Assembly: GCF_002563675.1 (NCBI RefSeq)
Contig: NZ_PDJC01000001.1
Coordinates: 1,798,001-1,862,000, forward strand
Direction of reading: 5' to 3'
Length of the DNA: 64,000 nucleotides
From: Propionicimonas paludicola
GTDB taxonomy: Bacteria > Actinomycetota > Actinomycetes > Propionibacteriales > Propionibacteriaceae
In this document: positions 1 to 64,000 of the stretch, in pieces
How positions within the stretch are numbered: the first letter of the stretch is position 1
How the letters are laid out: each line of letters starts with the position of its first letter
The notes under the pieces: generated by a model
What the model was told of the DNA's origin: nothing
Databases searched by the model: none
What the model saw: the letters and a program-made list of their open reading frames with translations, nothing else
Position numbers and translations under genes: made by a program

Positions 1-1
1 C

Positions 2-592
2 GCCGAGTTCCCGCTGGCGGCCAGCACCACGCAGATCGTCGCGATGTTCGCCGCCGGCATGGTCTGTCGCTATCTGCTGGAGTCGGTGGCGGCGCACTTC
101 TATCCGCTGCGACTGGCGGCGGTCGCCCCGCCGCAGCTCAGTCCCCCGAGCCGACGTCAGCAGATCATCTCGGCGGCCCTCCGGACGGCGCTGTACCTGT
201 TCTTCGCCTACGTCTACATCGGCTTCAACGGCTACCTGGCGATCGGGATCGTGCTGTTCTTCGTCCCGCTGGTGCTCGCGGCCTACCAGGCGAAACTGCC
301 CAACCTGAGCAGAGCCGTGCGCTGGATTCCGAAGGGACTGATCCGGACGGTGGCGCTCCTGATCATCGGCGGCGCCCTGGCCGCACTCGTGAAGTGGCTG
401 GTGCCCGATCCGGCACAGTTCGTCCAGGTCGCCTTCGTGGTGCTGGGGATGCCGGTGTTGGCCCTGACCATCCTCGGTCAGTTCGCCCGCGAGGGTGAGA
501 CCTTCCAGCTGAACTGGCTCTACCGCTTCTTGGGGGTTCCCCTTCTGGGCCTCGGCGTGGCCTTGGCGACCGGCGTGATCACTCTCTTCTGA
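2..592 (+). CDS. Integral membrane protein, C-terminal part (5' end outside window)
   Basis: The reading frame is open from the first bases of the window to a TGA at 590-592, so this is the 3' end of a longer gene. The visible 196 residues are hydrophobic, with about five membrane-spanning stretches separated by short basic loops (SRRQQ, RAVRW), and the protein ends in a helix. No catalytic motif is visible and I do not recognise the family. The last 73 bases overlap the convergent LysR-domain gene, so the two transcripts are antisense at their ends. Confidence 0.75.
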   Translation, partial: AEFPLAASTTQIVAMFAAGMVCRYLLESVAAHFYPLRLAAVAPPQLSPPSRRQQIISAALRTALYLFFAYVYIGFNGYLAIGIVLFFVPLVLAAYQAKLPNLSRAVRWIPKGLIRTVALLIIGGALAALVKWLVPDPAQFVQVAFVVLGMPVLALTILGQFAREGETFQLNWLYRFLGVPLLGLGVALATGVITLF

Positions 593-1224
593 GCCTTCTT
601 GGCCTTGGTCGGCTCCGGGTCGCCCCGGCGGGCCTCGCGCGCATTCTGGGTGCGCGATGAGTTCAGGGTGCGTCCGCGGACGATGCCGATGAACTCCTCG
701 ATCAGCGAGTTCTCGTCGCCGACCCGCCAGGCCAGGCCGATCGTGGTCGGCTCGGCGTCCGTCAGCGGACGAATGGCCAAGTCCTTGCGGCTTTGGGTGC
801 GGGCCACCGACTGCGGAGTCAGCCACAGGCCACCGGCCCAGGCCGTCCGATCGGCGGCGTCCGCGGACTCCGGATCGGGCAGGATCGGCTCGCCCTCGAG
901 GTCGGCCAGGCTGACCTCTGCGAAGTCGGCCAGCGGATGATCCTTGGGGACCACCACCACCGGCTGCTCCTCATACAGCGGGATGACATGTAACCCGTCA
1001 CGATCGATCGGCAGCCGGACGAAGCACATGTCGAGGCGATCATCGCCGGCCAGCAGTGCGTCCCGCTGCTCGGCCCGGGGAACCTCGACGGTCTCCAGGG
1101 TCGCCCTGCGGAACCGTTCGGCCCAGACTCGGCGCCACTTGGTGAGGGTCACTCCCGGGACGAAACCGACCCGCAGTCCGTTCGGCCGAGGGTCGCGCTG
1201 GCCCGCCGGCTCCTGGTTCTCCAC
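520..1224 (-). CDS. LysR-type substrate-binding domain protein without DNA-binding domain
   Basis: The 234 residues begin directly with the effector-binding fold of LysR regulators (LRVGFVPG near residue 17, then VVVVPKDHPLA near 90 and the ADLEGEPIL segment). The roughly 60-residue N-terminal winged helix of a normal LysR protein is absent. The C-terminal 40 residues are a basic, disordered-looking tail that runs antisense into the neighbouring gene. The GTG start at 1224 is chosen because a TACCCT -10 box (minus strand, 1236-1231) lies six bases before it, giving a leaderless message. It is divergent from the DUF5997 gene, which has a helix-turn-helix-like core; in actinobacteria I know this pair as recurrent neighbours. 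I infer a two-polypeptide regulator, which is unproven. Confidence 0.8.
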   Translation of the reverse strand: MENQEPAGQRDPRPNGLRVGFVPGVTLTKWRRVWAERFRRATLETVEVPRAEQRDALLAGDDRLDMCFVRLPIDRDGLHVIPLYEEQPVVVVPKDHPLADFAEVSLADLEGEPILPDPESADAADRTAWAGGLWLTPQSVARTQSRKDLAIRPLTDAEPTTIGLAWRVGDENSLIEEFIGIVRGRTLNSSRTQNAREARRGDPEPTKAKKAQKRVITPVAKATPRPRRGTPKKR

Positions 1225-1226
1225 CC

Positions 1227-1239
1227 GGTTAGGGTAACC
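1227..1239. promoter_or_regulatory. Palindrome between divergent leaderless promoters
   Basis: GGTTA-GGG-TAACC is a perfect inverted repeat. It overlaps the minus-strand -10 box (TACCCT) of the LysR-domain gene. The plus-strand -10 TAGGCT (1255-1260) sits six bases before the GTG of the DUF5997 gene. The position suits an autoregulatory operator; this is an inference from placement and symmetry. Confidence 0.5.
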
Positions 1240-1266
1240 CGGGCGGCGGCCAGCTAGGCTGATCCG

Positions 1267-1629
1267 GTGAGCCAGACAATGAAACCCATCACCGCAGCCG
1301 CCAAGCTCGGCATCTACTTGCCCGCGGCTCCGGCCGAGTTCCAGAGCTCACCGATCACCCGTGACGAGCTGGACGCTCTGCGCGACAACCCGCCGGAGTG
1401 GCTGGTCGAGCTGCGCCGCAACGGACCGTTCCCCCGCGACGTGGTGGCCGCCAAGCTCGGCGTCTCCCGCTCCGGCCTGGTCCGTGGCGGCATCACCGAA
1501 GCCCTCACCGCCGACCAGATCGGCGAACTGATCGCCAATCCCCCGCGCTGGCTGCACGTCGAGCGCGACGTCCACCAGAAGGTGATCGCCGAGCGCGAGC
1601 GGATCAAGGCGGCCAACAAGGAAGACTGA
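1267..1629 (+). CDS. DUF5997 family protein (helix-turn-helix-like)
   Basis: A 120-residue acidic/basic small protein. Its central part, VVAAKLGVSRSGLVRGGI (residues 59-76), reads like a helix-turn-helix. It is flanked by two related segments, each with a 'NPPxWL' motif (near residues 41 and 97), suggesting an internal repeat. The length and the NPPxWL motifs match what I know as DUF5997. The GTG start is supported by TAGGCT at 1255-1260, exactly six bases upstream, without a Shine-Dalgarno sequence. The gene is divergent from a LysR effector-domain protein that has no DNA-binding domain, so it may supply that function; this is an inference. Confidence 0.75.
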   Translation: MSQTMKPITAAAKLGIYLPAAPAEFQSSPITRDELDALRDNPPEWLVELRRNGPFPRDVVAAKLGVSRSGLVRGGITEALTADQIGELIANPPRWLHVERDVHQKVIAERERIKAANKED

Positions 1630-1664
1630 GGTCGCCGCTGCTCGCCCCGGGCGGGTGCGACCTC
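1628..1664 (+). terminator. Stem-loop after the DUF5997 gene
   Basis: GAGGTCGC (1628-1635) pairs with GCGACCTC (1657-1664) around a GC-rich loop. It starts inside the stop codon of the DUF5997 gene. There is no T-tract, as is common in high-GC genomes. Confidence 0.5.
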
Positions 1665-1717
1665 CAAGGACTGCTGAGCAAGAGGCCCATTCGCCGGTTT
1701 CCGGCAGGACCCGTGAT

Positions 1718-1738
1718 TATGCTCGACTCGGTTCGAGC
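1718..1738 (+). promoter_or_regulatory. -10 box overlapping an 18-bp palindrome upstream of the VIT gene
   Basis: TATGCT (1718-1723) is a good -10 box. GCTCGA (1721-1726) and TCGAGC (1733-1738) form a perfect dyad with a six-base spacer starting inside it. A repressor bound here would block initiation of the metal transporter gene; the regulator is unknown. Confidence 0.4.
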
Positions 1739-1755
1739 AGATCGGGAAGGGCATC

Positions 1756-2499
1756 ATGACGCAGCGCGGGACTTTGGCCGGGGACGACCCGGCTGGCTAC
1801 CAAGCGGCTGAGGCCCAGGCGGGCTCACACGCTCGCCGACTGAACAGCCTGCGGGCGGCCGTCCTGGGCGCGAACGACGGCATCGTCTCGACCGCGGGCA
1901 TCGTCATCGGCGTAGCCGGCGCCACTTTGGAGTTCTTCCCCATCTTCACCGCCGGCATCGCCGGGCTGACCGCCGGCGCCATGTCGATGGCGGTCGGCGA
2001 GTACGTGTCGGTGAGCGCCCAACGCGACACCGAGCAGGCGCTGCTCGACAAGGAGCGACGCGAACTCGAAGAGATGCCCGAAGAGGAGCTGGCCGAGCTG
2101 GCCGGCCTCTACGAGGCCAAGGGCCTCGACCCGGAACTGGCCCACCAAGTGGCCGTCCAGCTGCACGAGCACGACGCCCTGGCCGCCCACGCCGAGACCG
2201 AACTGGGCATCGACCCGGACGAGCTGACCAGCCCCTGGGTGGCCGCCGGATCGTCGGCGGTGTCGTTCACGATCGGCTCCGCGCTCCCCCTGCTCGCGAT
2301 CCTGATCGCCCCGACCGCCCTGAAGATCCCGATCACCGTGGTCGCTGTGGTCGCCGCCCTGGTCCTCACCGGCTACCTGAGCGCCCGCGCCGGCGGCACC
2401 CCGGTGCTGCGCTCGATCCTCCGCAACGTCCTTGGCGGCCTGGTGGCCATGGGCATCACCTACTGGATCGGACGCCTGGTCGGCCACACGCTCGGCTGA
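1756..2499 (+). CDS. VIT1/CCC1 family Fe2+/Mn2+ transporter
   Basis: A 247-residue inner-membrane protein of the vacuolar iron transporter family, expected to export or sequester Fe2+/Mn2+. The family hallmark LRAAVLGANDGIVS lies at residues 34-47 at the start of the first helix, followed by the MSMAVGEYVSV stretch of helix 2. A soluble, glutamate-rich helical segment (EEMPEEELAEL, about 100-150) corresponds to the family's metal-binding domain, and three more helices complete the five-helix topology. The ATG at 1756 has a GGAAGG ribosome site. The last 31 bases of this gene plus one flanking base recur as a direct repeat at 4411-4442. Confidence 0.9.
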   Translation: MTQRGTLAGDDPAGYQAAEAQAGSHARRLNSLRAAVLGANDGIVSTAGIVIGVAGATLEFFPIFTAGIAGLTAGAMSMAVGEYVSVSAQRDTEQALLDKERRELEEMPEEELAELAGLYEAKGLDPELAHQVAVQLHEHDALAAHAETELGIDPDELTSPWVAAGSSAVSFTIGSALPLLAILIAPTALKIPITVVAVVAALVLTGYLSARAGGTPVLRSILRNVLGGLVAMGITYWIGRLVGHTLG

Positions 2500-2500
2500 T
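2469..2500 (+). repeat. 32-bp direct repeat, copy 1 (3' end of VIT gene)
   Basis: Identical over 32 bases to 4411-4442. This copy is the end of the VIT coding sequence, including its stop codon. The bases on either side differ between the copies. The two copies bracket a 1.9-kb segment that holds only the LuxR-type gene, as expected if a cassette had integrated at the gene's 3' end and rebuilt it. Confidence 0.85.
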
Positions 2501-2574
2501 TCGCCGAGTCGCCGGATGGGCGGCAACTGCAGGTCGATCGGACACCTGGGCAACTCTCAGCCCCAACGCAGGAC

Positions 2575-2612
2575 ATCGGCTCGGGTGTGGTGGCGGCCTC
2601 ACCCGAGCCGAT
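2575..2612 (+). terminator. 13-bp stem-loop downstream of VIT gene
   Basis: ATCGGCTCGGGTG (2575-2587) is perfectly complementary to 2600-2612 with a 12-base loop. It may end VIT transcription, although it lies on the far side of the direct repeat and so would have arrived with the inserted segment. Confidence 0.5.
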
Positions 2613-2718
2613 GGACAAGTCGTCTAGCAACCTGCGGCTTTCGTGTTCCTCAGGGGCCGACTCATCTAGGGGCGATCTGGTTTCGGATGGCCCGGGGGGA
2701 GCCCATCACCTGATCGCT

Positions 2719-2744
2719 TCATGCCCCGGGTGGATGGGGCATGA
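2719..2744. terminator. 9-bp stem-loop in leader of LuxR-type gene
   Basis: TCATGCCCC (2719-2727) pairs perfectly with GGGGCATGA (2736-2744) around an eight-base loop. It could be a second terminator or a structured leader element; the two cannot be told apart from sequence. Confidence 0.4.
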
Positions 2745-2963
2745 CACAACCTTGCATTGCGCGGGCTGCGCGCGCATCCCGTGATCATCCCTATTTCCGC
2801 ACGGTAAGCAAGTTCATCGGTTTTCGCTGACCGGCCGCGCACCGACTCACTAGAAATGACTGATGCCGTGGCGCGGGTATGAGAACATCATGCGCAGTTC
2901 GTTTGGCGAAGATCGCCGAGATGCGGACTGGACGGGCCCGCCGACACCCGCCCCGAAGGAACC

Positions 2964-4406
2964 ATGATGGACGCCGGTGCGAGCACCACGACGACCGCCG
3001 CTGCATACGGCGTCGCCGCTGGCCCTCAGACGCGCTACGTAGGGCTAGCCCTCCTGCTGTGCTGGACCTACTCGGTGTGGTTCGTCACCTCTCCCGTCTC
3101 CAGCCTGGTTCAATCCGGCGACACCCTCGTGTTGTCGCGGGTGACCACAACCCTTACTTCCGTGGTGGTGCCACTGCTGTTCGTGTGGCGCCTCGGCCGG
3201 ACTGCACGGATGCCCGTCACCCCGGCTCTCATCTGGACCTCCGCCGTGCTCTCCTCCACTGCCAGCGCGGTGTCTGGGCTGCTCGACCGGTCCATGCCGA
3301 ACCCCTGGCCGTACTTCGTGGTGAGCCTGACCACCGGGACCTTCAGCGCCATCATGTGGCTGATGTGGGGCCAGCGGCTCGCCGACCAGGCCGCCGACTT
3401 CGCGATCGAACATATCGCGCCGGTGTACGGCGGACTCCTCCTCGTGACGGTCATTGCGACAGCAGTGATCCCCAACCCGGCGCGCAGCCTGGTGATAGCG
3501 GCCTACCCCCTTGCCTCCGGCCTTCTGCTGCACCTCAACCTTCGGCTACAGACACACGCCAGAGCTCCACGGCTGCTGCCACGCGCGACCAGGGACGACG
3601 CCCGGCACCCCATCGTCACCGCAGCCGTGGCGTCGGCGACGGCTGCCTTCACCTGCTTCCTGCTGGTGATGATCATCCCCCTCACCAATCTGCTGGCAGA
3701 CGACTACCCGTTCGCTTGGGGCGTGACTTGCGGCGCCATCCTGATCCTGGCTTACGCAGGAGTCCGGCTCTGGACCAGGCGCCGCGGGTACAACTTCTCG
3801 CCCTTCGCCTGGCTTCTTCTGCCCACGATCGCCGCTTGTGCCACCTTCTTGGCCACACCACAAACGCACTTGGTCGAGTTCCTTCTCGCCCTCGCCACTT
3901 GTCTGCTGCTAGAGCTGCTTCTCGTGCGCTTCATGGGCGTGTTGACCCTGCGTGGCTACCTGTCTCCGTTGGTTGCGTTCGCGATTTCGCGCAGCGCCTT
4001 CCGCTTCGGGGTCACCCTGGCGATCATTGTCGGCACAATCTTCGCTCGGATGCCGCAGGTCGCCACGGTCGCGCTGGCCCCCACGTTCGTCGTGCTGATT
4101 GTGGTCTTGGGCGGCTTCGCGATGACCATGGTTCGCCAGGAGTACGCCATTCACGTGATCACCACCGGACCTCCCGAGGCCAGCGACTTGGACGCCATGG
4201 TCGATTCGGTGGCCACAGAGTTCCAGCTCTCTGAACGCGAACGCGAAATCGTCGCCCTGATCGGACTCGGCTACTCCGCTGCCGCAGTTGCCGAGAAGCT
4301 GGTGATCTCGCCCCACACCGTCAACACCCACGTCCAGCACATCTACGCCAAGCTCGGCATCCACAAGCGCTCCGAGCTGATCGCCTACCTACGCCGGAAC
4401 GCCTGA
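2964..4406 (+). CDS. Membrane-anchored LuxR-type transcriptional regulator
   Basis: 480 residues. About residues 20-400 contain roughly a dozen hydrophobic helices and no receiver or PAS domain. The C-terminal 65 residues are a canonical LuxR helix-turn-helix (SEREREIVALIGLGY at about 415, then SPHTVNTHVQHIYAKLGIHK). This architecture, a multi-helix membrane sensor fused to a LuxR DNA-binding domain, is common in Actinobacteria such as Eggerthellaceae, where such genes often sit alone or beside the genes they control. The start is one of two adjacent ATGs (2964, 2967) after a GAAGGA ribosome site. The stop at 4404-4406 is four bases before the second direct repeat, so this gene is the only cargo of the repeat-bounded segment. 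Ligand and targets are unknown. Confidence 0.9.
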   Translation: MMDAGASTTTTAAAYGVAAGPQTRYVGLALLLCWTYSVWFVTSPVSSLVQSGDTLVLSRVTTTLTSVVVPLLFVWRLGRTARMPVTPALIWTSAVLSSTASAVSGLLDRSMPNPWPYFVVSLTTGTFSAIMWLMWGQRLADQAADFAIEHIAPVYGGLLLVTVIATAVIPNPARSLVIAAYPLASGLLLHLNLRLQTHARAPRLLPRATRDDARHPIVTAAVASATAAFTCFLLVMIIPLTNLLADDYPFAWGVTCGAILILAYAGVRLWTRRRGYNFSPFAWLLLPTIAACATFLATPQTHLVEFLLALATCLLLELLLVRFMGVLTLRGYLSPLVAFAISRSAFRFGVTLAIIVGTIFARMPQVATVALAPTFVVLIVVLGGFAMTMVRQEYAIHVITTGPPEASDLDAMVDSVATEFQLSEREREIVALIGLGYSAAAVAEKLVISPHTVNTHVQHIYAKLGIHKRSELIAYLRRNA

Positions 4407-4410
4407 GGCC

Positions 4411-4442
4411 CGGACGCCTGGTCGGCCACACGCTCGGCTGAT
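4411..4442 (+). repeat. 32-bp direct repeat, copy 2
   Basis: Perfect copy of 2469-2500 (end of the VIT gene), starting four bases after the LuxR-type stop codon. It carries the VIT stop codon out of context, so it is a duplicated gene fragment and not coding here. Confidence 0.85.
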
Positions 4443-4524
4443 GCCCAGCCTGTACCTTCCCCGGCAACCAGAGGCCTTCTACACCCCCAGGGCATCCCAG
4501 AGCCAGCGGAGTTCTACAGTCCCG

Positions 4525-5229
4525 ATGGTGACCAACACCGCCCACCCCTGGGCTGATCCACAAGGGCGCCCGGGCGACTCGCTACTCGTCGGCGACTGGC
4601 CGCCTCCCGACGGCGAGCCGACAGTGGCGGATCTCGCGTTCAGCGCGCCCGGCTCGCGTCTTCAGACTGTGATCGCCGCTCAGGCCGCCGCCGTGCCGAC
4701 CGGGAGGGGCCGACGACGAGCACACCGGCGGTCAAGCTGGGAGGTCGGAGTTGAAGGCGAGCGGCTCGTTGCGGCCGAACTCGCTCGCTTGACTACCGTC
4801 GACCCACGTTGGCACGTCCTGCACTCGCTACCCGTTGGCCGCCAAGGCGCCGACATCGACCATCTGGTCATCGGGCCGTGCGGCATCTTCACCATCAACG
4901 CAAAACACCACCCACGCGGACGCATCTGGGTCGCTGGCGCCACGTTCATGGTCAACGGGAACCGCGTCCCATAGATCGGGGCCGCCCACTACGAGGGCAA
5001 GCGCGTCGCCGCCAGGCTCGGCCGGGCTCTCCACACCACCGTCGGGGTCCAGCCGGTGATCGCCGTGGTCCATGCAGAAAGCCTCACCATCAGGCGACGC
5101 CCCGAAGATGTTGCCGTCGTCTCCCGCCGCCGGCTGACGGGCTTCTTGAGTGGCTTCCGCCCGATCCTCTCCCAGGACCAGGTCGAGTACGCGTTCGGCC
5201 TCGCGCGCCTCGGCAGCGACTGGCGCTGA
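4525..5229 (+). pseudogene. NERD-domain protein interrupted by an in-frame TAG
   Basis: Read through the TAG at 4972-4974, the frame encodes about 234 residues of a nuclease-related (NERD) domain. It has WEVGVEGERLVA, then GADIDHLVIGPCGIF with INAKHH (the PD-(D/E)XK-like core), and continues after the TAG with EGKRVAARLGRAL and a C-terminal helix ending SDWR before TGA at 5227-5229. In intact relatives I expect a tyrosine after the proline at this point, so a single TAC/TAT to TAG change explains the break. An upstream in-frame ATG exists at 4441, but 4525 gives the better-supported N terminus. If unsuppressed, the 149-residue product keeps the catalytic core but lacks the second half of the domain. 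An intact NERD protein lies at 28891-29784. Confidence 0.75.
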
Positions 5230-5560
5230 CGGTAGCTACTCGCGCCAGGCTTGCCTGGTGATAGTGGAGGGTGCGTTGAGCCGTGCCGCACCTCGGTCGA
5301 GATCCCGAGACGGCCCGGCGCATACTTCACGCGGGAGAACATGTTCCCAATCAGGACTCCGGCTGCCCCATTCGTTGTCCGCCTCGCAGAGCGACCCGGC
5401 GGGCAGCTCGGGCGCGAGCCAAGGTCCTAGAGTTGAGCAAGTCGGCCATCATCATCCGCCGATCTCGTATGGCAACGCCTTCGACGTGACTAGCGGCCCT
5501 GAACCGCCGACTGCGAAGGATAGGATTGAATCAAGTAGCCAACCACTAGTGGTCAGGGAC
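5230..5560. other. Gene-free stretch entering the lower-GC island
   Basis: No gene recognised. Base composition shifts to lower GC towards the FkbM gene. ACCACTAGTGGT (5542-5553) is a perfect 12-bp palindrome 7 bases upstream of the FkbM start and could be an operator. The open frames here have no recognisable protein signature. Confidence 0.5.
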
Positions 5561-6556
5561 ATGACACCTTCTCAAGAAGTCTTTCGCTCCTATGCCCAGA
5601 ACCAAGAGGATGTGGTTCTATACAGGGCGCTTGGTGGCGCGGTTGATCGCGGCCACTACCTCGAGGTAGGCGCGTACCATCCCAGCGTCAAGTCCACAAG
5701 CTACGCTCTTTATGAGCGAGGGTGGCGAGGAATCCTCGTAGAGCCGCAGGAGGAGTTTGCCCACCTGTGCCGTGCTATGCGTCCAGATGATTGCGTTGTT
5801 CAGGCGCTGATCGGCGACTCGACTCGGGACTCCGTGCCCTTCTACCGCGTCTCTGGTGGCGCGAGATCGACGATGGTGCCAAGCGTTGCCGACTCATATC
5901 CCGACCGCGTCACGCGCACGTCGTCTCGAATGGTAACGCTGAACGATCTGCTCCGTTCCGCGGAGTGGGCTCGGGAGGCCTTTCACTTCATGGTTCTCGA
6001 TGTTGAAGGAGCGGAAGCCAACGCGCTTCGCGGCATAGATCTGGATGAGTACAGACCGTGGATAATCGTAGTGGAATCGGTGCATCCTGTGTCACTCCTC
6101 GACTCAAGCGCTGAGTGGCGGGACTTGTTGATAGCGGCCAGATATTGTGAAGTGATGTTTGACGGCGTGTCTAGATATTTCCTTGCCGAGGAGCATCAGG
6201 ACTTGGCGCGACTCATCTATCCGGCATGCAGCACTGACCACTTCGTCCTGGATGTCCCTCCGCAGGCGTCCCTTGAGGCGCCTAATCCAGATGGCACTGA
6301 GTCTTCGAACTCGGCGAATCCGTGGTTGCCGCAGCTGGCGGCCTCCATACTGGGCACGACGCTGCTGGATGTGAATTCCGGCTCGGACGGAATTAACGCG
6401 CTAGCCGCTCTGCCAGAGGAAGGTCTTGTCGGACTGGAGAAGCTAGCAAGCGCGATCCAGGTCGCAACGAGCCGCGCTCGAGTTCTGAAGACTATCTCTG
6501 CACGCTCACGTACACAGTCACTCTCACTCAACGAAGGCTGCGCAGGAAATGAATGA
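5561..6556 (+). CDS. FkbM family methyltransferase
   Basis: 331 residues. The S-adenosylmethionine fold is visible: YLEVGAYHP (motif I, near residue 29), GILVEPQ at the end of strand 2, and the FkbM signature LDVEGAEANAL (about residues 146-156). The family O-methylates sugars and other small hydroxyl-bearing molecules. About 85 residues after the domain (from roughly 245) are unrelated to the fold and may bind a partner. The ATG at 5561 is preferred because the domain begins at once (SQEVFRSYAQNQEDVVL); a clear ribosome site is lacking. Codons such as ATA, AGA and TTG are commoner than in neighbouring genes, which suggests acquisition by transfer. It overlaps the next gene by eight bases. 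Confidence 0.85.
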   Translation: MTPSQEVFRSYAQNQEDVVLYRALGGAVDRGHYLEVGAYHPSVKSTSYALYERGWRGILVEPQEEFAHLCRAMRPDDCVVQALIGDSTRDSVPFYRVSGGARSTMVPSVADSYPDRVTRTSSRMVTLNDLLRSAEWAREAFHFMVLDVEGAEANALRGIDLDEYRPWIIVVESVHPVSLLDSSAEWRDLLIAARYCEVMFDGVSRYFLAEEHQDLARLIYPACSTDHFVLDVPPQASLEAPNPDGTESSNSANPWLPQLAASILGTTLLDVNSGSDGINALAALPEEGLVGLEKLASAIQVATSRARVLKTISARSRTQSLSLNEGCAGNE

Positions 6557-7127
6557 GATTATTGCAGCTGCTACAGCAGCCAATGCCATATTCGTGCTCT
6601 TGAGCGTCGGAGCCGCGATCGTCACTTATCGCTCAAACCGCACGCATGGGCGAGTTCAATCGCTTATTCAAGTGGCCGAGTGGTTCCGTCGCACTCAAGT
6701 GAAGGATGCCCGCAAGGCAATTTACAAGCTGGACCGCGACAAGCACAGAAAGTGGAACGATACGAGTCGTGAAAATATCGCCACCTGGGTCGGATACCTC
6801 GACGTCGTCTCGACCTTAGTCCTCACCGGAGACTTGGATCGCCGAGACTTCGTGCGAATGTACGGCGACACAGTCTTTCGCACAATATACGTGCTCGCCC
6901 CGTGGCTAGAGAGCCAGTACGCAACATTTGGTTCTCAGTACCTGAAATCGACACAGATAGTCCTTCCCAAACTTGTTCGGGAATGGGATAGTCTTTCCAA
7001 GAAGCGTCGCTTTGGTCCTGATGGCAACTACCCGCGGGAACTCACCATCGCCTGGTCGTCCAAACAGAAGATCGACCCGCACACTTTTTTGCAGGATAAT
7101 GCCGTGCGCCAGTTTCTGAGGAAGTAG
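6549..7127 (+). CDS. Single-helix membrane protein, DUF4760-like
   Basis: 192 residues: one N-terminal membrane helix (about 5-25), then a charged, mostly helical cytoplasmic domain. The arrangement of an N-terminal helix, a short basic linker (YRSNRTHG) and a helical domain with ARKAIYKL recalls DUF4760 proteins, but the match is by general pattern. The ATG lies inside the last codons of the FkbM gene (8-base overlap), so translation is probably coupled and the two products may act together. Codon use is again lower in GC than the flanks. No enzymatic motif is seen. Confidence 0.65.
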   Translation: MNEIIAAATAANAIFVLLSVGAAIVTYRSNRTHGRVQSLIQVAEWFRRTQVKDARKAIYKLDRDKHRKWNDTSRENIATWVGYLDVVSTLVLTGDLDRRDFVRMYGDTVFRTIYVLAPWLESQYATFGSQYLKSTQIVLPKLVREWDSLSKKRRFGPDGNYPRELTIAWSSKQKIDPHTFLQDNAVRQFLRK

Positions 7128-7970
7128 GAGAAGGCGGCTGCGACACTTCCTGCCGAGTCTGCCCTGGGACTCCCAACGGTGCGTGGCAGTCCCTTTAGCG
7201 CGGTGGGCGGCGCACGGGTAGGCGGCCCTATCCGTCGATCCCCACCACTTCTTGTCCCGATCTGGATCGGCCCAGTGGTTGAAGAGCTTGCGCGAGATCG
7301 GGCCGACCCGCTGGTAGCCGCGCTGGCGCCAGATGCTGACTTCGCGGCGGAGCTGGTCGATGGCGTGGTTGCCCGCGATCTTCTCGCCGACGACTTCGAG
7401 GCCGTCGGACAGGGCATCCTGGATGTTCGCCGCCTGGTCCTTCTTCGGCACGGGCACGAAAACAGACTCGCTCGGTCGACGTCCAGTCGCAACCTCTCCA
7501 GTCGGGCCATTTGGTCCGATCACAAAGGATCGTCTTTGCTCGTCCAAAAGCACCATATCCGTACGAGCCTGGCGCTCGCCGGGGACGCTCCGAGTCCTCC
7601 TAGCCACGGCGATGCTGCGACGGTTGAGGATCGCACGCGATGCAGCCAGTTCGAGGGTGCCCATCCGAAGTGTCGGCACCTTCTGCTCAGATGACACTGG
7701 CGAGAGTCTCTGGGAAGGAGGCGGGATAGATGAGTTCGAGGCGTGGCAGGTCAGTCAAGCGAGACTTCATCGGCTTGGCGGTGGGTCTTGCCTCTATAGG
7801 CCCGGTTTGGTGGCCCTGAAGGTTGGGCTCGTCGCCGCTGCGGCCAACGCGCTAGCGCAGTTCTTTGTCCATGTGATCCCGTACCACTGGTCCTCGGCTC
7901 GGTGACCACAGGTCCGAGAGCGAAGATCGCGCTCACGCGACCTGAACGGCTGCCGACAGACACAGGTCCG
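7128..7970. other. Decayed intergenic stretch
   Basis: Apart from the restriction-subunit remnant (7240-7697), 843 bases carry no gene I can support. Bases 7698-7970 lie behind the permease stop codon; short open frames there lack ribosome sites and protein-like composition. Confidence 0.5.
7240..7697 (-). pseudogene. Remnant of a type III restriction enzyme (res) subunit
   Basis: On the minus strand about 100 residues (7556 to about 7248) read IGPNGPTGEVATGRRPSES, then DQLRREVSIWRQRGY and SRKLFNHWADPDRDK. That order is the N terminus of large type III-type restriction helicase subunits of the BPTD_3080 kind. The expected continuation (a strand ending in a Phe-Phe-Cys-Gln-like segment, then Walker A) is replaced by frame-shifted, meaningless sequence, and the remaining 800 or so residues are missing. 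It is a dead fragment pointing towards a former restriction locus in this island. The identification rests on remembered family pattern. Confidence 0.55.
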
Positions 7971-9536
7971 TCATTCGAGTTCAGAGCGAGAATCACCAAC
8001 AGACGGGCCAGCTCCATCCCGAACCCAGTGTGCCCGCTGCTTCGGGAGCGTCCGACCCTTGAAGAAGGCGGGGGCCTTGATCCGCCAGGCGAGCATCAGG
8101 GGAATGGCCAGCGCCATTCCGAGGACGCCGACGATGAACACCGTGCCGACGCCCATCACTGAGCTGCCGGAGCCGTACTCGGGGTCCATCATGTTGCCGG
8201 CCTCGACGACCAGGACGTAGCCGAGAACGACCACCGCAATCGCCGGCAGAATCACCTGACCGAAGGCCGTCCGCACCGAGGCGAACGCCGTCCGGTGGAA
8301 GTACACCACCGACGACAGCGACGCGACGATGTAGTACACGCAGATCGAGATGCCGACGCTGTAGACCGAGTCGGCCACGATCGAGTCGCTGGTCAGGCTC
8401 AGGCCCAGGTAGATCGCCAAGGTCAGCAGGCCCATGGCCCAGGTGGCCACCTTGGGGGCCGCGGTGGCCTCGTCCACGCTGGCGAAGCGCTTGGGCAGCG
8501 CCTTGTAGCTGGCCATGGCCAGCAGGTTGCGGGCGGTCGGCATCACCGTCGACATGGTGGCCGAGAACGCCGACACCGCGATGATCAGGGCCGCGACAAC
8601 CGCACCCCAGGTCCCGACCGCGGCCGTGGCCATCGAGCCGAACACGTCGTCGATGTTGTCGGGATGGGTGAGGCTGAGCGGGTCGGTCTCGTCGATCCCG
8701 GCGTAGGCCAGGGCCGCGACCGCGAAGACCACGTACGTGACCAGGATGATCGTCATTGAGATCACGCCGGTACGTCCGGCCTGCTTCGCGTTGCCGCCGG
8801 ACTCCTCCGACATGGCCAGGGACGCATCGAAGCCCCAGAAGATGAACAGCGCCACCAGGAAGCCGCCCATCATGGCGTCGTAGCCGTTGATGGCCAGCGG
8901 GTTGAACCACTCCCAGGAGAACGGCTCGGCGGTCGGGGCGGCATTGCCGCTGAGCACGGCGGCCACCATGATCAGGGCGAACACGATCAGTCCGCCGTAC
9001 TGGACGATGGTCAGCAGCAGCGTGGTGCGCGACGACTCCTCCGCACCCCGGGCCACCAGCCAGGTGGTCAGCAGGATGAACGCCGCACCGATCGCCGCTC
9101 GCAGCAGGATCGGCGGGTCCTCCAGCCCAGCGACCGTGACTACGGCATTCACCGTCACCTCGGCCGCGCCGACCCCGGCCAGCGTGCTGGACAAGAACAG
9201 CCCCCAGCCACCGATCCAGCCGGTGTAGGGGCCGATCGCCATCGAGCCCCAGGTGAACACGGTGCCGGAGTCCGGCGCCACCTCGGTCATGTGCTTGTAG
9301 GCCAGCGCCACGAAGAACATCGGGATCACCGAGATCAGGAAGATGATCGGCAACTGGTAGCCGGACGCGGCCGCACCCCAGCCCAGCGCGCCGGTCAGCG
9401 AGTAGGCCGGCGCCGTGGCCGCCAGCCCGATTGACACGGCCGCAACCAGGGACACCGAACCCTTGCGTAACCCCTTGTCAACGAGCCCTTCGGCGTCGAT
9501 ATCGGCATGCTCGTGACTGTGGACAGCGCCGTCCAT
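7971..9536 (-). CDS. APC family amino acid permease
   Basis: 521 residues with about twelve membrane helices. The N-terminal AATAPAYSLTGALG is the family's helix-1 substrate loop, followed by the conserved stretch VAPDSGTVFTWGS (helix 3 entrance) and IGGWGLF. It imports an amino acid or amine by proton symport or exchange in the cytoplasmic membrane; the substrate is not predictable. The ATG at 9536 follows GAAGAGG at the correct distance, so the open frame further upstream is not used. The gene shares its strand with the fix/cai-like operon, but two hairpins (9711-9780) separate them, so it is probably transcribed independently. Confidence 0.9.
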   Translation of the reverse strand: MDGAVHSHEHADIDAEGLVDKGLRKGSVSLVAAVSIGLAATAPAYSLTGALGWGAAASGYQLPIIFLISVIPMFFVALAYKHMTEVAPDSGTVFTWGSMAIGPYTGWIGGWGLFLSSTLAGVGAAEVTVNAVVTVAGLEDPPILLRAAIGAAFILLTTWLVARGAEESSRTTLLLTIVQYGGLIVFALIMVAAVLSGNAAPTAEPFSWEWFNPLAINGYDAMMGGFLVALFIFWGFDASLAMSEESGGNAKQAGRTGVISMTIILVTYVVFAVAALAYAGIDETDPLSLTHPDNIDDVFGSMATAAVGTWGAVVAALIIAVSAFSATMSTVMPTARNLLAMASYKALPKRFASVDEATAAPKVATWAMGLLTLAIYLGLSLTSDSIVADSVYSVGISICVYYIVASLSSVVYFHRTAFASVRTAFGQVILPAIAVVVLGYVLVVEAGNMMDPEYGSGSSVMGVGTVFIVGVLGMALAIPLMLAWRIKAPAFFKGRTLPKQRAHWVRDGAGPSVGDSRSELE

Positions 9537-9710
9537 GGTGACCTCTTCGGGAGTGTGGGTCAGTACAACAGTGGCGGCGAGCATATCCCCCAAATGAATG
9601 CCGTTGGGTAGGGATTTCCCATTTATCTCACCACTCATTCATCGGGATTGGCCTCCCGGTCCGCTCCCCATGGGTCCGCGGCTCACGACCAACCGGGGCC
9701 GGACGCAGAA

Positions 9711-9752
9711 GAGCCAGGTTGGAGGCCACCCCGCGGGCCCCCAACCTGGCTC
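9711..9752 (-). terminator. 12-bp stem-loop ending the fix/cai-like operon
   Basis: GAGCCAGGTTGG (9711-9722) is perfectly complementary to 9741-9752. On the minus strand the stem is followed by CTTCTG, a weak T-rich tail. It lies 33 bases beyond the fixB stop codon. Confidence 0.7.
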
Positions 9753-9755
9753 AGT

Positions 9756-9780
9756 GGTGGACGTGACGCAGACGTCCACC
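9756..9780 (-). terminator. 9-bp stem-loop, first of two hairpins after fixB
   Basis: GGTGGACGT (9756-9764) pairs with ACGTCCACC (9772-9780), loop of seven. It starts five bases after the fixB stop and precedes the larger hairpin, giving a tandem terminator. Confidence 0.6.
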
Positions 9781-9784
9781 AGCC

Positions 9785-10702
9785 TCAGGCGAGCTTGTCG
9801 AGCAGCTCCGGCAGCATCGCCTCGAGGTCGGCAACCAGGCCAAGATCGCAATGACCGAAGATCGGCGCATTCTTGTCCTTGTTGATGGCCACAATCGCCT
9901 TCGAACCGTTCACGCCCACCAGGTGCTGCACCTGGCCGGAAATGCCCAGCGCCAGATACACCTTCGGTGAGATCACCGCGCCGGAGACCCCCAGATAGCG
10001 GTTCTTGGGCAGCCAGCCCAGCCCTTCGGCGATCGGACGGCTGCACGCCAGCTCACCGCCGAGCTTGCGGGCAAGTTCGGCGGCCCGGGCCACGTTCTCC
10101 ACCGAGCCGATCCCCCGGCCCACGCCGACCACGACCTCGGCCACGCCGAGATCCACACTCTCCTCGGCCAGCGGCGCCCGCGACATCAGCCGAATCGGGC
10201 CGGACGCCACCGCGGCGTCGATGGTGGTCACCGATCCGCCGCCGACCGGGGCGGCCGGGGCGAACAGTCCAGGGCCCACGATGGCGATCACCGATGGCGC
10301 CACCGAGGCCTGCTCGGTCGCTCCGCCGTAGCGGACCAGCCCGAACTCGAAGCCGGCCTCGGCCTCAGCCAGGGAGGCCACATCGCTGGCCACCGGCATC
10401 CCGGTCGCCACCGACAGCCGTCCGGCCAACGCCCGGACCCGCTTGCCGGCCCGCAGCAGCACCAGCTCCGGCTGCAGGGCCGTGATCTCCTCGATCAGCA
10501 CCGGCCAGCAGTCGTCCAGCCACACGTCCTCGGAGATCTCCAGCAGGCGTACCGCCACCCCGAGTTCGGCCACCGCGCACGCCTGGTCGGCCGACCCGAC
10601 CACCACCGCGATCACCTCTTCGGCAAGGGCGGACGCCCCTGCGCACAACTCCGCGTAGCCCCCGACCGACTCGCCGTAGACAACGGCTCGCTTCGCCTTC
10701 AC
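9785..10702 (-). CDS. fixB: Electron transfer flavoprotein alpha subunit (FixB-like)
   Basis: 305 residues. The C-terminal FAD-binding domain is clear: GVGRGIGSVENV, then LGVSGAVISPKVYLALGISG, then NGSKAIVAINKD, which are the ETF-alpha/FixB signatures. With FixA it forms the heterodimer that carries electrons between the FixCX membrane dehydrogenase and an acyl-CoA reductase. The GTG start overlaps the fixA stop codon by four bases (GTGA), implying a 1:1 stoichiometry through coupled translation. It is the last gene of the 13-gene operon. Confidence 0.92.
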   Translation of the reverse strand: MKAKRAVVYGESVGGYAELCAGASALAEEVIAVVVGSADQACAVAELGVAVRLLEISEDVWLDDCWPVLIEEITALQPELVLLRAGKRVRALAGRLSVATGMPVASDVASLAEAEAGFEFGLVRYGGATEQASVAPSVIAIVGPGLFAPAAPVGGGSVTTIDAAVASGPIRLMSRAPLAEESVDLGVAEVVVGVGRGIGSVENVARAAELARKLGGELACSRPIAEGLGWLPKNRYLGVSGAVISPKVYLALGISGQVQHLVGVNGSKAIVAINKDKNAPIFGHCDLGLVADLEAMLPELLDKLA

Positions 10703-11469
10703 TTGGCATCCTTCCCGATCAGCCGACGCAGAGCGTCGAAGAACTCCTGCTGCTGAGCCGCCTCATACACGGCTCCGGCCCGCTGCCGGGACTCCGGCGC
10801 GCGCTCCGGCCCGGCCACCCTAGCCGGTCCGGAGCACGCCACTCCCAGGTCGGCCAGCGACCAGTCGGTCGCCGGCTTCTTGCCGGCCCCGAGGATGTCC
10901 TTCATCGTCGGGATCCTGGGCGAGTTCAGGTCCGAGGTCACCGAGAGCACCGCCGGCAGCGGCACTGCCAGCGTCTCGACCACCCCGTCCAGAGTCCGCT
11001 CGACCACCAGGCCGTCCGCGGAGACCTCGATCTTGCTGACCGCGTTCAGGTACGGCAGCCCGAGCCGGGCCGCCAGCTGCGCGCCCACCTGCTGCGCATA
11101 GCGATCCGCCGAGCCCTCACCGCACACGACCAAGTCGACGCCCTCGACCCGTCCGACGGCCGCAGCCAGGACTTCGGCGGTGACGCCGGCGTCGGCCGTG
11201 GTCAGGCTCGGATCGACCACCGAGGTCAGCGCGCTCACGCCGCGGGACAGGACGCTCTTGCGCAGCTTGGAGTCACGAACCTCCTCGCCACCCACGGTCA
11301 GCGCCACCAGCTCACCGCCATCGGCGGCCAGCTGCGCGCCGGCCTCGATGGCATTGAGGTCGTAGTCACCGACCCGCAGGCCGCAGGCGTCGAGGGTGAC
11401 CGTCCGGTCGGGCGCGACCACGAGGTCACGCTCGTCCCGGACGACCTTGAAACAGGCAACGATCTTCAT
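10699..11469 (-). CDS. fixA: Electron transfer flavoprotein beta subunit (FixA-like)
   Basis: 256 residues: MKIVACFKVVRDE at the N terminus, the ETF-beta nucleotide segment GVDLVVCGEGSADRYAQQVG (about 110-130), and SPRIPTMKDILGAGKKP near the C terminus. The ATG at 11469 follows GGTGGGAG and overlaps the preceding MFS stop by one base; a longer open frame upstream runs antiparallel in another gene and is not real. Separation of fixAB from fixCX by nine genes differs from E. coli, where fixABCX is contiguous. Confidence 0.92.
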   Translation of the reverse strand: MKIVACFKVVRDERDLVVAPDRTVTLDACGLRVGDYDLNAIEAGAQLAADGGELVALTVGGEEVRDSKLRKSVLSRGVSALTSVVDPSLTTADAGVTAEVLAAAVGRVEGVDLVVCGEGSADRYAQQVGAQLAARLGLPYLNAVSKIEVSADGLVVERTLDGVVETLAVPLPAVLSVTSDLNSPRIPTMKDILGAGKKPATDWSLADLGVACSGPARVAGPERAPESRQRAGAVYEAAQQQEFFDALRRLIGKDAK

Positions 11470-12752
11470 CAAACTCCCACCTTGGTTGTCAGGTCTCGGT
11501 CCTTCGGCACCCAGGCGCCTCGGGACAGGTTCACCGCAGGCACGATCAGCACCGCAGCAAGCAGGTAGAGCCCGATCACCAGGTAGAAGCACCAGGCGAA
11601 GGAGCCGGTCAGGTCGACGATGCGTCCGTAGATCAGGAACGACAGCGAGGTGGCCAAGAAGATGCCGGTGGACACCCACGAGTAGATCTCGGCGTAGTTC
11701 AGGCTCCCGAAACAGTTGCGCACCAGCAGCGGGACGATCACGGTCAGGCCGGCATAGCCCACCCCGAAGATCACCATGCCCAGGTAGAACAGCCACACGT
11801 CGGTGGCCAGATAGGCCAGCAGCATGCCGAGGGCTCCGCACAGCATGGCTGCGATCGAGGTCGGCTTCACGCCGATCCGGTCAGCCAGCCAGCCGAGCAC
11901 CAGCTTGCCGATGGTGCCGCCGATCATGACGATCGAGACCGCCATCGCCCCGGCCGCTGCGCCGAGCGGGCTCTTGGCCGTGTAGGCCGGCACCTGCTGG
12001 AAGAAGGCCGCCGTCATCACGATGATGGCCGCGATCAGGATCACCAGGTAGAGCCCTGGGCTGGCCAATGCCTGCGCGCGGGTGGCACCTTCGCCACCGC
12101 GGACGGCATCGGACGGCTCGTTGCCGGACGGTGCCTCATCGGCGCCGTAGGGCTTGAGTCCCATCTTCTCGGGGCTGTCCCGGACGAACAGGAAGGTGAG
12201 CACCACCGAAATCACGGTGGCCACCAGGCAGATCACCAGCCGCGAGTACTGCCAGCCGTGCGAGGTGATCAGGGCCTGAGTGATCGGGCTGGTCAGGGCG
12301 GCCAGCACGCTGAGGACGGCCGCGGTGAGCCCCAAGGCGAGGCCGTTGCTCTTGTGGAACCAGCGGTTCACCAGCACCGGGGCTGCCAGGTACATGAAGA
12401 AGGCGCACGTCACGCCGTAGATGACGCCGTAGAGGTTCCACTGCCACAACTGCGTGGCGTAGGCGGTGGCAGCCGAGGAGAGGCCGAAGATCACCGACGT
12501 GATGGTGAGGATCACCCGCGGCGAGTACCGGGCGAACATCCGTCCGGCGATCGGGGTGCACACGGCAGCCACCAAGGGCTGCAGGGTGCGGTACATGGTG
12601 GTGCTGGTCTGGTCCCAGCCGAACTCGGTCATCACCGGCGCCACGAACAGCCCGGCGGTGTTTCCGATCATCCCCACCGGGATCGAGTAACAACCAATGC
12701 AGCCCAGCAGAACCAGCCAGGGCCACCAACTGCGCGAAGACGTACTGGTCAT
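11469..12752 (-). CDS. MFS transporter, second of a tandem pair
   Basis: 427 residues, twelve predicted membrane helices with a longer cytoplasmic loop in the middle (GLKPYGADEAPSG). It is a paralogue of the adjacent carrier: both have GCIGxYxIPVG in helix 1 and an RxLQPxVAAxCTP segment in helix 2. Proteins of this type (OFA-like or BaiG-like) move small carboxylates, often by exchange. The ATG at 12752 has GGAAAG nine bases upstream. As part of the operon it probably imports the substrate or exports the reduced product; a pair could divide those tasks. Confidence 0.85.
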   Translation of the reverse strand: MTSTSSRSWWPWLVLLGCIGCYSIPVGMIGNTAGLFVAPVMTEFGWDQTSTTMYRTLQPLVAAVCTPIAGRMFARYSPRVILTITSVIFGLSSAATAYATQLWQWNLYGVIYGVTCAFFMYLAAPVLVNRWFHKSNGLALGLTAAVLSVLAALTSPITQALITSHGWQYSRLVICLVATVISVVLTFLFVRDSPEKMGLKPYGADEAPSGNEPSDAVRGGEGATRAQALASPGLYLVILIAAIIVMTAAFFQQVPAYTAKSPLGAAAGAMAVSIVMIGGTIGKLVLGWLADRIGVKPTSIAAMLCGALGMLLAYLATDVWLFYLGMVIFGVGYAGLTVIVPLLVRNCFGSLNYAEIYSWVSTGIFLATSLSFLIYGRIVDLTGSFAWCFYLVIGLYLLAAVLIVPAVNLSRGAWVPKDRDLTTKVGV

Positions 12753-12775
12753 TGAAGTCGCTTTCCGCGTCCCCT

Positions 12776-12803
12776 GCTGGGACGGCCCGTTGGCCGTCCC
12801 AGC
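12776..12803 (-). other. Intercistronic 12-bp stem-loop between the two MFS genes
   Basis: GCTGGGACGGCC (12776-12787) is perfectly complementary to 12792-12803 with a four-base loop (CGTT). It fills most of the 61-base gap between two co-transcribed genes. It has no T-tract on the transcribed strand, so partial attenuation or protection of a processed mRNA end is likelier than full termination. Confidence 0.6.
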
Positions 12804-12813
12804 AAGCAACGAC

Positions 12814-14109
12814 TCAGGCCTTGGCCCAGCTCTTGCGAGCGTTCTTGACGATGATCGGGATGAACACCGCGGTCAGCACGTACATGACGATGACCAGGAT
12901 GAACGCAGCGTCAAACTTCTTGGTGAGGTCGAAGATCTGCGCGTAGATGAGCGCGGCCGCACCACTGAAGATGAAGATGCCGGTGGAGACCCACTGGTAG
13001 ATGTCGGAGTAGTTCGCCGTCCCGAAACCTTCGCGGGCCAGCATCGGAGCCACCACAGTCAGCGCCGCGAAGCCGATGCCGAAGATGCCCATGCCGATGT
13101 AGAACACCGTCACGTTGGCTCCGGAGAAGAAGGCCATGGCCACACCGAGTGCACCGCACAGCGCGGCGAAGACGCCGGTGGCCATGCTGCCGATCTTGTC
13201 GCTCATCCAGCCGAGCAGGAACTTGCCGATGGTCGAGCCGATCATCACGATCGAGACGGCCAGGGCACCGGCGGCGGCACCCAGCGGGCCGGTCGCCGCG
13301 AACGACGGGATCTGCTGGAAGAAGGCCGCGCAGAGCACGAAGAAGCCGGCCACCAGGATCAGCAGGTAGAACGAGAACGAGCGACGCGCCTGGTCGAGGG
13401 TGGCGCCGTCCTGAACCGAGGCCCCCGGGGCATCGGACGAGGCCGCGGACTGCGCCTCTGCGCCGTAGGGAAGCACGCCCATGCTGGCCGGATCGCGGCG
13501 GACGAACAGTGCGGTCAGGATCGTCGGGATGACGGTGATGATGATGCCGAACACCAGGCGGGCCGAGCGCCAGCCGCTGGTGGCGATCATCGACTGTGCC
13601 CACGGGCTGCACAGGGCGGCGATCAGGCTCAAGGTGGCACCGGCGACGCCGAGGGCGACCCCGGCTCCCTTACGGAACCAGGCGTTGATCAGGGTCGGAA
13701 CCGCGAAGAACATGAAGAACGAGCAGCAGATGCCGTAGATGACGCCGTAGGCGTGCCACTCCCAGGGCTGGGTGGCGTAGGCCGTCCAGATGGTCGCCAG
13801 ACCGTACAGCGCGGCGGTGATGGTGAGCACCCAGCGCGGGTTGTACTTGGCCATGATCTTGGCGGCGAAAGGCGTGCACAGCGCGGCAACCCAGGGCTGC
13901 AGGGTCATGTACAAGGAGGCGGTGGTGCGATCCCACCCGGTCTCCTTCATCACCGGGGTGAGGAAGACGCCCGAGGTGTTACCCACCACTCCGACCGGAA
14001 TGGCGTAGAAGCCGATACAGGCGACGACGATCAGCCAGGCATAGTTCGAGCCCAAACCGGTCTTCGGAGCCAGCGGGGCGAGGTTGCCCGGCGTGGCGTT
14101 GGTTGTCAT
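12814..14109 (-). CDS. MFS transporter, first of a tandem pair
   Basis: 431 residues, twelve helices, with the same signature as its downstream paralogue (IGFYAIPVGVVGNTSG; YMTLQPWVAALCTPFA). The cytoplasmic central loop carries DPASMGVLPYGAE, similar to MGLKPYGADE of the partner. The ATG at 14109 is preceded by AGAGAGG. Substrate unknown; by context a carboxylic acid handled by the CoA enzymes of the operon. It most likely arose with its partner by tandem duplication. Confidence 0.85.
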   Translation of the reverse strand: MTTNATPGNLAPLAPKTGLGSNYAWLIVVACIGFYAIPVGVVGNTSGVFLTPVMKETGWDRTTASLYMTLQPWVAALCTPFAAKIMAKYNPRWVLTITAALYGLATIWTAYATQPWEWHAYGVIYGICCSFFMFFAVPTLINAWFRKGAGVALGVAGATLSLIAALCSPWAQSMIATSGWRSARLVFGIIITVIPTILTALFVRRDPASMGVLPYGAEAQSAASSDAPGASVQDGATLDQARRSFSFYLLILVAGFFVLCAAFFQQIPSFAATGPLGAAAGALAVSIVMIGSTIGKFLLGWMSDKIGSMATGVFAALCGALGVAMAFFSGANVTVFYIGMGIFGIGFAALTVVAPMLAREGFGTANYSDIYQWVSTGIFIFSGAAALIYAQIFDLTKKFDAAFILVIVMYVLTAVFIPIIVKNARKSWAKA

Positions 14110-14141
14110 TTTGACCTCTCTGTCAGGTGACGGTTGTGGCG

Positions 14142-15359
14142 CTATTTCGCGCCGTTGTTGAGGATTCCGAGCTGGTAGAGCTCGTCGATGTGCTCGTCGC
14201 TGAAGCCGTGCTCAGTCAGCACCGAGCGGGTGTCGAAGTCGTACGGGGCACCACCGCGCACCGTCCGACTCGGGTTGTTGGCGAATCTCGGCACCGGAGT
14301 GGCACCGAGCATCTCTTCGCCGGTTTGGATGTCCTGCCAGCTCTCAAACACCCCGCGCTGCTGGTAATGGGAGTTCTCGAGCATCATCTGGTAGGTCATG
14401 ATCGGGCTGAGCGCGACGCCCATCGGAGCGAAAGTCGCTTCGACTTCGGCCACCGTGTGGTCCAGGCAGAACTGGTCCAGCTTCTCGGTGAACTTGCGAG
14501 CCCGTTCGGGGAAGTTGCGGGTGATCGACTGGATCGTGCCCTGGAAGTCCGGGTCATCGCCCAGGCCGAAGAACTCGATCATGCCGCGGACAGCCTTGGC
14601 GCCGCCGACCGCGATGAAGATCCAGCCGTCGCGGCACTGCTGAGTGCCCTGACAAGCACCGACGGTGTCGAGGTTGCCCATCCGGGGAGCCTGCTTGCCC
14701 TTGTTGAGTCCGTCGGTCAGGTAGGACGCCTGGAGCCGGACGATCGACTCGAACTGGGCCACGTCGATGCTCTCGCCGACCCCGGTCTCCCGGGCCCGGA
14801 TCACCGCGGCCAGCGACGACCAGGCGCCGAACAGGCCGGCGATGAAGTCACCGGTGTAGGGCTTGGTCACGTAGGGCGGCAGCGGATCGGGGAAGCCGTT
14901 GATGGCCATGTAGCCGCTGAACGCCTGGCCGATCGAGTCGAAGGAGGCCCGCCGCAGGTAGCCCGGGTCGCCGGTCTGGCCGAAGCCGGAGACGTGGACG
15001 ATGACCAGATCCGGCTTGACCTGCCACAGCACCTCGTCGGTCAGCCCCCAGGACGCCCAGGTGCCGCCGCGGGAGGACTCCACCAGCATGTCGGCGTCGG
15101 CGAGCAGCCGGAACAGCACCTCCTTGCCCTGCGGGGTCGGGATGTTCAGGGTCATCGAGCGCTGGTTGCGCCGCTCCATGGACCACGACTGCGGCCACAG
15201 CCGGTACATGTCGGGCACCAGGGTGCTCTCCACCTGGATCACGTCGGCACCCTGCTCGGCGAACAGCTCGCACATGAACGGGCCGGCGACCACCGAGGAG
15301 GCGTTGATCACCTTCAGGTTCTGCAGGTTTCCGAACTTCGGAGGGGGCAAGGGGCTCAT
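14142..15359 (-). CDS. Family III CoA transferase, CaiB-like (copy 2)
   Basis: 405 residues, the same length as E. coli CaiB. N-terminal PKFGNLQNLKV, the AGPFMCELFAEQGADVIQVE nucleotide segment (about 25-44), HVSGFGQTGDPGY (122-134) and a catalytic aspartate at D171 (PYTGD) that matches CaiB D169. The enzyme moves CoA from a product thioester to the free substrate acid, avoiding ATP use on each turn. A diverged paralogue lies immediately upstream. The presence of two may mean a heterodimer or two substrates. Confidence 0.9.
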   Translation of the reverse strand: MSPLPPPKFGNLQNLKVINASSVVAGPFMCELFAEQGADVIQVESTLVPDMYRLWPQSWSMERRNQRSMTLNIPTPQGKEVLFRLLADADMLVESSRGGTWASWGLTDEVLWQVKPDLVIVHVSGFGQTGDPGYLRRASFDSIGQAFSGYMAINGFPDPLPPYVTKPYTGDFIAGLFGAWSSLAAVIRARETGVGESIDVAQFESIVRLQASYLTDGLNKGKQAPRMGNLDTVGACQGTQQCRDGWIFIAVGGAKAVRGMIEFFGLGDDPDFQGTIQSITRNFPERARKFTEKLDQFCLDHTVAEVEATFAPMGVALSPIMTYQMMLENSHYQQRGVFESWQDIQTGEEMLGATPVPRFANNPSRTVRGGAPYDFDTRSVLTEHGFSDEHIDELYQLGILNNGAK

Positions 15360-15413
15360 CGGCCTACCTCTGTTTCTGCTAGTGGATGTGGGTTTACGTG
15401 GGAACCGGACGGG

Positions 15414-16658
15414 TCAGCCGCCGGTGGTCTCGAAGTACTCTCGGCGGGTCAACTGGCCGGCCGCGTAGAGCTCGTCGCGCAGCTGCGCGGAGATCCCCAA
15501 GTCGGCCAGGATCTCGTCGTTGTCCATGCCCACGGTCGGGGCGCCGCGCCAGACCTGGCCGGGATAGCCGGCCACCTCGGGGACCACCTTCACGCCGGGG
15601 ATCCGGGTCTGTCCGTCGGTGGCCAGCCACTCGGTGATCACCTGACGGGCCACGTACTGCGGGTGAGTGCGGGCTGCCTCGTAATCCATCAGCCGCGAAC
15701 ACGGGATACCCGCCCCGGCCAGGATCTCCTCGACCTCGGCGGCGGTGTGCACGCTGAGGAACTCGGCGAAGGACGCCTCCAGCACCTGCGCAGCCACGGT
15801 ATCCACCGGGACGAAGGTGGAGCCGGTCGGGAACAGCTCGCTGCCGTAGTCGAGGTCGAGCAGGGCCAGCACCTTCGGCACCACCCCGGCTCCGAGCACC
15901 AGCACGTAGAGCTCTTCACCGTCGGCGGCCGTGTAGGTCCCGTACAGGGCGCAGATCCGGCTGCGGTTGCCTTCCTTGGTGTAGTCTAAGCCATAGCGGT
16001 AGTAGTCGGTCGGATAGTTGGCCTGCAGCCGCATCATCAGTTCGAACTGGGCGATGTCGAGGCTCTCGCCGCGTCCGGTCTGCTGGCGCTTCAGCAGCGC
16101 CGCATTGGCCATCCCGAAGGCGAACATGCCAGCCGCATAGTCGGCCGGGAACGGCATGGCCGGCGCGGACGGCTGTCCGGGCAACCCGTTCATCCGCATC
16201 ACGCAGCCGAACGCCTGCGCGATCGGGTCATAGCTGGCCCGGGACACATAGCTCGGGTCGCCGGTCTGGCCGAAGCCGGAGATGTGGGCGATCACCAAGC
16301 CGGGGTTGAGCTCCCACAGGGTCTGGTCGGAGTAGCCGATCTTGGCGAACCGGCCGCCCACCGAGGCCTCGACCAACACATCGGCGGTCTCGATCAGCCG
16401 GGCGAAGACCTCCCGTCCGGCGCCATGCACGTAGTCCAGCGACAGGCTGCGCATGTTGCGCCGGTCCTGTTGCCAGGCCCCGGAGCGGCGAGCCACCCGG
16501 GAGGAGTCGATCGCTTTGGGGTTCTCGATCCAGATCACCTCGGCGCCGTGCTCGGCGAACAGCTCACCGGCGAACGGGGCGGCCACCGAGAGCCCGATCA
16601 TGACCACCCGGTAGCCGTTGAGCAGGCCGAACTCCGGCTGGGAAAGACGTGCTGGCAT
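15414..16658 (-). CDS. Family III CoA transferase, CaiB-like (copy 1)
   Basis: 414 residues. PEFGLLNGYRVV, APFAGELFAEHGAEVIWIEN (27-46; very close to CaiB) and HISGFGQTGDPSY are present, with the catalytic aspartate at D173 (FPAD). Near the C terminus GYPGQVWRGAPTVGMDNDEIL also matches CaiB. This copy is the more CaiB-like of the two. It lies 9 bases downstream of the TIGR03084-type gene in the operon. Confidence 0.9.
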   Translation of the reverse strand: MPARLSQPEFGLLNGYRVVMIGLSVAAPFAGELFAEHGAEVIWIENPKAIDSSRVARRSGAWQQDRRNMRSLSLDYVHGAGREVFARLIETADVLVEASVGGRFAKIGYSDQTLWELNPGLVIAHISGFGQTGDPSYVSRASYDPIAQAFGCVMRMNGLPGQPSAPAMPFPADYAAGMFAFGMANAALLKRQQTGRGESLDIAQFELMMRLQANYPTDYYRYGLDYTKEGNRSRICALYGTYTAADGEELYVLVLGAGVVPKVLALLDLDYGSELFPTGSTFVPVDTVAAQVLEASFAEFLSVHTAAEVEEILAGAGIPCSRLMDYEAARTHPQYVARQVITEWLATDGQTRIPGVKVVPEVAGYPGQVWRGAPTVGMDNDEILADLGISAQLRDELYAAGQLTRREYFETTGG

Positions 16659-16667
16659 CGTCGTCCC

Positions 16668-17447
16668 CTACCGCGGGTTCTTCGGCGGAGCCACCGAGGA
16701 GGCTTCCCCGGCGAAGGTCTGGACGATGCCGGCGAACCGTCGGGCCTCGTCACCGACCACTTCCAGGTCGGTGTCCATCCAGTTGCGGCGTCGCACGGCG
16801 ACCAGCGCCCAGTCCCGGGCCGTGCCGCTGATCCGGTTGGCGGCGTCCGGCTCGCCGCGATTCCACAGCTCCCCCGACGGCAACGTCACCGACAGGTAGA
16901 GCGGGGTATCGGGCAGCTCGAGCCCGTTGATCCGGTAAGCGTTCGGACGGGCCTGCCAGGACAGGAACAAGGTGCTGACGATCCGGTCCTTGACCACCGG
17001 ATCCAGGCCGAGGGCGTCGTAGATGTCCACCGAATGCGCCCACAGCTCCATCAGCCGCGCCGAGGCCAGCGACTTGGCCGACATCGGCAGCCCCGGCGCC
17101 CACGGGATCCGGGCCTTGGGGTCGGTGTCCAGGAAGGTCACGGCCAGCCGGCTGCGCTGCTCGCGCCACCAGGTCATCGTCTCGGCGCCGGTCAGGTGGC
17201 CGAAGGCGGTCGGGGTGTAGATCGCGTCGTGCCCGAACTCCACATCGGAGACCCCGTTGACGCAGGTGAACCCGCCGCCGATCATCCGCACCGCGGCGTA
17301 GTCGAAAGCCGCCACGTGCTGCAGTTCCTGCTTGATCGTCCACTCGCAGTTTGCCGACGGCGAGTTCCACACGCTCTCGGGCAGCCCGTCCAGGACGGCG
17401 TCCACCTGGGCCTGCTCGGCCAGCAGATCACTGACGATGCTCTTCAT
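16668..17447 (-). CDS. TIGR03084-type DinB-fold metal-binding protein
   Basis: 259 residues. An N-terminal four-helix DinB/maleylpyruvate-isomerase-like domain is indicated by CEWTIKQELQHVAAFD (about 34-49) and LMELWAHSVDIYDALG (about 132-147). Their histidine/aspartate/glutamate residues would bind a divalent metal. The C-terminal part is the small domain typical of TIGR03084 proteins. Relatives with this fold use mycothiol as a cofactor in isomerisation. Such genes often sit with acyl-CoA genes in actinobacteria, but the function is unproven. An isomerase or hydrolase step on the CoA intermediate is possible. Confidence 0.75.
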   Translation of the reverse strand: MKSIVSDLLAEQAQVDAVLDGLPESVWNSPSANCEWTIKQELQHVAAFDYAAVRMIGGGFTCVNGVSDVEFGHDAIYTPTAFGHLTGAETMTWWREQRSRLAVTFLDTDPKARIPWAPGLPMSAKSLASARLMELWAHSVDIYDALGLDPVVKDRIVSTLFLSWQARPNAYRINGLELPDTPLYLSVTLPSGELWNRGEPDAANRISGTARDWALVAVRRRNWMDTDLEVVGDEARRFAGIVQTFAGEASSVAPPKNPR

Positions 17448-17456
17448 GGCTGAGCC

Positions 17457-18611
17457 TCAGTCCTGGTACTGCTTGAGGATCGAGCGGCCGGCGATGTGGA
17501 TCATCACTTCGTCGGTGCCGCCGCCGATCCGCTGCACCCGGGCGTCCAGCCACAGCCGAGAGATCCGGCAGTCGGTGGTGTAGCCGATGCCGCCCATGAT
17601 CTGCATGGCGTCGTCGATGACCTTGTTGGCCTCCTGCGCGCAGTAGAGCTTGGCCAGCGCCGAGTCGATCTGCACCGACTGACCGTTGTCGATCTTCCAG
17701 GCGGTCTTGTGAATCAGGTTGCGCATGTTCTCGATGCGCAGCTTGGAGTAGGTGATCTTCTCCTGGGTCAGCTGGAAGGCCCCGATCGGCTTGCCGAACT
17801 GGATCCGCTGGTTGGCGTAGCGGGCGGCGTCCTCGAAGGCGCACTCAGCCATGCCCAGCAGGCTGGAGGCCATCAGGAGGCGCTCGACCTCGAAGTTGAT
17901 CATCAGCTGCATGAAGCCGTTGCCCTCGACTCCGACCAGGTCGGACTCGTCCAGCTCGACCTCGTCGAGGTAGACCTCGCAGGTGTCCATCATGTGCCAG
18001 CCGATCTTGGACAGCGGCTCGACCGTGATCCCCTTGGCGGCCATCGGCACCCACCACATGGTGAAGGCGTTCTTCTTGTTGGCCTCGGTGTCCGGCTCGG
18101 AGTTGCGGGCCAGGCAGAGCATGTAGCGCGCCCGCTGGGCATTGCTCATGAAGGTCTTGTGGCCGTTCAGGTAGACCTTGCCGTCGCGGCGGGTGAAGGT
18201 GGTGGCGATGGCGCTGGAGTCCGAGCCGGCCTGCGGTTCGGTGAAGCCCAGGACGAAGCCGACCCGGCCGGCGGTGATCTCGCCCATGCACTCGGCCTGC
18301 TGTTTGGGCGAACCGAACTCCAGCATGTCGGCGATCGACAGCGCCTGTCCGAAGACGAAGTGCGGCCCGCCGAGGCGGCAGATCTCCTCGGCCACCAGCA
18401 TCAAGGTGAGGGTGTCGACCGGCGTGCCGCCGTGCTCCTCGGGCACGCCCAGCATCGAGAAGCCCGCCTCGTTCAGAGCGTCCACCAGTTCCTGGGGGTA
18501 GCGATGCTCGGCGTAGCACTCCTTCATGTAGTCCTCGCTGCCGGAGCGCGCCATCACTTCGCGCAGGCTCTCCAGCAGGAGTTCCTGCTCCTCAGTGATC
18601 TGGAAGTCCAT
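17457..18611 (-). CDS. Acyl-CoA dehydrogenase, CaiA-like (probable enoyl-CoA reductase)
   Basis: 384 residues. E. coli CaiA, crotonobetainyl-CoA reductase, shares many segments: ITEEQELL at the start, FTEPQAGSD (123-131), CAFEDAARYANQRIQFG (about 257-273), TAWKIDNGQ and MQIMGGIG. The site of the catalytic glutamate of medium-chain enzymes is glycine here (RIGGGTDE). As in long-chain and isovaleryl enzymes, a glutamate on helix G (E243 in VERLLMAS) is the likely base. Together with FixAB the likely direction is reduction of an enoyl-CoA, using electrons from FixCX. Confidence 0.9.
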   Translation of the reverse strand: MDFQITEEQELLLESLREVMARSGSEDYMKECYAEHRYPQELVDALNEAGFSMLGVPEEHGGTPVDTLTLMLVAEEICRLGGPHFVFGQALSIADMLEFGSPKQQAECMGEITAGRVGFVLGFTEPQAGSDSSAIATTFTRRDGKVYLNGHKTFMSNAQRARYMLCLARNSEPDTEANKKNAFTMWWVPMAAKGITVEPLSKIGWHMMDTCEVYLDEVELDESDLVGVEGNGFMQLMINFEVERLLMASSLLGMAECAFEDAARYANQRIQFGKPIGAFQLTQEKITYSKLRIENMRNLIHKTAWKIDNGQSVQIDSALAKLYCAQEANKVIDDAMQIMGGIGYTTDCRISRLWLDARVQRIGGGTDEVMIHIAGRSILKQYQD

Positions 18612-18622
18612 CTCGTCCTCTT

Positions 18623-21205
18623 TCAGTTACTTTCGACGTGGTAGCGGATCAGCCCGTCCGGGCCGATGGTGGTGGCCAAGGCACCGGATGCGACCAGGTG
18701 CTCCAGCCGGGCCAAGGTGGTGCTGGCGATCGACCAGCGACGCCCGGGGGCGACCTTTGTCCACTCCCGGTGCGGTGCTCGATGGGTGATGATCAGTTCG
18801 GCCGCGGTCACCGGCTGATGGGCCGCGACCAGCGCGACCAGCTCGGCCTGGCGGCGCTCGTGGTGCCGCCGCAGCCGGCGCAGCCGGGTGGCCAGTTCGT
18901 CGCGTCCGCGAGCCCGGCCGTGGCCGGGCAGGACGGTCTCGACGTCGAGAGCGGCCACTCGGCGCAGGCTCTCGAAGTAGTTGGCCACCGGATCACCCGT
19001 CTCCGAGAACAGCGCCGGCGGCAGCTCGAAGAGCACGTGATCACCACTGAACAGCAGCTTCGACTTCGGTAGGTACAAGCACAGATGCCCGTCGGTGTGG
19101 CCGGGGGTTGCGACCACCTGCATCTCCAGGCCGGCCAGGGTGAGCTGATCGCCGTCGCCAACCAGCAGACTGGGCAGCTCGGGCACCTCGGCCGGGCAGG
19201 CGCGCAGCTGCAGGCCTGCGTAGAGGATCACCTCGTCGGCCGCGAAGCCGGCCGCCGTGAACCGCTCGCTGACCCGGGACGGGCCGAAGGCGGCGGCACT
19301 GCGAACCAGCGGCGACTCCCCCAGCCAGCGGGCCACCAGTCCGGAGTGATCGGCATGCTCGTGGCTGAGATAGACCGCAGACACCTCGGCCTGCAGGTGT
19401 TCGACCGCGCGTAGCAGGCTGCCGTGGGCAACCTCATTGGCCGCACCCGGATCGATCAGCAGCCAGCCCTGGGTCCCCTCGACCAGGTAGGCGTTGGTGG
19501 TCGCGGCGTGCCGGGGCAGCATCGGCATGGTGACCCGGTAGACGGCCGGGTCGCTGTGCACCTGGGTGAGCACCTCGTCCAGCTCGGGACGACGCTTCAG
19601 CGACGCCAGCCGGGCCCGGGCATCACGGCTGCGCCGGATCACCTCGGCCCGATGCAGCTTGCCGGCGAAGTCCCGGCCCAGGCTGGGCAGGACCGTCAGC
19701 GAGCGCGGCTTCTTGAAGCCGGCCAGCCGTCCCCGGCAGAAGCACTGGAGTTCGGCAAGGGTGAGGGAGGCGCCCGGACGCAGCTCGACCACGGCGGCAA
19801 CGGCCTCGTCCAGCACCGGGTCGGCCTCGCCGTAGACCATGGCGTCCAGCACGGCCGGATGCTCGCGGACGACCGACTCCACCTCACCGACGAAGACGTT
19901 CTCGCCGCCGGACTTGATCAGTTCGCGCTTGCGCCCGGCCAGGTAGAAGTAGCCGTCGGAGTCGCGCAGCATCAGATCGCCGGTGCGCCACCAGCCGTCG
20001 GCCGTGAAGCCGGCCGCGGTCAGTTCGGGCTGCCCGTGGTAGCCGCGCATCACCGCTGCCGAGCGACACACGCCTTCGCCGACAACGCCGTCGGGGACCG
20101 GCTGGCCGTCCTCGTCGACGATCCGCATCTCCATCAGCGGCATCGGCCGGCCGATGCTGCGGATCCGGGGCGTCCGCTTCAGCGCCATCTCCCGGGTGAG
20201 CACCAGGCTGCAGCCCAGGCCGGACTCGGTCTGGCCCCAGCCGTAGTTCATGATGGCGTTCGGGAACGTCCGATAGATGTCGGCCACGATCTCGGGGCTG
20301 GTGCCGCCGGCCGAGCTTTGCACAAGTCGCACCGAGGACAGGTCGTACTCGCCCAGCCGTGGATGCGCCATCAGCCGCACGTAGGTGGTCGGCGGCAACA
20401 AGATGATGTAGCTGACCCGGTAGCGCTGGATGCTGGTCAGAATCTCATCCGGGTCGAAGGACGAGCACAGCACCAAGGTGGCCCCCAGGGCCAGCGCGCT
20501 GCCGAACCAGGAGTGGCCCCCGTGGTGCTCCAGCGGGCACTGGATCAGCACCACCTTCGCCTCATCGGCGAACATCCCGTTGGAGCCGAAGACTCCTTCG
20601 AACTCGGTCAGGTCGGCCCGGTGGGTGCGCTCGGCCGCCTTCGGGGCACCGGTGCTGCCGCCGGTGAACTGGATCCGGGACAGCGCCTCGGGCTCGCGGA
20701 ACAGCTCCGGCTCGGCGGCGCTGAACCTGTCCAGCAGCGGGCCCAGATCCTCCGCACCCTCGACTGCGCCGTCCACGCACAGCACCGACCGCAGCCCGTC
20801 CACCTCGCCGCGGGCCGCACTGACGACCTCGGCGAACCGGCTCGAGAACAGCAGCACCGTGGCGTCCGAGGTACGCAGGAAGTACTCCAGCTCGGGTGCA
20901 ATCGAGCGGGCGTTCACCGGGACCGCCACCGCGCCGAGCTTCTGAATGGCGTAGTAGACCTCGATCAGAGCGGCGCAGTTCGGCAGGAAGTAGGCCACGG
21001 CATCACCGGGACGCACCCCACGCGCAGCCAACAGCGCGCAGATCTGGTTGCTCCGGGCGTTGACCTCGGCATAGCTGTACTCGTGCCCGCCGCAGATGAT
21101 CGCGGTCCGCTCCGGATTTGCCCGCGCAGCAGCCACGAATGGCTCTGCGACATTGGCGAAGCCGGCCAGGCTGGGCCGACCCGAAGCGGGTGGAAGGGCG
21201 TTCAT
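18623..21205 (-). CDS. Fusion of acyl-CoA synthetase and metallo-beta-lactamase-fold hydrolase
   Basis: 860 residues in one uninterrupted frame. Residues 1 to about 530 are an AMP-forming acyl-CoA ligase (CaiC/BaiB class): P-loop FTGGSTGAPK (180-189), YGWGQTESG (321-329), TGD (408-410) and catalytic lysine K516. Residues about 545-770 are a metallo-beta-lactamase fold with HEHADH (615-620), H703, D722 and H762 for two zinc ions, like LACTB2 or glyoxalase II. The last 90 residues look like a winged-helix tail. The ligase activates an acid with ATP and CoA. The hydrolase may cleave a thioester or ester in the same pathway. Fusion of the two is unusual. The downstream gene is 11 bases away. Confidence 0.85.
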   Translation of the reverse strand: MNALPPASGRPSLAGFANVAEPFVAAARANPERTAIICGGHEYSYAEVNARSNQICALLAARGVRPGDAVAYFLPNCAALIEVYYAIQKLGAVAVPVNARSIAPELEYFLRTSDATVLLFSSRFAEVVSAARGEVDGLRSVLCVDGAVEGAEDLGPLLDRFSAAEPELFREPEALSRIQFTGGSTGAPKAAERTHRADLTEFEGVFGSNGMFADEAKVVLIQCPLEHHGGHSWFGSALALGATLVLCSSFDPDEILTSIQRYRVSYIILLPPTTYVRLMAHPRLGEYDLSSVRLVQSSAGGTSPEIVADIYRTFPNAIMNYGWGQTESGLGCSLVLTREMALKRTPRIRSIGRPMPLMEMRIVDEDGQPVPDGVVGEGVCRSAAVMRGYHGQPELTAAGFTADGWWRTGDLMLRDSDGYFYLAGRKRELIKSGGENVFVGEVESVVREHPAVLDAMVYGEADPVLDEAVAAVVELRPGASLTLAELQCFCRGRLAGFKKPRSLTVLPSLGRDFAGKLHRAEVIRRSRDARARLASLKRRPELDEVLTQVHSDPAVYRVTMPMLPRHAATTNAYLVEGTQGWLLIDPGAANEVAHGSLLRAVEHLQAEVSAVYLSHEHADHSGLVARWLGESPLVRSAAAFGPSRVSERFTAAGFAADEVILYAGLQLRACPAEVPELPSLLVGDGDQLTLAGLEMQVVATPGHTDGHLCLYLPKSKLLFSGDHVLFELPPALFSETGDPVANYFESLRRVAALDVETVLPGHGRARGRDELATRLRRLRRHHERRQAELVALVAAHQPVTAAELIITHRAPHREWTKVAPGRRWSIASTTLARLEHLVASGALATTIGPDGLIRYHVESN

Positions 21206-21218
21206 CGACGTAGCCGGC

Positions 21219-21974
21219 TCAGCTCTGCTCGCCGCCGGGCGCGCGGAAGGCTCCGCTGTGCGCGCAGAACGGGGACGCGGTGGCTTCGGTCTCGAGCATG
21301 GCGTCCAGGCCGTCGTCGTAGCCGGCGTTAAGCATCCCCTTGGTCAGCTGGATCGACAGGGCCGGCATCGCGGCCACCTCCCGAGCCAGGGCCAGGGTGC
21401 CGTCGACCAGCTGATCGGCCGGGAACACCCGGTTGATCAGCCGGTAGCCGAGCAGGTCGGAGGCGCCGAGCACCGCATTGGTGAACAGCAGCTCCTTGGC
21501 GAGCTTGTCGCCGACCAGCTGCGGCAGGAACTTGGCCAGCCCCATCTCCGGGACGATGCCGATCTTGCAGAAGGCCGGCACCACCTGGACCCGGTCGGAG
21601 ACGCAGACCAGGTCGCAGGCCAGCATCAGCGAGAACGCGCCGCCCACGGCGTAGCCGTCCACCATGGCGATCACCGGGGTGGCCATCCGCCGGACCTGGC
21701 GAATCACGTCCAGGTAGGGACGCAGGGTGGCCCGAGTGTTGGCCAGGCTGACCTGATCCGGTGGGGTCTGGCGCAGGTCACCGCCGCTGGAGAAGTTCTC
21801 CCCGGCGCCGCGCAGAATGACCACCCGGGTCGCCTCGTCCGCGTCGGCTTGGCGGAGCAACTCCCCTAGCCGGACCATCATCGGCGCACTGATGGCGTTC
21901 TTCTTGCGCGGCTGGTTCAGCACCAGCACGGTGATGCCGGGCTCGAGCTGCTCGGCGTAGACGGCGTCGTCCAT
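21219..21974 (-). CDS. Crotonase-fold protein, probable enoyl-CoA isomerase
   Basis: 251 residues of the enoyl-CoA hydratase/isomerase fold: oxyanion-hole segment GGDLRQT (64-70) and GYAVGGAFSL (107-116). Both glutamates of true hydratases are absent: S115 stands where the first glutamate belongs and F135 at the second. E143, in GIVPE, falls where PaaG-type isomerases carry their catalytic aspartate. A double-bond isomerase is therefore likelier than a CaiD-type hydratase. The ATG at 21974 follows AGGAAGG, and the frame further upstream is in another gene. It is 13 bases from the ligase fusion. Confidence 0.8.
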   Translation of the reverse strand: MDDAVYAEQLEPGITVLVLNQPRKKNAISAPMMVRLGELLRQADADEATRVVILRGAGENFSSGGDLRQTPPDQVSLANTRATLRPYLDVIRQVRRMATPVIAMVDGYAVGGAFSLMLACDLVCVSDRVQVVPAFCKIGIVPEMGLAKFLPQLVGDKLAKELLFTNAVLGASDLLGYRLINRVFPADQLVDGTLALAREVAAMPALSIQLTKGMLNAGYDDGLDAMLETEATASPFCAHSGAFRAPGGEQS

Positions 21975-21987
21975 GGTGAGTCCTTCC

Positions 21988-24075
21988 TCAGATCCGGCAG
22001 GCGGCCTGGTAGCCGGCCTTGGTGGCGTCCGCGATCCGTCCGGGGTCGGCGCAATCGCCGGCCTCGTACACCTCGACACCGGTGGCCTGCAGGGCTTCGA
22101 ACAGTGAGCGGTTGGCCTGGAAGCCGAGGGTGACCGCCACGGTCTTGGCCGGGACGCTGACCGGCTGGTCGCCGGAGGGCCCGCGCTGGACGACCTCGAC
22201 CGTGCGCGGAGTGATCTTGGTGATCTCCGAGCTGGTCAGCGTGGTGACGTTCTCGGCCTTGCGGAAGGCGCCCACCACATGGAACCGGTCGCTGCCGCCG
22301 ACGTCGTGGCCGATCTTGGGTCCGGCCTCGATGATCGTGGTCTTGCGGCCGCTCTCCATGGCCAGATGGCCCAGCTCACAGCCCGGGAGTCCGCCGCCGA
22401 CGATGGCCAGCGGATTGCCCAGCGGCCACGGGCTGCGCTTGCTCATCACCCGGGCGAAGCCGGGGGTGTAGTACAGCCGCAGGAACACCGCGCCGCAGTT
22501 CCACATGATCTTGTTGATCAGTCCGGGCTTCTTCGGCGGGTGCCCGTTCAGCATCTCCAGGAAGTCGTGGGAGGTGACCACATTCGTCCCGTCGGCGCCG
22601 GGGACGTCGATCCCCTTCGGCTCGCCGCCGATCGCCACCACCACGGCGTCCGGACGCACCTGGCGCACCAACTCGGGGGTGACCGGAGTGTTCAGCACCA
22701 CCTTCACCTGCGGGTGCAGCCGCAGCTGGACCCGGAAGGAGCGCAGCAGTCGCTCATGCAGCGGGCTGAAGATCGAGCTCATCTTCACCGAGCCACCGAC
22801 CCGCGGGCCGGCCTCGTAGATGGTCACGGTGTGGCCCCGATCGGCAGCGGTCATTGCTGCCGAAATGCCGGCCGGGCCGGAGCCGGCCACCATCACCTTC
22901 TTGGGTGCCGTGGCGGGGGGCAGGGTGAGGGTGTCCAGCTCCGCGCCCAGCCGCGGATTGGCCGCACACTTGGTCAACGGAAGCTCACGGCCAACAACGT
23001 CATCGATACAGCGGTTGCAGCAGATGCACATCCGCAGCTCTTCGGGTCGATCCTCGACCACCTTGCGCGGGAAGTCCGGGTCGGCGATCGAGTAGCGCAG
23101 GCCGCCGATCAGGTCGGCCTTGCCCTCGCGCAGGATCCGCTCCATCACCACCGGATCGGTCTCCCGGTAGGCGGTGACCACCGGCTTGGTGGCCACGGTC
23201 TTGATCTGCTGGGAGATCCACGACCAGTGGCCGTCCGGGATCTCCTTGGTGGTCAGCGGAACGCTCGACTCGTGCCAGCCGACGGCCAGGTTGTGCAGGT
23301 CCATGCCGGCGGCTTCCAGGAACGGAACCACCTTCAGGGCGTCCTCGATGGTGTGCCCGGCGCCGTTCTCGCTCTTCACGTACTCCACCGGCGACCAGCG
23401 GACGATGATCGGGAAGTCGGGGCCGACCATGGCCCGGATCTCGGAGATCACCTCGACGGTGAGCCGGACCCGGTTCTCCAGGCTGCCGCCGTACTCATCG
23501 GTGCGATCGTTGGTAGCCGGGGACAGGAAGCGGTTGAGGATCCCGCCGACGCCGGCCATCACCTCGACGCCGTCCCAGCCGGCGTCCTTCATCACCCGGA
23601 CGCAGTTGAGGAACTGCTGCTTGAACAACGCGATGTGCTGGGCCTCCATCCGGCGGAACGGGCCCATGAACTTCAAGATGGTGATGTCGGACGGGCCCCA
23701 GGCCACCTCGTCCTCGTCGGCCTTGGTCTTCCAGTCGTGGACGAAGTAGGGCTGGCCGACCAGCAGGCCGCCGTGCCGATGCACCACCTCGGCCATCTGG
23801 CGCAGGTGCGGCAGGCAGCTGTCGTCGTAGCAGCCGGGCATCGGAGAGAGCCCGGGGTGCTCAGCCGAGCGCTCGTGCGGGCTGAGGGTCTGAGTGATCA
23901 GGGCGGTCTGCCCGGCGGCGCGCTGCTCCAGGTAGTTCAGGAACCGCTGCGTCGGCCGGGAGTTCTGGTCGGTGTAGCCCGCTCCCGGCGACATCGACGT
24001 CGTCATCATCCGGTTGCGCAGGACCACTCCCCCCACCTGCAGCGGTGAGGACAGGAGCGGGAACTTCATACCCAT
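21988..24075 (-). CDS. Iron-sulfur flavoprotein enoate reductase (FadH/BaiCD/BaiH-like)
   Basis: 695 residues in three modules. Residues 1-340 are an old-yellow-enzyme FMN barrel (GVEVMAGVGGILNRFLSPATN with NDRTDEYGGSLENR, about 169-202). A 4Fe-4S motif follows with C350, C353, C356 and C370. From about 393 there is an FAD/NAD(P) domain (VAGSGPAGISAA; a second GGGLPG). The family reduces 2,4-dienoyl-CoA (FadH), enoates, or bile-acid 4-en-3-oxo and 4,6-diene CoA intermediates (BaiCD, BaiH). GGAAG lies six bases before the ATG at 24075. In this operon it could reduce a conjugated or remote double bond before or after the CaiA-like step. Confidence 0.9.
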   Translation of the reverse strand: MGMKFPLLSSPLQVGGVVLRNRMMTTSMSPGAGYTDQNSRPTQRFLNYLEQRAAGQTALITQTLSPHERSAEHPGLSPMPGCYDDSCLPHLRQMAEVVHRHGGLLVGQPYFVHDWKTKADEDEVAWGPSDITILKFMGPFRRMEAQHIALFKQQFLNCVRVMKDAGWDGVEVMAGVGGILNRFLSPATNDRTDEYGGSLENRVRLTVEVISEIRAMVGPDFPIIVRWSPVEYVKSENGAGHTIEDALKVVPFLEAAGMDLHNLAVGWHESSVPLTTKEIPDGHWSWISQQIKTVATKPVVTAYRETDPVVMERILREGKADLIGGLRYSIADPDFPRKVVEDRPEELRMCICCNRCIDDVVGRELPLTKCAANPRLGAELDTLTLPPATAPKKVMVAGSGPAGISAAMTAADRGHTVTIYEAGPRVGGSVKMSSIFSPLHERLLRSFRVQLRLHPQVKVVLNTPVTPELVRQVRPDAVVVAIGGEPKGIDVPGADGTNVVTSHDFLEMLNGHPPKKPGLINKIMWNCGAVFLRLYYTPGFARVMSKRSPWPLGNPLAIVGGGLPGCELGHLAMESGRKTTIIEAGPKIGHDVGGSDRFHVVGAFRKAENVTTLTSSEITKITPRTVEVVQRGPSGDQPVSVPAKTVAVTLGFQANRSLFEALQATGVEVYEAGDCADPGRIADATKAGYQAACRI

Positions 24076-24103
24076 CAGGTGCTTCCTTCTTGCCGTTGAG
24101 CCG

Positions 24104-24385
24104 CTATCCGCGGCGGTATTCGATGCCCATCTCGCCGCGCGGGAAGTACCAGGAGGCCAGCGCGGTTCCGTGGGCCAGGACGTAACAGGTGCCGCACTCG
24201 AAGCAGCCGGCGTAGTCGAAGTCGAGGCTGCCGTCGTCATTGAGCCGGTACAGCCCGGCCGGGCAGCCCCGGACCAGCAGTTCGAGGGTCTTGCGCGGGA
24301 CGCCGGAGGTGTCGGCCAGCGTGATGTGGGCCGACTCCTCGTCCACGGCGAAGCGATCGACGGCGAGCTTGGACTCCAGGCTCAT
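24104..24385 (-). CDS. fixX: FixX-like ferredoxin
   Basis: 93 residues and very similar to E. coli FixX: ALELLV-like TLELLVRGCPAGLY (34-46), then FDYAGCFECGTCYVL (56-70) and a C-terminal YPRG-type ending (YFPRGEMGIEYR). Four cysteines (C41, C61, C64, C67) are those expected to hold a 4Fe-4S cluster. It partners FixC at the membrane. The start ATG overlaps the fixC stop codon (ATGA). Confidence 0.93.
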   Translation of the reverse strand: MSLESKLAVDRFAVDEESAHITLADTSGVPRKTLELLVRGCPAGLYRLNDDGSLDFDYAGCFECGTCYVLAHGTALASWYFPRGEMGIEYRRG

Positions 24386-25755
24386 CGAGTTCCCCCTTTG
24401 CGGTTGGCGGTGCCGCGGACGCGGATCGCGGCACCGCCCAGGGCCCCGGCGACAGAGGCCCGTCCATTGATTGCGCCAAGGCCGCGCCACAGGTCCCGGA
24501 CGAGGCGTCCGAAACCGATCGGTCGCGCTGCGGTGCGCAGTGAGCGAGTGATCGGTTCGGGCTTGCTGCCGTCCACGGAGAACAAAGACAGCATGGCGTC
24601 TTCGGCCAGCTTCGGGTAATCGGTGAACATCCCGCGGGTGTCCTCCAAAAACTTCGGGAACCGGCGATAGAAGGCCAAGTCGGTGAGCACAAAGCTCTCC
24701 TTGAGGCGGTCGGCGTACTCGGCCAGCGAGGCGGCCGAGAAGTCGTTGCGTCCGTGTGCGGCGATCACGGTCTCGGCGGCGATCCGGCCCGACTCGATGG
24801 CCAGGTCCATGCCGCGGATCGTGTAGCCGGTGTTCAGGCCCAGCCCCGCGGCGTCCCCCAAGAGCAGGGCGCCCTCGTGGACGAGCTGCGGGACGGCGTC
24901 GTAGCCGCCTTCGAGGGCCAGGTGACCGCCGTACTCGACCAGGGTGCCGCCGGCGATCAGCGGGGCCACCACCGGATGGCGCTTCAGCCGCTCGACCATC
25001 TCCGGCACCCGGACGTCGCTGTAGCCCAGGTCGCCGATGGTGGTGACGATGCCGAGCGAGACGGTGTCGCGGTTGGTGTAGAGGAAACCGCCACCGATGT
25101 GCCCGTCGGTGCAGTCACCGTCGAAGACCCAGGCGCAGCCCTCACCGGCGGCCAGCCCGAACCGCTGGCTGACCACGTCCTCGCCGAGCTGGATCACTTC
25201 CTTGGCGCCGACCGCGTAGTGATGCGGGTTCGGTTCGCCGATCAGTCCGGCCCGGCGGGCCAGCAACGAGATCGCGCCGTCGGCGAGGAGGACAATCTTG
25301 GCGCTCATCTCCTCCTCGCCGGCGACGACACCTGCCACTCGACCGTCACGCAGCAGCAGGTCGTCCACTCGGATTCCGGTGATCACGCTCGCCCCGGCCG
25401 CCTCTGCCTGGTCGGCGAGCCACTGATCGAACGGCGCTCGCAGCACCGAGTAGGACGCGGACTTTCCGCCGAGCTTTCCGCTGCCGAACTCGACGGTGGA
25501 GGCACTCTCCTGAGTCAGCAGAGAGATGCGCTCCTTGGTGATCAGGCGCTCGAGTGGAGCCTCGGTGGCGAAGTCAGGGAAGACCTTGCCGAGGGCGTGG
25601 GTGTACAGCCGACCGCCGGACAGGTTCTTGCTGCCGGCACTCACGCCACGGTCGATCAGGACCACGTCGAGACCAGCCCGGGCGAGCACCGTGGCGGCGG
25701 TGCTACCGGCGGGCCCGGCCCCCACGATGATCGCGTCGAACGCGTCCTCAGCCAT
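24382..25755 (-). CDS. fixC: FixC-like FAD dehydrogenase of the ETF-quinone oxidoreductase type
   Basis: 457 residues. The FAD-binding motif GAGPAGS occurs at 12-18, the FixC segments GSKNLSGGRLY and APLERLIT follow, then YSVLR, ITGIRVDDL, GGGFLYTN, HPVVAPLIAGG and LLLGDAAGLGLNTGYTIRGMDLA, all lining up in order with E. coli FixC. With FixX it passes electrons between the quinone pool and FixAB. It opens the operon: ATG 25755 follows GGAGGAG, and the palindrome at 25800-25820 lies 45 bases upstream. Confidence 0.93.
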   Translation of the reverse strand: MAEDAFDAIIVGAGPAGSTAATVLARAGLDVVLIDRGVSAGSKNLSGGRLYTHALGKVFPDFATEAPLERLITKERISLLTQESASTVEFGSGKLGGKSASYSVLRAPFDQWLADQAEAAGASVITGIRVDDLLLRDGRVAGVVAGEEEMSAKIVLLADGAISLLARRAGLIGEPNPHHYAVGAKEVIQLGEDVVSQRFGLAAGEGCAWVFDGDCTDGHIGGGFLYTNRDTVSLGIVTTIGDLGYSDVRVPEMVERLKRHPVVAPLIAGGTLVEYGGHLALEGGYDAVPQLVHEGALLLGDAAGLGLNTGYTIRGMDLAIESGRIAAETVIAAHGRNDFSAASLAEYADRLKESFVLTDLAFYRRFPKFLEDTRGMFTDYPKLAEDAMLSLFSVDGSKPEPITRSLRTAARPIGFGRLVRDLWRGLGAINGRASVAGALGGAAIRVRGTANRKGGTR

Positions 25756-25799
25756 GCACTCCTCCACCTCATTGGGAAGGCCGAAGCCTGTACGTACTT

Positions 25800-25832
25800 T
25801 TCAGACTGTTGCCGTCTGAAGTTATTTCAGAC
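25800..25832. promoter_or_regulatory. Probable TetR operator: 21-bp palindrome plus an extra half-site
   Basis: TTCAGAC (25800-25806) and GTCTGAA (25814-25820) form a perfect dyad with a seven-base spacer, and a third TTCAGAC lies at 25826-25832. It sits in the 127-base gap between the divergent tetR and fixC genes, where the -35 region of the fix promoter is expected. I infer binding of the TetR protein; the stretch is also much lower in GC than its flanks. Confidence 0.65.
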
Positions 25833-25882
25833 ACTAGCAGTCCATAACCGAAACGCGCTACCGTTCGATCAGTGGCGCGTCG

Positions 25883-26599
25883 ATGAGTGCGCCGAAAGGG
25901 GACCCCACCTTGCCCGGACTGCCTGCAGACGCTGGCGGCTTCAGCTCTCCGCACTCACCGCGCCGAGTCGGCCGTCCCCTGGACGAGACCGCCGAAGGCC
26001 GGATCCTCCGCGCCGGCATCGACCTCTACGGTCGCGAGGGCTGGCGTGGCACCACAATGTCGGCCATCGCCAAGGAAGCCGGAGTCGGCAAGGCCCTGCT
26101 CTACTCCCGATTCAGCAGCCAGACCGACATCCTCATCGCCGCCTTCGAGGCCTACATCCCCGAGCTCACCGGCGAGTTCAGCGGCATCCGCGAGCTGCTG
26201 CTCGCCGAGGCCAACCGGATGGCCGATCTGTACTTGGGTGAGCATTCGCTGGCCCTGCAGCGGGCGATCATCGACGCCTCAGCCGGAGTCGACCCGTTCC
26301 CGCAGATCACCGAGGGAATGTCCCAGCGCACCGTGATTCCGATGCGTGCCCACGTCCGGGCCGCGATCGAGCGCGGCGAACTCCCGCCGTGGACGAAGGT
26401 GACCCCACTGCTGGATGTGATCGAGGGCGCGGTGCGGATGCACGTCTTCGCCGCCCCTCATCTGACCGAGAAAGTGCGCGCCGGAATCCGCGACTACACC
26501 CGAAACCTGGTCGACGAGCAGCTGCTGCTGCTGACCAAGGTCGGTCCGCTGCGCGGGCATCCGGATCCGGACTGGCAGCCCCGACCGGCCCAGGACTAG
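25883..26599 (+). CDS. TetR family transcriptional regulator
   Basis: 238 residues. The N-terminal helix-turn-helix is typical: ILRAGIDLYGREGWRGTTMSAIAKEAGVGKALLYSRFSS spans about residues 41-79 and ends in the recognition helix. The C-terminal ligand domain ends at about 230, with no motif that points to a ligand. The gene is divergent from the 13-gene fix/cai-like operon and shares the palindromic intergenic region, so it is most likely the operon's repressor, released by the substrate or a CoA derivative. The ATG at 25883 lacks a good ribosome site. Confidence 0.88.
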   Translation: MSAPKGDPTLPGLPADAGGFSSPHSPRRVGRPLDETAEGRILRAGIDLYGREGWRGTTMSAIAKEAGVGKALLYSRFSSQTDILIAAFEAYIPELTGEFSGIRELLLAEANRMADLYLGEHSLALQRAIIDASAGVDPFPQITEGMSQRTVIPMRAHVRAAIERGELPPWTKVTPLLDVIEGAVRMHVFAAPHLTEKVRAGIRDYTRNLVDEQLLLLTKVGPLRGHPDPDWQPRPAQD

Positions 26600-26612
26600 C
26601 CAGGACGCCGTC

Positions 26613-26628
26613 GGCCGACCGGTCGGCC
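26613..26628. terminator. 16-bp palindrome between convergent genes
   Basis: GGCCGACC directly followed by GGTCGGCC is a perfect palindrome in the 46-base gap between the convergent tetR and VOC genes. It can form a hairpin on both transcripts and probably acts as a shared terminator. Confidence 0.45.
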
Positions 26629-26645
26629 AGGCGTGCGGCGAGGAC

Positions 26646-27530
26646 TCAGCCGAAGGCGGCGATGTCGATCTTGCCCATGCTCATCAGCGTGGCGTAGGCG
26701 TCCGGGCCGGCCATCAGCTCGTCCAGGTTGTCGGGAACCAGCTGCCAGCTCAGGCCGAACTTGTCCTGACACCAGCCGCATTGCTCGGCCTCGGGGACGG
26801 CACTGAGCTCGCCCCACCAGCGATCCAGCTCTTCCTGCCCGTGGCAGTAGACCAGCAGCGAGACTCCGGGGGTGAAGGTGAAGTCCTGGTCGGCGGCGTC
26901 CATTGCGGCCAGCCACTCGCCCACCAGCTGGAAGTCGGCGAACATCACCTGGCCGGCGACCGGGCCGGCCTCGGCCGGGTAGGTCGCGATAGTGCCCGGA
27001 CGTCCACCGAACAACCCCAGGTAGAAGTCGATGGCCTCCTTGGCCCGTCCCTGGACGGTGCTGCCGAACATGATCGACGGGACGATGAACGGCCGCGGCT
27101 CGCCCTCGGGGTTGGTCAACATCAGCTGCCAGCTGACTCCCCACTTGTCCTCGACCCAGCCGTAGCGGCGGCTGTAGGGATACTCCTGCAGCGGCATCAG
27201 CACGCTGCCCTCCGCGGCCAGGGCGGTCCACAGATCGTCCAGATGCTCGCGGGCCTGGTCGTCGACCGACGGGTCGAAGTTCACGAAGAACGACACCGAC
27301 GGGTTCGGACGAAACTCCGGCCCGGCGTTGATGCCGACCAACCGGTAGCCGCCCAACTCGAACTCGACAGTGACCGGCTGACCGGCGAACTCCTTCTGGA
27401 AGTCGGGTAAGCCCTCGTCGGGGTAGCGGTGGATGTCGATGATCCGCGCATTCGGGAAGACCGATGCGTAGAACGTGGCCGCCTCCTCGGCGGTGTGGTC
27501 GAACCAGAGGTTCGGGACGATCTTCTGCAT
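26646..27530 (-). CDS. Two-domain VOC (PhnB-like) protein
   Basis: 294 residues holding two glyoxalase/bleomycin-resistance (VOC) repeats. Repeat 1 starts at MQKIVPNLWFDHTAEEAATFY and ends in YGWVEDKWGVSWQL; repeat 2 starts at VPSIMFGSTVQGRAKEAIDFY and ends in CGWCQDKFGLSWQLVP. This is the PhnB/'3-demethylubiquinone-like' subgroup, common in soil bacteria and mostly of unknown substrate. The ATG at 27530 has GGGAGG upstream. A TGTGAC-N6-GTCACA dyad at 27549-27566 lies about 20 bases before the start. Confidence 0.85.
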   Translation of the reverse strand: MQKIVPNLWFDHTAEEAATFYASVFPNARIIDIHRYPDEGLPDFQKEFAGQPVTVEFELGGYRLVGINAGPEFRPNPSVSFFVNFDPSVDDQAREHLDDLWTALAAEGSVLMPLQEYPYSRRYGWVEDKWGVSWQLMLTNPEGEPRPFIVPSIMFGSTVQGRAKEAIDFYLGLFGGRPGTIATYPAEAGPVAGQVMFADFQLVGEWLAAMDAADQDFTFTPGVSLLVYCHGQEELDRWWGELSAVPEAEQCGWCQDKFGLSWQLVPDNLDELMAGPDAYATLMSMGKIDIAAFG

Positions 27531-27548
27531 GGCCGGGGTCCTCCCAGG

Positions 27549-27566
27549 TGTGACTGCGTCGTCACA
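27549..27566 (-). promoter_or_regulatory. Inverted repeat upstream of VOC gene
   Basis: TGTGAC and GTCACA with a six-base spacer form a perfect dyad 19 bases before the VOC start. It looks like a Crp-type half-site pair, but the TGTGA/TCACA spacing is eight instead of six, so the binding protein is uncertain. Confidence 0.35.
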
Positions 27567-27683
27567 GCCAATCTCGCCCGCGCGAGCCGCCCCGTCAATG
27601 GGTTCGCGCCACCGACTATGCGGGGTCGGCAGTTCTCGGCATCACCTCGTGCCAGAGCCACCCAGTTCCTGAAGGCTCTCGGC

Positions 27684-28820
27684 TCACCCGGCAAACGGGT
27701 CGGCGTCGTCGCGAACAGCCCGGCTCCCCCGGACTCCGAGCCAGACCTCTCGAAGAGTCGGCGTTGCCACGTAGAAGCGCCCCCTCTTCTCGCCGTGCGG
27801 CTCCAGATAGCCGGCGTCGACCAGCGCCTTGAGATCTCGTCCGGCAGTCTGCTCGGTGATCGTGCTACCCGACTCGGCAGCGATCTTCAGATAGGTGGCG
27901 CGACGCAGTCGCAGCCCCATGGCGGCATCGTTGAGCGCAGCCAGTTGCCGCTCCTCCCGGGCGCCGACCAGCCGCTCGATACCCATCCACATACGCTCTG
28001 CATCGTCGACCCGGCGACGCAGAGTGGACGCCTGCCGCAGATGCGCGGTCAGCGTGAAGCGCACCCACGCCGTGGTGCTCCGCTCCGGAGCCCAGTGACC
28101 GCCTCCGACCTGAGCCAGGACGTCGTAGTAAGCCTGACTGTTGCGACCCAAGTACTCCTCGATGCTCATGAACACCGGGGACAAGATGCCGTTGCGAGCC
28201 AGCACAAGGCTCTGCAGACAGCGCGCCATCCTCCCGTTCCCGTCCCGGAAGGGGTGGATCATCACTAGGTTCAGGTGAGCCATAGCCGCCTTCACCAGCA
28301 ACTCGTCATCAGCGCAGTCGTTCACATACGCGGCAAGCTCTGCCATGAGTCCGGGAACGTGGTCGACATCGGCACCCTCATGCATGATCTCCTGAGTCTG
28401 CTCGCGCTGCACGTAGATGGAGCCGGCTCTCCAACGGCCGGGACGGTTGAGCAGCGAATACCCGGTCATCATGAAATGCAGGCTCTTGAGCAGGCTCACG
28501 CTGCACTCGAAGTCCTGGTCGTCAGCGCGCTGCAGCACATAGGTCATCGCGTTTCGATAGCCCTCAAGCGCCATTCGCGTCTCGGTGCTGGAGTCCAACG
28601 GCTCCTCTCCGAGCGCGACCGCGGCGACGTCGTCCAGTCGTGCGTCGTAGCCTTCGATGCTGTTCGAACCCTGAATGTTGCGGGCAAAGGAGAGGCGTCG
28701 AAGTGAACCGGTCCAGCGATGCGGCTCATTGAGAACGAAGCGCAGCCGAACCCGAAGATCCTCGATCTCGGCAAGCACAGCAAGCTCACGCTCATCGAGT
28801 TTCGCTGATCGATAGAGCAT
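27684..28820 (-). CDS. Fic domain protein (probable AMP transferase) with N-terminal inhibitory helix
   Basis: 378 residues. The Fic core motif HPFRDGNGR (189-197) is complete, including the catalytic histidine. SNSIEG (52-57) matches the (S/T)xxxE(G/N) inhibitory helix within the same chain, so it is of class II (self-inhibited). The C-terminal 100 residues are a winged-helix domain. Such proteins attach AMP to a protein target when the inhibitory glutamate is displaced. The ATG at 28820 follows GAGGAGG; a TTG 15 bases upstream is less likely. No separate antitoxin gene is adjacent. Confidence 0.9.
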   Translation of the reverse strand: MLYRSAKLDERELAVLAEIEDLRVRLRFVLNEPHRWTGSLRRLSFARNIQGSNSIEGYDARLDDVAAVALGEEPLDSSTETRMALEGYRNAMTYVLQRADDQDFECSVSLLKSLHFMMTGYSLLNRPGRWRAGSIYVQREQTQEIMHEGADVDHVPGLMAELAAYVNDCADDELLVKAAMAHLNLVMIHPFRDGNGRMARCLQSLVLARNGILSPVFMSIEEYLGRNSQAYYDVLAQVGGGHWAPERSTTAWVRFTLTAHLRQASTLRRRVDDAERMWMGIERLVGAREERQLAALNDAAMGLRLRRATYLKIAAESGSTITEQTAGRDLKALVDAGYLEPHGEKRGRFYVATPTLREVWLGVRGSRAVRDDADPFAG

Positions 28821-28833
28821 TTCATACCTCCTC

Positions 28834-28856
28834 AATGATGTTTACTATACATCATT
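28834..28856. promoter_or_regulatory. Operator-like dyad over the fic promoter
   Basis: AATGATGT (28834-28841) and ACATCATT (28849-28856) are perfect inverted half-sites seven bases apart. The minus-strand -10 box TATAGT lies in the centre, and the ribosome site follows at once. The element is strikingly AT-rich. The Fic protein has its own winged helix, so autoregulation is possible. Confidence 0.6.
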
Positions 28857-28890
28857 ACGTGCAGGAGATGCGGCACGAAATGATCGAGGG

Positions 28891-29784
28891 CTAGACCTTT
28901 CGCGGTAACGCCTCGTGGAGCCGCCATTGGAGCTCGGCGATCTCGTCGGGCCCGAGCGGACCGGGCTCGGCCAGCAGCGCCTTCAGCTTCTTCATCCAGA
29001 GCACGTTGACGCCCTGCACAGTGAACGCCCCGCCGATCAGTGGCCAGTCGGCCTCCACGAAGCACAACACGCCGCGCACCGGGACCTCCGGCTCGTCGGC
29101 CAGCACCTGACGAACCAGCCCCACCTGCTTGTGCATGCCGTCGACCAGCGGAGTGCGGTTGCGTCCGCCGATGATGAGTAGCTCCTCCCGCGGACGAATG
29201 ATCCCGCCCTCGATGCGCAGTTCCGGGCGCTGACCGCGGTAGCGCTTGGCGTCCACCACGAACACTCCGGACGGGCAGACGACCAGGTGATCGATGTTCG
29301 CCTTCGTCCCGGGCACCTGGCGATCGTGCAGCACGCGAAGACTCGGTCCGGCGACCTCAGCCAGCATGTCGCCGAGCCGCTCCTCCCCCATGGCTCCACT
29401 GGCCCAGGCCGTCGTCGTCTGCGGGTCGTCGAACACCGCCAGCAGGAACTTCCCGATCCGGGGATGGGCGGCCTGAACCCGCTCTTGGCGCGCATCGTGG
29501 CGCCGCTCGTACTCCTGTTTGGCCGAACCACCGGCCGTGCCGTCGACCGCCTCGAGCAGCGGAGCCGACTCTGCGGCCATGGCACGCCGAGGGGGTTCGC
29601 TGGCCTCGGCCGGCCCGTCCAGCCCGCGCCGCGGACCGCAACTCACGCAGGCCACGGACCTGCTCGTCCGGTCGTAGTCGGCCAGCTCGCCCGCGGCGAG
29701 TTCGGCACCACACCGAGAACAGGTCCCGGCGTAGCGCAACTTCATCCGTTTGACGGCAGGGGGTGTCGCCGTAGCATCGGTCAC
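28891..29784 (-). CDS. NERD-domain protein with N-terminal zinc ribbon
   Basis: 297 residues from the GTG at 29784. Two cysteine pairs near the start (CSRCGAEL and CVSCG) form a zinc ribbon, followed by a charged linker, then the nuclease-related domain: MGEERLGDMLAE, ANIDHLVVCPSGVFVVDAKRYRG with the conserved aspartates and lysine, and a C-terminal IDG-like GVLCFVEADWPL. These proteins are predicted to be DNA- or RNA-processing enzymes; none of the evidence here fixes the target. The start is uncertain: MKLRYAG, 13 codons later, is the alternative. It follows the GH1 gene on the same strand but is probably separate. Confidence 0.75.
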   Translation of the reverse strand: MTDATATPPAVKRMKLRYAGTCSRCGAELAAGELADYDRTSRSVACVSCGPRRGLDGPAEASEPPRRAMAAESAPLLEAVDGTAGGSAKQEYERRHDARQERVQAAHPRIGKFLLAVFDDPQTTTAWASGAMGEERLGDMLAEVAGPSLRVLHDRQVPGTKANIDHLVVCPSGVFVVDAKRYRGQRPELRIEGGIIRPREELLIIGGRNRTPLVDGMHKQVGLVRQVLADEPEVPVRGVLCFVEADWPLIGGAFTVQGVNVLWMKKLKALLAEPGPLGPDEIAELQWRLHEALPRKV

Positions 29785-29843
29785 CCGGCCATTGAACAGT
29801 GCGCCTGCGTCCCGCCGCAGGCAGCGAGCGGAAATCGCCGCCT

Positions 29844-31052
29844 TCAGACCGGCAGGACGCCGCGGCGGGCCAGGTCGCCGAGCCAGAACAGGCTCGGCTT
29901 GGCGGTCCGGACGAAGCTGTCCCGGTCGACCGCGACCAGGCCGAAGGTTGGCGCGAACGAGCCCCACTCGTAGTTGTCCAGCAGCGACCAGTGCAGATAG
30001 CCACGGACGTCCGCGCCGTCGGCCATTGCTGCCGCCAGTCCGGCCAACGCGGCCCGGGTGTACTCGATCCGCTCGGCATCGTCCGCGGTGGCGATGCCGT
30101 TCTCGGTGACCAGGATCGGCAGCCCGGTCAGTCGATGAGTGTGCCGGACGGCATCACCCAGCGCGGCCGGGTAGTACTCCCAGCCGGTCAAGGTGAACCG
30201 GGTGCCGTCCGGCCACGACTGCGGGCCGTAGCCGAGTGAGTCCTCGGTGGGCCCTATGAGGGTGCGCAGATAGGCCTGGACGCCGATGAAGTCGTCGCCG
30301 CGGGCCTGCTCCAGGAAGAAGTCCTCGCGCCAGTACCGCCAGGCGTCGCGCTGCGCCTCCCAGCCGGGGACGGCCTGAAAGGCCTGGTTGGCCACGCTCC
30401 AGCCGACCCGGGCCCGGGTGGACGCGCGGACCACGTCGACCGCCGCATGATGCGCGGCGGCGATCGCCTGGGCGCGCTGTTCGTCCACGCCGACCGCGTT
30501 CATGCCCAAAGTGGTGTCGGTGATCGCGCCGAGCTGGATCACCAGCATGTTCGGCTCGTTGATGGTGATCACCCAGGCCACGTCGGCCAGGATGCCGACC
30601 GCAGCCTCCACATAGCGGGTGAACCGGTCCACGGCGTCCGGCGCCTGCCAGCCGCCGCGCTGCTGCCACCACCGCGGAAAGGTGAAGTGGTGCAGGGTGA
30701 CGATCGGCTGCACCCCGGCGGGCAGGCAGGCGTCGATCATGGCCCGGTAGTGCGCCAGCGCGGCCCGCGAAATGACCCCGGGCTCCGGCTCGATCCGGGC
30801 CCACTCGATCGAGAACCGGTAGCAGCCCAGCCCGGACTCGGCGAGCAGGGCGATGTCCTGGCCGTAGCGGTGGAACGAGTCGCAGGCATCCCCGGACGGC
30901 TCGGGCACCGCGGTGCCCGGTGCGTACTCGGCCACCCAGTGGCCTGTGTTGACGTTGCCGCCCTCGGTCTGGTGGGCAGCTGTCGCAGCACCCCACAGAA
31001 AGCCGGACGGCGCTGCCACCACCGGGCCGCGCTCACTGATTGTCGCGCTCAC
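29844..31052 (-). CDS. Family 1 glycoside hydrolase (beta-glucosidase)
   Basis: 402 residues. The GH1 opening GFLWGAATAAHQTEG (17-31), acid/base E166 in TINEPN and nucleophile E317 in ILVTENG are all present. No signal peptide, so it acts in the cytoplasm on imported beta-glycosides. The GTG at 31052 follows GGGAGGAG and overlaps the GH13 gene by 20 bases. It is the last gene of the locus; being somewhat short for GH1 (about 450 usual), it probably lacks some loops around the active site. Confidence 0.9.
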   Translation of the reverse strand: MSATISERGPVVAAPSGFLWGAATAAHQTEGGNVNTGHWVAEYAPGTAVPEPSGDACDSFHRYGQDIALLAESGLGCYRFSIEWARIEPEPGVISRAALAHYRAMIDACLPAGVQPIVTLHHFTFPRWWQQRGGWQAPDAVDRFTRYVEAAVGILADVAWVITINEPNMLVIQLGAITDTTLGMNAVGVDEQRAQAIAAAHHAAVDVVRASTRARVGWSVANQAFQAVPGWEAQRDAWRYWREDFFLEQARGDDFIGVQAYLRTLIGPTEDSLGYGPQSWPDGTRFTLTGWEYYPAALGDAVRHTHRLTGLPILVTENGIATADDAERIEYTRAALAGLAAAMADGADVRGYLHWSLLDNYEWGSFAPTFGLVAVDRDSFVRTAKPSLFWLGDLARRGVLPV

Positions 31053-32694
31053 CCTCGGCTCCTCCCAGGTCGATCACCGCGAAGCTGAAGGGCTCCAGCT
31101 CCACCCGCTCGTGGCCCAGCATCGCTCCTTGCCCGAGCAGGATTCGGGACTGCTCCGCCAGCGCCCACGGCCAGCTGGCCGGACGCTCGGACGGGTTCAG
31201 CACGACCAGCAGCGACTCGTCCTCGCCGCGCAGGTAGCCGGCCGGATAGCCGTCGGCGAGCAGCCACAGCGGCGCTCCGGCGGCCAGCCGAGGGTCCCGG
31301 TGCCGCAGCGAGATCAGCTCCCGGGTCAGGTGCAGCAGCGAGTCCGGGTCGTCGAACTGGTCGGCCAGGTTCGGTGCTCCGGGCGTGCAGTCGGCCGGCA
31401 GGTAGTGGCTGTCGGTGGTGGTCGGCGCGAACGGCGTCCGGGCCAGGTCGCCCCACGCCATCGGGGTCCGGGAGCCGGCCCGCTCGAACCGCGGCTCCAA
31501 CCGGGAGCCCTCGAAAGGTTCGAGCCCGGGCAGGTACCGCATGCCCAGTTCATCGCCGTAGTAGAGGCAGGGCATGGTCGGCCAGGTGAACACCAGGGCC
31601 AGCGCGACCGCGGCCTGCCGGGCGTCCCGGCTGCCGGCGACCAGCCGGCTGAAGTCGTGGTTTCCGGTGGGCAGGCCGATCACCCCGGATCGGCCGTAGC
31701 CAGCCTTCGGGTCGGCCGCCGTGATCGCCCGAACGGCCTGCAGCCAGGCCGCCGCGAAGGTCTTCAGGCTGCCCTGGCCGGACGCGTCGGCCCACGACGG
31801 ATGGGCAGGCCAGTGGTCGCTGACCGTGCCGCCGCCGTTTTGCCACAGCGATCGCAACGGCAGTCCGTTGTCGCTGCCACCGAAGTGGACGAACATGTCG
31901 GCGTGGAAGCCGGCCGGCACCGACAGGGCCGGATCTCCCCATTCGGCGATCAGGATCCGGCCCGGATAGTGCTGGTCGATCCAGCTGCGCAGCTCGGTCC
32001 ACAGCCGACGGGTCTCGACGAGTTCGGGATCGTCCTTGACCAGGGATGCGGCCATGTCCACCCGGAAGCCGGCGACGCCCAGCTCGAACCAGTGCGCCAT
32101 GATCTGGGTCAGCGCCTCCCGGTTGGCCCGCGGACCGGGCGCGTCCACCGGTTGGCGCCACGGCTCGTCCGGGTTGAGTCGGGCGTAGCCGTAGTTCAGC
32201 GCCGGCTGGAAGTCCAGGAAGTTGGGCAGGTAGGCGCTGCCGTCGGGTCGCGCGACCCAGCCGGGCCGAGGCTCTGGCGACCACAGGTACCGATCACGGA
32301 CGGCCGGCTCGGCTCCTGGCGTGGAGGCCGCCAGGAACCACGGGTGCTCGTCGGAGGTGTGCCCGGCGACCAGATCCAGCACGATCCCGATCCCCCGCTC
32401 GGCGGCGGCCTCACACAGCGCGGCCAGGTCTGCGTTGCTGCCGTAGCGCGGGGCGATCGTGAGGTAGTCGGCCACGTCGTAGCCGGCGTCCCGGAACGGA
32501 GAGACGAAGCATGGGTTCAGCCACACAACGTCCACCCCCAACCAGGCCAGGTAGTCCAGTCGCTCGCGCAGCCCGATCAGGTCGCCGATCCCGTCGCCAT
32601 TGCCGTCGGCAAAGCTCTGCGGGTAGGCCTGATAGAGCACCAGCTCGTCCAACCGGTCGGCCAGCGGGACGATCGGTGAAGCCACGGGGCTCAC
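31033..32694 (-). CDS. Family 13 glycoside hydrolase (alpha-glucosidase/amylase type)
   Basis: 553 residues. It has a TIM barrel with VVWLNP (57-61), nucleophile D213 (GFRVD), acid/base E251 (ILIAEW) and the third acid in GNHDF further on; the C-terminal beta domain ends at the stop. No signal peptide. GTG 32694 overlaps the GH3 stop codon by four bases (GTGA). The enzyme cleaves an alpha-glucosidic bond, unlike the beta-specific GH1 and GH3 partners, so the operon handles mixed linkages or the enzyme acts on a separate substrate such as a sucrose- or trehalose-like sugar. Confidence 0.85.
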   Translation of the reverse strand: MSPVASPIVPLADRLDELVLYQAYPQSFADGNGDGIGDLIGLRERLDYLAWLGVDVVWLNPCFVSPFRDAGYDVADYLTIAPRYGSNADLAALCEAAAERGIGIVLDLVAGHTSDEHPWFLAASTPGAEPAVRDRYLWSPEPRPGWVARPDGSAYLPNFLDFQPALNYGYARLNPDEPWRQPVDAPGPRANREALTQIMAHWFELGVAGFRVDMAASLVKDDPELVETRRLWTELRSWIDQHYPGRILIAEWGDPALSVPAGFHADMFVHFGGSDNGLPLRSLWQNGGGTVSDHWPAHPSWADASGQGSLKTFAAAWLQAVRAITAADPKAGYGRSGVIGLPTGNHDFSRLVAGSRDARQAAVALALVFTWPTMPCLYYGDELGMRYLPGLEPFEGSRLEPRFERAGSRTPMAWGDLARTPFAPTTTDSHYLPADCTPGAPNLADQFDDPDSLLHLTRELISLRHRDPRLAAGAPLWLLADGYPAGYLRGEDESLLVVLNPSERPASWPWALAEQSRILLGQGAMLGHERVELEPFSFAVIDLGGAEGERDNQ

Positions 32695-34805
32695 GAGACC
32701 GCACTCGGGCCGAACGGCAGGCTGGCGGCCTGGCGCTGCACGTCGAGCCGGGCGTGCAGGGTTCGCGACGAGGATCCGATGACGACCTGGTAGCGGCCCG
32801 GCAGCTGCCGCCAACACTGCGCCTCGGTGTCGGCGAACGCGAAGTCGCGCACGCCGAGCCGGAACCGCGCCGTGGCGGTCTGCCCGGGCTCCAGGGTGAG
32901 CTTCTCGAAGCCCCGCAGCTCGCGTGGTGGACGGGCCGGCCCTCCGGCCGGCGGCTCCAGATAGAGCTGGACGATCTCGCTGCCCCGGCGCTGGCCGGTG
33001 TTGGTCACCGATACCGCCACCTCCACGGCGTCCCCATCGGCAGCGACCAGCTCGGCCTCGCCGTAGGCGAAGTCGGTGTAGGACAGCCCGTGGCCGAACG
33101 GGTAGCGGACGTCGAGGTGCTGCGCGTCATACCAGCGGTAGCCGATGAACGGGCCTTCGGCGTAGTGAACCACGCCATCAGCACCGGGGAAGGTGTCGTG
33201 GCCGGGGGTGTCGGCCAGCCGCATCGGGTAGCTCTCCCCCAGCCGCCCGGACGGCTCCGCGCGGCCGAACAACACCTCGGCCACGGCCGTCCCCACCCCC
33301 TGGCCGCCGAGCCAGCTGAGCAGGATCGCGTGGGCGCCGTCATGCCACTCGTCCATGGTCACCGCCGAGCCGGCGGCCAGCACCACCACCAGCGGCTTGC
33401 CCACTGCCACTAGGGACTTCAGCAGCTCCACCTGGTCGGCCGGCAGCTCCAGGCTGTGCCGATCGGCGGCCTCGACCTCGGCGGCGATCGGCAGGCCCAC
33501 GAAGGCCACCACGACGTCGACGGCCTCAGCCACGGCGACCGCCTCGGCACGTAGCGCGTCGGCATCGGCCGGCCCCTCGATCTCGAACTCGCGGTAGAAA
33601 TCGGTCCGGGCCAGCGGATAGCCCGGGGCGTAGCTGACCCGATCCCCGGCGATGGCGGTAATGGCGGCCAGCGGCTGGTCCACCCGCAGCGGCTCCAGCC
33701 CGGCTGATCCGCCGCCCTGGATCCGCGGCACCGTGGCGTACCCGCCGATCACGGCCAGCTTCGCCGTGCTGTCGGCGGCCAGCGGCAGCACGCGGTTCTG
33801 GTTGCGGAGCAAGGTCATGGCGGCCGTGGCGGCCTCCCGGGCCAGCTGGTGGTGAGCTTCCTCACCCAGCCCGGCCCGCTGCTCGGCGCTGAGCGGCTGA
33901 CCAGGGACGATGCCCGGGTCGCGGACCGGGCTGGGTGCCGGACGTCCGTCCGGCAGCGCCCGCAGCGCGAACGCCACCACCCGGCGGGCGGCGCGCTCCA
34001 GGACGGCCCGCTCCAGTCGTCCCTCGTTCACCGCGGCCACGATCGCGGCCGCACTGCGTCCGCCGGTTCCCGGCATCTCCAGTTCCATCCCGGCGGCCAC
34101 TGCGGCGACCGGGTCGTGGACGGCATCCCAGTCCGAGACCAGCAGCCCGTCGTAGCCCCACTCGTCGCGCAGCACCTGGGTGAGCAGCCAGTGATGCTGC
34201 GAGGCGTGGGTCCCCCAGATCCGGTTGTAGGAGCACATCACGGCCCACGGGTCCGCGGTCGCGATCACCCGGCGGAAGGCCTCCAGGTAGAGCTCACGCA
34301 GGGTCCGCTCGTCCGCCTCGACCGAGATCTCGGTGCGTTCGGTCTCCTGGTTGTTGGCCGCGAAATGCTTCAGACAGGCACCGATGCCCTGGCTTTGCAG
34401 GCCGTCGATGTAGGCGGATGCCAACTCGGCGGTCAGCACCGGATCCTCGGAGAAGTACTCGAAGTTGCGCCCGCACAGCGGCGTTCGCTTCAGATTGATG
34501 CCCGGCCCGAGCAGCAGCTGGATGCCCATGGCCCGGCTCTCCTCACCCAGGGCGACGCCGACCCGACGGATCAGGTCCCGGTCCCAGGTGGCGCCCAGCG
34601 CGGACGCCGTCGGGAAGGCCGTGGACGGGATCCAGACCTGATCGACGCCGGTCTCGGTGCGCAGCCCGTGCGGGCCGTCACTGACCTCGGCCGCGGCCAG
34701 GCCGAGCTCCGGGATGGCCACAGTGCGCCAGTCGTCGGCGCCACTGACCATGGCGGCCAGCTGCTCGAGGCTGAGTTGGGACACCACAACGTCTGCGGTG
34801 GTCAC
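32691..34805 (-). CDS. Family 3 glycoside hydrolase (beta-glucosidase)
   Basis: 704 residues: the N-terminal GH3 barrel, nucleophile D225 in LLVSDWDAVH, the second alpha/beta domain, and a fibronectin III-like C-terminal domain (GSEIVQLYLEPP onward) typical of broad beta-glucosidases. KHFAANNQE (146-154) and the ENGP-like VSDGPHG (41-47) are conserved. No signal peptide. GTG at 34805 has AAGGAG seven bases upstream. Confidence 0.92.
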   Translation of the reverse strand: MTTADVVVSQLSLEQLAAMVSGADDWRTVAIPELGLAAAEVSDGPHGLRTETGVDQVWIPSTAFPTASALGATWDRDLIRRVGVALGEESRAMGIQLLLGPGINLKRTPLCGRNFEYFSEDPVLTAELASAYIDGLQSQGIGACLKHFAANNQETERTEISVEADERTLRELYLEAFRRVIATADPWAVMCSYNRIWGTHASQHHWLLTQVLRDEWGYDGLLVSDWDAVHDPVAAVAAGMELEMPGTGGRSAAAIVAAVNEGRLERAVLERAARRVVAFALRALPDGRPAPSPVRDPGIVPGQPLSAEQRAGLGEEAHHQLAREAATAAMTLLRNQNRVLPLAADSTAKLAVIGGYATVPRIQGGGSAGLEPLRVDQPLAAITAIAGDRVSYAPGYPLARTDFYREFEIEGPADADALRAEAVAVAEAVDVVVAFVGLPIAAEVEAADRHSLELPADQVELLKSLVAVGKPLVVVLAAGSAVTMDEWHDGAHAILLSWLGGQGVGTAVAEVLFGRAEPSGRLGESYPMRLADTPGHDTFPGADGVVHYAEGPFIGYRWYDAQHLDVRYPFGHGLSYTDFAYGEAELVAADGDAVEVAVSVTNTGQRRGSEIVQLYLEPPAGGPARPPRELRGFEKLTLEPGQTATARFRLGVRDFAFADTEAQCWRQLPGRYQVVIGSSSRTLHARLDVQRQAASLPFGPSAVS

Positions 34806-34837
34806 AGAGGTACTCCTTGTCCGAAAGTTACGTCTGA

Positions 34838-35839
34838 CTAGGTGCCCAGGAAGCCGGGCGGATACGGAAGCGCGGCCACGCGCTCACGCAGCTCATCGGT
34901 GAGCCGCACTCCGCCCAAGGCGAGGGCATCGAGGACGCAGCCGGCCAGCGGGGCGGCCGTGCTGACCCGCACCGGGGCGTCCGGGAACCGCTGCTGCAGC
35001 GCGGCGACCAGCTCATCGCGGAAGATCGAGTGCTCGGAAGTGATCACCGAGCCGTTCAGGACGATCGGGAAGTCCGGCCCTGGAACGGCCGAGACCTGAC
35101 CGGCCACCCACTCGCCGTAGCGGACGAACGCCGCCGCCTGCCGACGGACCAGCCCCTGGGCCACCGGGTCACCGGTGGCGGCCACCTGCAGGACCAGCCG
35201 GGTGGCCCGCAACTCGTCGTCGGTCGGCCGGGTCCGGAACCTGCGGGTGAGCGAATGTCGTAGCTCCCACGGGTCGGGCACCTCGAACATCGCCAGCAGC
35301 GGCTCGGTCAGCGCAGTCGGCTCGCCCAGCCCCATCCAGGCCAGGCAGACCGCGTTGATGCCCGTCTCCGCGAACCCCCAGCCGCCGAGGTTGTCGAACA
35401 CCCACCAGCCCGACCACGCCTGATCACCATCCCGGTTCCGAGCGGCGATCGCCGGACCGGTGCCGACGGTGATGGCCAGGCCGACCCCGTCCAGCGAGCC
35501 CAGTCGCAGCGAGGCGACGCCGTCGTTGGCGACGTCGACACTCTGCAGGCCGGGAAGGCCGGCGGCGATCCGATCACGCCACCAGGCTTCGTCCTCCGGC
35601 CAGTCGACGCCGGCGATCCGGAAGGCCGCTGCTCGGACTGCGGCGGCGGCCACTCCGGCGTCGGCCAGTGCCTGGGAAGCCGTCCCGAGCACAGCCTCGG
35701 ACGCGGCGTCCACGGACGTGGCGTTGTACATGTCGCCACGCCCGCCACGGGCGCGGCCAAGGACCGCACCCGTGGCGTCGGTGACCACGGCCACCGTCTT
35801 GGAGTTGCCCGCATCCAGGGCCAGGAAGTGCCCGCTCAT
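34838..35839 (-). CDS. BadF/BadG-type sugar kinase (N-acetylglucosamine kinase-like)
   Basis: 333 residues of the ASKHA fold: phosphate loop LALDAGNSKTVAVVTD (6-21), AGVDWPEDE (about 76-84), the second phosphate motif VGTGPAIAARN and the adenosine motif near LNGSVI. Members phosphorylate GlcNAc, glucosamine or related hexoses. It supplies the 6-phosphates that the neighbouring GH4 and deaminase would need, because the locus has an ABC importer and no PTS. Its start overlaps the GH4 stop by four bases (ATGA). Confidence 0.85.
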   Translation of the reverse strand: MSGHFLALDAGNSKTVAVVTDATGAVLGRARGGRGDMYNATSVDAASEAVLGTASQALADAGVAAAAVRAAAFRIAGVDWPEDEAWWRDRIAAGLPGLQSVDVANDGVASLRLGSLDGVGLAITVGTGPAIAARNRDGDQAWSGWWVFDNLGGWGFAETGINAVCLAWMGLGEPTALTEPLLAMFEVPDPWELRHSLTRRFRTRPTDDELRATRLVLQVAATGDPVAQGLVRRQAAAFVRYGEWVAGQVSAVPGPDFPIVLNGSVITSEHSIFRDELVAALQQRFPDAPVRVSTAAPLAGCVLDALALGGVRLTDELRERVAALPYPPGFLGT

Positions 35840-37137
35840 CGCAGCAGGCGCTCCGGCAGGTAGGCGGCGTGAGCGGCGGCCATCTCGTCGTACAGCTCCT
35901 CGGCCACCCGCAGGCCGGGCACCAGCGGGTTCGCAGCCAACGCGGCGATCGCGTCACGGCGAGTGCCGATCCAGGCCGCTTCGGCGGCCAGGTACTGGTA
36001 CTCGGCCAGCTGCTGGGTGATCCCGCGGACGGTGTGCGGCAGCGGCTTCTGCGGTTCGGGGTGCACCCCGGACCCGTCCACCTGGCACCACACCTCGACC
36101 ACCACGTCCTCATCGAAGCCGGGCAGCACCCCGCCGGTGTTCGGCAGGTTCACCGGCAGCCGCTCGGGGGTGTCGTTGTAGTAGGCGTCCATCACGTCCA
36201 GGGCCAGCTCGAGCTCATGGATGCCGCCGCGGGAGCGGTTCGGATCCAGATCCGGGACGTCGGCGAAGGACTGCTCGGTGTAGTGCTGCCAGTAATCCGG
36301 CAGCGCCTGCATGATCGTCTCCGACCGGGTCAGCCGCGCTCCCTGGAGTTCGCGCAGGATCTCCGGGCCGTAGTAGTAGTACTGGAAGTAGTCAGCCGGG
36401 ACCGACCGCATGGTCACAGCCAACTCCAGCATCCGGCGCTCCAGGATGTCCATCGTCGGATCGTTGCGACGCTCTTCCCAGGCCTGATCCAGCAGCGGCA
36501 TCAGGTCGGCACCGTCGTACAGGTGCTCGAACGACCAGCCGTTGTGGTTCACCCCGGCCATGGTGATCTTGGCCCGTGCCGGATCCAGCCGCGCTGCCCG
36601 AAGGGTGGTGTTCGGGAAGTACATCAAGCCTTCGCACATCGAGTAGATCGGCACGTCGGTGAACCGGCTGACCGCCTGGGAGACGATGTTCACCGGATTG
36701 GTGTAGTTGAAGATGACCGCCTTCGGAGCGACCGCCTTGATGTCCTCGATGATGCCGGTGAACTGATTCAGCGAGCGCAGCGACATGAAGAAGCCGCCGG
36801 GTCCCTGGGTCTCCTGGCCGATCACGCCGTGCTTGAGCGGGATCCGCTCGTCCAGCGCGCGGGCCTCGAAGTTGCCCGGACGGAAGCTCGTCAGGACGGC
36901 ATCGGCGTCGGTCAGCCCGGCCCGCCGATCAGTGGTGGCCGTGATCGTGATGTCCAAGCCCTTGTTGTCGGCGATCCGCTGGGACATCCGTCTGACGATC
37001 TCCAACCGCTCAGGATCCAGATCGACCAGCACCACCTCAGAGCCGCGGAAGTGTTCACCGCGCTCCAGGAACGAGGCCATGGTGCCGGCGCCGCGGGACG
37101 AGCCGCCGCCGATGTAGACCAGCTTGATAGATGCCAT
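35836..37137 (-). CDS. Family 4 glycoside hydrolase (6-phospho-beta-glucosidase type)
   Basis: 433 residues. N-terminal NAD-binding YIGGGSSRGAG (8-18), then the GH4 metal site C168 (SMCEGL) and H198 (GVNHNGW). NYTNPVN (144-150) is the conserved loop. The family uses NAD+ and Mn2+ in a redox-elimination mechanism; most members act on 6-phospho-glycosides. As the importer here is of ABC type, a phosphorylated substrate would have to come from the adjacent kinase or the enzyme may use an unphosphorylated sugar. Confidence 0.9.
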   Translation of the reverse strand: MASIKLVYIGGGSSRGAGTMASFLERGEHFRGSEVVLVDLDPERLEIVRRMSQRIADNKGLDITITATTDRRAGLTDADAVLTSFRPGNFEARALDERIPLKHGVIGQETQGPGGFFMSLRSLNQFTGIIEDIKAVAPKAVIFNYTNPVNIVSQAVSRFTDVPIYSMCEGLMYFPNTTLRAARLDPARAKITMAGVNHNGWSFEHLYDGADLMPLLDQAWEERRNDPTMDILERRMLELAVTMRSVPADYFQYYYYGPEILRELQGARLTRSETIMQALPDYWQHYTEQSFADVPDLDPNRSRGGIHELELALDVMDAYYNDTPERLPVNLPNTGGVLPGFDEDVVVEVWCQVDGSGVHPEPQKPLPHTVRGITQQLAEYQYLAAEAAWIGTRRDAIAALAANPLVPGLRVAEELYDEMAAAHAAYLPERLLR

Positions 37138-37164
37138 TTCTTCCTCTCGTGATGGGTTCGAGTA

Positions 37165-37935
37165 TTAGGGACGCGCTGCGTCGGCGTCAGCAAGGACCTG
37201 GTAGTCGCGGCAGGCCTTCACCGCAGTGGCCGGCCAGGTCGGGTCATAGTCGTCGGCAGCCGCGATCCGGTCGAAGGCGTCGCGCTTGTCGGCCCCAGTG
37301 AGCAGCAGCAGGGCCTGGGCGCTGTTGTCGACGATGGTCGAGATGCCCACCGAGATGCCGTGCCGCGGCACCTGGTCGAGGCTGGCGAACACCGGGAAGG
37401 TAGACATGTTGTCGTGCCGCGTGCTCTCCGGCAGCTCGATCACCCGGGTCTTGGAGTCGCGCGGCGAACCCGGCGGGTTGAACGCGATGTGACCGTCGCT
37501 GGCCCCCGAGGCCAGCAGGAACAAGTCGATGCCGCCGGCTGCGGCGATCTGCCGGTCATAGGCCTCCGGGTCAGCCGGGTCGGGGCACCAGACCCGCACC
37601 GGGGCTCCGCCGGCGTCGACCAGCGGAGCCAGGATCTGGCGTTCGGCATAGCCGATGCAGCTGTACTCGCGGCGAGGGTCGACGCGCCGCAGAGCGTCAC
37701 CGTCCGGCTCCAGGTACTCGTCCATCAAGACGACCACCAGCGGGCTGACGTCCAAGCCGGCCGACACCAGTTCGGCCAGCGCCGGGAACACCGGGGCTGG
37801 GGTGCGTCCGGTGGGACAGCCGAGCAGGAAGTCCCGGCCGGCGGCTGACGCCGTCCGAAGTCCGTCGGCGATGAGTGCCGCAGCGCGGGCCCCCACCTCC
37901 TCGGCGGTGGCGACGATGATGGGCAGATTGGTCAT
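37165..37935 (-). CDS. Glucosamine-6-phosphate deaminase/isomerase family (NagB-like)
   Basis: 256 residues. GCPTGRTP (near residue 38; NagB 'GLATGSTP'), VVLMDEYLEPD and ASGASDGHIAFNPPGS match the NagB phosphate, acid and ring-opening motifs in order. The active-site Asp and His are kept. It would convert glucosamine-6-phosphate to fructose-6-phosphate plus ammonia, sending the sugar to glycolysis. No NagA deacetylase is in the window. The ATG at 37935 has AGAGG upstream. Confidence 0.85.
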   Translation of the reverse strand: MTNLPIIVATAEEVGARAAALIADGLRTASAAGRDFLLGCPTGRTPAPVFPALAELVSAGLDVSPLVVVLMDEYLEPDGDALRRVDPRREYSCIGYAERQILAPLVDAGGAPVRVWCPDPADPEAYDRQIAAAGGIDLFLLASGASDGHIAFNPPGSPRDSKTRVIELPESTRHDNMSTFPVFASLDQVPRHGISVGISTIVDNSAQALLLLTGADKRDAFDRIAAADDYDPTWPATAVKACRDYQVLADADAARP

Positions 37936-37985
37936 AGCAGTACCTCTGGTTGAAGCGGGACGGGGTGACGGGATCGGATGCCTGG

Positions 37986-38795
37986 TCATTCCTTCAGGGC
38001 GCCGGCGAGCATCCCGGAGATGAACTTCCGCTGGAAGATGACGTAGAGGATCAGCACCGGAGCGGCGACGATCAGGCCGCCGGCGGCCATCAGGTTGAAC
38101 AGGGTCAGATGTCGTCCCTGGAACACTCCCAGGGCGACGGTGGCCGGCTGGTTATCGCCGTGCAGGAAGACCAGGGAGATGAAGTAGTCATTCCAGGTCC
38201 ACATGAAGCTCAGCAGCAGCAAGGTGGTGATGGCCGGACGCACCAGCGGCAGCGCCACTGACCAGAGCATCCGCAAGGGACCGGCTCCGTCGAGTTCGGC
38301 GGACTCGAACAGCGAGCCCGGCAGGCTGCGGAAGGCGGCCCGCATCCAGAAGATGCCGAACGGGACGCCCATTCCCAGGTGGATCAGGATCACCCCGGGC
38401 AGGCTGTTGGTCAGCCCCCAACTGCGGAACTGGTAGTACAGCGGGACGATGATGGCCTCGGTCGAGATCATCATGCCGAGCACGATCAGCGGGTAGAGCA
38501 CCTTGTGACCGCTGACTCCCAGGACCCCGAAGCCATAGCCGCCGAGCACGGCCAAGATCAGCTGTCCGGCCACAGCCGAGCAGGTGATGATCAAGGAGAC
38601 GGTCATAGCCCGGGCGAAGTCGGCCTCCTGCCAGGCGGTGGCGAAGTTGCTCCACTCCACGACGCCGGGCACCGGACGTCCGGCGCGATCGGGGCTGAGC
38701 GCGGCACCTACGAAGGCGCCGACCGGGAACAGAACGGCCACGGCCAGCACGGCCAGGATCAGGTAGGTGAAGACGGCCTCGAGCTTCTTGGACAT
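37986..38795 (-). CDS. ABC sugar transporter permease (MalG-like)
   Basis: 269 residues with six membrane helices, and the cytoplasmic EAA loop ESAELDGAGPLRMLWSVALPLVRP (about residues 170-193) that contacts the ATPase. The ATPase (MsiK/MalK-like) is not encoded here; in actinobacteria one shared ATPase often serves several sugar importers. Overlaps the MalF stop by one base (TGATG). Confidence 0.92.
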   Translation of the reverse strand: MSKKLEAVFTYLILAVLAVAVLFPVGAFVGAALSPDRAGRPVPGVVEWSNFATAWQEADFARAMTVSLIITCSAVAGQLILAVLGGYGFGVLGVSGHKVLYPLIVLGMMISTEAIIVPLYYQFRSWGLTNSLPGVILIHLGMGVPFGIFWMRAAFRSLPGSLFESAELDGAGPLRMLWSVALPLVRPAITTLLLLSFMWTWNDYFISLVFLHGDNQPATVALGVFQGRHLTLFNLMAAGGLIVAAPVLILYVIFQRKFISGMLAGALKE

Positions 38796-39733
38796 CAGTC
38801 ACGCTCCGAGAACTTGGAGATGGCCATGGCGATGGCCAAGCAGAGCAGGGCCATCACGATGCCGATGGCGGCTGCCTTGCCGACCTGCGGGTTGACGAAG
38901 GCGGCTCGGTACAGCGCGACCGCCGGAGTCAGGGTCGCCGTGCCGGGACCACCACCGGTGGTCACCCAGACCAGGTCGAAGGTGCGCAATGCCCCAGTGA
39001 TGGTCAAGGTCAGCGCCACGGCGATCTGAGCCCGCAAGCCCGGCAGCGTCACCGCGAAGAACTCCCGCAGCGGTCCGGCACCGTCCACTCGGGCGGCCTC
39101 GTAGAGCTCGGTCGGGATGTTCGAGATGCCGGCGATGAACAGCACCATGCAGAAGCCGAAGGTGACCCAGGTGCCGATCATGCCCAGTGCCGGCAGCGCC
39201 CAGGTGAAGTCACCCAGCCAGCTGCGGGTCAGCGCGTCCAACCCCACTGCGCGAAGCATCGAGTTGAGCGCCCCTTCGGGCCCGTAGATCCGCTTGAAGA
39301 CCAGGGCCACCACGACGCTGGTGAGCACCTGCGGCAGGAAGTAGATGAACCTGAAGACCGCCATCCCGGCCAGCTTGCGACGCGTGATCAGGGCCGTCGA
39401 CAACAACCCGAGCAGGATCGGCAGGACCGAGAAGAAGAGGATCAGCACCAGGACGTGGCCCAGCGTCGACTGCAGCACCGGATCGGTGAAGAAGGTGATG
39501 TAGTTCCCCAGGCCCACCCACGTGGCTGCCGAGACTCCGTCCCAGGCGTAGAACGAGTACTGGAACGACTGGGCCAGCGGGACCAGCACCACGATGGCGT
39601 AGAACGCCAGCGGAAGTGCCACGAAGGCCAGTCCGATCCGCTTGTTCCGAGCTCGGGGCGAGTGCCCTGCGCGGCGGCTCCCGCGGCTCGCGCCACCCGA
39701 AGATCGGGTGGCGCGAGCCTCAACGGTGTTCAT
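38795..39733 (-). CDS. ABC sugar transporter permease (MalF-like)
   Basis: 312 residues, six membrane helices after a basic N terminus, and the EAA loop YEAARVDGAGPLREFFAVTLP. The first 16 codons encode the arms of a very long perfect hairpin (39685-39719) and no alternative downstream start exists in frame; the ribosome site is weak (GAAG). That would lower translation relative to the binding protein gene just upstream. Confidence 0.9.
   Translation of the reverse strand: MNTVEARATRSSGGASRGSRRAGHSPRARNKRIGLAFVALPLAFYAIVVLVPLAQSFQYSFYAWDGVSAATWVGLGNYITFFTDPVLQSTLGHVLVLILFFSVLPILLGLLSTALITRRKLAGMAVFRFIYFLPQVLTSVVVALVFKRIYGPEGALNSMLRAVGLDALTRSWLGDFTWALPALGMIGTWVTFGFCMVLFIAGISNIPTELYEAARVDGAGPLREFFAVTLPGLRAQIAVALTLTITGALRTFDLVWVTTGGGPGTATLTPAVALYRAAFVNPQVGKAAAIGIVMALLCLAIAMAISKFSERD
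39685..39719 (-). other. 16-bp perfect stem-loop inside the start of the malF-like gene
   Basis: Bases 39685-39700 are perfectly complementary to 39704-39719, three-base loop. It lies 14-48 bases downstream of the start codon, between the binding-protein and permease genes. Such a stem would protect the upstream mRNA from 3' exonucleases and slow entry into the permease gene, the usual way of making more binding protein than permease. Confidence 0.7.
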
Positions 39734-39753
39734 CTTCGCGACTGCCTGGCGGG

Positions 39754-41121
39754 TTACTTGGAACCGGTCAGGAAGGCGTTGCGGTCAGCATCGACAGCCT
39801 TGACCAGCCCGGCCGGGTCGGTCTTGCCCGCGTAGAGCAGCTGCATCTGCTGGTTCAAGGTGTCCAGCATTGTCGGGCTGGTCCAGTCGAAGTACGGGAC
39901 GAAGCCGTCGGACTTGGCGATGGCGTCGGCACCGGCCGCCTCAGTCTGGAGGGTGGCCATCTTCTCCGGGACAGTGATGTCGGAGTGCATCAGCGGAATC
40001 AGACCGAAGTCCGCCGATGCCTGGGCGGCGTCCTTCGACATCAGGAAGTCGAGGAAGGCGGCAGCCACGTCCGGGTTCTTGCACTTGCTGGCGATCACCA
40101 TGGCCGAGGGCGCCGCGCCCACACCGACGGTGCCGCTGCCGGACGCCTGGGGCAACTGGATGTACTTGAACTTGCCCTGCTGGGCGTCGGTCAGGCCCAG
40201 CGAGCCGGTGTACTCGAAGCGGAAGATGCCCTTGCCATCAAGGTAGTTGGCGACGGCGTCCTGGTAGTTGATGCCCTCGTGATGCGGGGTGAACCAACCG
40301 GAGTCGTTCCACTTCTTCACTGTCTCCGCGGCCTTGGTGAGCCCGGCCTGATCAGCGGTGACTGCAGTATCGCCGTAGGTGAAGTTGTTGATGGCGTCGG
40401 CGCTGGCGTACATGGCCTGCAGACCGAGCAGCACCGCGGTCGGGGAATCCTGGCTGCCATAGGCGATCGGGATCTCACCGGCGTCCTTGATCTTGGCGGC
40501 GGCCGCCTCGAACTCGGTCAGCGTGGTCGGCGGCGTGATGCCGAGCTTGTTCAGCTTCTCGACGTTGTAGTAGATGCCGATCAGCGACACCCGGGCGACC
40601 GGGGTCGAGAACAGCGAGCCCGAACCGATCGTCTTGAAGTCGGTGGTGAACTGGTTCTGCCGAGCGATCGTGCTGGGGATCAGCTTGTCCCAACCGAAGG
40701 CGGTGGAGTACTTGTCGAGGTTGAGCACCAGATTGCCCTTGGCCAGGGTGCCCAGCGACTGCCAGCCATTGTTGGCGGTGGCGATGTCGGGGCCGTCCTG
40801 CTCGGCCAGCTGGAGGTTCAGCGTCGAGGTGAGCTGGCCCCAGTCCTCCTGGGTGCGCTCGATCTTGACGTTGGGGTACTTGGTCTGGAACTTCTGGATC
40901 ATCGACTTGATCCACTCGCCCTCGCTGCCGCCCCAGAAGTCGGACATCTTCAAGGTGACGTTGCCTGCGGCCGCGACATCGGTGACGACGGCCTGAGAGG
41001 ACGAGGACGAGGGTGCCGGGGCGGGTGCCGTGCCACCAGGCGCACAGCCTGCTGCTGCCAACAGAGCTGTCGCGGTAAGTGCTGCTGCGAGGGTCCGGCG
41101 GACCGTTCTGGATTGCTTCAC
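39754..41121 (-). CDS. ABC sugar-binding lipoprotein
   Basis: 455 residues. Signal peptide with basic start and hydrophobic core ending in a lipobox (LLAAAGC; the cysteine is residue 26), then a Ser/Pro linker and the extracellular solute-binding fold. It captures an oligosaccharide outside the membrane and hands it to the MalF/MalG permeases. GTG 41121 follows AAGGAG at seven bases; the longer frame is not used. A likely promoter is TTGCGC-N16-TATCTT on the minus strand (41207-41180). Confidence 0.9.
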   Translation of the reverse strand: MKQSRTVRRTLAAALTATALLAAAGCAPGGTAPAPAPSSSSSQAVVTDVAAAGNVTLKMSDFWGGSEGEWIKSMIQKFQTKYPNVKIERTQEDWGQLTSTLNLQLAEQDGPDIATANNGWQSLGTLAKGNLVLNLDKYSTAFGWDKLIPSTIARQNQFTTDFKTIGSGSLFSTPVARVSLIGIYYNVEKLNKLGITPPTTLTEFEAAAAKIKDAGEIPIAYGSQDSPTAVLLGLQAMYASADAINNFTYGDTAVTADQAGLTKAAETVKKWNDSGWFTPHHEGINYQDAVANYLDGKGIFRFEYTGSLGLTDAQQGKFKYIQLPQASGSGTVGVGAAPSAMVIASKCKNPDVAAAFLDFLMSKDAAQASADFGLIPLMHSDITVPEKMATLQTEAAGADAIAKSDGFVPYFDWTSPTMLDTLNQQMQLLYAGKTDPAGLVKAVDADRNAFLTGSK

Positions 41122-41179
41122 TCCATACTCCTTCGCGCTGTGGGGGCTCACCACATCAATGTGGGCTGAGCACCTCCAA

Positions 41180-41252
41180 AGATACCAGCTAGTCCAGTTG
41201 GCGCAACTTTGCAGACCAGTAACTCAGGAACGCCACAACTGGTATGCTCCAG
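41180..41252. promoter_or_regulatory. Divergent promoter region with repeated ACTGG half-sites
   Basis: The operon promoter (TTGCGC-N16-TATCTT, minus strand) and the gntR -10 (TATGCT, 41243-41248) lie here. ATACCAG (41182-41188) and CTGGTAT (41239-41245) are inverted copies; CCAGTT (41194-41199) mirrors AACTGG (41237-41242); ACCAGT (41215-41220) is a third. CTGG-TATGCT-CCAG frames the gntR -10 exactly. These resemble the ACTGGT half-sites bound by HutC-type GntR regulators such as DasR, but none is a perfect consensus. Confidence 0.55.
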
Positions 41253-41254
41253 CT

Positions 41255-41968
41255 ATGTCTGGTGTTACGGATACCGCCTATCGGCACATTGAACTGAGCC
41301 TGCAGCGCGGCGAGTACCCCCCTGGGTCCAGACTTCCGGGAGAACGTGAGCTGGCGCTCCGCCTGGGAGTAAGCCGGGTGACGGTGCGTCGCGCCTTGGG
41401 CCTGCTGGAAGAGGCCGGCAAGCTGGAACGCTCCTCCCAGCGCGGCTGGTTCGTGAACAGCGCGGTGCTGGGTGAGGTGCCCAGCAAGCTCCAGTCCTTC
41501 AGCGAGATGGCCCGGGCGCGCGGGTTGCGTCCGACCGCCCGCGTGCTGATTCAGCACGTCCGTCCGGCCACCCTCGAGGAGGCCGAACAGCTGCACATCG
41601 CCCCGGCCGCTCCGGTGATCGAGTTGCGCAGAGTCCGCGGCATGGACGGCCAGCCGATCTGCGTCGACCTGGTGGTGGTGAAGTACGACGGCGCCGAACC
41701 GCTGGCCACCGCGGACATGACCGACAAGTCGATGTATGAGCAGCTCGAACAGCTGTGCGGGATCAGCCTGCATCGCTCGGCCTACACGGTTCAGGCGGAC
41801 GCCGCTGACAGCGAGATCGCCGCCCTGCTCAACTGCCCCACCGGCGCACCGATCCTGATTGGCACCGAGGTGGCCTACACCGCCGATGGCCAACCGGTGC
41901 TGCTGGGCATGAACCGCTACCGCGGGGACGCCTACCGGTTCCGCGCCGACCTCTTCCGTCCGGCCTAA
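41255..41968 (+). CDS. GntR family regulator, HutC subgroup
   Basis: 237 residues. The N-terminal winged helix (YPPGSRLPGERELALRLGVSRVTVRRALGLLEEAGKL, about 20-58) precedes a UbiC/UTRA-type ligand domain, as in DasR and NagR. TATGCT lies exactly six bases upstream of the ATG at 41255, so the message is leaderless. It is divergent from the ABC/glycosidase operon and is its probable repressor, with a sugar phosphate as the likely ligand by family analogy. Confidence 0.9.
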   Translation: MSGVTDTAYRHIELSLQRGEYPPGSRLPGERELALRLGVSRVTVRRALGLLEEAGKLERSSQRGWFVNSAVLGEVPSKLQSFSEMARARGLRPTARVLIQHVRPATLEEAEQLHIAPAAPVIELRRVRGMDGQPICVDLVVVKYDGAEPLATADMTDKSMYEQLEQLCGISLHRSAYTVQADAADSEIAALLNCPTGAPILIGTEVAYTADGQPVLLGMNRYRGDAYRFRADLFRPA

Positions 41969-41982
41969 CCGGGGACCCCTCC

Positions 41983-42007
41983 GCTCGAAGGCTCAGTTCC
42001 TTCGAGC
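41983..42007 (+). terminator. 9-bp stem-loop after gntR
   Basis: GCTCGAAGG (41983-41991) pairs with CCTTCGAGC (41999-42007), loop of seven, 15 bases after the gntR stop. No T-run follows. Confidence 0.55.
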
Positions 42008-42051
42008 CTCCACAGGCGTACCGAGATACTCCGTGGCCGACGTCTGACCTA

Positions 42052-42079
42052 TTGCGTATACACGCGTATGCGCTATGCT
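42052..42079 (+). promoter_or_regulatory. Promoter of the leader peptide and rhodanese
   Basis: TTGCGT (42052-42057), 16 bases and TATGCT (42074-42079) are a good -35/-10 pair. A repeated GCGTAT (42054-42059 and 42064-42069) fills the spacer and could be a regulator site. Confidence 0.6.
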
Positions 42080-42105
42080 CCTGCCATCTCCCGGAAGGAG
42101 GACGC

Positions 42106-42183
42106 ATGACCAGGCCCACCGCCGGTCGCCGGTTCATGACCGGTCGCGCCCGCCTGCCGCGGACGCGATGTCACCACAGCTGA
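42106..42183 (+). CDS. 25-residue leader peptide upstream of the rhodanese gene
   Basis: A short frame of 25 codons with a very strong ribosome site (GGAAGGAGG, ending five bases before the ATG). The peptide is Arg/Thr/Pro-rich and ends RCHHS, with one cysteine and two histidines just before the stop codon, 49 bases upstream of the rhodanese start. Cysteine-sensing leader peptides before sulfur genes are known in mycobacteria and related organisms. The function here is inferred from position and from the strength of the ribosome site. Confidence 0.55.
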   Translation: MTRPTAGRRFMTGRARLPRTRCHHS

Positions 42184-42232
42184 CTCGACACACTGCGCCC
42201 CACCGATCGGCGCCCACTCGCAAGGACCATCT

Positions 42233-43159
42233 GTGACCACCACCACGCCACGTCCCGCTGCCCGCACCGCACACCTGTCCGCGGGCACGGACTCCCGATT
42301 CACCGTCATCCCGGCGGCTGAAGCGGTAGCCCGACGCGCCCGGCTCGACCCGATCATCCTGGACGGCTCGCTCCGCCTGGCCGCCGCACAGTACGACGGT
42401 GACTACCGGGCCAGCAGCGGACGTTCGGGGTGGCTCGCCGAGCGGATCGCGGGATCTCGCCACGTCGATCTCCTGACCCAGTGGGTCAACCCGGACGCCG
42501 GCTTCCATTTCGCCGCACCGGATCCCGGCGCCTTCGCCGCCGAGCTCGGACGGTCCGGCATCGACGGAACTCGCCCCATCTGGCTGTACGACCAGAACAG
42601 CCAGATGTGGGCCTCCCGGCTGTGGTGGACGCTGCGGAACGCCGGCCTGCATGCGCAGGTGATCGACGGCGGCCTGGCCGAATGGCACCGGGCCGGCGGC
42701 GAGCTCGCCAGTGGCGAGCCCACCGAAGCCACACCACAGCCGACCGCACCGCCGGCCGTCCGCAACCTGGGGGTCTGGGTGGACCGTCGCCAGGTGGAAG
42801 CGATCCTCGACGCCGGGGATGCCAGCGACGTCCAACTGGTCTGCGCACTGTCCGAGGACGCCATGTGGGGACGCGTCCCCACTCGCTACACCCGTCGCGG
42901 ACACATTCCGGGCAGCCTCAACCTGGCCGGCCATGGGTTGCTCGGAGCCAACGGAACGCTGCTGGACGGGCCCGGCCCGGATGCACTGTCCGGCCTCGAT
43001 CCGGCACGTCCCGTCGTCCTCTACTGCGGAGGTGGCATCTCCGCCAGCCTGGCCGGACTGGCCCTGGTCCACTGGGGCTTCCCCGATGTCCGGATCTACG
43101 ACGGCTCCCTCGAGGAGTGGTCGGCGATCCCCGAGGCGAGGCTGGTGAGCCAGTCATGA
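42233..43159 (+). CDS. Rhodanese-type sulfurtransferase (thiosulfate sulfurtransferase-like)
   Basis: 308 residues with two rhodanese repeats. The N-terminal one is inactive (LDGSLRL, about 42-48). The C-terminal one has LYCGGGISASLAGLAL, whose cysteine is the sulfur-carrying residue. It transfers sulfane sulfur from thiosulfate or a persulfide to an acceptor; a role in supplying sulfur, perhaps for the thiazole of thiamin, would fit the next genes but is not shown. The GTG at 42233 follows AAGGA at six bases. It is a candidate for control by the upstream leader peptide. Confidence 0.85.
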   Translation: MTTTTPRPAARTAHLSAGTDSRFTVIPAAEAVARRARLDPIILDGSLRLAAAQYDGDYRASSGRSGWLAERIAGSRHVDLLTQWVNPDAGFHFAAPDPGAFAAELGRSGIDGTRPIWLYDQNSQMWASRLWWTLRNAGLHAQVIDGGLAEWHRAGGELASGEPTEATPQPTAPPAVRNLGVWVDRRQVEAILDAGDASDVQLVCALSEDAMWGRVPTRYTRRGHIPGSLNLAGHGLLGANGTLLDGPGPDALSGLDPARPVVLYCGGGISASLAGLALVHWGFPDVRIYDGSLEEWSAIPEARLVSQS

Positions 43160-43296
43160 CCGGTCCACGAGCCAGCAGACCGACACCTGAACGCCTGAGC
43201 GCCGCAGACCGGCGCGGCGTCCGTGCGATGGAGCGATGTCCCAGCCATCCGCACCGCTCGTCCTCACCCACCTTCCATCCATCTGTCATTGCATGA
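43156..43296 (+). CDS. Possible 46-residue translationally coupled small ORF
   Basis: The ATG overlaps the rhodanese stop codon (ATGA), and the frame runs 46 codons of Arg/Ser/Pro-rich, probably disordered sequence. No family match. The overlap and codon run give it modest support only; it may be a chance frame in the 152-base gap before ykoE. Confidence 0.25.
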   Translation: MTGPRASRPTPERLSAADRRGVRAMERCPSHPHRSSSPTFHPSVIA

Positions 43297-43311
43297 GAAA
43301 GCGATCCGAAC

Positions 43312-43932
43312 ATGTCTACATCAACTGAAGCAGCAGCAGCCCCGGTCACGGCGAGTCCGTACGCCTGGCGGGTCATCGATATCGTCATCGCCAGCGTGAT
43401 CGGCGTTGCCTCGGGCGTCGTCTTCTGGGCCTGGGGCCTTGCCTACAACGGTCTGAGCGCACCCCTGCAGATCCTGCCCGGCTTCTCGTCCATCCTCGGC
43501 GGCGGCTGGCTGTTCGCCGGCGTCCTGGGTGGCCTGGTCGTCCGCAAGCCGGGCGCGGCCATCTACACCGAACTGCTGGCCGCAGTCGTCTCGGCCCTAG
43601 TCGGTACCCAGTGGGGCTTCCTCACCTTGGAGTCCGGCCTGGTTCAGGGTCTGGGTGCCGAGATCGTTCTGGCGATCTTCCTCTACCGCAAGTTCAACCT
43701 CGGAGTGGCCGCACTTGCCGGCGCCGGGGCGGGCGTCGCCCTGGCCATCAACGACCTGATCCTCTGGTACCCCGGAGTCGACCTGCTCTTCCAGTCGGTC
43801 TACTTCGTCAGCGCCATCGTCTCCGGCATCGTGATCGCCGGGATCGGGTCGTACTACCTGGTCAAGGCCCTGGCCAAGACTGGCGCCCTGCAGCGGTTCG
43901 CTGCCGGTCAGGAAGCCACCAAGGAAGTCTGA
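43312..43932 (+). CDS. ykoE: Hydroxymethylpyrimidine/thiamin ECF transporter substrate component (YkoE-like)
   Basis: 206 residues, about six membrane helices, with VFWAWGLAYNG and SSILGGGWLFAGVLGGLVVRKPGAAIYTELLAA (about 40-90), the signature of YkoE S components for HMP and thiamin. The cytoplasmic C terminus is short. It binds the substrate and couples to the YkoD ATPase and YkoC. No TPP riboswitch is visible upstream. It is preceded by a 152-base gap and followed by genes with one-base or eight-base spacing, making one operon. Confidence 0.88.
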   Translation: MSTSTEAAAAPVTASPYAWRVIDIVIASVIGVASGVVFWAWGLAYNGLSAPLQILPGFSSILGGGWLFAGVLGGLVVRKPGAAIYTELLAAVVSALVGTQWGFLTLESGLVQGLGAEIVLAIFLYRKFNLGVAALAGAGAGVALAINDLILWYPGVDLLFQSVYFVSAIVSGIVIAGIGSYYLVKALAKTGALQRFAAGQEATKEV

Positions 43933-43933
43933 G

Positions 43934-45430
43934 GTGACTTCAGTGCGCGGAGCGCAGATCCAGGCCCACAACTGGGGTTGGCGGCACTCCGGGCGCAAAG
44001 CGTTCGCCGTCGCCGGGCTGGACCTCACCATCCAGCCCGGCGAACGGGTGCTACTGCTGGGCGCGTCCGGGGCTGGGAAGTCGACCCTGATCCACGCGCT
44101 GGCCGGGGTGCTCGGCGGAGCCGAGGAAGGTGAACAGCGCGGACAGCTGCTGGTCGATGGGCTCGCCCCGGTGAAGCAGCGCGGACGAATCGGCCTGCTC
44201 CAGCAGGATCCGGACGCCCAGGTGGTGCTGAGCCGAGTCGGTGACGAAGTCGCCTTCGGGCTGGAGAACCTTGCTGTCCCCCGGGCCGAGATCTGGCCCC
44301 GGGTTCGACAGGCCCTGGCCGATGTCGGGCTGAACCTGCCGCTGGATCACTCCACGGCCGCACTGTCCGGCGGCCAGAAACAGCGGCTCGCGCTGGCCTG
44401 CCTGTTGGCGATGCGTCCAGGGCTACTGCTGCTCGACGAGCCCACCGCGAACCTCGACCCCGACGGCATTCTCGAAGTGCGGACGGCGGTGGACTCGGTG
44501 CTGGAGAGCACGGGATCCACCCTGGTAGTGGTCGAGCACCGGGTCGAGATCTGGGCCGATCTGGTCGACCGGGTGGTCGTCCTGGATGCCGGCGGCGGCG
44601 TCCTGGCTGATGGGCCCACCAGCTCGGTCCTGGCCAGCCAGGGTGCCCGCCTGGCCGAGGCCGGAGTGTGGGTGCCCGGCCATCACCCGTCCCACCGACG
44701 CAGCACTGTGCCGGAGGCCACCACCCTCCTCGGCACCGAGGGACTGGCCACGGCGCGGGTCCCCGGACATCTGGTCGCCGAGCAGATTGACCTGGAACTC
44801 AGCCGCGGCGAGCTGATCGCGGTGACCGGCGACAACGGGGCCGGCAAATCGACTCTGGCTCTGACCGTGGGCGGCCTGATCCCGGTCGAAGCCGGACGAG
44901 TGGTCGCCCATCCGTCCCTGGCCGACGGCGTTGGGACCGACCCGTTCGCCTGGCGCTCACGGGAACTCCTGACCCGGATCGGCACGGTCTTCCAGGAGCC
45001 GGACCATCAGTTCCTGGCCACCACCGTCGCCGACGAGCTGCGGCTGGGGCCGCGCGCACTTGGCCTGCCATCCTCGGAAGTGGAGTCGCGCACCGACGAA
45101 CTGCTGGAACGCCTCCGGCTGAACCGACTGGCCGGCGCGAACCCGTTCACCCTTTCCGGCGGAGAGAAGCGCCGGCTGTCCGTGGCCGCGGTGTTGGCCA
45201 ACCGTCCGAAGGTGCTGATCCTCGACGAGCCGACCTTCGGCCAGGACGCCAAGACCTGGCGGGAACTCGTGCTGCTGCTGGACGAGTTGCTGGCCGCCGG
45301 GCGGGGAATCTTGGCCGTCACCCACGACCGCGCCTTCACCACCGCCTTGGCCGACACCGAACTCCGGCTGGAGGCCGCCTTCGATGGGGGCGTCTACACC
45401 GGAGCCAAAGCGATCGAGGTGGCACGATGA
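43934..45430 (+). CDS. ykoD: ECF transporter duplicated ATPase (YkoD-like)
   Basis: 498 residues with two ABC ATPase domains in one chain: Walker A GASGAGKST (43-51) with LSGGQKQR, then GDNGAGKST (about 297) with LSGGEKRR. This is the fused EcfA-A' arrangement of YkoD. Both Walker B motifs (LLLLDEP, VLILDEP) are intact, so both sites should hydrolyse ATP. GTG 43934 lies one base after the ykoE stop, with AAGGAAG upstream. Confidence 0.92.
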   Translation: MTSVRGAQIQAHNWGWRHSGRKAFAVAGLDLTIQPGERVLLLGASGAGKSTLIHALAGVLGGAEEGEQRGQLLVDGLAPVKQRGRIGLLQQDPDAQVVLSRVGDEVAFGLENLAVPRAEIWPRVRQALADVGLNLPLDHSTAALSGGQKQRLALACLLAMRPGLLLLDEPTANLDPDGILEVRTAVDSVLESTGSTLVVVEHRVEIWADLVDRVVVLDAGGGVLADGPTSSVLASQGARLAEAGVWVPGHHPSHRRSTVPEATTLLGTEGLATARVPGHLVAEQIDLELSRGELIAVTGDNGAGKSTLALTVGGLIPVEAGRVVAHPSLADGVGTDPFAWRSRELLTRIGTVFQEPDHQFLATTVADELRLGPRALGLPSSEVESRTDELLERLRLNRLAGANPFTLSGGEKRRLSVAAVLANRPKVLILDEPTFGQDAKTWRELVLLLDELLAAGRGILAVTHDRAFTTALADTELRLEAAFDGGVYTGAKAIEVAR

Positions 45431-46227
45431 CGATCTCCGTCCAACCCGTTCTAGGGAGCGCGGCAGCGCGGCTGAACCCGGTCGCGAAGATGGCCGCGGT
45501 GCTGATCCAGACCCTTGCTCTCCTTACCTCGATCGACTGGGTGTCGGCCGCCGTAGCCGTCTCGCTGAACCTGATCCTGTTCGCCTGGGCCGGACTGAGC
45601 TGGGCCGAGTTCTGGAAGCGCACCTTCCCGGTCTGGCTGGCCGGGCTTCTGGCCGGCCTGACCACGTCCCTGTACGGGAGGGTCTCCGGCCAGACCTATC
45701 TGGACATCTGGTTCATCCACGTCTCCGACGGCTCGATCGCCCTGGGTCTGGCCACCTCCCTGCGGGTGCTCGCCATCGGGCTGCCCGGGGTGGTGCTGTT
45801 CGCGACCACTGACCCGACCGATCTGGCCGACGGGCTGGCCCAGATCCTCAGACTGCCCGCCCGATTCGTGCTGGGCGGGTTGGCCGGAGTCCGGCTGGTC
45901 GGGCTCTTCCTGGACGACTGGCGCCAGCTGAGCCTGGCCCGGCGGGCTCGCGGCGTGGCCGACACCGGCAACTGGCTCGATCGGCTGAAGCGTTTCGCCG
46001 GTCAGGCTTTCGCACTGTTCGTGTTGTCGATCCGGAGAGGCAGCAAGCTGGCCACCGCCATGGAGGCCAAGGGCTTCGGTTCGTCGTCGGTGCGCACCTG
46101 GGCCAGACCGTCCCAGCTGCGCCGCGGCGATCTCCTGATCGTGGTTCTGGCCGTGGCCGTGGCCGCGGCTGCCATTGCCAGTGCCGTGGCCGCCGGCACG
46201 TGGGTCTTCCTGCTGAGGAACACCTGA
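45427..46227 (+). CDS. ykoC: ECF transporter transmembrane coupling protein (YkoC-like)
   Basis: 266 residues with about six membrane helices, and the coupling-helix motif LARRARG (near residue 175), which contacts the ATPase. It is the EcfT component. The ATG overlaps the ykoD stop by four bases (ATGA) and its own stop overlaps the next start by one base (TGATG). Confidence 0.9.
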   Translation: MTISVQPVLGSAAARLNPVAKMAAVLIQTLALLTSIDWVSAAVAVSLNLILFAWAGLSWAEFWKRTFPVWLAGLLAGLTTSLYGRVSGQTYLDIWFIHVSDGSIALGLATSLRVLAIGLPGVVLFATTDPTDLADGLAQILRLPARFVLGGLAGVRLVGLFLDDWRQLSLARRARGVADTGNWLDRLKRFAGQAFALFVLSIRRGSKLATAMEAKGFGSSSVRTWARPSQLRRGDLLIVVLAVAVAAAAIASAVAAGTWVFLLRNT

Positions 46228-46808
46228 TGACCGCCCAGATCCTCACCAACTGGGAGGCCACGATCGAGTTGGCGCTGTCTCGGCTGGACCAGTCCGGCCT
46301 GATCCTCATCGACGGGCCGTCCGGCTCGGGCAAGTCCACTTTGGCCCGACAGCTGCATCAGCGTGGCCTCGACGCCGGGCTGAACGTCCGGCTGCTCCGG
46401 CTCGACGACGTCTACCCCGGCTGGGGCGGGCTGAACTCCGGCGCGCTGGAAGTGGCCAGGGACGTGGTGTTGCCGCTGGCGGCCGGACGTCCGGCCAGCT
46501 GGCGTCCGTACGACTGGGCGGCCGGACGGAAGACCGAGCCTCGTGAAATGTCTCCCGGCGCCGGGCTGATCATCGAAGGCGTCGGCGCCCTGCATCCGCT
46601 GGGCTCACCGCATGCCGCCTTGCGGATCTGGGTCACTGCGGAGCCACTCGAGCGACGACAGCGGGCGCTGGAGCGCGACGGGGACACCTACCGTCCCCAC
46701 TGGGAGCGCTGGGCCGAGCAGGAGCGCTCCTACTTTGCCCGCACCCGCCCACTGCGAAGGGCGGACGTCATCTTGGACACAACCACGAAGGAGAGCATCG
46801 ATGACTGA
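46227..46808 (+). CDS. P-loop nucleoside/uridine kinase-like protein
   Basis: 193 residues. Walker A GPSGSGKST (29-37) starts a uridine-kinase-like fold, with RLDDVYPGW and a GAGLIIEGVGAL core and an ERDGDTYRPHWERWAEQE C-terminal helix. Its place between the ykoC transporter and the HMP-type binding-like protein suggests it phosphorylates the imported pyrimidine or a nucleoside. It is not a recognised ThiD homologue, so HMP kinase activity would be new. Eight bases overlap the next gene. Confidence 0.7.
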   Translation: MTAQILTNWEATIELALSRLDQSGLILIDGPSGSGKSTLARQLHQRGLDAGLNVRLLRLDDVYPGWGGLNSGALEVARDVVLPLAAGRPASWRPYDWAAGRKTEPREMSPGAGLIIEGVGALHPLGSPHAALRIWVTAEPLERRQRALERDGDTYRPHWERWAEQERSYFARTRPLRRADVILDTTTKESIDD

Positions 46809-47712
46809 TCGGGTCAGACTGGTCGGCGAGTACTTCCACCCGTGGCCCAACTCGGCCGGCTTCTACCTGGCTCGCGAGCGCGGCTGGTACGCCGAGGTCG
46901 GAATCGAGCTGGAGCTGGTGACCTTCGACGCCTGGGTTGGCGACGGGCTGGAGTACCTGAACAGCGGACGCGCAGACTTCGGCGTGTTCCCCAGCAACCG
47001 GCTGCTGCAGCGCCGAGAACTCGGCCAGCAGCTCGTCGGCGTCGCCGCGGTGAACCAGCGTGGCCTAGAGACCGTGCTGACCGTGGCCGGCTCCGGCATC
47101 GAGCGGCTCGCCGATCTGAGCGGACGCCGACTCGGACTGAACCCCACACCTCGGGGACGCGCCATCGTCCGCGAGCTGGTCGCCCGCGACGGCGGCGACC
47201 CGGACCGGGTCCAGTTGGTCGACCTGGGCTCGCGCGAACTGACCGCGGCTGAGATCGCCAACGGTGTGGTGGACGCGACCTTCGGCTCGTACTGGGCCTG
47301 GGACAACCTGCGCGAGGACTACCCCTCCCATCAGCTGCGCGCCTGGGAGGTGGATCGCCATCTGGGGGTTGGCTACCACAGCTATCTGCTCGGCACGCGC
47401 GAGGACGTGCTGGCCGACAATCCGGAACTGGTGCGCCGCTTCGTCGAGGCAACCGCTCGGGGTTACGAGGCGGCAGCGGCCGATCCTTCGGTGATCCCCG
47501 ACCTCTACGAGCGGATCACGCCCTACTTCTCGCGCCGCCTACTGGCTCGCTCCGGAGAGCTGATCTCCTCCACCTGGCTGCACGAGGGACGTTGGGGCAC
47601 CCTTCGCACCGAACTGATCGAGCCCTACTCCGCCTGGCTGGCCGACCATCAGGTGATCGGCGATCCGGAGATCTGGCGTGCAGCGATCCGTCCGGCGGTC
47701 CCCGTCGGCTGA
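46801..47712 (+). CDS. NMT1/THI5-like protein without a signal peptide
   Basis: 303 residues with the periplasmic-binding fold of the NMT1/THI5 family (FHPWPNSAGFYLARERGWYAEVGIELELV, about 12-40; ADFGVFPSNRLL). ThiY-type importers carry a lipoprotein signal; this one starts with MTDRVRLVGEY and has no hydrophobic leader or lipobox, so it should stay in the cytoplasm. The yeast THI5 iron motif CCCFC is absent. It is co-translated with the kinase (8-base overlap). It may deliver HMP inside the cell or be an enzyme; both are inference. Confidence 0.75.
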   Translation: MTDRVRLVGEYFHPWPNSAGFYLARERGWYAEVGIELELVTFDAWVGDGLEYLNSGRADFGVFPSNRLLQRRELGQQLVGVAAVNQRGLETVLTVAGSGIERLADLSGRRLGLNPTPRGRAIVRELVARDGGDPDRVQLVDLGSRELTAAEIANGVVDATFGSYWAWDNLREDYPSHQLRAWEVDRHLGVGYHSYLLGTREDVLADNPELVRRFVEATARGYEAAAADPSVIPDLYERITPYFSRRLLARSGELISSTWLHEGRWGTLRTELIEPYSAWLADHQVIGDPEIWRAAIRPAVPVG

Positions 47713-47733
47713 TCCTCCTGCCCGGACCTCCGG

Positions 47734-48651
47734 TCAGGTGGTGGTCGGCTTGGTTGCGGCCGCCTTGTGATCGGCGAACCGGGTCAGCGCCTCTTGGCTG
47801 GCCCCGAACACCGCACACATCAGGACGAAGCCGGCCACTGAGCTGCCGCCGGTCGGTGCCGCCTGCACACCGGCCGATACGGCGACCAGCCCGACCAGAG
47901 CCGACCAGGCACCAACCACGATCTTCAGCAGGGCCTGAACCAGGTCGGGGCTGTAGGTCGTGGGGTTCGCCGGCGCCTGGGACAACGACGGGACCGCCGG
48001 GAACAGCGCCCCGAAGGCACCCACCACCATGGCCAACACGATCCCCGCACCGGTGGGGATCCCGGTCGGCACCGGAAGCCACCCTGACGGCACCGGCACG
48101 ACCATGACCGTGACGCCCACCAGCACCGCAAGCGCCGCGAGACCGAGGGTGATGGCCCTCAGCAGCCCTCGAAATTGCCGCTGGGCTCGGTGACCGAGAT
48201 CGCTGGCCGAATGGGCCGCGATGCCGGCCGCCAGCAGGGGTTCGGTGAGTGCGCCGAGGTGGTCTGCCACCGGATGGGTCTTCATCGCCTTCGCCAGCGC
48301 AACCGTCCTGGGGTCGGTCGGATCCAGCTGGGCTTTGGCCTCGGCAAGAACGGTGCTTGCGACCGCGGCGGCCTTGTCCGGGTCCGGGATGGCCGCGTAG
48401 TACGCCTCCTCGGCGAGGCGAAGCTCGGTCCAGGCGCGCTCCACCCGCATTCCTGTCCAAGCCTCACCCAGGGTCTGCCGGCCCTGCAAGAGAAGTGTGG
48501 CGCTCTCTAGATGCTCCACCGCTTCAGTCTTCGCGGCTCCGTCCGCCATCGCCGTCAGGCGAAGATCGAGCCTTTCGACTCGACCGTCGAGCTCAAGACG
48601 CCAGAAGCCCGTCCCGATCTGGCACCGTACCGTGCTATCCGCATCCGGCAT
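47734..48651 (-). CDS. Membrane protein with four C-terminal helices, unknown function
   Basis: 305 residues: a helical cytoplasmic N-terminal half (about 1-165), rich in Ala/Glu, without a clear motif, then about four membrane helices (170-290) with PTGIPTGAGIVLAM and a short hydrophilic tail. I do not recognise the family. It faces the ykoC operon convergently and lies upstream of the DUF5692 terminator. The start codon has no clear ribosome site. Confidence 0.6.
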   Translation of the reverse strand: MPDADSTVRCQIGTGFWRLELDGRVERLDLRLTAMADGAAKTEAVEHLESATLLLQGRQTLGEAWTGMRVERAWTELRLAEEAYYAAIPDPDKAAAVASTVLAEAKAQLDPTDPRTVALAKAMKTHPVADHLGALTEPLLAAGIAAHSASDLGHRAQRQFRGLLRAITLGLAALAVLVGVTVMVVPVPSGWLPVPTGIPTGAGIVLAMVVGAFGALFPAVPSLSQAPANPTTYSPDLVQALLKIVVGAWSALVGLVAVSAGVQAAPTGGSSVAGFVLMCAVFGASQEALTRFADHKAAATKPTTT

Positions 48652-48774
48652 CGGCTCTCACCTCCCGTCATCCGGGCCCGCCGCCCGCATGCCGATCAGC
48701 GGCGAGCGTGTGCAACATCACTATCTCGCCGACGCGGCACCCTCGCGGATGAATTCCTGGAGTTGTGAAATGCG

Positions 48775-48813
48775 GCGATCTCCGCCCGCAGGCAGTCTGC
48801 GGACGGAGATCGC
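48775..48813 (-). terminator. Hairpin ending the DUF5692 transcript
   Basis: GCGATCTCCG (48775-48784) and CGGAGATCGC (48804-48813) pair perfectly, continued by CCGCAG/CTGCGG inside. It begins 27 bases beyond the stop of the minus-strand gene. It has no T-run. Confidence 0.65.
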
Positions 48814-48840
48814 GGTGTTGCCGAGGGCTCGGCGAGCAGG

Positions 48841-49806
48841 TCAGCGGATCGCGACCGGCTCCCCTGCGGCGGCCAGCGGGACGTCCCGGTTGGCCGCGGC
48901 GACCTCCTGGTAACCGGCCAGATGGTCGTAGAGCTCATCGGTGAGGACGTTCTTGTGGCGCGTGATCGCGGTGTAGGCCTGGTAGACCAGCACGGCGAGG
49001 TTGGCGGCCAGCGAGATCACCGAAACCGTCATCAGGGCGGCCGGGTTGTGCGAGGCGTTCACCGAGAACTGCGAGGCGGTCACGAAGCCCGGGACGGCCA
49101 TGGTGAACATCATCCACAGCGCCAAGGTGGAGGCACGGTGCTGCAGCCAGGCGCCCTTCTTGATGAAGAAGGCCGGGATGGTGCAGGAGATCAGCAGGGC
49201 GGCACCGGCGTAGAAGGCGTGGTCACCGACGCAGTTGTAGACGTAGGCGAAGTTCCACAGGTCGTAGGCGATGATCCAGAACCAGAGCATGTCGGGCCAG
49301 ATCATGTCCTTCGATGAGTCCTTAGAGATGAAGATGCCAAACCAGCCACAGATGGTGACCAGGTTGATCAGGCCGGCGATGCCGTTGAGGTAGTTCCACG
49401 GGCCCGACACCATGAAGACGCCGTCCACCATGCCGTTGGCGCCCATGGCGCCGACCTGGAAGTCACGGATGCAGGCCTCGGCGATGTTGATGGCCAGGAT
49501 CGCGGCCGGGAAGATCAGCGCCCAGCGGTTCGCGGCCAGCTTGGGGATGTAGCGGATGGCCATGAAGCCGAGGCAACCGGCCAGCGCCGAGTAGACCTTC
49601 ACCCAGTGGAACCAGGTTCCAGTGGACGAGCCCGCACCGGCGGTCTGCGGCCAGACGAACAATGTGAGGATCACCGGCAGGGCCACGAAGAAGGCCAGCC
49701 CGACCCACTTCCAGCGACGGGTGACCTCGTTGAGCCCGATCAGGGCTCCCAGCACCACGAACCAGGCGACCCAGGAGTACCAGGGAATCGGCGCGAACAG
49801 AAACAT
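48841..49806 (-). CDS. DUF5692-like integral membrane protein
   Basis: 321 residues, about nine membrane helices (FVVLGALIGLNEVTRRW near the start). It has a conserved aromatic-rich region ICGWFGIF, then DMLWFWIIAYDLWNFAYVYNC and VGDHAFYAGAALL. The length, helix pattern and divergent TetR gene match what I know as DUF5692 proteins; the substrate or function is unknown. ATG 49806 follows GGGAGG. An operator-like palindrome lies between it and the TetR gene. Confidence 0.7.
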   Translation of the reverse strand: MFLFAPIPWYSWVAWFVVLGALIGLNEVTRRWKWVGLAFFVALPVILTLFVWPQTAGAGSSTGTWFHWVKVYSALAGCLGFMAIRYIPKLAANRWALIFPAAILAINIAEACIRDFQVGAMGANGMVDGVFMVSGPWNYLNGIAGLINLVTICGWFGIFISKDSSKDMIWPDMLWFWIIAYDLWNFAYVYNCVGDHAFYAGAALLISCTIPAFFIKKGAWLQHRASTLALWMMFTMAVPGFVTASQFSVNASHNPAALMTVSVISLAANLAVLVYQAYTAITRHKNVLTDELYDHLAGYQEVAAANRDVPLAAAGEPVAIR

Positions 49807-49910
49807 CTCTCTACCTCCCGACGGCCGGGGTCGATCGGCTTCGATCGATGCAGAGGAAACCCGTCCGCCTGCGATTTCGATGCTAGGGTCGCCGCAGTTG
49901 AGCCGAAATA

Positions 49911-49930
49911 GACAGATTCGGTGATCTGTC
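49911..49930. promoter_or_regulatory. TetR operator candidate
   Basis: GACAGAT (49911-49917) and ATCTGTC (49924-49930), six bases apart, form a perfect 20-bp dyad in the 144-base gap between the divergent DUF5692 and tetR genes, 20 bases before the tetR start. Confidence 0.55.
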
Positions 49931-49950
49931 CAGTCTGCTCGGAGAATCGC

Positions 49951-50541
49951 GTGACATCTCACTCCAGTGGCACTCCCAAAGCCAAGCTGGCCCTGGCCGC
50001 CGCCCTGAAAGAGGCGCTGCGGACGACGCCGCTGGCGAAGGTCACCGTGTCCGGACTGACCACCGCGGTCGGAGTGAACCGGCAGACCTTCTACCACCAC
50101 TTCACCGACATCTACGACCTGGCCGCCTGGGTGTTCACCAGCGAGTTGGCCGACCACATCATGGCCCACGCCAGCTACGCCGAATGGGCCGAAGGCTGCC
50201 GGCAGATGCTGGTCTACATGAAGCGGCACCGCGACCAGACCTACGCGGTGATCCGCTCGCTGCGTCACGCCGAACTCGAGCGCTTCCTGCACCAGGCCCT
50301 GCGGGCCATGATGGCCGTCATCGTCGGCGAGCTCGAGGGCGATCTGAGGCTAGCCCCGGCTGATCGCGACTTCGTGATCGACCACTACACACTGGCCGTC
50401 GTCGGGCACGTCATGCACTGGCTGGCCACCGACATGGCCGAGGACCCGAAGGTTCTGGTCGAGCGGATCGAGTTCGTCCTGCGCGGCTCCGTCCGCGAGT
50501 CGCTGGAGCGGTTCGCGGCTCGTCGGGTACTGAAGCGCTAG
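49951..50541 (+). CDS. TetR family regulator
   Basis: 196 residues. The N-terminal helix-turn-helix (LAAALKEALRTTPLAKVTVSGLTTAVGVNRQTFYHHFTDIYDL) is typical of the DhaS-like TetR subgroup. The start is GTG at 49951, with GGAG upstream; an earlier in-frame GTG (49921) is part of the operator. It is divergent from the DUF5692 gene and probably represses it. Confidence 0.85.
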   Translation: MTSHSSGTPKAKLALAAALKEALRTTPLAKVTVSGLTTAVGVNRQTFYHHFTDIYDLAAWVFTSELADHIMAHASYAEWAEGCRQMLVYMKRHRDQTYAVIRSLRHAELERFLHQALRAMMAVIVGELEGDLRLAPADRDFVIDHYTLAVVGHVMHWLATDMAEDPKVLVERIEFVLRGSVRESLERFAARRVLKR

Positions 50542-50606
50542 CCGCAGCCCGGCGGTTGGAGGCCACGGCAATACTGCACTGATAAACGGGACAAGGACGG
50601 TGAGCG

Positions 50607-51620
50607 ATGCCGACGCTGGTCAGCGTGGTCGTGCCGGCCTGGAACGTGGCACACCTGCTGCCGCGCTGCCTGGACTCACTGCTCGCACAGTCCCATCGTC
50701 CGCTGGAGATCATCGTGGTCGATGACGGTTCCACCGACGGCACCGCGGCGGTGATGCAGGACTACCACGAGCGCCATCCCGAGGTGCACCTGATCAGCCA
50801 GCCCCATCGCAATGTCGGCCCGGCCCGCAACGCGGGGCTGAGCGTGGCGCGCGGAGAGTACGTGGGCTTCGTCGATGCCGACGACTGGGTGGAGCCGGAG
50901 TTCTACGCGAAGCTGGTCGGGATCGCCGAAACCTCCGGGGCGGACGTTGTGGTCTGCGGGCTGTGGTTCCACCTCGGACGGCTCAGGGCACCGTTCCCGT
51001 TCCTGCCCAGGGCGTCCCTGCTCAGCGGCGACCGGGCAGCGAGCCTGGCCCTGAACCCGGTCAGGATGCCGTCCTTCGCGTGGAACAAGCTGTATCGACG
51101 GGCGCTCCTGGGTGAGGAGGCGCCCTTCCCGGCCATCTACTACGAGGACATCGCGACCACCCCACGGATCCTGGCCCGCTGCACGAGCGTCGCCCTCACC
51201 CGCCGCTCGTACTACCACTACTGCATGCGGCGGGACAGCATCACCGGAAGCTTCGCAGCACGCCACGCCTTCGCCGTCGCCTCGGCGCTGAACCTCGTGC
51301 GCCATGACCTGCAGGCGACGGGCCGCTGGGAGCAGGACCAGGTCGGCTATCGCCGGCTGGTGTGGCTGACCGGAGCGATGGTGAGCATCCAGATCCTGTT
51401 CCAGCCCCATGCGGTTCCTTGGCGGTTGCGACTACCGCTGCTGCGACGATTCCGGCACCGACTGCGGACGTTGACTGGCCCGATCCCGCCTGGACGAGCT
51501 CTGCGTGTGCAGGAGCTGAGCGATGCGGACGTGCGAACCACCCACTCGGCTCAGCCCCACAGTGCAGCCGTCATCGTGGCGACCTCCGGCGGAGGCGATA
51601 CGACACCAGGGGCGAGCTGA
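50607..51620 (+). CDS. Family 2 glycosyltransferase
   Basis: 337 residues. GT2 features: SVVVPAWNVA at the start, IIVVDDGSTDGT (about 35-46), PARNAGLSVARGEYVGFVDADDWV (about 73-96, containing the DxD) and the acceptor-side YYEDIATTPRIL (about 181). The enzyme transfers a sugar from a nucleotide donor to a surface polysaccharide or lipid. The C-terminal 60 residues lack structure. It is followed 107 bases later by a membrane protein; the two could be from one surface-sugar pathway. Confidence 0.88.
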   Translation: MPTLVSVVVPAWNVAHLLPRCLDSLLAQSHRPLEIIVVDDGSTDGTAAVMQDYHERHPEVHLISQPHRNVGPARNAGLSVARGEYVGFVDADDWVEPEFYAKLVGIAETSGADVVVCGLWFHLGRLRAPFPFLPRASLLSGDRAASLALNPVRMPSFAWNKLYRRALLGEEAPFPAIYYEDIATTPRILARCTSVALTRRSYYHYCMRRDSITGSFAARHAFAVASALNLVRHDLQATGRWEQDQVGYRRLVWLTGAMVSIQILFQPHAVPWRLRLPLLRRFRHRLRTLTGPIPPGRALRVQELSDADVRTTHSAQPHSAAVIVATSGGGDTTPGAS

Positions 51621-51727
51621 GGCCCTGAGCCGCCGGCCGGTGGATCCGCGCCCAGCTTCTTCGTTCCCTCACTAGGGGTCCTCTGGGAGCGCTCCCATTC
51701 TCGGCGGTTCTTGGCTAGGCTGCCGCG

Positions 51728-52903
51728 ATGACTGACCGCAATGCAGGGGTCCGCCTGCTCGTCCGCGCCGGCTTCGCCTGGGCGATCCTCGCCCTGGCAC
51801 TGTGGCGCTCGATCGACGCCTATCGGGTCGTCGTGGCCCAGGTGTCCGGGCTCTACCAAAGCGCCGACTGGCTGATCAACTACGGCGGCGGGTTCGTCCG
51901 GCGCGGCCTGTTCGGGCAGCTCTGGCTGATCCTGACCCCCAAGGGCCCGGGCAGCCTGTGGTGGTTGTTCTGGTTCCAGGTCGGTTGCTACGCCCTGATA
52001 CTGGCCTTCGCGCTCACCTACCTACACCGATGCCGGTACAGCTGGTCGAGCATCGCGCTGATCTGCGGGCCGGCCGCACTGCCCTTCGTCGGCTGGGACA
52101 TCGAAGGCGGCTTCCGCAAGGAGATCCTCATCTTCGTGGTCCTGATCGTGCTGGCCTGGACGAACCTGGCCACTCGGTTGCCGAGTTGGCTGCGCGGCAC
52201 CCTGATCGGACTCGCCCTGGCACTGTGGGGTCTGGCCGCGTTCAGTTGGGAAGCGACGGTACTGGTGGTGCCGGCGGCCGGCTTCCTGCTGCTGGCCGGC
52301 GAACCCGGACGGGACCGGCTGCGCCTGTGGCGACGGATCTCCGCCGGACTGTTCGTCGCGGTCGGAGTGGCCGGCCTGGTCGCGTCCACCTGGGTGCCGG
52401 TGGCGTCCGGTACGACCGGCCAGATCTGTCGAGCGATCGGCGGGCACGGGGTCCGCTCGTCGATGTTCTGCAAGGGTGCGATCAGCGCCCTGGGCTGGAG
52501 TTCGCAGGAGGGCCTGGAGTTGGTTCGGACGTCCCTGCCGATGCAAGTCGGCTATCTGCCACTGCTGATCTTGGCCGTGTTGCCGATCGCGGTCTCACCG
52601 TGGCTGCGCCACAACTGGGCCTGGGCGCTGGCCAGTCTGCTCGGAGTGGCCGCGCTGTTCGTGGTCGGCGTCGACTACGGACGCTGGGCACACATCCTGG
52701 TGATGTCACTGGCCATCTGCATCGCCGCTAGCGGCCCCGAGGCGGTCGAGTCGAAGCTGTGGAACCCGATTTCGGCAGTGTTGTTCGTCAGCACCTGGGG
52801 GCTGCGGCACTACCAGCCGCCCGAAGCCGCACCCGAAGACTGGCCGTTCCTGGGCGCCCTGCGAGTGGTGATGGAGCACCTGTCCGGACTGCTTCCGCGC
52901 TAG
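51728..52903 (+). CDS. Polytopic membrane protein of unknown function
   Basis: 391 residues with about ten hydrophobic helices. The periplasmic INYGGGFVRRGLFGQ (about 49-63) recurs in membrane proteins linked to surface polysaccharide loci. TAGGCT (51716-51721), six bases before the ATG, indicates a leaderless mRNA. The neighbouring GT2 gene supports a surface-sugar role; this is an inference. Confidence 0.65.
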   Translation: MTDRNAGVRLLVRAGFAWAILALALWRSIDAYRVVVAQVSGLYQSADWLINYGGGFVRRGLFGQLWLILTPKGPGSLWWLFWFQVGCYALILAFALTYLHRCRYSWSSIALICGPAALPFVGWDIEGGFRKEILIFVVLIVLAWTNLATRLPSWLRGTLIGLALALWGLAAFSWEATVLVVPAAGFLLLAGEPGRDRLRLWRRISAGLFVAVGVAGLVASTWVPVASGTTGQICRAIGGHGVRSSMFCKGAISALGWSSQEGLELVRTSLPMQVGYLPLLILAVLPIAVSPWLRHNWAWALASLLGVAALFVVGVDYGRWAHILVMSLAICIAASGPEAVESKLWNPISAVLFVSTWGLRHYQPPEAAPEDWPFLGALRVVMEHLSGLLPR

Positions 52904-52966
52904 TCAGCGCCACTCGCCCATGATCAGAAATTGATGGCCCGGATCATCGATGCCTAAGGTGCGTGG

Positions 52967-53707
52967 GTGTACACAAGCTCAGCAGTTGCCGAGTTGGAGG
53001 CCTGTCGGGCCGTACTCACCGGCCCGTCGTCGGACTCGGTGATCCTTGCCGTCCACGGCAAGTACTCCCACCAGGCTGACGCCGACATCCAGACATTGAT
53101 GGACGTGGCCGTCCCGCGCGGCCACCAGGTCCTCACCTTCGACCTACCCGGCCACGGCAACCGCCCCGGCAGTCCGGACGAACTGAGGATCAGCGCCGCC
53201 GCTGGCGAAGTGGCCGGCATGTGTGCGTGGGCCGGCGAGCACTTCCCGCGGCGGCGTTGCTTCGCGACCAGCCTCGGGGCCTACCTGTCTCTGGTGTCGA
53301 TCCCGGCGGACGCGCTCGAAGAGGCGTGGCTCCTCTCCCCCGTCACCGACATGGGCGCACTCGTGCGCGGCCTGATGTCCATGTTCGACATCACCGAGGA
53401 CGATCTGCGTCAGCAGCAGACCATCACGACTCCGGTCGAGACCCTCGAGTGGGCTCAGTACCGGTTCATCGCCGAGCATCCAGTCGGCGGATGGGCCACG
53501 CCGACCCGCATCCTGCGAGGAGCACACGACGACCTGGTGCCACCGGGCAGCATCGAGACGTTCTGTGAGCGCACCGGCGCTACCCTCACCGTCGCGCCGG
53601 ACTCCGGTCACTACTTCCACACCGAGTCCGACCTGGCCCAGCTGCGCTCATGGCTGGAGCAGGTGGTTCCGGTCGAGGCGCGAGCGCTCGATCAAGCCGG
53701 CGAGTAA
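52967..53707 (+). CDS. Alpha/beta hydrolase
   Basis: 246 residues of the alpha/beta hydrolase fold: VILAVHGKYSHQ (oxyanion region), FDLPGHGNRPGSPDELR, the nucleophile elbow in CFATSLGAYLS (serine in ATSLG in place of GxSxG), acid in GAHDDLVPP and histidine in PDSGHYFH. TAAGGT (52955-52960) precedes the GTG by six bases, so the message is leaderless. Substrate unknown. A convergent terminator follows. Confidence 0.8.
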   Translation: MYTSSAVAELEACRAVLTGPSSDSVILAVHGKYSHQADADIQTLMDVAVPRGHQVLTFDLPGHGNRPGSPDELRISAAAGEVAGMCAWAGEHFPRRRCFATSLGAYLSLVSIPADALEEAWLLSPVTDMGALVRGLMSMFDITEDDLRQQQTITTPVETLEWAQYRFIAEHPVGGWATPTRILRGAHDDLVPPGSIETFCERTGATLTVAPDSGHYFHTESDLAQLRSWLEQVVPVEARALDQAGE

Positions 53708-53723
53708 GACAAGTCCTCGCAGA

Positions 53724-53763
53724 ACGACCGCCGAGTACCCATCGCTGGGTGCTCGGCGGTCGT
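53724..53763. terminator. Bidirectional terminator between convergent genes
   Basis: ACGACCGCCGAG (53724-53735) pairs with CTCGGCGGTCGT (53752-53763), and ACCCA/TGGGT extends the stem inside to a four-base loop, giving a near-continuous 18-bp stem. It lies between the hydrolase and the DEAD-box gene and can serve both. Confidence 0.85.
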
Positions 53764-53787
53764 AGCGGTCAGGCTGCGATTGCCCGT

Positions 53788-55296
53788 TCAGGCAGCGCGA
53801 CGCGAGCCGCCGCGACGGGCGCCCTGTCGCGAGAAGGCCGCCACACCGCCGGACGAACCGGCGCGCTGCGGGGCCTGGGAACGTCCGGACTTGCGGGACG
53901 TGGACGCGGAGCCACTGGCCGCACGCTGGGTGCCGGAGCCGGGCTGGGTTCCCCGGGCCTGGCCGCGCGGGCGTCCGCCACCGACGGACGGCTGGGCGCC
54001 GCGACGCTGACGGTTCGGACGTCCACCACCGGACTGCGGTGCGCTGGACTCACCGCGGCGAGCCGCGGCGGGGCCGGCCTGATCCGGATCCACCAGTGCA
54101 GCGGCCGGCCCGGCGAGGTCGCGCAACCGCGAGTCGCTCGGGGAGACCGGAGTCGGAGTGACCGAGATCTTGGCTGCCCGGGTCAGGGCCTGGAAGTCGC
54201 GGCGCTGCTCGGGCAGCACCAAGGTGACCACATCGCCGGCGTGGCCGGCGCGGGCCGTCCGACCGGAACGGTGCAGGTAGGCCTTGTGCTCTGCCGGCGG
54301 ATCGACGTGGACGACCAGCTCGATGTCATCGACGTGGATGCCGCGGGCGGCGATGTCGGTGGCCACCAGCACCCGCACCTGACCGTCCGCGAAGGCCTTG
54401 AGGCCACGCTCGCGAGCGTTCTGGGAGAGGTTGCCGTGCAGCTCGACGGCGGGAGTGCCCTCGGCTGTGAGCTCTCGGGCCAGCTTGCGGGCCTGATGCT
54501 TGGTGCGGGTGAACAGCAGCCGGCGTCCGGTGCCCGAGGCGAGCACCTGGACGACCTTGCGCTTCTGGGTGGCGTCGGCCACCAGCAAGGCGTGATGGGT
54601 CATCGCGGCCACCGGGGACGACTCGGTGTCGACGCTGTGCACCAGCGGACGGCTCAGGAAGCGCTTGACCAGCTTGTCGACGCCGGCATCAAGGGTGGCC
54701 GAGAACAGCATCCGCTGTCCGCCGGCCGGGGTCGCAGCCAGGATCCGGGTCACGCCGGGCAGGAAGCCGAGGTCGGCCATGTGGTCGGCCTCGTCCAGGA
54801 TGGTGATCTCGATGGCATCCAGGCTGAGGTGACCCTGCTTGATCAGGTCCTCGAGGCGTCCGGGGGTGGCCACGACGATCTCGATACCCTGACGCAGCCG
54901 CCGCACCTGGCCGGACTGGTTGACACCACCGAAGATGGTCATCACGCCAAGGCCGGCGATCCGCGCCAGCGGCTCGACGGTCTCCAGGATCTGGTTGGCG
55001 AGTTCACGGGTCGGGGCCAGCACCAGGCCGCGCGGTGCACCCGGACGGGCCTTGCCGCGGCGAGCGCCGTCCACCAGGCCGCCGAGGCGGGCCACCAGCG
55101 GCAGGGCGAAGGCGAGAGTCTTGCCTGAGCCCGTACGTCCGCGGCCCAGAACGTCGCGGCCGGAGAGAGTGTCGGCCAGCGTGGCCTGCTGAATCGGGAA
55201 TGCCGATTCGATGCCGCGCTTGGTCAGAGATTCGGCGAGCACGGCGGGAACGCCCAGCGCCACAAAGGACGTCTGAGCAGAGTCAGTGTGAGACAA
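53788..55296 (-). CDS. DEAD-box RNA helicase (RhlE-like)
   Basis: 502 residues. All core motifs are present: the Q motif in GIESAFPIQQAT, GRTGSGKT, PTRELA, ATPGRLEDLI, LDEADHMADLGF, SATLD, GNLSQNARE, ATDIAARGIH and HRSGRTARAG. The last 110 residues are Arg/Gly/Ser-rich and disordered, the common RNA-binding tail. It unwinds RNA duplexes in cold adaptation, ribosome assembly or mRNA decay. Confidence 0.93.
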   Translation of the reverse strand: MSHTDSAQTSFVALGVPAVLAESLTKRGIESAFPIQQATLADTLSGRDVLGRGRTGSGKTLAFALPLVARLGGLVDGARRGKARPGAPRGLVLAPTRELANQILETVEPLARIAGLGVMTIFGGVNQSGQVRRLRQGIEIVVATPGRLEDLIKQGHLSLDAIEITILDEADHMADLGFLPGVTRILAATPAGGQRMLFSATLDAGVDKLVKRFLSRPLVHSVDTESSPVAAMTHHALLVADATQKRKVVQVLASGTGRRLLFTRTKHQARKLARELTAEGTPAVELHGNLSQNARERGLKAFADGQVRVLVATDIAARGIHVDDIELVVHVDPPAEHKAYLHRSGRTARAGHAGDVVTLVLPEQRRDFQALTRAAKISVTPTPVSPSDSRLRDLAGPAAALVDPDQAGPAAARRGESSAPQSGGGRPNRQRRGAQPSVGGGRPRGQARGTQPGSGTQRAASGSASTSRKSGRSQAPQRAGSSGGVAAFSRQGARRGGSRRAA

Positions 55297-55710
55297 AGAA
55301 CTGCTTTCAGCTTGATTGGTTCACCACTGTCCAAGGTCGAGAGGCACTCAGATGGTGTGACCATCGGCGCGAGGCTCGATTGTGGTGCGATGAGGAGTGC
55401 GACTACCGCACTCACCTAATGAGTGTCCCACACCGATGCTCGCTGGCCGAATCGGGCCAGCTGCCGCGCGCCGCGCAACCGGCAGTCTCTGTGAGTCCAT
55501 CCAGGCCACAACCTCCCACTTCAGCCATCGCTGGACCGCCGAAGGGGTCGAGGTCGGCTCCCCTGCCGCCGCAACCGCGGTTGCAGACCTGATCGATCTC
55601 GTCGACCGAGTTGCCGAGATCCCCCGAGCCGTACGCGTCGGCGCCCTCGTGTGCCACCGGTAGACCCCCTGGCGGTCGGGGTGTGGCGGAATCACCGGCC
55701 TGCCAACACT

Positions 55711-55733
55711 GACCGCCGATTTCGTCGTTATGG
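55711..55733 (+). repeat. Dyad repeat element, copy 1
   Basis: Begins GACCGCCGATTTCGTCG and ends in TTATGG. Copies 1 and 2 are direct and 51 bases apart; copies 3 and 4 are inverted and also 51 bases apart, so the four form a symmetric dyad (1-2 facing 3-4). Confidence 0.75.
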
Positions 55734-55761
55734 AGGCCGTTGCGAGACTCGAATCAAGCAG

Positions 55762-55784
55762 GACCGCCGACTTCGTCGTTATGG
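55762..55784 (+). repeat. Dyad repeat element, copy 2
   Basis: Differs from copy 1 at one base (GAC instead of GAT near base 9). It pairs with copy 3 to make the inner hairpin of the array. Confidence 0.75.
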
Positions 55785-55800
55785 CGGCCTCTCAGAGGGC

Positions 55801-55823
55801 TCATAACGACAACATCGGCGGTC
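55801..55823 (-). repeat. Dyad repeat element, copy 3 (inverted)
   Basis: Reverse complement of copy 2 with a few mismatches (GACCGCCGATGTTGTCG then TTATGA). With copy 2 it makes a stem of about 20 pairs around a 16-base loop. Confidence 0.7.
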
Positions 55824-55851
55824 GCATCGACTCGATGCTCCACCACCCCTC

Positions 55852-55874
55852 TGATAACGACAAAGCTGGCGGTC
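55852..55874 (-). repeat. Dyad repeat element, copy 4 (inverted)
   Basis: More diverged: GACCGCCAGCTTTGTCG then TTATCA on the minus strand. Pairs with copy 1 in an outer stem. Confidence 0.65.
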
Positions 55875-55976
55875 ACAGGAGGGCCAGGCAGCCCGGCGGG
55901 CCAACCACAGGCCAGCGCGGCCTCAGTCCGCCATCAATCGCGGCACCCGCACCCCGACCCGAGCTAGATTCGGCGT

Positions 55977-56402
55977 ATGAGTTCTGGGGTGAGCACGTGC
56001 CCGGCCTGCGGCACGAAGAACCGCGTCCCGGCTACCGCGAGCGGACGCCCGCAATGCGCGTCCTGCCATGGCCCGCTGCCCTGGCTGGTCAACGTCGACG
56101 ATGCCGAATTCTCGGCAGCAACCAACACGAACCAGATCGTCTTGGTCGACCTGTGGGCACCCTGGTGCGGACCGTGCCGGATGGTCGCACCCATCCTCGA
56201 ACGCCTGGCCAGCCAGTACGCCGGCAAGGTGAAGGTGGTGAAGGTGAACGTCGATCACAACCCGCGGACCTCGGCCCGCTTCGACGCCCAGAGCATCCCG
56301 ACCCTGGTGATCCTGCGTGGCGGCAAGACCGTGACTCGCCTGGTCGGCGCGCAGCCTGAAGCCGTCCTGAAGAAGCGGATCGACGCTCTACTCGCTTCCT
56401 AG
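55977..56402 (+). CDS. trxC: Thioredoxin 2 (TrxC-like) with N-terminal zinc ribbon
   Basis: 141 residues: a zinc ribbon with C8, C11, C27 and C30, then a thioredoxin fold with WCGPC (63-67) and SIPTLVILRGG. The zinc-ribbon plus thioredoxin layout is that of thioredoxin 2, a cytoplasmic disulfide reductase active in oxidative stress. TAGATT (55965-55970) lies six bases before the ATG, so it is leaderless. Confidence 0.88.
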   Translation: MSSGVSTCPACGTKNRVPATASGRPQCASCHGPLPWLVNVDDAEFSAATNTNQIVLVDLWAPWCGPCRMVAPILERLASQYAGKVKVVKVNVDHNPRTSARFDAQSIPTLVILRGGKTVTRLVGAQPEAVLKKRIDALLAS

Positions 56403-56469
56403 CGCCACGCCGCTCACGCGCCGAAGGAGACGTGACAGGCGAGGCGGATCGGCGAGTTATCGTCGGGGC

Positions 56470-57453
56470 ATGCACGCGATTCAGGCATTACAGGCCGGCG
56501 GCCCTGATGTCCTCGAGCTGGTCGAGGTTCCTGATCCGACTCCAGGCCCGGGCGAGGTCGTCGTCAACGCGGTCGCAGCCGGAGTCAACTTCATCGATAC
56601 CTACCGTCGTGGCGGGATGTACCCGATGCCGTTCCCGCACATTCCGGGCAGCGAGGGTGCCGGGACAGTGACCGCCGTCGGCGAGGGCGTCACAAGCTTG
56701 GCTGTGGGCGACACGGTCGCGTGGGCCGACTCCCCGGGCTCCTACGCTGAGTTCGTCCGCACTACGGCTGCTCGCGCTTTGAAGGTTCCCGCTGGGGTCG
56801 ACCTTGACGTTGCTGCCGCCATCCCCCTGCAAGGGCTCACCGCGCACTATCTGGCCACCTCGACCTACCCCGTGCAGGCCGGCGACACGATCCTCGTCCA
56901 CGCCGGCGCCGGCGGCGTCGGGCTCCTGCTCACTCAGTTGGCCACCGCCCGCGGAGCGCGGGTCATCACCACGGTCTCCAGCGACGAGAAGGAGCAGCTA
57001 TCGCGAGCCGCTGGAGCCGCCGAGGTGATCCGCTACGACCTGCTGAAAGACCTGCCCGTCGAGCTCCCCGCCCTCGTTCGCGAAGTCGCAGGCGGCGGCC
57101 TTCCGGTGGTGTATGACGGCGTCGGACGCTCCACCTTCGACGCATCGCTGGCCTGCTTGCGCCCCCGTGGACTGATGGTGCTGTTCGGCGCCTCCAGCGG
57201 CGCAGTGCCGCCCTTCGACCTGCAGCGGCTCAACGCCAGCGGCTCGCTGTATGTCACCCGACCGAGCCTGGGGCACTACATCGCGACCACCGAGGAACTG
57301 CAGAGTCGAGCGGACGGGCTGTTCACGGCGATCCTTGACCACTCGCTAGACGTCCGGATCGGCAACCGGTTCCCGCTCGCCGAGGCACGTGCGGCACACG
57401 AGGCGCTCGAGGGACGCGCCACGACCGGCAAGGTGATCCTGCAGGTCCGCTGA
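56470..57453 (+). CDS. Zinc-independent quinone oxidoreductase (QOR type)
   Basis: 327 residues of the medium-chain dehydrogenase fold without zinc ligands: PGEVVVNAVAAGVNFIDTYRRGGMYPMPFPHIPGSEGAGTV (about 25-63), the NADPH motif VHAGAGGVGLLLTQLA and IRYDLLKD. It reduces quinones with NADPH. TATCGT (56458-56463) is six bases before the ATG, indicating a leaderless message. Confidence 0.9.
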   Translation: MHAIQALQAGGPDVLELVEVPDPTPGPGEVVVNAVAAGVNFIDTYRRGGMYPMPFPHIPGSEGAGTVTAVGEGVTSLAVGDTVAWADSPGSYAEFVRTTAARALKVPAGVDLDVAAAIPLQGLTAHYLATSTYPVQAGDTILVHAGAGGVGLLLTQLATARGARVITTVSSDEKEQLSRAAGAAEVIRYDLLKDLPVELPALVREVAGGGLPVVYDGVGRSTFDASLACLRPRGLMVLFGASSGAVPPFDLQRLNASGSLYVTRPSLGHYIATTEELQSRADGLFTAILDHSLDVRIGNRFPLAEARAAHEALEGRATTGKVILQVR

Positions 57454-57566
57454 GCCGACCCTCGCCTCGCAAGCCGGCCGCTTCAGTCGCTCGCGCGGGG
57501 ACTGGGCCGAACAACACCCGAATGGAAGAGTGTTGAGGTCCACCCCGGCCGAAACGAGGCAACCCC

Positions 57567-60302
57567 GTGCATTCTGACGCGCCCCGAGTCTGGGGACCCG
57601 CCGGAGCGTCTCGATCGGCCACCTGGCGCCTCGAGTTAGCGGGTGGCCAGTTTCGGCTCTCGACCACCGCGGGCGACGAGTACTTCACTGACGGCGCGGT
57701 GTCGCAGCTCTCGGTACGACGGTGGTGGTTCGGCCATGCGTTGGTCGTCCGACAACGCAGCACCCGCCGCTTTCACGGCGTTCCGAAGGCGGACGTTGCC
57801 TCACTGCGCCACGCGATCCAGTGGCACGTAGATCGGGCACAGGTCCAGTCGACTCTCGAACGCGCGTGTGTCTTTCAGTCGCACTACAGCGCGCTGTTGG
57901 CCCATCACCTGGTCGAGCAACGATGGATTCCTCACGACCGCGTAGCTCAAGTCATGGCGCTCTGCCCGACTCCCGAGGAACTGGAACGCCTTGGTCGCCT
58001 ACCGATAGAGGACCTGACCACACCAGAGGAGCGCGACGCCCTCGCACTGTTGGCACGAGACCCGATTGCTGCGATTCAGACCGCCAACGAGCGCATCCTC
58101 CATGGAGAGCTGACCGCAGAAGCCGCCTTCTTCGCCGGCATTGAGAGCCAACCGCTCACGCCGGAGCAGGCCTTGGCGGTGGTGGCGTTCGACAGCCGCG
58201 TCCGGGTGATTGCAGCAGCGGGCTCAGGCAAGACCTCGGTGATGGTGGCCCGGGCGGCCTACGCCCAAGAGCGAGGCTTCGTTGCCCCGGACCGGATCCT
58301 GATGCTCGCCTTCAACAAGGACGCCGCGTCCGAACTTCGCGCCCGGGTGGCTTCGCGACTGGCGGCACGTGAGCTACCTGCGGGAGGCATCCAGGCCACC
58401 ACCTTCCATTCCTTCGGGCGTGCACTGATCGGGCACGCGACCGGGCGCAAGCCCACCATTGCCCCATGGGTCGAGAACGGCAGTGACGTCGACAAGGTCA
58501 GTCGGATCATCGACGAGCTGCGGGAAGCTTCGCCGGACTTCCGGTTCAAATGGGACATGTTCCGACTCATCTACAGCCGGGTGTCGGAGCGCCCCGACCT
58601 CGAGGAGCCCGACAGCTACGACCGCAGCAAGCGCAGAACCGGCTTCCACACCTATCGTGGCGAGATCGTTCGCAGCGAGGGCGAGCGCATGATTGCGGAT
58701 TGGCTCTTCCTGAACGGTGTCGACTACCGCTACGAGCAGCCATACAGCCACGACGTGGCCGACAAGGAACACAGCCAGTATCGTCCCGACTTCTTCTACC
58801 CGCAGATCGATGCCTGGCACGAGCACTGGGCGCTGGGGGCGGACGGCGCTCCTCCGCCCTCGTTCACCGGGTACGCCGACGGCATGCGATGGAAGCGCGC
58901 ACTTCACCGCAAGTACGGCACCTCGTTGATCGAGACCACCTGGCACGAGATCGTCAACCTGAACGGCTTCTCAGCTCTCGCTGATCAACTGCAGCGCCGC
59001 GGCCTCGAGCTCGACTGGAACCCCGATCGTCCGATCTCCGGTATCCCAGCTGCTACCCATGAGCGGCTCGCTCAGCTGATGCGCACCTTCCTGTCGCACG
59101 TGAAGGCTGGGTCGCTCAGTCGTGGCGACCTCGATGCACGGCTCACGAGCCAACCGAGCCGGCGAAGCCGTCTGTTCCTTGAGCTGTTCTGGCAGATCTT
59201 CGATCGGTGGCAAGACGACCTGGCGGCGCTAGGCGCGATCGACTTCGACGACATGGTGATTCAGGCCGCCGATCTGCTTGAGCGACATCCATCACTCCGC
59301 ACATTCGACTTGGTGCTGGTCGATGAGTTCCAGGACACCAGCAGATCGCGGGCCCGGCTGGTCAAGGCGTTGTGTGACAAGCCCGAGGCCTATCTGCTGG
59401 CCGTAGGCGACGACTGGCAGGCGATCAACCGTTTCGCCGGTGCGGATCTATCTGCGATGACCGAGTTCGACAGCTTCTTCGGCGCGACGACAACGCTGCG
59501 GTTGCAGACAACCTTCCGGAACACCCAGCGCATTGCGGACGTCGCCGGCCGCTTCATCAGTCGCAACCCCGGCCAGCTCCCGAAGCGGGTCGTCGCGAGT
59601 TCACCGCTGACGAACGCTGCTCCCGTGGTGGTCGTTCGGGTGGAGAGCAGACAGCAACTTCGACCAACGATCGAGCGCCATTTGCTTGACCTCGCCGCAC
59701 GCTACCCTACAGCCAGCATCGACGTGCTCGGGCGCTACTCGCACGAACGCGACCTAGTGCCGCGCCGACTGCTCGCTGGCCCACGGGTCTCGTTCCGGAC
59801 AATCCACTCGGCCAAGGGACTAGAGGCCGATCACGTGGTCCTGCCGAACCTCACCACCGGCACATTCGGCCTTCCCAGCCAGATCGATGATGACCCGGTG
59901 ATCGGCCTCGCCATGGCCAGGGATGACGAGTTCCCCCACTCTGAGGAGCGGCGCCTGTTCTATGTGGCACTGACGCGGGCTCGGCACACCGTGACGATCT
60001 TCACCATCGCCGGCCTGGAGTCACCGTTCGTCGTCGAGCTTCTCCAGGACCAAGACGTCGTGGTGCAGGACAGTTCGGGCAACCGTGACCCCGTACAACC
60101 GTGCCCCAAGTGCGGACAGGGCACGGTTCGCTTCAAGGTCAGCGAATACGGACCGTTCTCCTACTGCTGCCGGTTCCCTCGCTGCGACTACAAGGCGGAC
60201 GTGGTGTCGAGCGTCGGTCCCGCCAAGCCCCAGCGGACGCGGCAGGGATCCGGCCGGGTGGCAGGTGCATCCGCTCAGTCCCGCCGCAGGATACGAAGTT
60301 GA
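57567..60302 (+). CDS. HelD-like (helicase IV) superfamily 1 helicase with an inserted PD-(D/E)XK nuclease domain
   Basis: 911 residues. The N-terminal 190 residues match the E. coli HelD domain pattern. Walker A AAAGSGKTS is at 216-224, DEFQDT is the Walker B, GDDWQAINRF the motif III, and SRNPGQL and YVALTRARH follow. Inside the helicase core (about 365-460) lies a nuclease-like block: E371/E373, YRPDFF (405-410), E419 and IETT (455-458). Near the C terminus four cysteines (CPKCGQG and CCRFPRC) make a zinc ribbon. Nuclease-helicase fusion of this kind suggests DNA repair or defence against foreign DNA. The GTG at 57567 follows GAGG. Confidence 0.88.
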   Translation: MHSDAPRVWGPAGASRSATWRLELAGGQFRLSTTAGDEYFTDGAVSQLSVRRWWFGHALVVRQRSTRRFHGVPKADVASLRHAIQWHVDRAQVQSTLERACVFQSHYSALLAHHLVEQRWIPHDRVAQVMALCPTPEELERLGRLPIEDLTTPEERDALALLARDPIAAIQTANERILHGELTAEAAFFAGIESQPLTPEQALAVVAFDSRVRVIAAAGSGKTSVMVARAAYAQERGFVAPDRILMLAFNKDAASELRARVASRLAARELPAGGIQATTFHSFGRALIGHATGRKPTIAPWVENGSDVDKVSRIIDELREASPDFRFKWDMFRLIYSRVSERPDLEEPDSYDRSKRRTGFHTYRGEIVRSEGERMIADWLFLNGVDYRYEQPYSHDVADKEHSQYRPDFFYPQIDAWHEHWALGADGAPPPSFTGYADGMRWKRALHRKYGTSLIETTWHEIVNLNGFSALADQLQRRGLELDWNPDRPISGIPAATHERLAQLMRTFLSHVKAGSLSRGDLDARLTSQPSRRSRLFLELFWQIFDRWQDDLAALGAIDFDDMVIQAADLLERHPSLRTFDLVLVDEFQDTSRSRARLVKALCDKPEAYLLAVGDDWQAINRFAGADLSAMTEFDSFFGATTTLRLQTTFRNTQRIADVAGRFISRNPGQLPKRVVASSPLTNAAPVVVVRVESRQQLRPTIERHLLDLAARYPTASIDVLGRYSHERDLVPRRLLAGPRVSFRTIHSAKGLEADHVVLPNLTTGTFGLPSQIDDDPVIGLAMARDDEFPHSEERRLFYVALTRARHTVTIFTIAGLESPFVVELLQDQDVVVQDSSGNRDPVQPCPKCGQGTVRFKVSEYGPFSYCCRFPRCDYKADVVSSVGPAKPQRTRQGSGRVAGASAQSRRRIRS

Positions 60303-60349
60303 TCGATCGGCGGCCAGCCATCTGGCTTCGGCAGGCTCGGCCAAAGGGG

Positions 60350-60422
60350 TGGGCCCAGTGGGAATCGAACCCACAACCCGCGGATTAAAAGTCCGCTGCT
60401 CTGCCTATTGAGCTATAGGCCC
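60350..60422 (-). tRNA. tRNA-Lys (anticodon TTT)
   Basis: Read on the minus strand, a 73-base cloverleaf: acceptor GGGCCTA pairs with TGGGCCC (one G-T wobble), D-arm AGCTCAATAGGCAGAGCA, anticodon stem GCGGA and loop CTTTTAA with anticodon TTT, T-arm GTGGG with TTCGATTC and CCCAC, then the discriminator A. CCA is not encoded. It lies next to an integrase gene, whose site it may be, but its orientation is unusual for that (see findings). Confidence 0.92.
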
Positions 60423-60456
60423 CACAGCCATTCAGCCTAGTCAGTGGTACAATGGT

Positions 60457-60482
60457 GCTATCAGGTACTACCCCCTGATAGC
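60457..60482. promoter_or_regulatory. 9-bp inverted repeat between tRNA-Lys and the integrase
   Basis: GCTATCAGG (60457-60465) and CCTGATAGC (60474-60482) are perfectly inverted, eight bases apart. A phage repressor operator or integrase arm site would fit the position; no evidence separates the two. Confidence 0.5.
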
Positions 60483-60488
60483 GTGCGC

Positions 60489-60511
60489 TAGGCTGACATG
60501 TAGGCTGACAT
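60489..60511 (+). repeat. Tandem 11-bp repeat at the integrase promoter
   Basis: TAGGCTGACAT occurs twice, 12 bases apart (60489-60499 and 60501-60511). Each copy contains the -10-like TAGGCT; the second lies exactly six bases before the ATG at 60513. It could be an integrase arm site or an operator. Confidence 0.55.
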
Positions 60512-60512
60512 T

Positions 60513-61709
60513 ATGCGGGAGGCTGACGTGGCCAAGGAAGAGTCTACGGCAAGCGGCAGAAAGGTCCGCCGCGGCCAGGGTGACGGCTCGATCTACCAGC
60601 GCAAGAGCGACGGTCGATGGTTGGCCGTGCTTGACCTCGGAGAGAGTGGCGGCAAGCGTATCCGCAAGACGGTCAGCGCCAGCACCCGCGCCGAGGTTGT
60701 CCGCAAGCTGCGCGCACTCCAGCAGCAGATGGACGCCGGAGTTCTCCCCGACGCCGCCATCACCGAGGAATGGCTGCGCTACTGGATCACCGAGATAGCA
60801 CCCCGCACCCGCCGCAAAGGTGAAGTGATCCGGGAGCGGACCCTGATCGGCTACCGGTCCTACATCGACACGTGGCTGATCCCACACCTCGGCAAGGTGC
60901 GCCTGCAGCAGCTGACCCCCGACCATGTGCGGGCGCTCTACCGGGCAATGCGCACCGCCGGCCGATCCGAGACCACGATCAGGCAGGCGCACGCGATCCT
61001 CCACCGAGCGCTGAAGGTGGCGCTACTTGAAGGCCGCGTAGTTCGCAACGCTGCCGACATGCAGGACGCACCGAGCGCCGACAGCAACCCGACCCCGCAC
61101 CTGAGCCCAGAGCACGCCGCTCGAGTGATGGCTGCGACCAGTGGTGGACGTGAGCGAGTCCGGGCGATCTGTGCTCTTGGGCTGATGCTGCGCCAGGGTG
61201 AGGCTCTGGGCCTGCGGTGGGATGAGGACTTCGACGCCGAAGCCGGAACCCTGCACGTGCAGCGGGCGGTCCAGCGGCACAAGGGCAAGGGTCTGGTGGT
61301 GACTGGCGTGAAGTCAAAGACCTCAGACCGCGTGCTCGAGCTAGCGCCGGAGTACCTGGCTGCGTTCGTCGGACTCCAGATGATGAGCGGCAGTGAGTGG
61401 ATTTTCCCCGGCATTGACCAGAGCAAGCCGACTGATCCGCGGGTGGACCATCAGTGGTGGAAGGACCTCCTCACCCGCGCTGACGTACCCTACGTGCCGC
61501 TGCGGGGAGCTCGGCCGACCGGGGCCTCGATCATGCTCGATCAGGGCGTTCCGATGGAGGTCATCGCCGAGAACCTGGGCCACGCGAAGGGCTCGATCAA
61601 GACGGCTGAGGAGCACTACGCGCACACGACCAAGCGCGCCCGGAAGGCTGCTCTGGAGTCGGTGGCGAAGGCGATCACCGGGGGCCAACCTATAGATCGC
61701 GGCGTCTGA
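60513..61709 (+). CDS. int: Phage tyrosine integrase
   Basis: 398 residues. N-terminal arm-binding domain (RWLAVLDLG..., about 35-75), core-binding domain (about 85-175), and the catalytic domain with R227 (box I, MLRQGE), R334, H357 (LGHAKG) and nucleophile Y369 (HYAHTTK). The expected His of HxxR is arginine (R331). TAGGCT is six bases before the ATG at 60513; an internal GTG (60528) has a good GGGAGG ribosome site and is an alternative start. It inserts a prophage, most of which lies to the right. Ends in an inverted repeat that includes its stop codon. Confidence 0.9.
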   Translation: MREADVAKEESTASGRKVRRGQGDGSIYQRKSDGRWLAVLDLGESGGKRIRKTVSASTRAEVVRKLRALQQQMDAGVLPDAAITEEWLRYWITEIAPRTRRKGEVIRERTLIGYRSYIDTWLIPHLGKVRLQQLTPDHVRALYRAMRTAGRSETTIRQAHAILHRALKVALLEGRVVRNAADMQDAPSADSNPTPHLSPEHAARVMAATSGGRERVRAICALGLMLRQGEALGLRWDEDFDAEAGTLHVQRAVQRHKGKGLVVTGVKSKTSDRVLELAPEYLAAFVGLQMMSGSEWIFPGIDQSKPTDPRVDHQWWKDLLTRADVPYVPLRGARPTGASIMLDQGVPMEVIAENLGHAKGSIKTAEEHYAHTTKRARKAALESVAKAITGGQPIDRGV

Positions 61710-61717
61710 TCTATAGG
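61689..61717 (+). other. Inverted repeat across the integrase stop codon
   Basis: CCTATAGATC (61689-61698) and GATCTATAGG (61708-61717), nine bases apart, are perfectly inverted, with the TGA stop at 61707-61709. It may end integrase transcription or be an excision-linked site; it shares the 8-base CTATAGGC with the tRNA acceptor end. Confidence 0.45.
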
Positions 61718-61755
61718 CAATCGCGGGAAGCTATAGACGCATGGACGCACGAAAA

Positions 61756-61787
61756 CCGCCCCGGCCTCACGATGGAGGCCGGGGCGG
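61756..61787. terminator. Rho-independent terminator of the lysis cassette
   Basis: A 13-bp perfect stem (61756-61768 with 61775-61787) and six-base loop. On the minus strand the stem is followed by TTTTC, so it ends the lysis transcript; it can also stop integrase transcription from the other side. Confidence 0.88.
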
Positions 61788-61808
61788 CAGTGTGTCAGGG
61801 GGCGGGGG

Positions 61809-61910
61809 TTAGCGTTTACGGCGGGGCTTGTCGCAGCGCGGGCACTCCTTTGATCCGTCAGGCAGGGTCACGAGCAGCGCGCCACAGATGCAGTACTCGT
61901 CCTCGACCAT
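61809..61910 (-). CDS. 33-residue zinc-ribbon-like phage protein
   Basis: A tiny frame starting at 61910, one base overlapping the stop codon of the holin-like gene (TGATG). Cysteine pairs CIC and CPRC are arranged as in a zinc ribbon and the end is basic (KPRRKR). Coupled translation supports it; function unknown. Confidence 0.5.
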   Translation of the reverse strand: MVEDEYCICGALLVTLPDGSKECPRCDKPRRKR

Positions 61911-62248
61911 CAGAGCGCGTCGGACTCCGGCTCGGTGGACGAGCACGGTAGCACCCCGGTGCCGTAGATCTCCTTGGCCTCCGGGGGCACGCCGATCGGG
62001 TAGGTGGAGTTGAACACGATCCCGGCTGGCTGATCGGCCGTGGGCCTGTAGGCGACGCCCAGTGCCGATGCGAGCCAGCCGACAGCGGCAGTGGCAGAGA
62101 CGCCAGTGGCGGCGACCTGTGAGGCCAGGTCGGGCCACCAGATCGCAGACAGACCGGTTGCCAGCATCGTCACGAAGCCGACGGCGAGACCGGTGAAGTA
62201 GACCGCAGACCGCAGCTTGGCCGGGATCGCGGGCTTGTAGTCAGACAT
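61910..62248 (-). CDS. Holin-like phage membrane protein
   Basis: 112 residues with two membrane helices: about 15-35 and 45-65 (AVYFTGLAVGFVTMLATGL and VAATGVSATAAVGWLASALG). Soluble, acidic C-terminal tail. Size, topology and position next to an endolysin are those of an actinophage holin, which opens the membrane for lysis. ATG 62248 follows AAGGAG. Confidence 0.7.
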   Translation of the reverse strand: MSDYKPAIPAKLRSAVYFTGLAVGFVTMLATGLSAIWWPDLASQVAATGVSATAAVGWLASALGVAYRPTADQPAGIVFNSTYPIGVPPEAKEIYGTGVLPCSSTEPESDAL

Positions 62249-62286
62249 GAGGACTCCTTCGATGATGGTTAGTTATCGTCAAACGA

Positions 62287-62655
62287 TCAGTACGGCCACT
62301 GGTCGACCGGTACCATCGGCACGGTCCGGCCAGCGAGGTTGTGGGTGGAGTCGGTCAGGAACTGCCACTGGCCGGCCTTGATGAAGCTGTGGCAGGTCGT
62401 GGCCTCGCCGGGCGCGACCTGGTGGTTCGGCTTGTGGAACGATTCACCCTCGGCCCACTGGTGGCCATGGACCAGCAGCGACGGGCTGATAGTCGGAGCG
62501 TCGAGGCTGCCGCCCCACTGCCAGACGTCGCCCGGTCGGTCGGTGCGCTCATAGACGATCTGGTGCAGGTCGTCGCAGCCGGGGCACCACATGTGCAGGT
62601 ACCTGGTCTGGATGCCCTGGTAGTCGCTTTCGGCGATCCGCGCCAGGTCGGTCAT
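62287..62655 (-). CDS. DUF6527-like phage protein
   Basis: 122 residues with CPGCDDLHQI and a C-terminal CHSFIKAGQWQFLTDSTHNLAG, the pattern I know as DUF6527 of phage genomes. The cysteines and histidines could bind zinc. Start ATG overlaps the endolysin stop (ATGA). Confidence 0.65.
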   Translation of the reverse strand: MTDLARIAESDYQGIQTRYLHMWCPGCDDLHQIVYERTDRPGDVWQWGGSLDAPTISPSLLVHGHQWAEGESFHKPNHQVAPGEATTCHSFIKAGQWQFLTDSTHNLAGRTVPMVPVDQWPY

Positions 62656-63923
62656 GCTGACACCGTGAAGGTGGCGACCACCCACTTGTGGTCGGAGAGG
62701 TTGCCCGGGTCAATGAGCTTCGCCGACTCGAGCTTGACCTTGCTGCCCTTGGTGAAGATCGCATCCGGGCTCTGGGGGCCGGGTCGATCCACCGAATCGA
62801 ACTTCGGAGTGGCACGGATCCAGCCGGCGATCCGGGGGTCGTTCAGGGAGAAGTCTCCGCCGAAGATCGCCGGCCATGTGCCGGCCAGGGTGGCACCCTT
62901 CGCGACGTCGCCATTCTTCAGCTGGATCTCGATCTTGTCGGGCAGGATCGATGCGGGTCGGGTGTGCTGACTGATCGCATCGAAGCCGACGCCGTCGACC
63001 TTCAGCGGCAGCTTCACTGCACCATGGCCGAACGCTGTGCCGAAGCTGACCGTCCGCTTCAGGCCGGCCTTCTTCACCCGAGGGCCGATCAGGATCGCGA
63101 CGCTCTTGCCGTTCGAATGGTACGACCAGCCCTTGCCGAGCTCGTCGCACATCGCCTTGCGGCCCGGATCGGTCGTCTCCTGCACCAGGATCACGTCCGG
63201 GCTGCTCTTGGCCATCAGCTGCGCTCGGGCACGCCATGCAGCCTCGGAGCAGTCGCCGTCGTAGCTCTGGCAGTTGGCGACCAGGACGGTCACCTGAGCA
63301 GACTTGGGGGCGGGCTTCGGCGGCGGCGCAGTCTTTGTCTTGATTAGCGCCCGCACCTCAGCCCGGAACGCGCCCATGTCGTCGCCCGGATCGCCAGGCT
63401 TGCGGCGAGTGATCTCCTTGTGCGCACCGGCCGGAACCCTCGCCTTGTCCCAGCCGAACGCGATCACCAGGGCAGCACCGAGAGCGACTGCAGCCTTCCG
63501 CTGTGCTTCGTTGTAGGCGCCGGGGCACTTCACTTCGATACCGACTGTGTACCGGTTCGCGGAATAGCCATCGTCGTCGGGGCCGGGCTTCACCTCAGCA
63601 TCAGCGCCGGCCAGGATCTTCGCGACTGCGGCCTTGCTGTTGATCCCAGCGTGGTTCGCGTACCCGCCCGCGCCGAGAGTGATCCGACCGTCACGGTCGA
63701 TCGACCAGTGGCACAGTGGGGCCTTGATCTTGCCGTTGCCAGTGTCGAACAACAGCGCATCGGTGGTGGTCCACGCGGCGGTGTGGTGGAAGATCACACC
63801 TGAGGGGCTGAACGCGATATCCGTCCGGGCCTTCTTCGATGCCCACCCGGTGCGCTTGGCGACAGGGAAGCCCCATGCGGTGAGCAGGTTGGCGGCAGTC
63901 TCGAGGCTGCTGGTTGCAGACAT
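62652..63923 (-). CDS. Endolysin: N-acetylmuramoyl-L-alanine amidase fused to an endonuclease/exonuclease/phosphatase-type domain
   Basis: 423 residues. The amidase_2 domain (about 20-185) has HHTAAW with H46/H47, YANHAG (89), and GAHKEITRRKPGDPG with H168 and D178 as zinc/catalytic residues. A Lys/Pro-rich linker (about 194-208) joins it to an EEP fold: N217 in VANCQ, E249 in ILVQET, D357 and N361 in GGDFSLN, and S410-D411-H412 in LSDHK. The first half cuts peptidoglycan; the second half looks like an active metal phosphoesterase rather than the usual cell-wall binding module. Confidence 0.8.
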   Translation of the reverse strand: MSATSSLETAANLLTAWGFPVAKRTGWASKKARTDIAFSPSGVIFHHTAAWTTTDALLFDTGNGKIKAPLCHWSIDRDGRITLGAGGYANHAGINSKAAVAKILAGADAEVKPGPDDDGYSANRYTVGIEVKCPGAYNEAQRKAAVALGAALVIAFGWDKARVPAGAHKEITRRKPGDPGDDMGAFRAEVRALIKTKTAPPPKPAPKSAQVTVLVANCQSYDGDCSEAAWRARAQLMAKSSPDVILVQETTDPGRKAMCDELGKGWSYHSNGKSVAILIGPRVKKAGLKRTVSFGTAFGHGAVKLPLKVDGVGFDAISQHTRPASILPDKIEIQLKNGDVAKGATLAGTWPAIFGGDFSLNDPRIAGWIRATPKFDSVDRPGPQSPDAIFTKGSKVKLESAKLIDPGNLSDHKWVVATFTVSA

Positions 63924-63963
63924 GGCGAAGCGACCCCTTTCGAGGGTTGAGGGTTGGGTCAGG

Positions 63964-64000
63964 TCAGTCGGTGCCGCCGGGAGCGTCCGACTCCCAGAGC
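63964..64000 (-). CDS. C-terminal end of a phage gene (5' end outside window)
   Basis: On the minus strand the last bases of the window read an open frame of 11 codons (ending LWESDAPGGTD) and stop at 63966-63964. An acidic, Gly-rich end 40 bases before the endolysin start suggests a preceding structural or lysis gene. Too short to name. Confidence 0.35.
   Translation of the reverse strand, partial: LWESDAPGGTD

Follow-up and report, generated by a model that had tools for sequence, protein, structure and literature searches.

What is the thirteen-gene, minus-strand operon of Propionicimonas paludicola for? A sequence-only reading of the window (the whole stretch of 64,000 nucleotides that was analysed) took it for a fix/cai-like operon that activates, isomerises and reduces an unsaturated acid. 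The genes and the elements flanking them are as follows.

25883-26599, plus strand: divergent TetR-type gene, candidate operon regulator (PF00440, 48.5 bits, cut-off 24)
25800-25842, no strand: candidate operator (palindrome TTCAGAC-N7-GTCTGAA at 25800-25820, third half site at 25826)
24382-25767, minus strand: fixC/ydiS-like flavoprotein (NF007450, 496.7 bits, cut-off 466)
24104-24385, minus strand: fixX-like ferredoxin (FixX model 108.8 bits, under its cut-off of 166)
21988-24075, minus strand: OYE-type Fe-S flavin ene-reductase of the NCR/DCR kind (family and PDB matches)
21219-21974, minus strand: crotonase-fold isomerase-like protein (family match, alignment to 5zai)
18623-21205, minus strand: acyl-CoA ligase fused to a metallo-beta-lactamase-fold domain (family matches)
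17457-18611, minus strand: acyl-CoA dehydrogenase of the YdiO/CaiA group (NF008997, 645.6 bits, cut-off 537)
16668-17447, minus strand: TIGR03084 protein, MDMPI/DinB fold (TIGR03084, 271.5 bits, cut-off 247.95)
15414-16658, minus strand: CaiB-like family III CoA-transferase 1 (family match, catalytic Asp aligned)
14142-15359, minus strand: CaiB-like family III CoA-transferase 2 (family match, catalytic Asp aligned)
12814-14109, minus strand: MFS carrier 1 (weakly monocarboxylate transporter-like, under model cut-offs)
11469-12752, minus strand: MFS carrier 2, same group (start may be 12809)
10699-11469, minus strand: etfB/fixA-like ETF subunit (FixA subfamily model 221 bits, cut-off 219)
9785-10702, minus strand: etfA/fixB-like ETF subunit (ETF family matches)
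9711-9781, minus strand: two tandem hairpins, candidate terminator region (inverted repeats and folding)

The layout described earlier has been corroborated. Coordinates and family matches confirm the 13 genes in the order claimed (coding sequence 25767-9785), with alternative starts for the fixC-like gene (25767, GTG, or 25755, ATG) and the OYE-type gene (24069 or 24075). Spacing was said to be mostly below 60 bases with overlaps, and the 12 intergenic gaps are, in order, -4, 34, 13, 13, 11, 9, 9, 54, 32, 61, -1 and -4 nt, that is, below 60 nt in 11 cases with three overlaps. The two closing hairpins are also there, as inverted repeats 3' of etfA at 9711-9752 (17-nt arms, 94% match) and 9755-9781 (10-nt arms, 100% match). 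A 151-nt stretch across them (9790-9640) folds at -91 kcal/mol (z = -4.38), which none of 200 shuffles equalled. A consensus scan for terminator-like sites found none at these hairpins (6 sites against 4.5 expected), and it is the candidate operator stretch that also scored terminator-like, on the plus strand. A terminator role for the hairpins is plausible. The half sites of the candidate operator are identical in a near relative locus, L003, from the metagenome-assembled genome Actinomycetales bacterium Actino_02, and one base differs between them.

One clue to function is the dehydrogenase, previously called CaiA-like. That label holds as far as the YdiO/CaiA group. However, the protein passes NF008997, which we take to be the YdiO family, and scores 426 bits with the CaiA model, under its cut-off of 540. 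It is 53.8% identical to E. coli YdiO and 43.8% to CaiA. In the dehydrogenase tree it belongs to a clade of its own with 11 rows (the window and 10 loci from two phyla, support 98/98), outside which lie both CaiA and YdiO, the latter with two other rows (support 100/97). The loci come from a scan for short peptide patterns, which yielded 41 and is not a census; the trees and counts omit 18 distant ones (L026-L043, 25-28% identity). The clade coincides with a gene block that comprises the Fe-S flavin reductase, the crotonase-fold isomerase, the CoA ligase and the TIGR03084 protein. The dehydrogenase is a probable enoyl-CoA reductase. The name fixC needs a similar correction: the flavoprotein is present, but it passes NF007450 (PRK10015), presumably YdiS, and fails the FixC cut-off (468.6 bits against 610). 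The fixX-like ferredoxin has four cysteines, at positions 41, 61, 64 and 67.

Do these proteins deliver electrons or remove them? An oxidative route would dehydrogenate a saturated or 3-enoyl CoA ester and transform the acid only partly, with EtfAB and FixCX handing the electrons on to menaquinone and cytochrome bd. Acyl-CoA dehydrogenases are reversible, YdiS, the E. coli relative, carries the annotation putative ETF-quinone oxidoreductase, and the FixX-like protein has a sub-threshold Fer4_ETF_QO match (20 against 24 bits). The genome encodes a MenD over its cut-off and cytochrome bd, so a quinone pool is likely; it has a single ETF pair. However, a genome search for 3-hydroxyacyl-CoA dehydrogenase (3HCDH) gave no match, with a control search positive in 7 of 14 genomes, and the dehydrogenase as query found only itself at E <= 0.001. 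Therefore, ordinary beta-oxidation looks absent. The ECH-family protein of the operon lacks the hydratase residues (see below), although the genome has three further ECH-family genes outside the operon and a hydratase could therefore act in trans. No gene of the operon would use the product, and the dehydrogenase is kin to CaiA, which is annotated as a reductase. No thiolase or lyase was recognised among the 13 genes. On balance the oxidative route is rather unlikely.

The OYE-type enzyme had been likened to BaiCD/BaiH. It is indeed an Fe-S flavin reductase, but it scores 310.2 bits with the BaiCD model, far below the cut-off of 825, and the nearest solved structures in the PDB are NCR (282.6 bits) and DCR (242.6 bits). 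These are the 2-naphthoyl-CoA and 2,4-dienoyl-CoA reductases, which act on CoA esters. Judged by sequence, the FMN barrel, Fe-S cysteines, nucleotide-binding domains and active-site His are all retained. What is missing is the proton-donor Tyr (Y197 of NCR), replaced by Gly176 (numbered from the ATG at 24069); Gly occurs in 9/9 copies and Tyr in 3/3 aligned comparators. A passage of PMC6502838 describes this Tyr as invariant. Without the usual proton donor, the enzyme may be something other than a plain reductase. A possible parallel is EasA, thought to act as a hydride-cycling isomerase when its Tyr is Phe. The AlphaFold model is mediocre (pLDDT 72.1, pTM 0.54, residues 324-381 below 50).

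Could the substrate be a steroid or bile acid, as in a BaiCD/BaiH-like pathway? The bai operon, whose enzymes include BaiCD, BaiH and BaiF, has an OYE, a CaiB-type transferase, a CoA ligase and an MFS set, as does the window. Both carriers match the conjugated bile salt transporter model below threshold (98 and 99 bits, cut-off 400); their closest models are monocarboxylate transporters, also below cut-off. At locus L013 a SnoaL-like gene adjoins a transferase, but it matched no bile-acid model in NCBIfam, which may lack a BaiE model. Together with the low BaiCD score, the YdiO-like dehydrogenase argues against this pathway, since to our knowledge a set of such a dehydrogenase with ETF and FixCX is not part of bai. 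A bile-acid role is quite improbable.

The part list also equals that of cai plus fix, which raises the idea of a carnitine or betaine variant whose substrate for reduction is crotonobetaine or something closely similar, and the best PDB match of CoA-transferase 1 is crotonobetainyl-CoA:carnitine CoA-transferase (284.5 bits). However, the two transferases score 343.4 and 351.2 bits with the CaiB model (cut-off 413), are 39.7 and 36.7% identical to E. coli CaiB and fall outside its clade. The CaiA- and CaiB-like proteins had been proposed for placement by tree relative to the carnitine enzymes, and the dehydrogenase and both transferases lie outside the E. coli CaiA/CaiB clades. No cai cut-off is passed, so identity with the carnitine operon is rejected. 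A separate CaiA-like gene (41-46% identical) occurs in 8/30 genomes of the genus, two of which also carry the window's type, and we know of no role for an OYE-type reductase or an isomerase in carnitine reduction. The earlier statement that the CoA and electron parts occur without CaiT, CaiE or a true CaiD is upheld: there are no BCCT (CaiT-type) matches in the genome and no CaiE-like gene among the 13. A carnitine variant is very improbable.

The two catalytic Glu are the active-site residues of enoyl-CoA hydratase, and in the crotonase homologue Ser and Phe occupy both of their positions in 5zai. A PEMG motif, with its Glu, is retained in 10/10 rows. The CoA ligase (about residues 1-540; 213.4 bits with the CaiC model, cut-off 651) is fused to the metallo-beta-lactamase-fold domain (about residues 541-860) in the window and in L003-L008, but the fusion reported earlier is missing from L013 and L054. 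The TIGR03084 protein has invariant H44, E134 and H138 and exceeds the MDMPI_N cut-off. It has no PDB sequence match at E <= 1, and the best fold matches of its model are maleylpyruvate isomerase 2nsg/2nsf (E 2.5e-6 and 3.1e-6). TIGR03084 occurs at 10/10 loci of the dehydrogenase clade and 0/19 other loci compared, the absences being weak at short loci (L047-L051, about 4.1 kb each) and cut contigs (L009, L019, L020, L023). The best MshA match (mycothiol synthesis) in the genome reaches 326.1 bits against a cut-off of 462.5.

The operon is common to a few scattered actinobacteria and clostridia, mostly uncultured; locus L008, however, belongs to a named strain, Actinotalea sp. M2MS4P-6, which carries no MAG label. 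It is no chance collection: the block reappears, in both gene content and order, in other families and in another phylum. It is found in 1/394 genomes of the class sample and 3/147 of the family sample, all in one genus. A genus-mate, G024, combines the block with a pair of MaoC-like genes and lacks fixC in the 28.5 kb examined, so FixCX is not always linked; its substrate may be hydroxylated. A plasmid search with the dehydrogenase returned 12 records, all Escherichia or Proteus, below 60% identity and YdiO- or CaiA-like, with no copy of the window's type. Neither the 13-gene block nor any paper on TIGR03084 was found in the open-access literature. This accessory distribution and the TetR-type neighbour would suit an operon that detoxifies or salvages a harmful unsaturated acid instead of serving energy metabolism. 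However, a dedicated ETF, FixCX and CoA-recycling transferases would suit high flux, and detoxification is improbable.

The preferred reading, at a probability of roughly 55%, is a self-contained, horizontally spread pathway that isomerises and saturates an unsaturated acid while it is linked to CoA. The CoA, isomerase and ETF parts postulated earlier are all present; their reductive direction we infer. The MFS carriers would take up the acid and export the product. The ligase, by its family, would prime the first acid, and the CaiB-type transferases, with their aligned Asp, would then pass CoA from product to next substrate. The OYE-type flavoenzyme and crotonase-fold isomerase, from their families and residue states, may rearrange bonds or perform a first reduction, and the YdiO-like dehydrogenase would saturate the 2,3 double bond, FixCX and EtfAB supplying the electrons. 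From its fold and His/Glu/His, TIGR03084 may be either a cis-trans isomerase that needs a metal and a thiol or a thiol adduct enzyme. That several enzymes other than the dehydrogenase might isomerise or reduce suggests that the double bonds of the substrate are conjugated, misplaced or cis, as in a dienoic or cyclic unsaturated acid. The operon probably lets its hosts use some unsaturated acid as an electron dump. Reduction of shikimate to cyclohexanecarboxylate, a route that has an isomerase (ChcB), was also considered but is no more than an idea: no dehydratase was recognised among the 13 genes, and the open-access literature held nothing usable.

More speculatively, this could be an electron sink or a form of anaerobic respiration, undescribed so far, that consumes a multiply or cis-unsaturated acid and has been transferred between Actinomycetota and Bacillota. 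Its Tyr-less OYE would be a hydride-cycling isomerase, as EasA, or a reductase whose proton comes from a new donor, beside a thiol-dependent cis-trans isomerase of the MDMPI type in CoA metabolism. That fuller proposal is tentative. Anaerobic energy metabolism is poorly mapped where it involves the reduction of unsaturated acids from food, plants and waste, and the combination of YdiO-like dehydrogenase, TIGR03084 and Tyr-less OYE gives a clear genetic marker for one such route. The block provides TIGR03084 with its first testable context, and the natural Tyr-to-Gly OYE offers an entry to how ene-reductases protonate or isomerise.

How does the operon compare with known systems? Mycothiol-dependent maleylpyruvate isomerase shares its fold, MDMPI_N and His/Glu/His with TIGR03084. 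However, identity is 16%, the superposition is loose (rmsd 6.1-6.5 A) and TIGR03084 members also occur in Bacillota; Bacillus and Staphylococcus, both of that phylum, use bacillithiol according to the abstract of PMC4360819. NCR and DCR resemble the OYE-type enzyme in domains, Fe-S cysteines and active-site His and differ at the Gly. E. coli caiTABCDE plus fixABCX shares with the operon a CoA ligase, a CaiB-type transferase, a CaiA-type dehydrogenase and the FixABCX parts. The operon's enzymes, however, fall under every cai cut-off, its dehydrogenase and transferases lie in other clades, and transporter, CaiE and hydratase Glu are lacking. E. coli ydiF-ydiO-ydiQRST-fadK likewise has an ETF pair, a FixC/FixX-type pair, a CoA ligase and a YdiO-type dehydrogenase. 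However, its CoA-transferase is YdiF, its YdiO lies in a separate clade, and the annotation of the 15-kb region lists no OYE, isomerase, TIGR03084 or CaiB-like gene. Nevertheless, of the named families, ydiO/ydiS comes closest by sequence, ahead of cai/fix.

The 13 genes of the operon run on the minus strand from 25767 to 9785: fixC, fixX, an OYE-type Fe-S flavin reductase, a crotonase-fold isomerase, a CoA ligase/metallo-beta-lactamase fusion, an acyl-CoA dehydrogenase, a TIGR03084 protein, two CaiB-like transferases (CT1 and CT2), two MFS carriers, etfB and etfA. Intergenic gaps are -4 to 61 nt, and 11 of the 12 are below 60 nt. This is the operon described in the sequence-only reading, and the two hairpins said to close it are present:

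9711-9752, after etfA: hairpin 1
9755-9781, after etfA: hairpin 2
25883-26599, divergent, reading away from the operon start: TetR-type gene
Between the operon start and the TetR-type gene: palindrome TTCAGAC-N7-GTCTGAA

Both half sites of the palindrome are unchanged in a near relative (L003), whose DNA aligns collinearly with window 8002-27633 (19.7 kb at 92.5% identity) and whose dehydrogenase is 98% identical. Read on the plus strand, the palindrome is also among the terminator-like sites of a consensus scan. In G+C content the operon (0.679) differs little from the window (0.674). Beyond the TetR-type gene, a Fic-domain protein (27684-28835) adjoins a NERD-domain protein (28891-29967). 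GH1, alpha-amylase, GH3, alpha-galactosidase-like, NagB-like and ABC permease genes at 29844-39733 form a probable sugar-use cluster. At the right end of the window, a tyrosine-recombinase-like gene (60513-61709, below cut-offs) and a nearby endolysin/amidase-like gene (62652-63923) are perhaps an integrated element.

CoA-linked reduction of an unsaturated acid is the reading that we favour for the operon, with a probability slightly above even (about 0.55). EtfB barely passes the FixA subfamily model (221 bits, cut-off 219). For the fixC-like protein and the dehydrogenase the nearest named families are ydi-like rather than the fix/cai ones proposed earlier. The fixC-like protein passes NF007450 (PRK10015), which we take to be the YdiS model (496.7 bits, cut-off 466), and fails the FixC model (468.6 bits, cut-off 610); in plain sequence identity FixC (49.9%) and YdiS (49.5%) are equally close to it. 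The dehydrogenase passes NF008997 (PRK12341), presumably the YdiO model (645.6 bits, cut-off 537), and falls below the crotonobetainyl-CoA dehydrogenase model (426 bits, cut-off 540); E. coli YdiO is 53.8% identical to it. EtfB fails PRK12342 (278 bits, cut-off 338), EtfA is below cut-off for both E. coli models and FixX is below that of its own (108.8 bits, cut-off 166). Both transferases miss the CaiB cut-off of 413 (343 and 351 bits). Each has an Asp aligned with that of CaiB, Frc and YfdE, which we assume to be Asp169.

Would trees place these proteins in the carnitine clade, the outcome that would have counted against the sequence-only reading? In a 33-row dehydrogenase tree the window enzyme falls in an 11-row clade (98/98) with L003-L010, L013 and L054. 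E. coli CaiA groups with enzymes of five genus-mates (L047-L051; 100/100) and YdiO with two proteobacterial rows (100/97). In the 31-row transferase tree CT1 and CT2 fall into separate clades, and E. coli CaiB groups with the same five genus-mates (97/100). The operon's dehydrogenase and transferases group apart from CaiA and CaiB, with weak support for the deeper branches connecting these groups. In the 4.1-kb stretches from the five genus-mates the CaiA-like dehydrogenase adjoins the CaiB-like transferase, and these pairs, grouping as they do with the E. coli proteins, are likely a carnitine operon. Of the 30 genus genomes, 8 carry CaiA-like genes (41-46% identity); G001 and G024, both among these 8, also have a window-type dehydrogenase.

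The dehydrogenase clade is linked to a gene block. Among 29 loci, 10 from this clade and 19 others, the TIGR03084 protein is present in 10/10 and 0/19. The OYE-type enzyme is found at 57% identity or more in 8/10 and 0/19 (one 30% match, in L021); the two clade loci without it, L006 and L009, end at contig ends. The isomerase is found at 47% or more in 9/10 and 0/19 (four matches at 26-32%). The order reductase, isomerase, ligase, dehydrogenase, TIGR03084 is kept in L003, L004, L005, L007, L008, L013 and L054; L006 has its final four genes, L009 its final two, and in L010 the block is rearranged. The ligase fusion occurs in L003-L008 and is absent from L013 and L054. Related dehydrogenase-ETF blocks (57-58% identity) in Gordonibacter, Eggerthella and Raoultibacter (L014-L018) include a ligase, CaiB-like transferase and fixC in four of five, without the window's reductase, isomerase or TIGR03084 protein.

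Block carriers are classified as Cellulomonadaceae, Actinomycetaceae, Coriobacteriia, Peptococcaceae and Oscillospiraceae, although binning errors are possible for single carriers because most are MAGs. The window-type dehydrogenase is rare: at E 1e-150 it matches in 1 of 394 class genomes sampled (the host itself), 3 of 147 family genomes and 3 of 30 genus genomes. It is 78% identical to an Oscillospiraceae enzyme versus 74% to that of genus-mate G024. Together with the tree, this argues in favour of gene transfer.

In G024 (L054) a membrane-protein frame and two MaoC-like genes, the first identified from Pfam and the second solely by reading its translation, lie between the TIGR03084 gene and a transferase; no fixC was found within 28.5 kb. 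In the Oscillospiraceae MAG locus L013 a SnoaL-like gene neighbours a transferase; genes for a sigma-54 factor and an activator are close to the block. These variants hint that in some hosts the block can be fed by hydroxy-acid dehydration. Two fixC-like genes (4123-5412 and 11966-13165) flank the one block in L013.

In the crotonase homologue, Ser and Phe take the places of two 5zai Glu, the catalytic pair of enoyl-CoA hydratases, and PEMG is retained in 10/10 rows at the site of the 3hrx VPD motif. The closest PDB entry to the OYE-type enzyme is 2-naphthoyl-CoA reductase (NCR) 6qkg (282.6 bits), versus 242.6 bits for E. coli 2,4-dienoyl-CoA reductase 1ps9. Its top NCBIfam models are mycofactocin OYE 2 (372.7), bilirubin reductase (312.8) and BaiCD (310.2), and none of the three scores comes near its cut-off. 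The proton-donating tyrosine, Y197 in NCR, is described as invariant in OYE members in PMC6502838. It faces Gly176 of the window enzyme (counted by hand on the alignment). At this position all nine module enzymes have Gly; FadH and both L021 OYEs have Tyr. The adjacent His and the Fe-S Cys are retained. PMC4303823 reports isomerisation by EasA, which has Phe in place of this Tyr, and reduction once that Phe was changed to Tyr.

A sequence search of the PDB with the TIGR03084 protein returned no match at E <= 1. Its AlphaFold model (pLDDT 80.7) best matches mycothiol-dependent maleylpyruvate isomerase 2nsg and 2nsf (E 2.5e-6 and 3.1e-6), the only two of 142 Foldseek matches with E < 0.001; they superpose at TM 0.56-0.62 and rmsd 6.1-6.5 A. 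H44, E134 and H138 are invariant across 10 sequences. This superfamily includes metal-dependent thiol transferases, according to PMC5815605.

The host genome, one 3.26-Mb contig, has one ETF pair and four ECH-family matches, the operon's isomerase included. The dehydrogenase query at E 0.001 found only itself, a threshold that more distant dehydrogenases could escape, and 3HCDH and BCCT each gave 0 matches. MenD and cytochrome bd were found. This content is consistent with a dedicated pathway in a cell that lacks ordinary beta-oxidation and has a quinone pool available to FixCX, and it points to reduction rather than proving it.

The general kind of system is already known: in two Propionibacterium species caiABC plus fixABCX has been proposed to serve as a terminal electron-accepting route (PMC7650540), and cai/fix cluster genes of P. 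freudenreichii have been tied to carnitine compounds (PMC11007987). No description of a block combining a Tyr-less OYE, an isomerase and TIGR03084 was found in the open-access papers searched.
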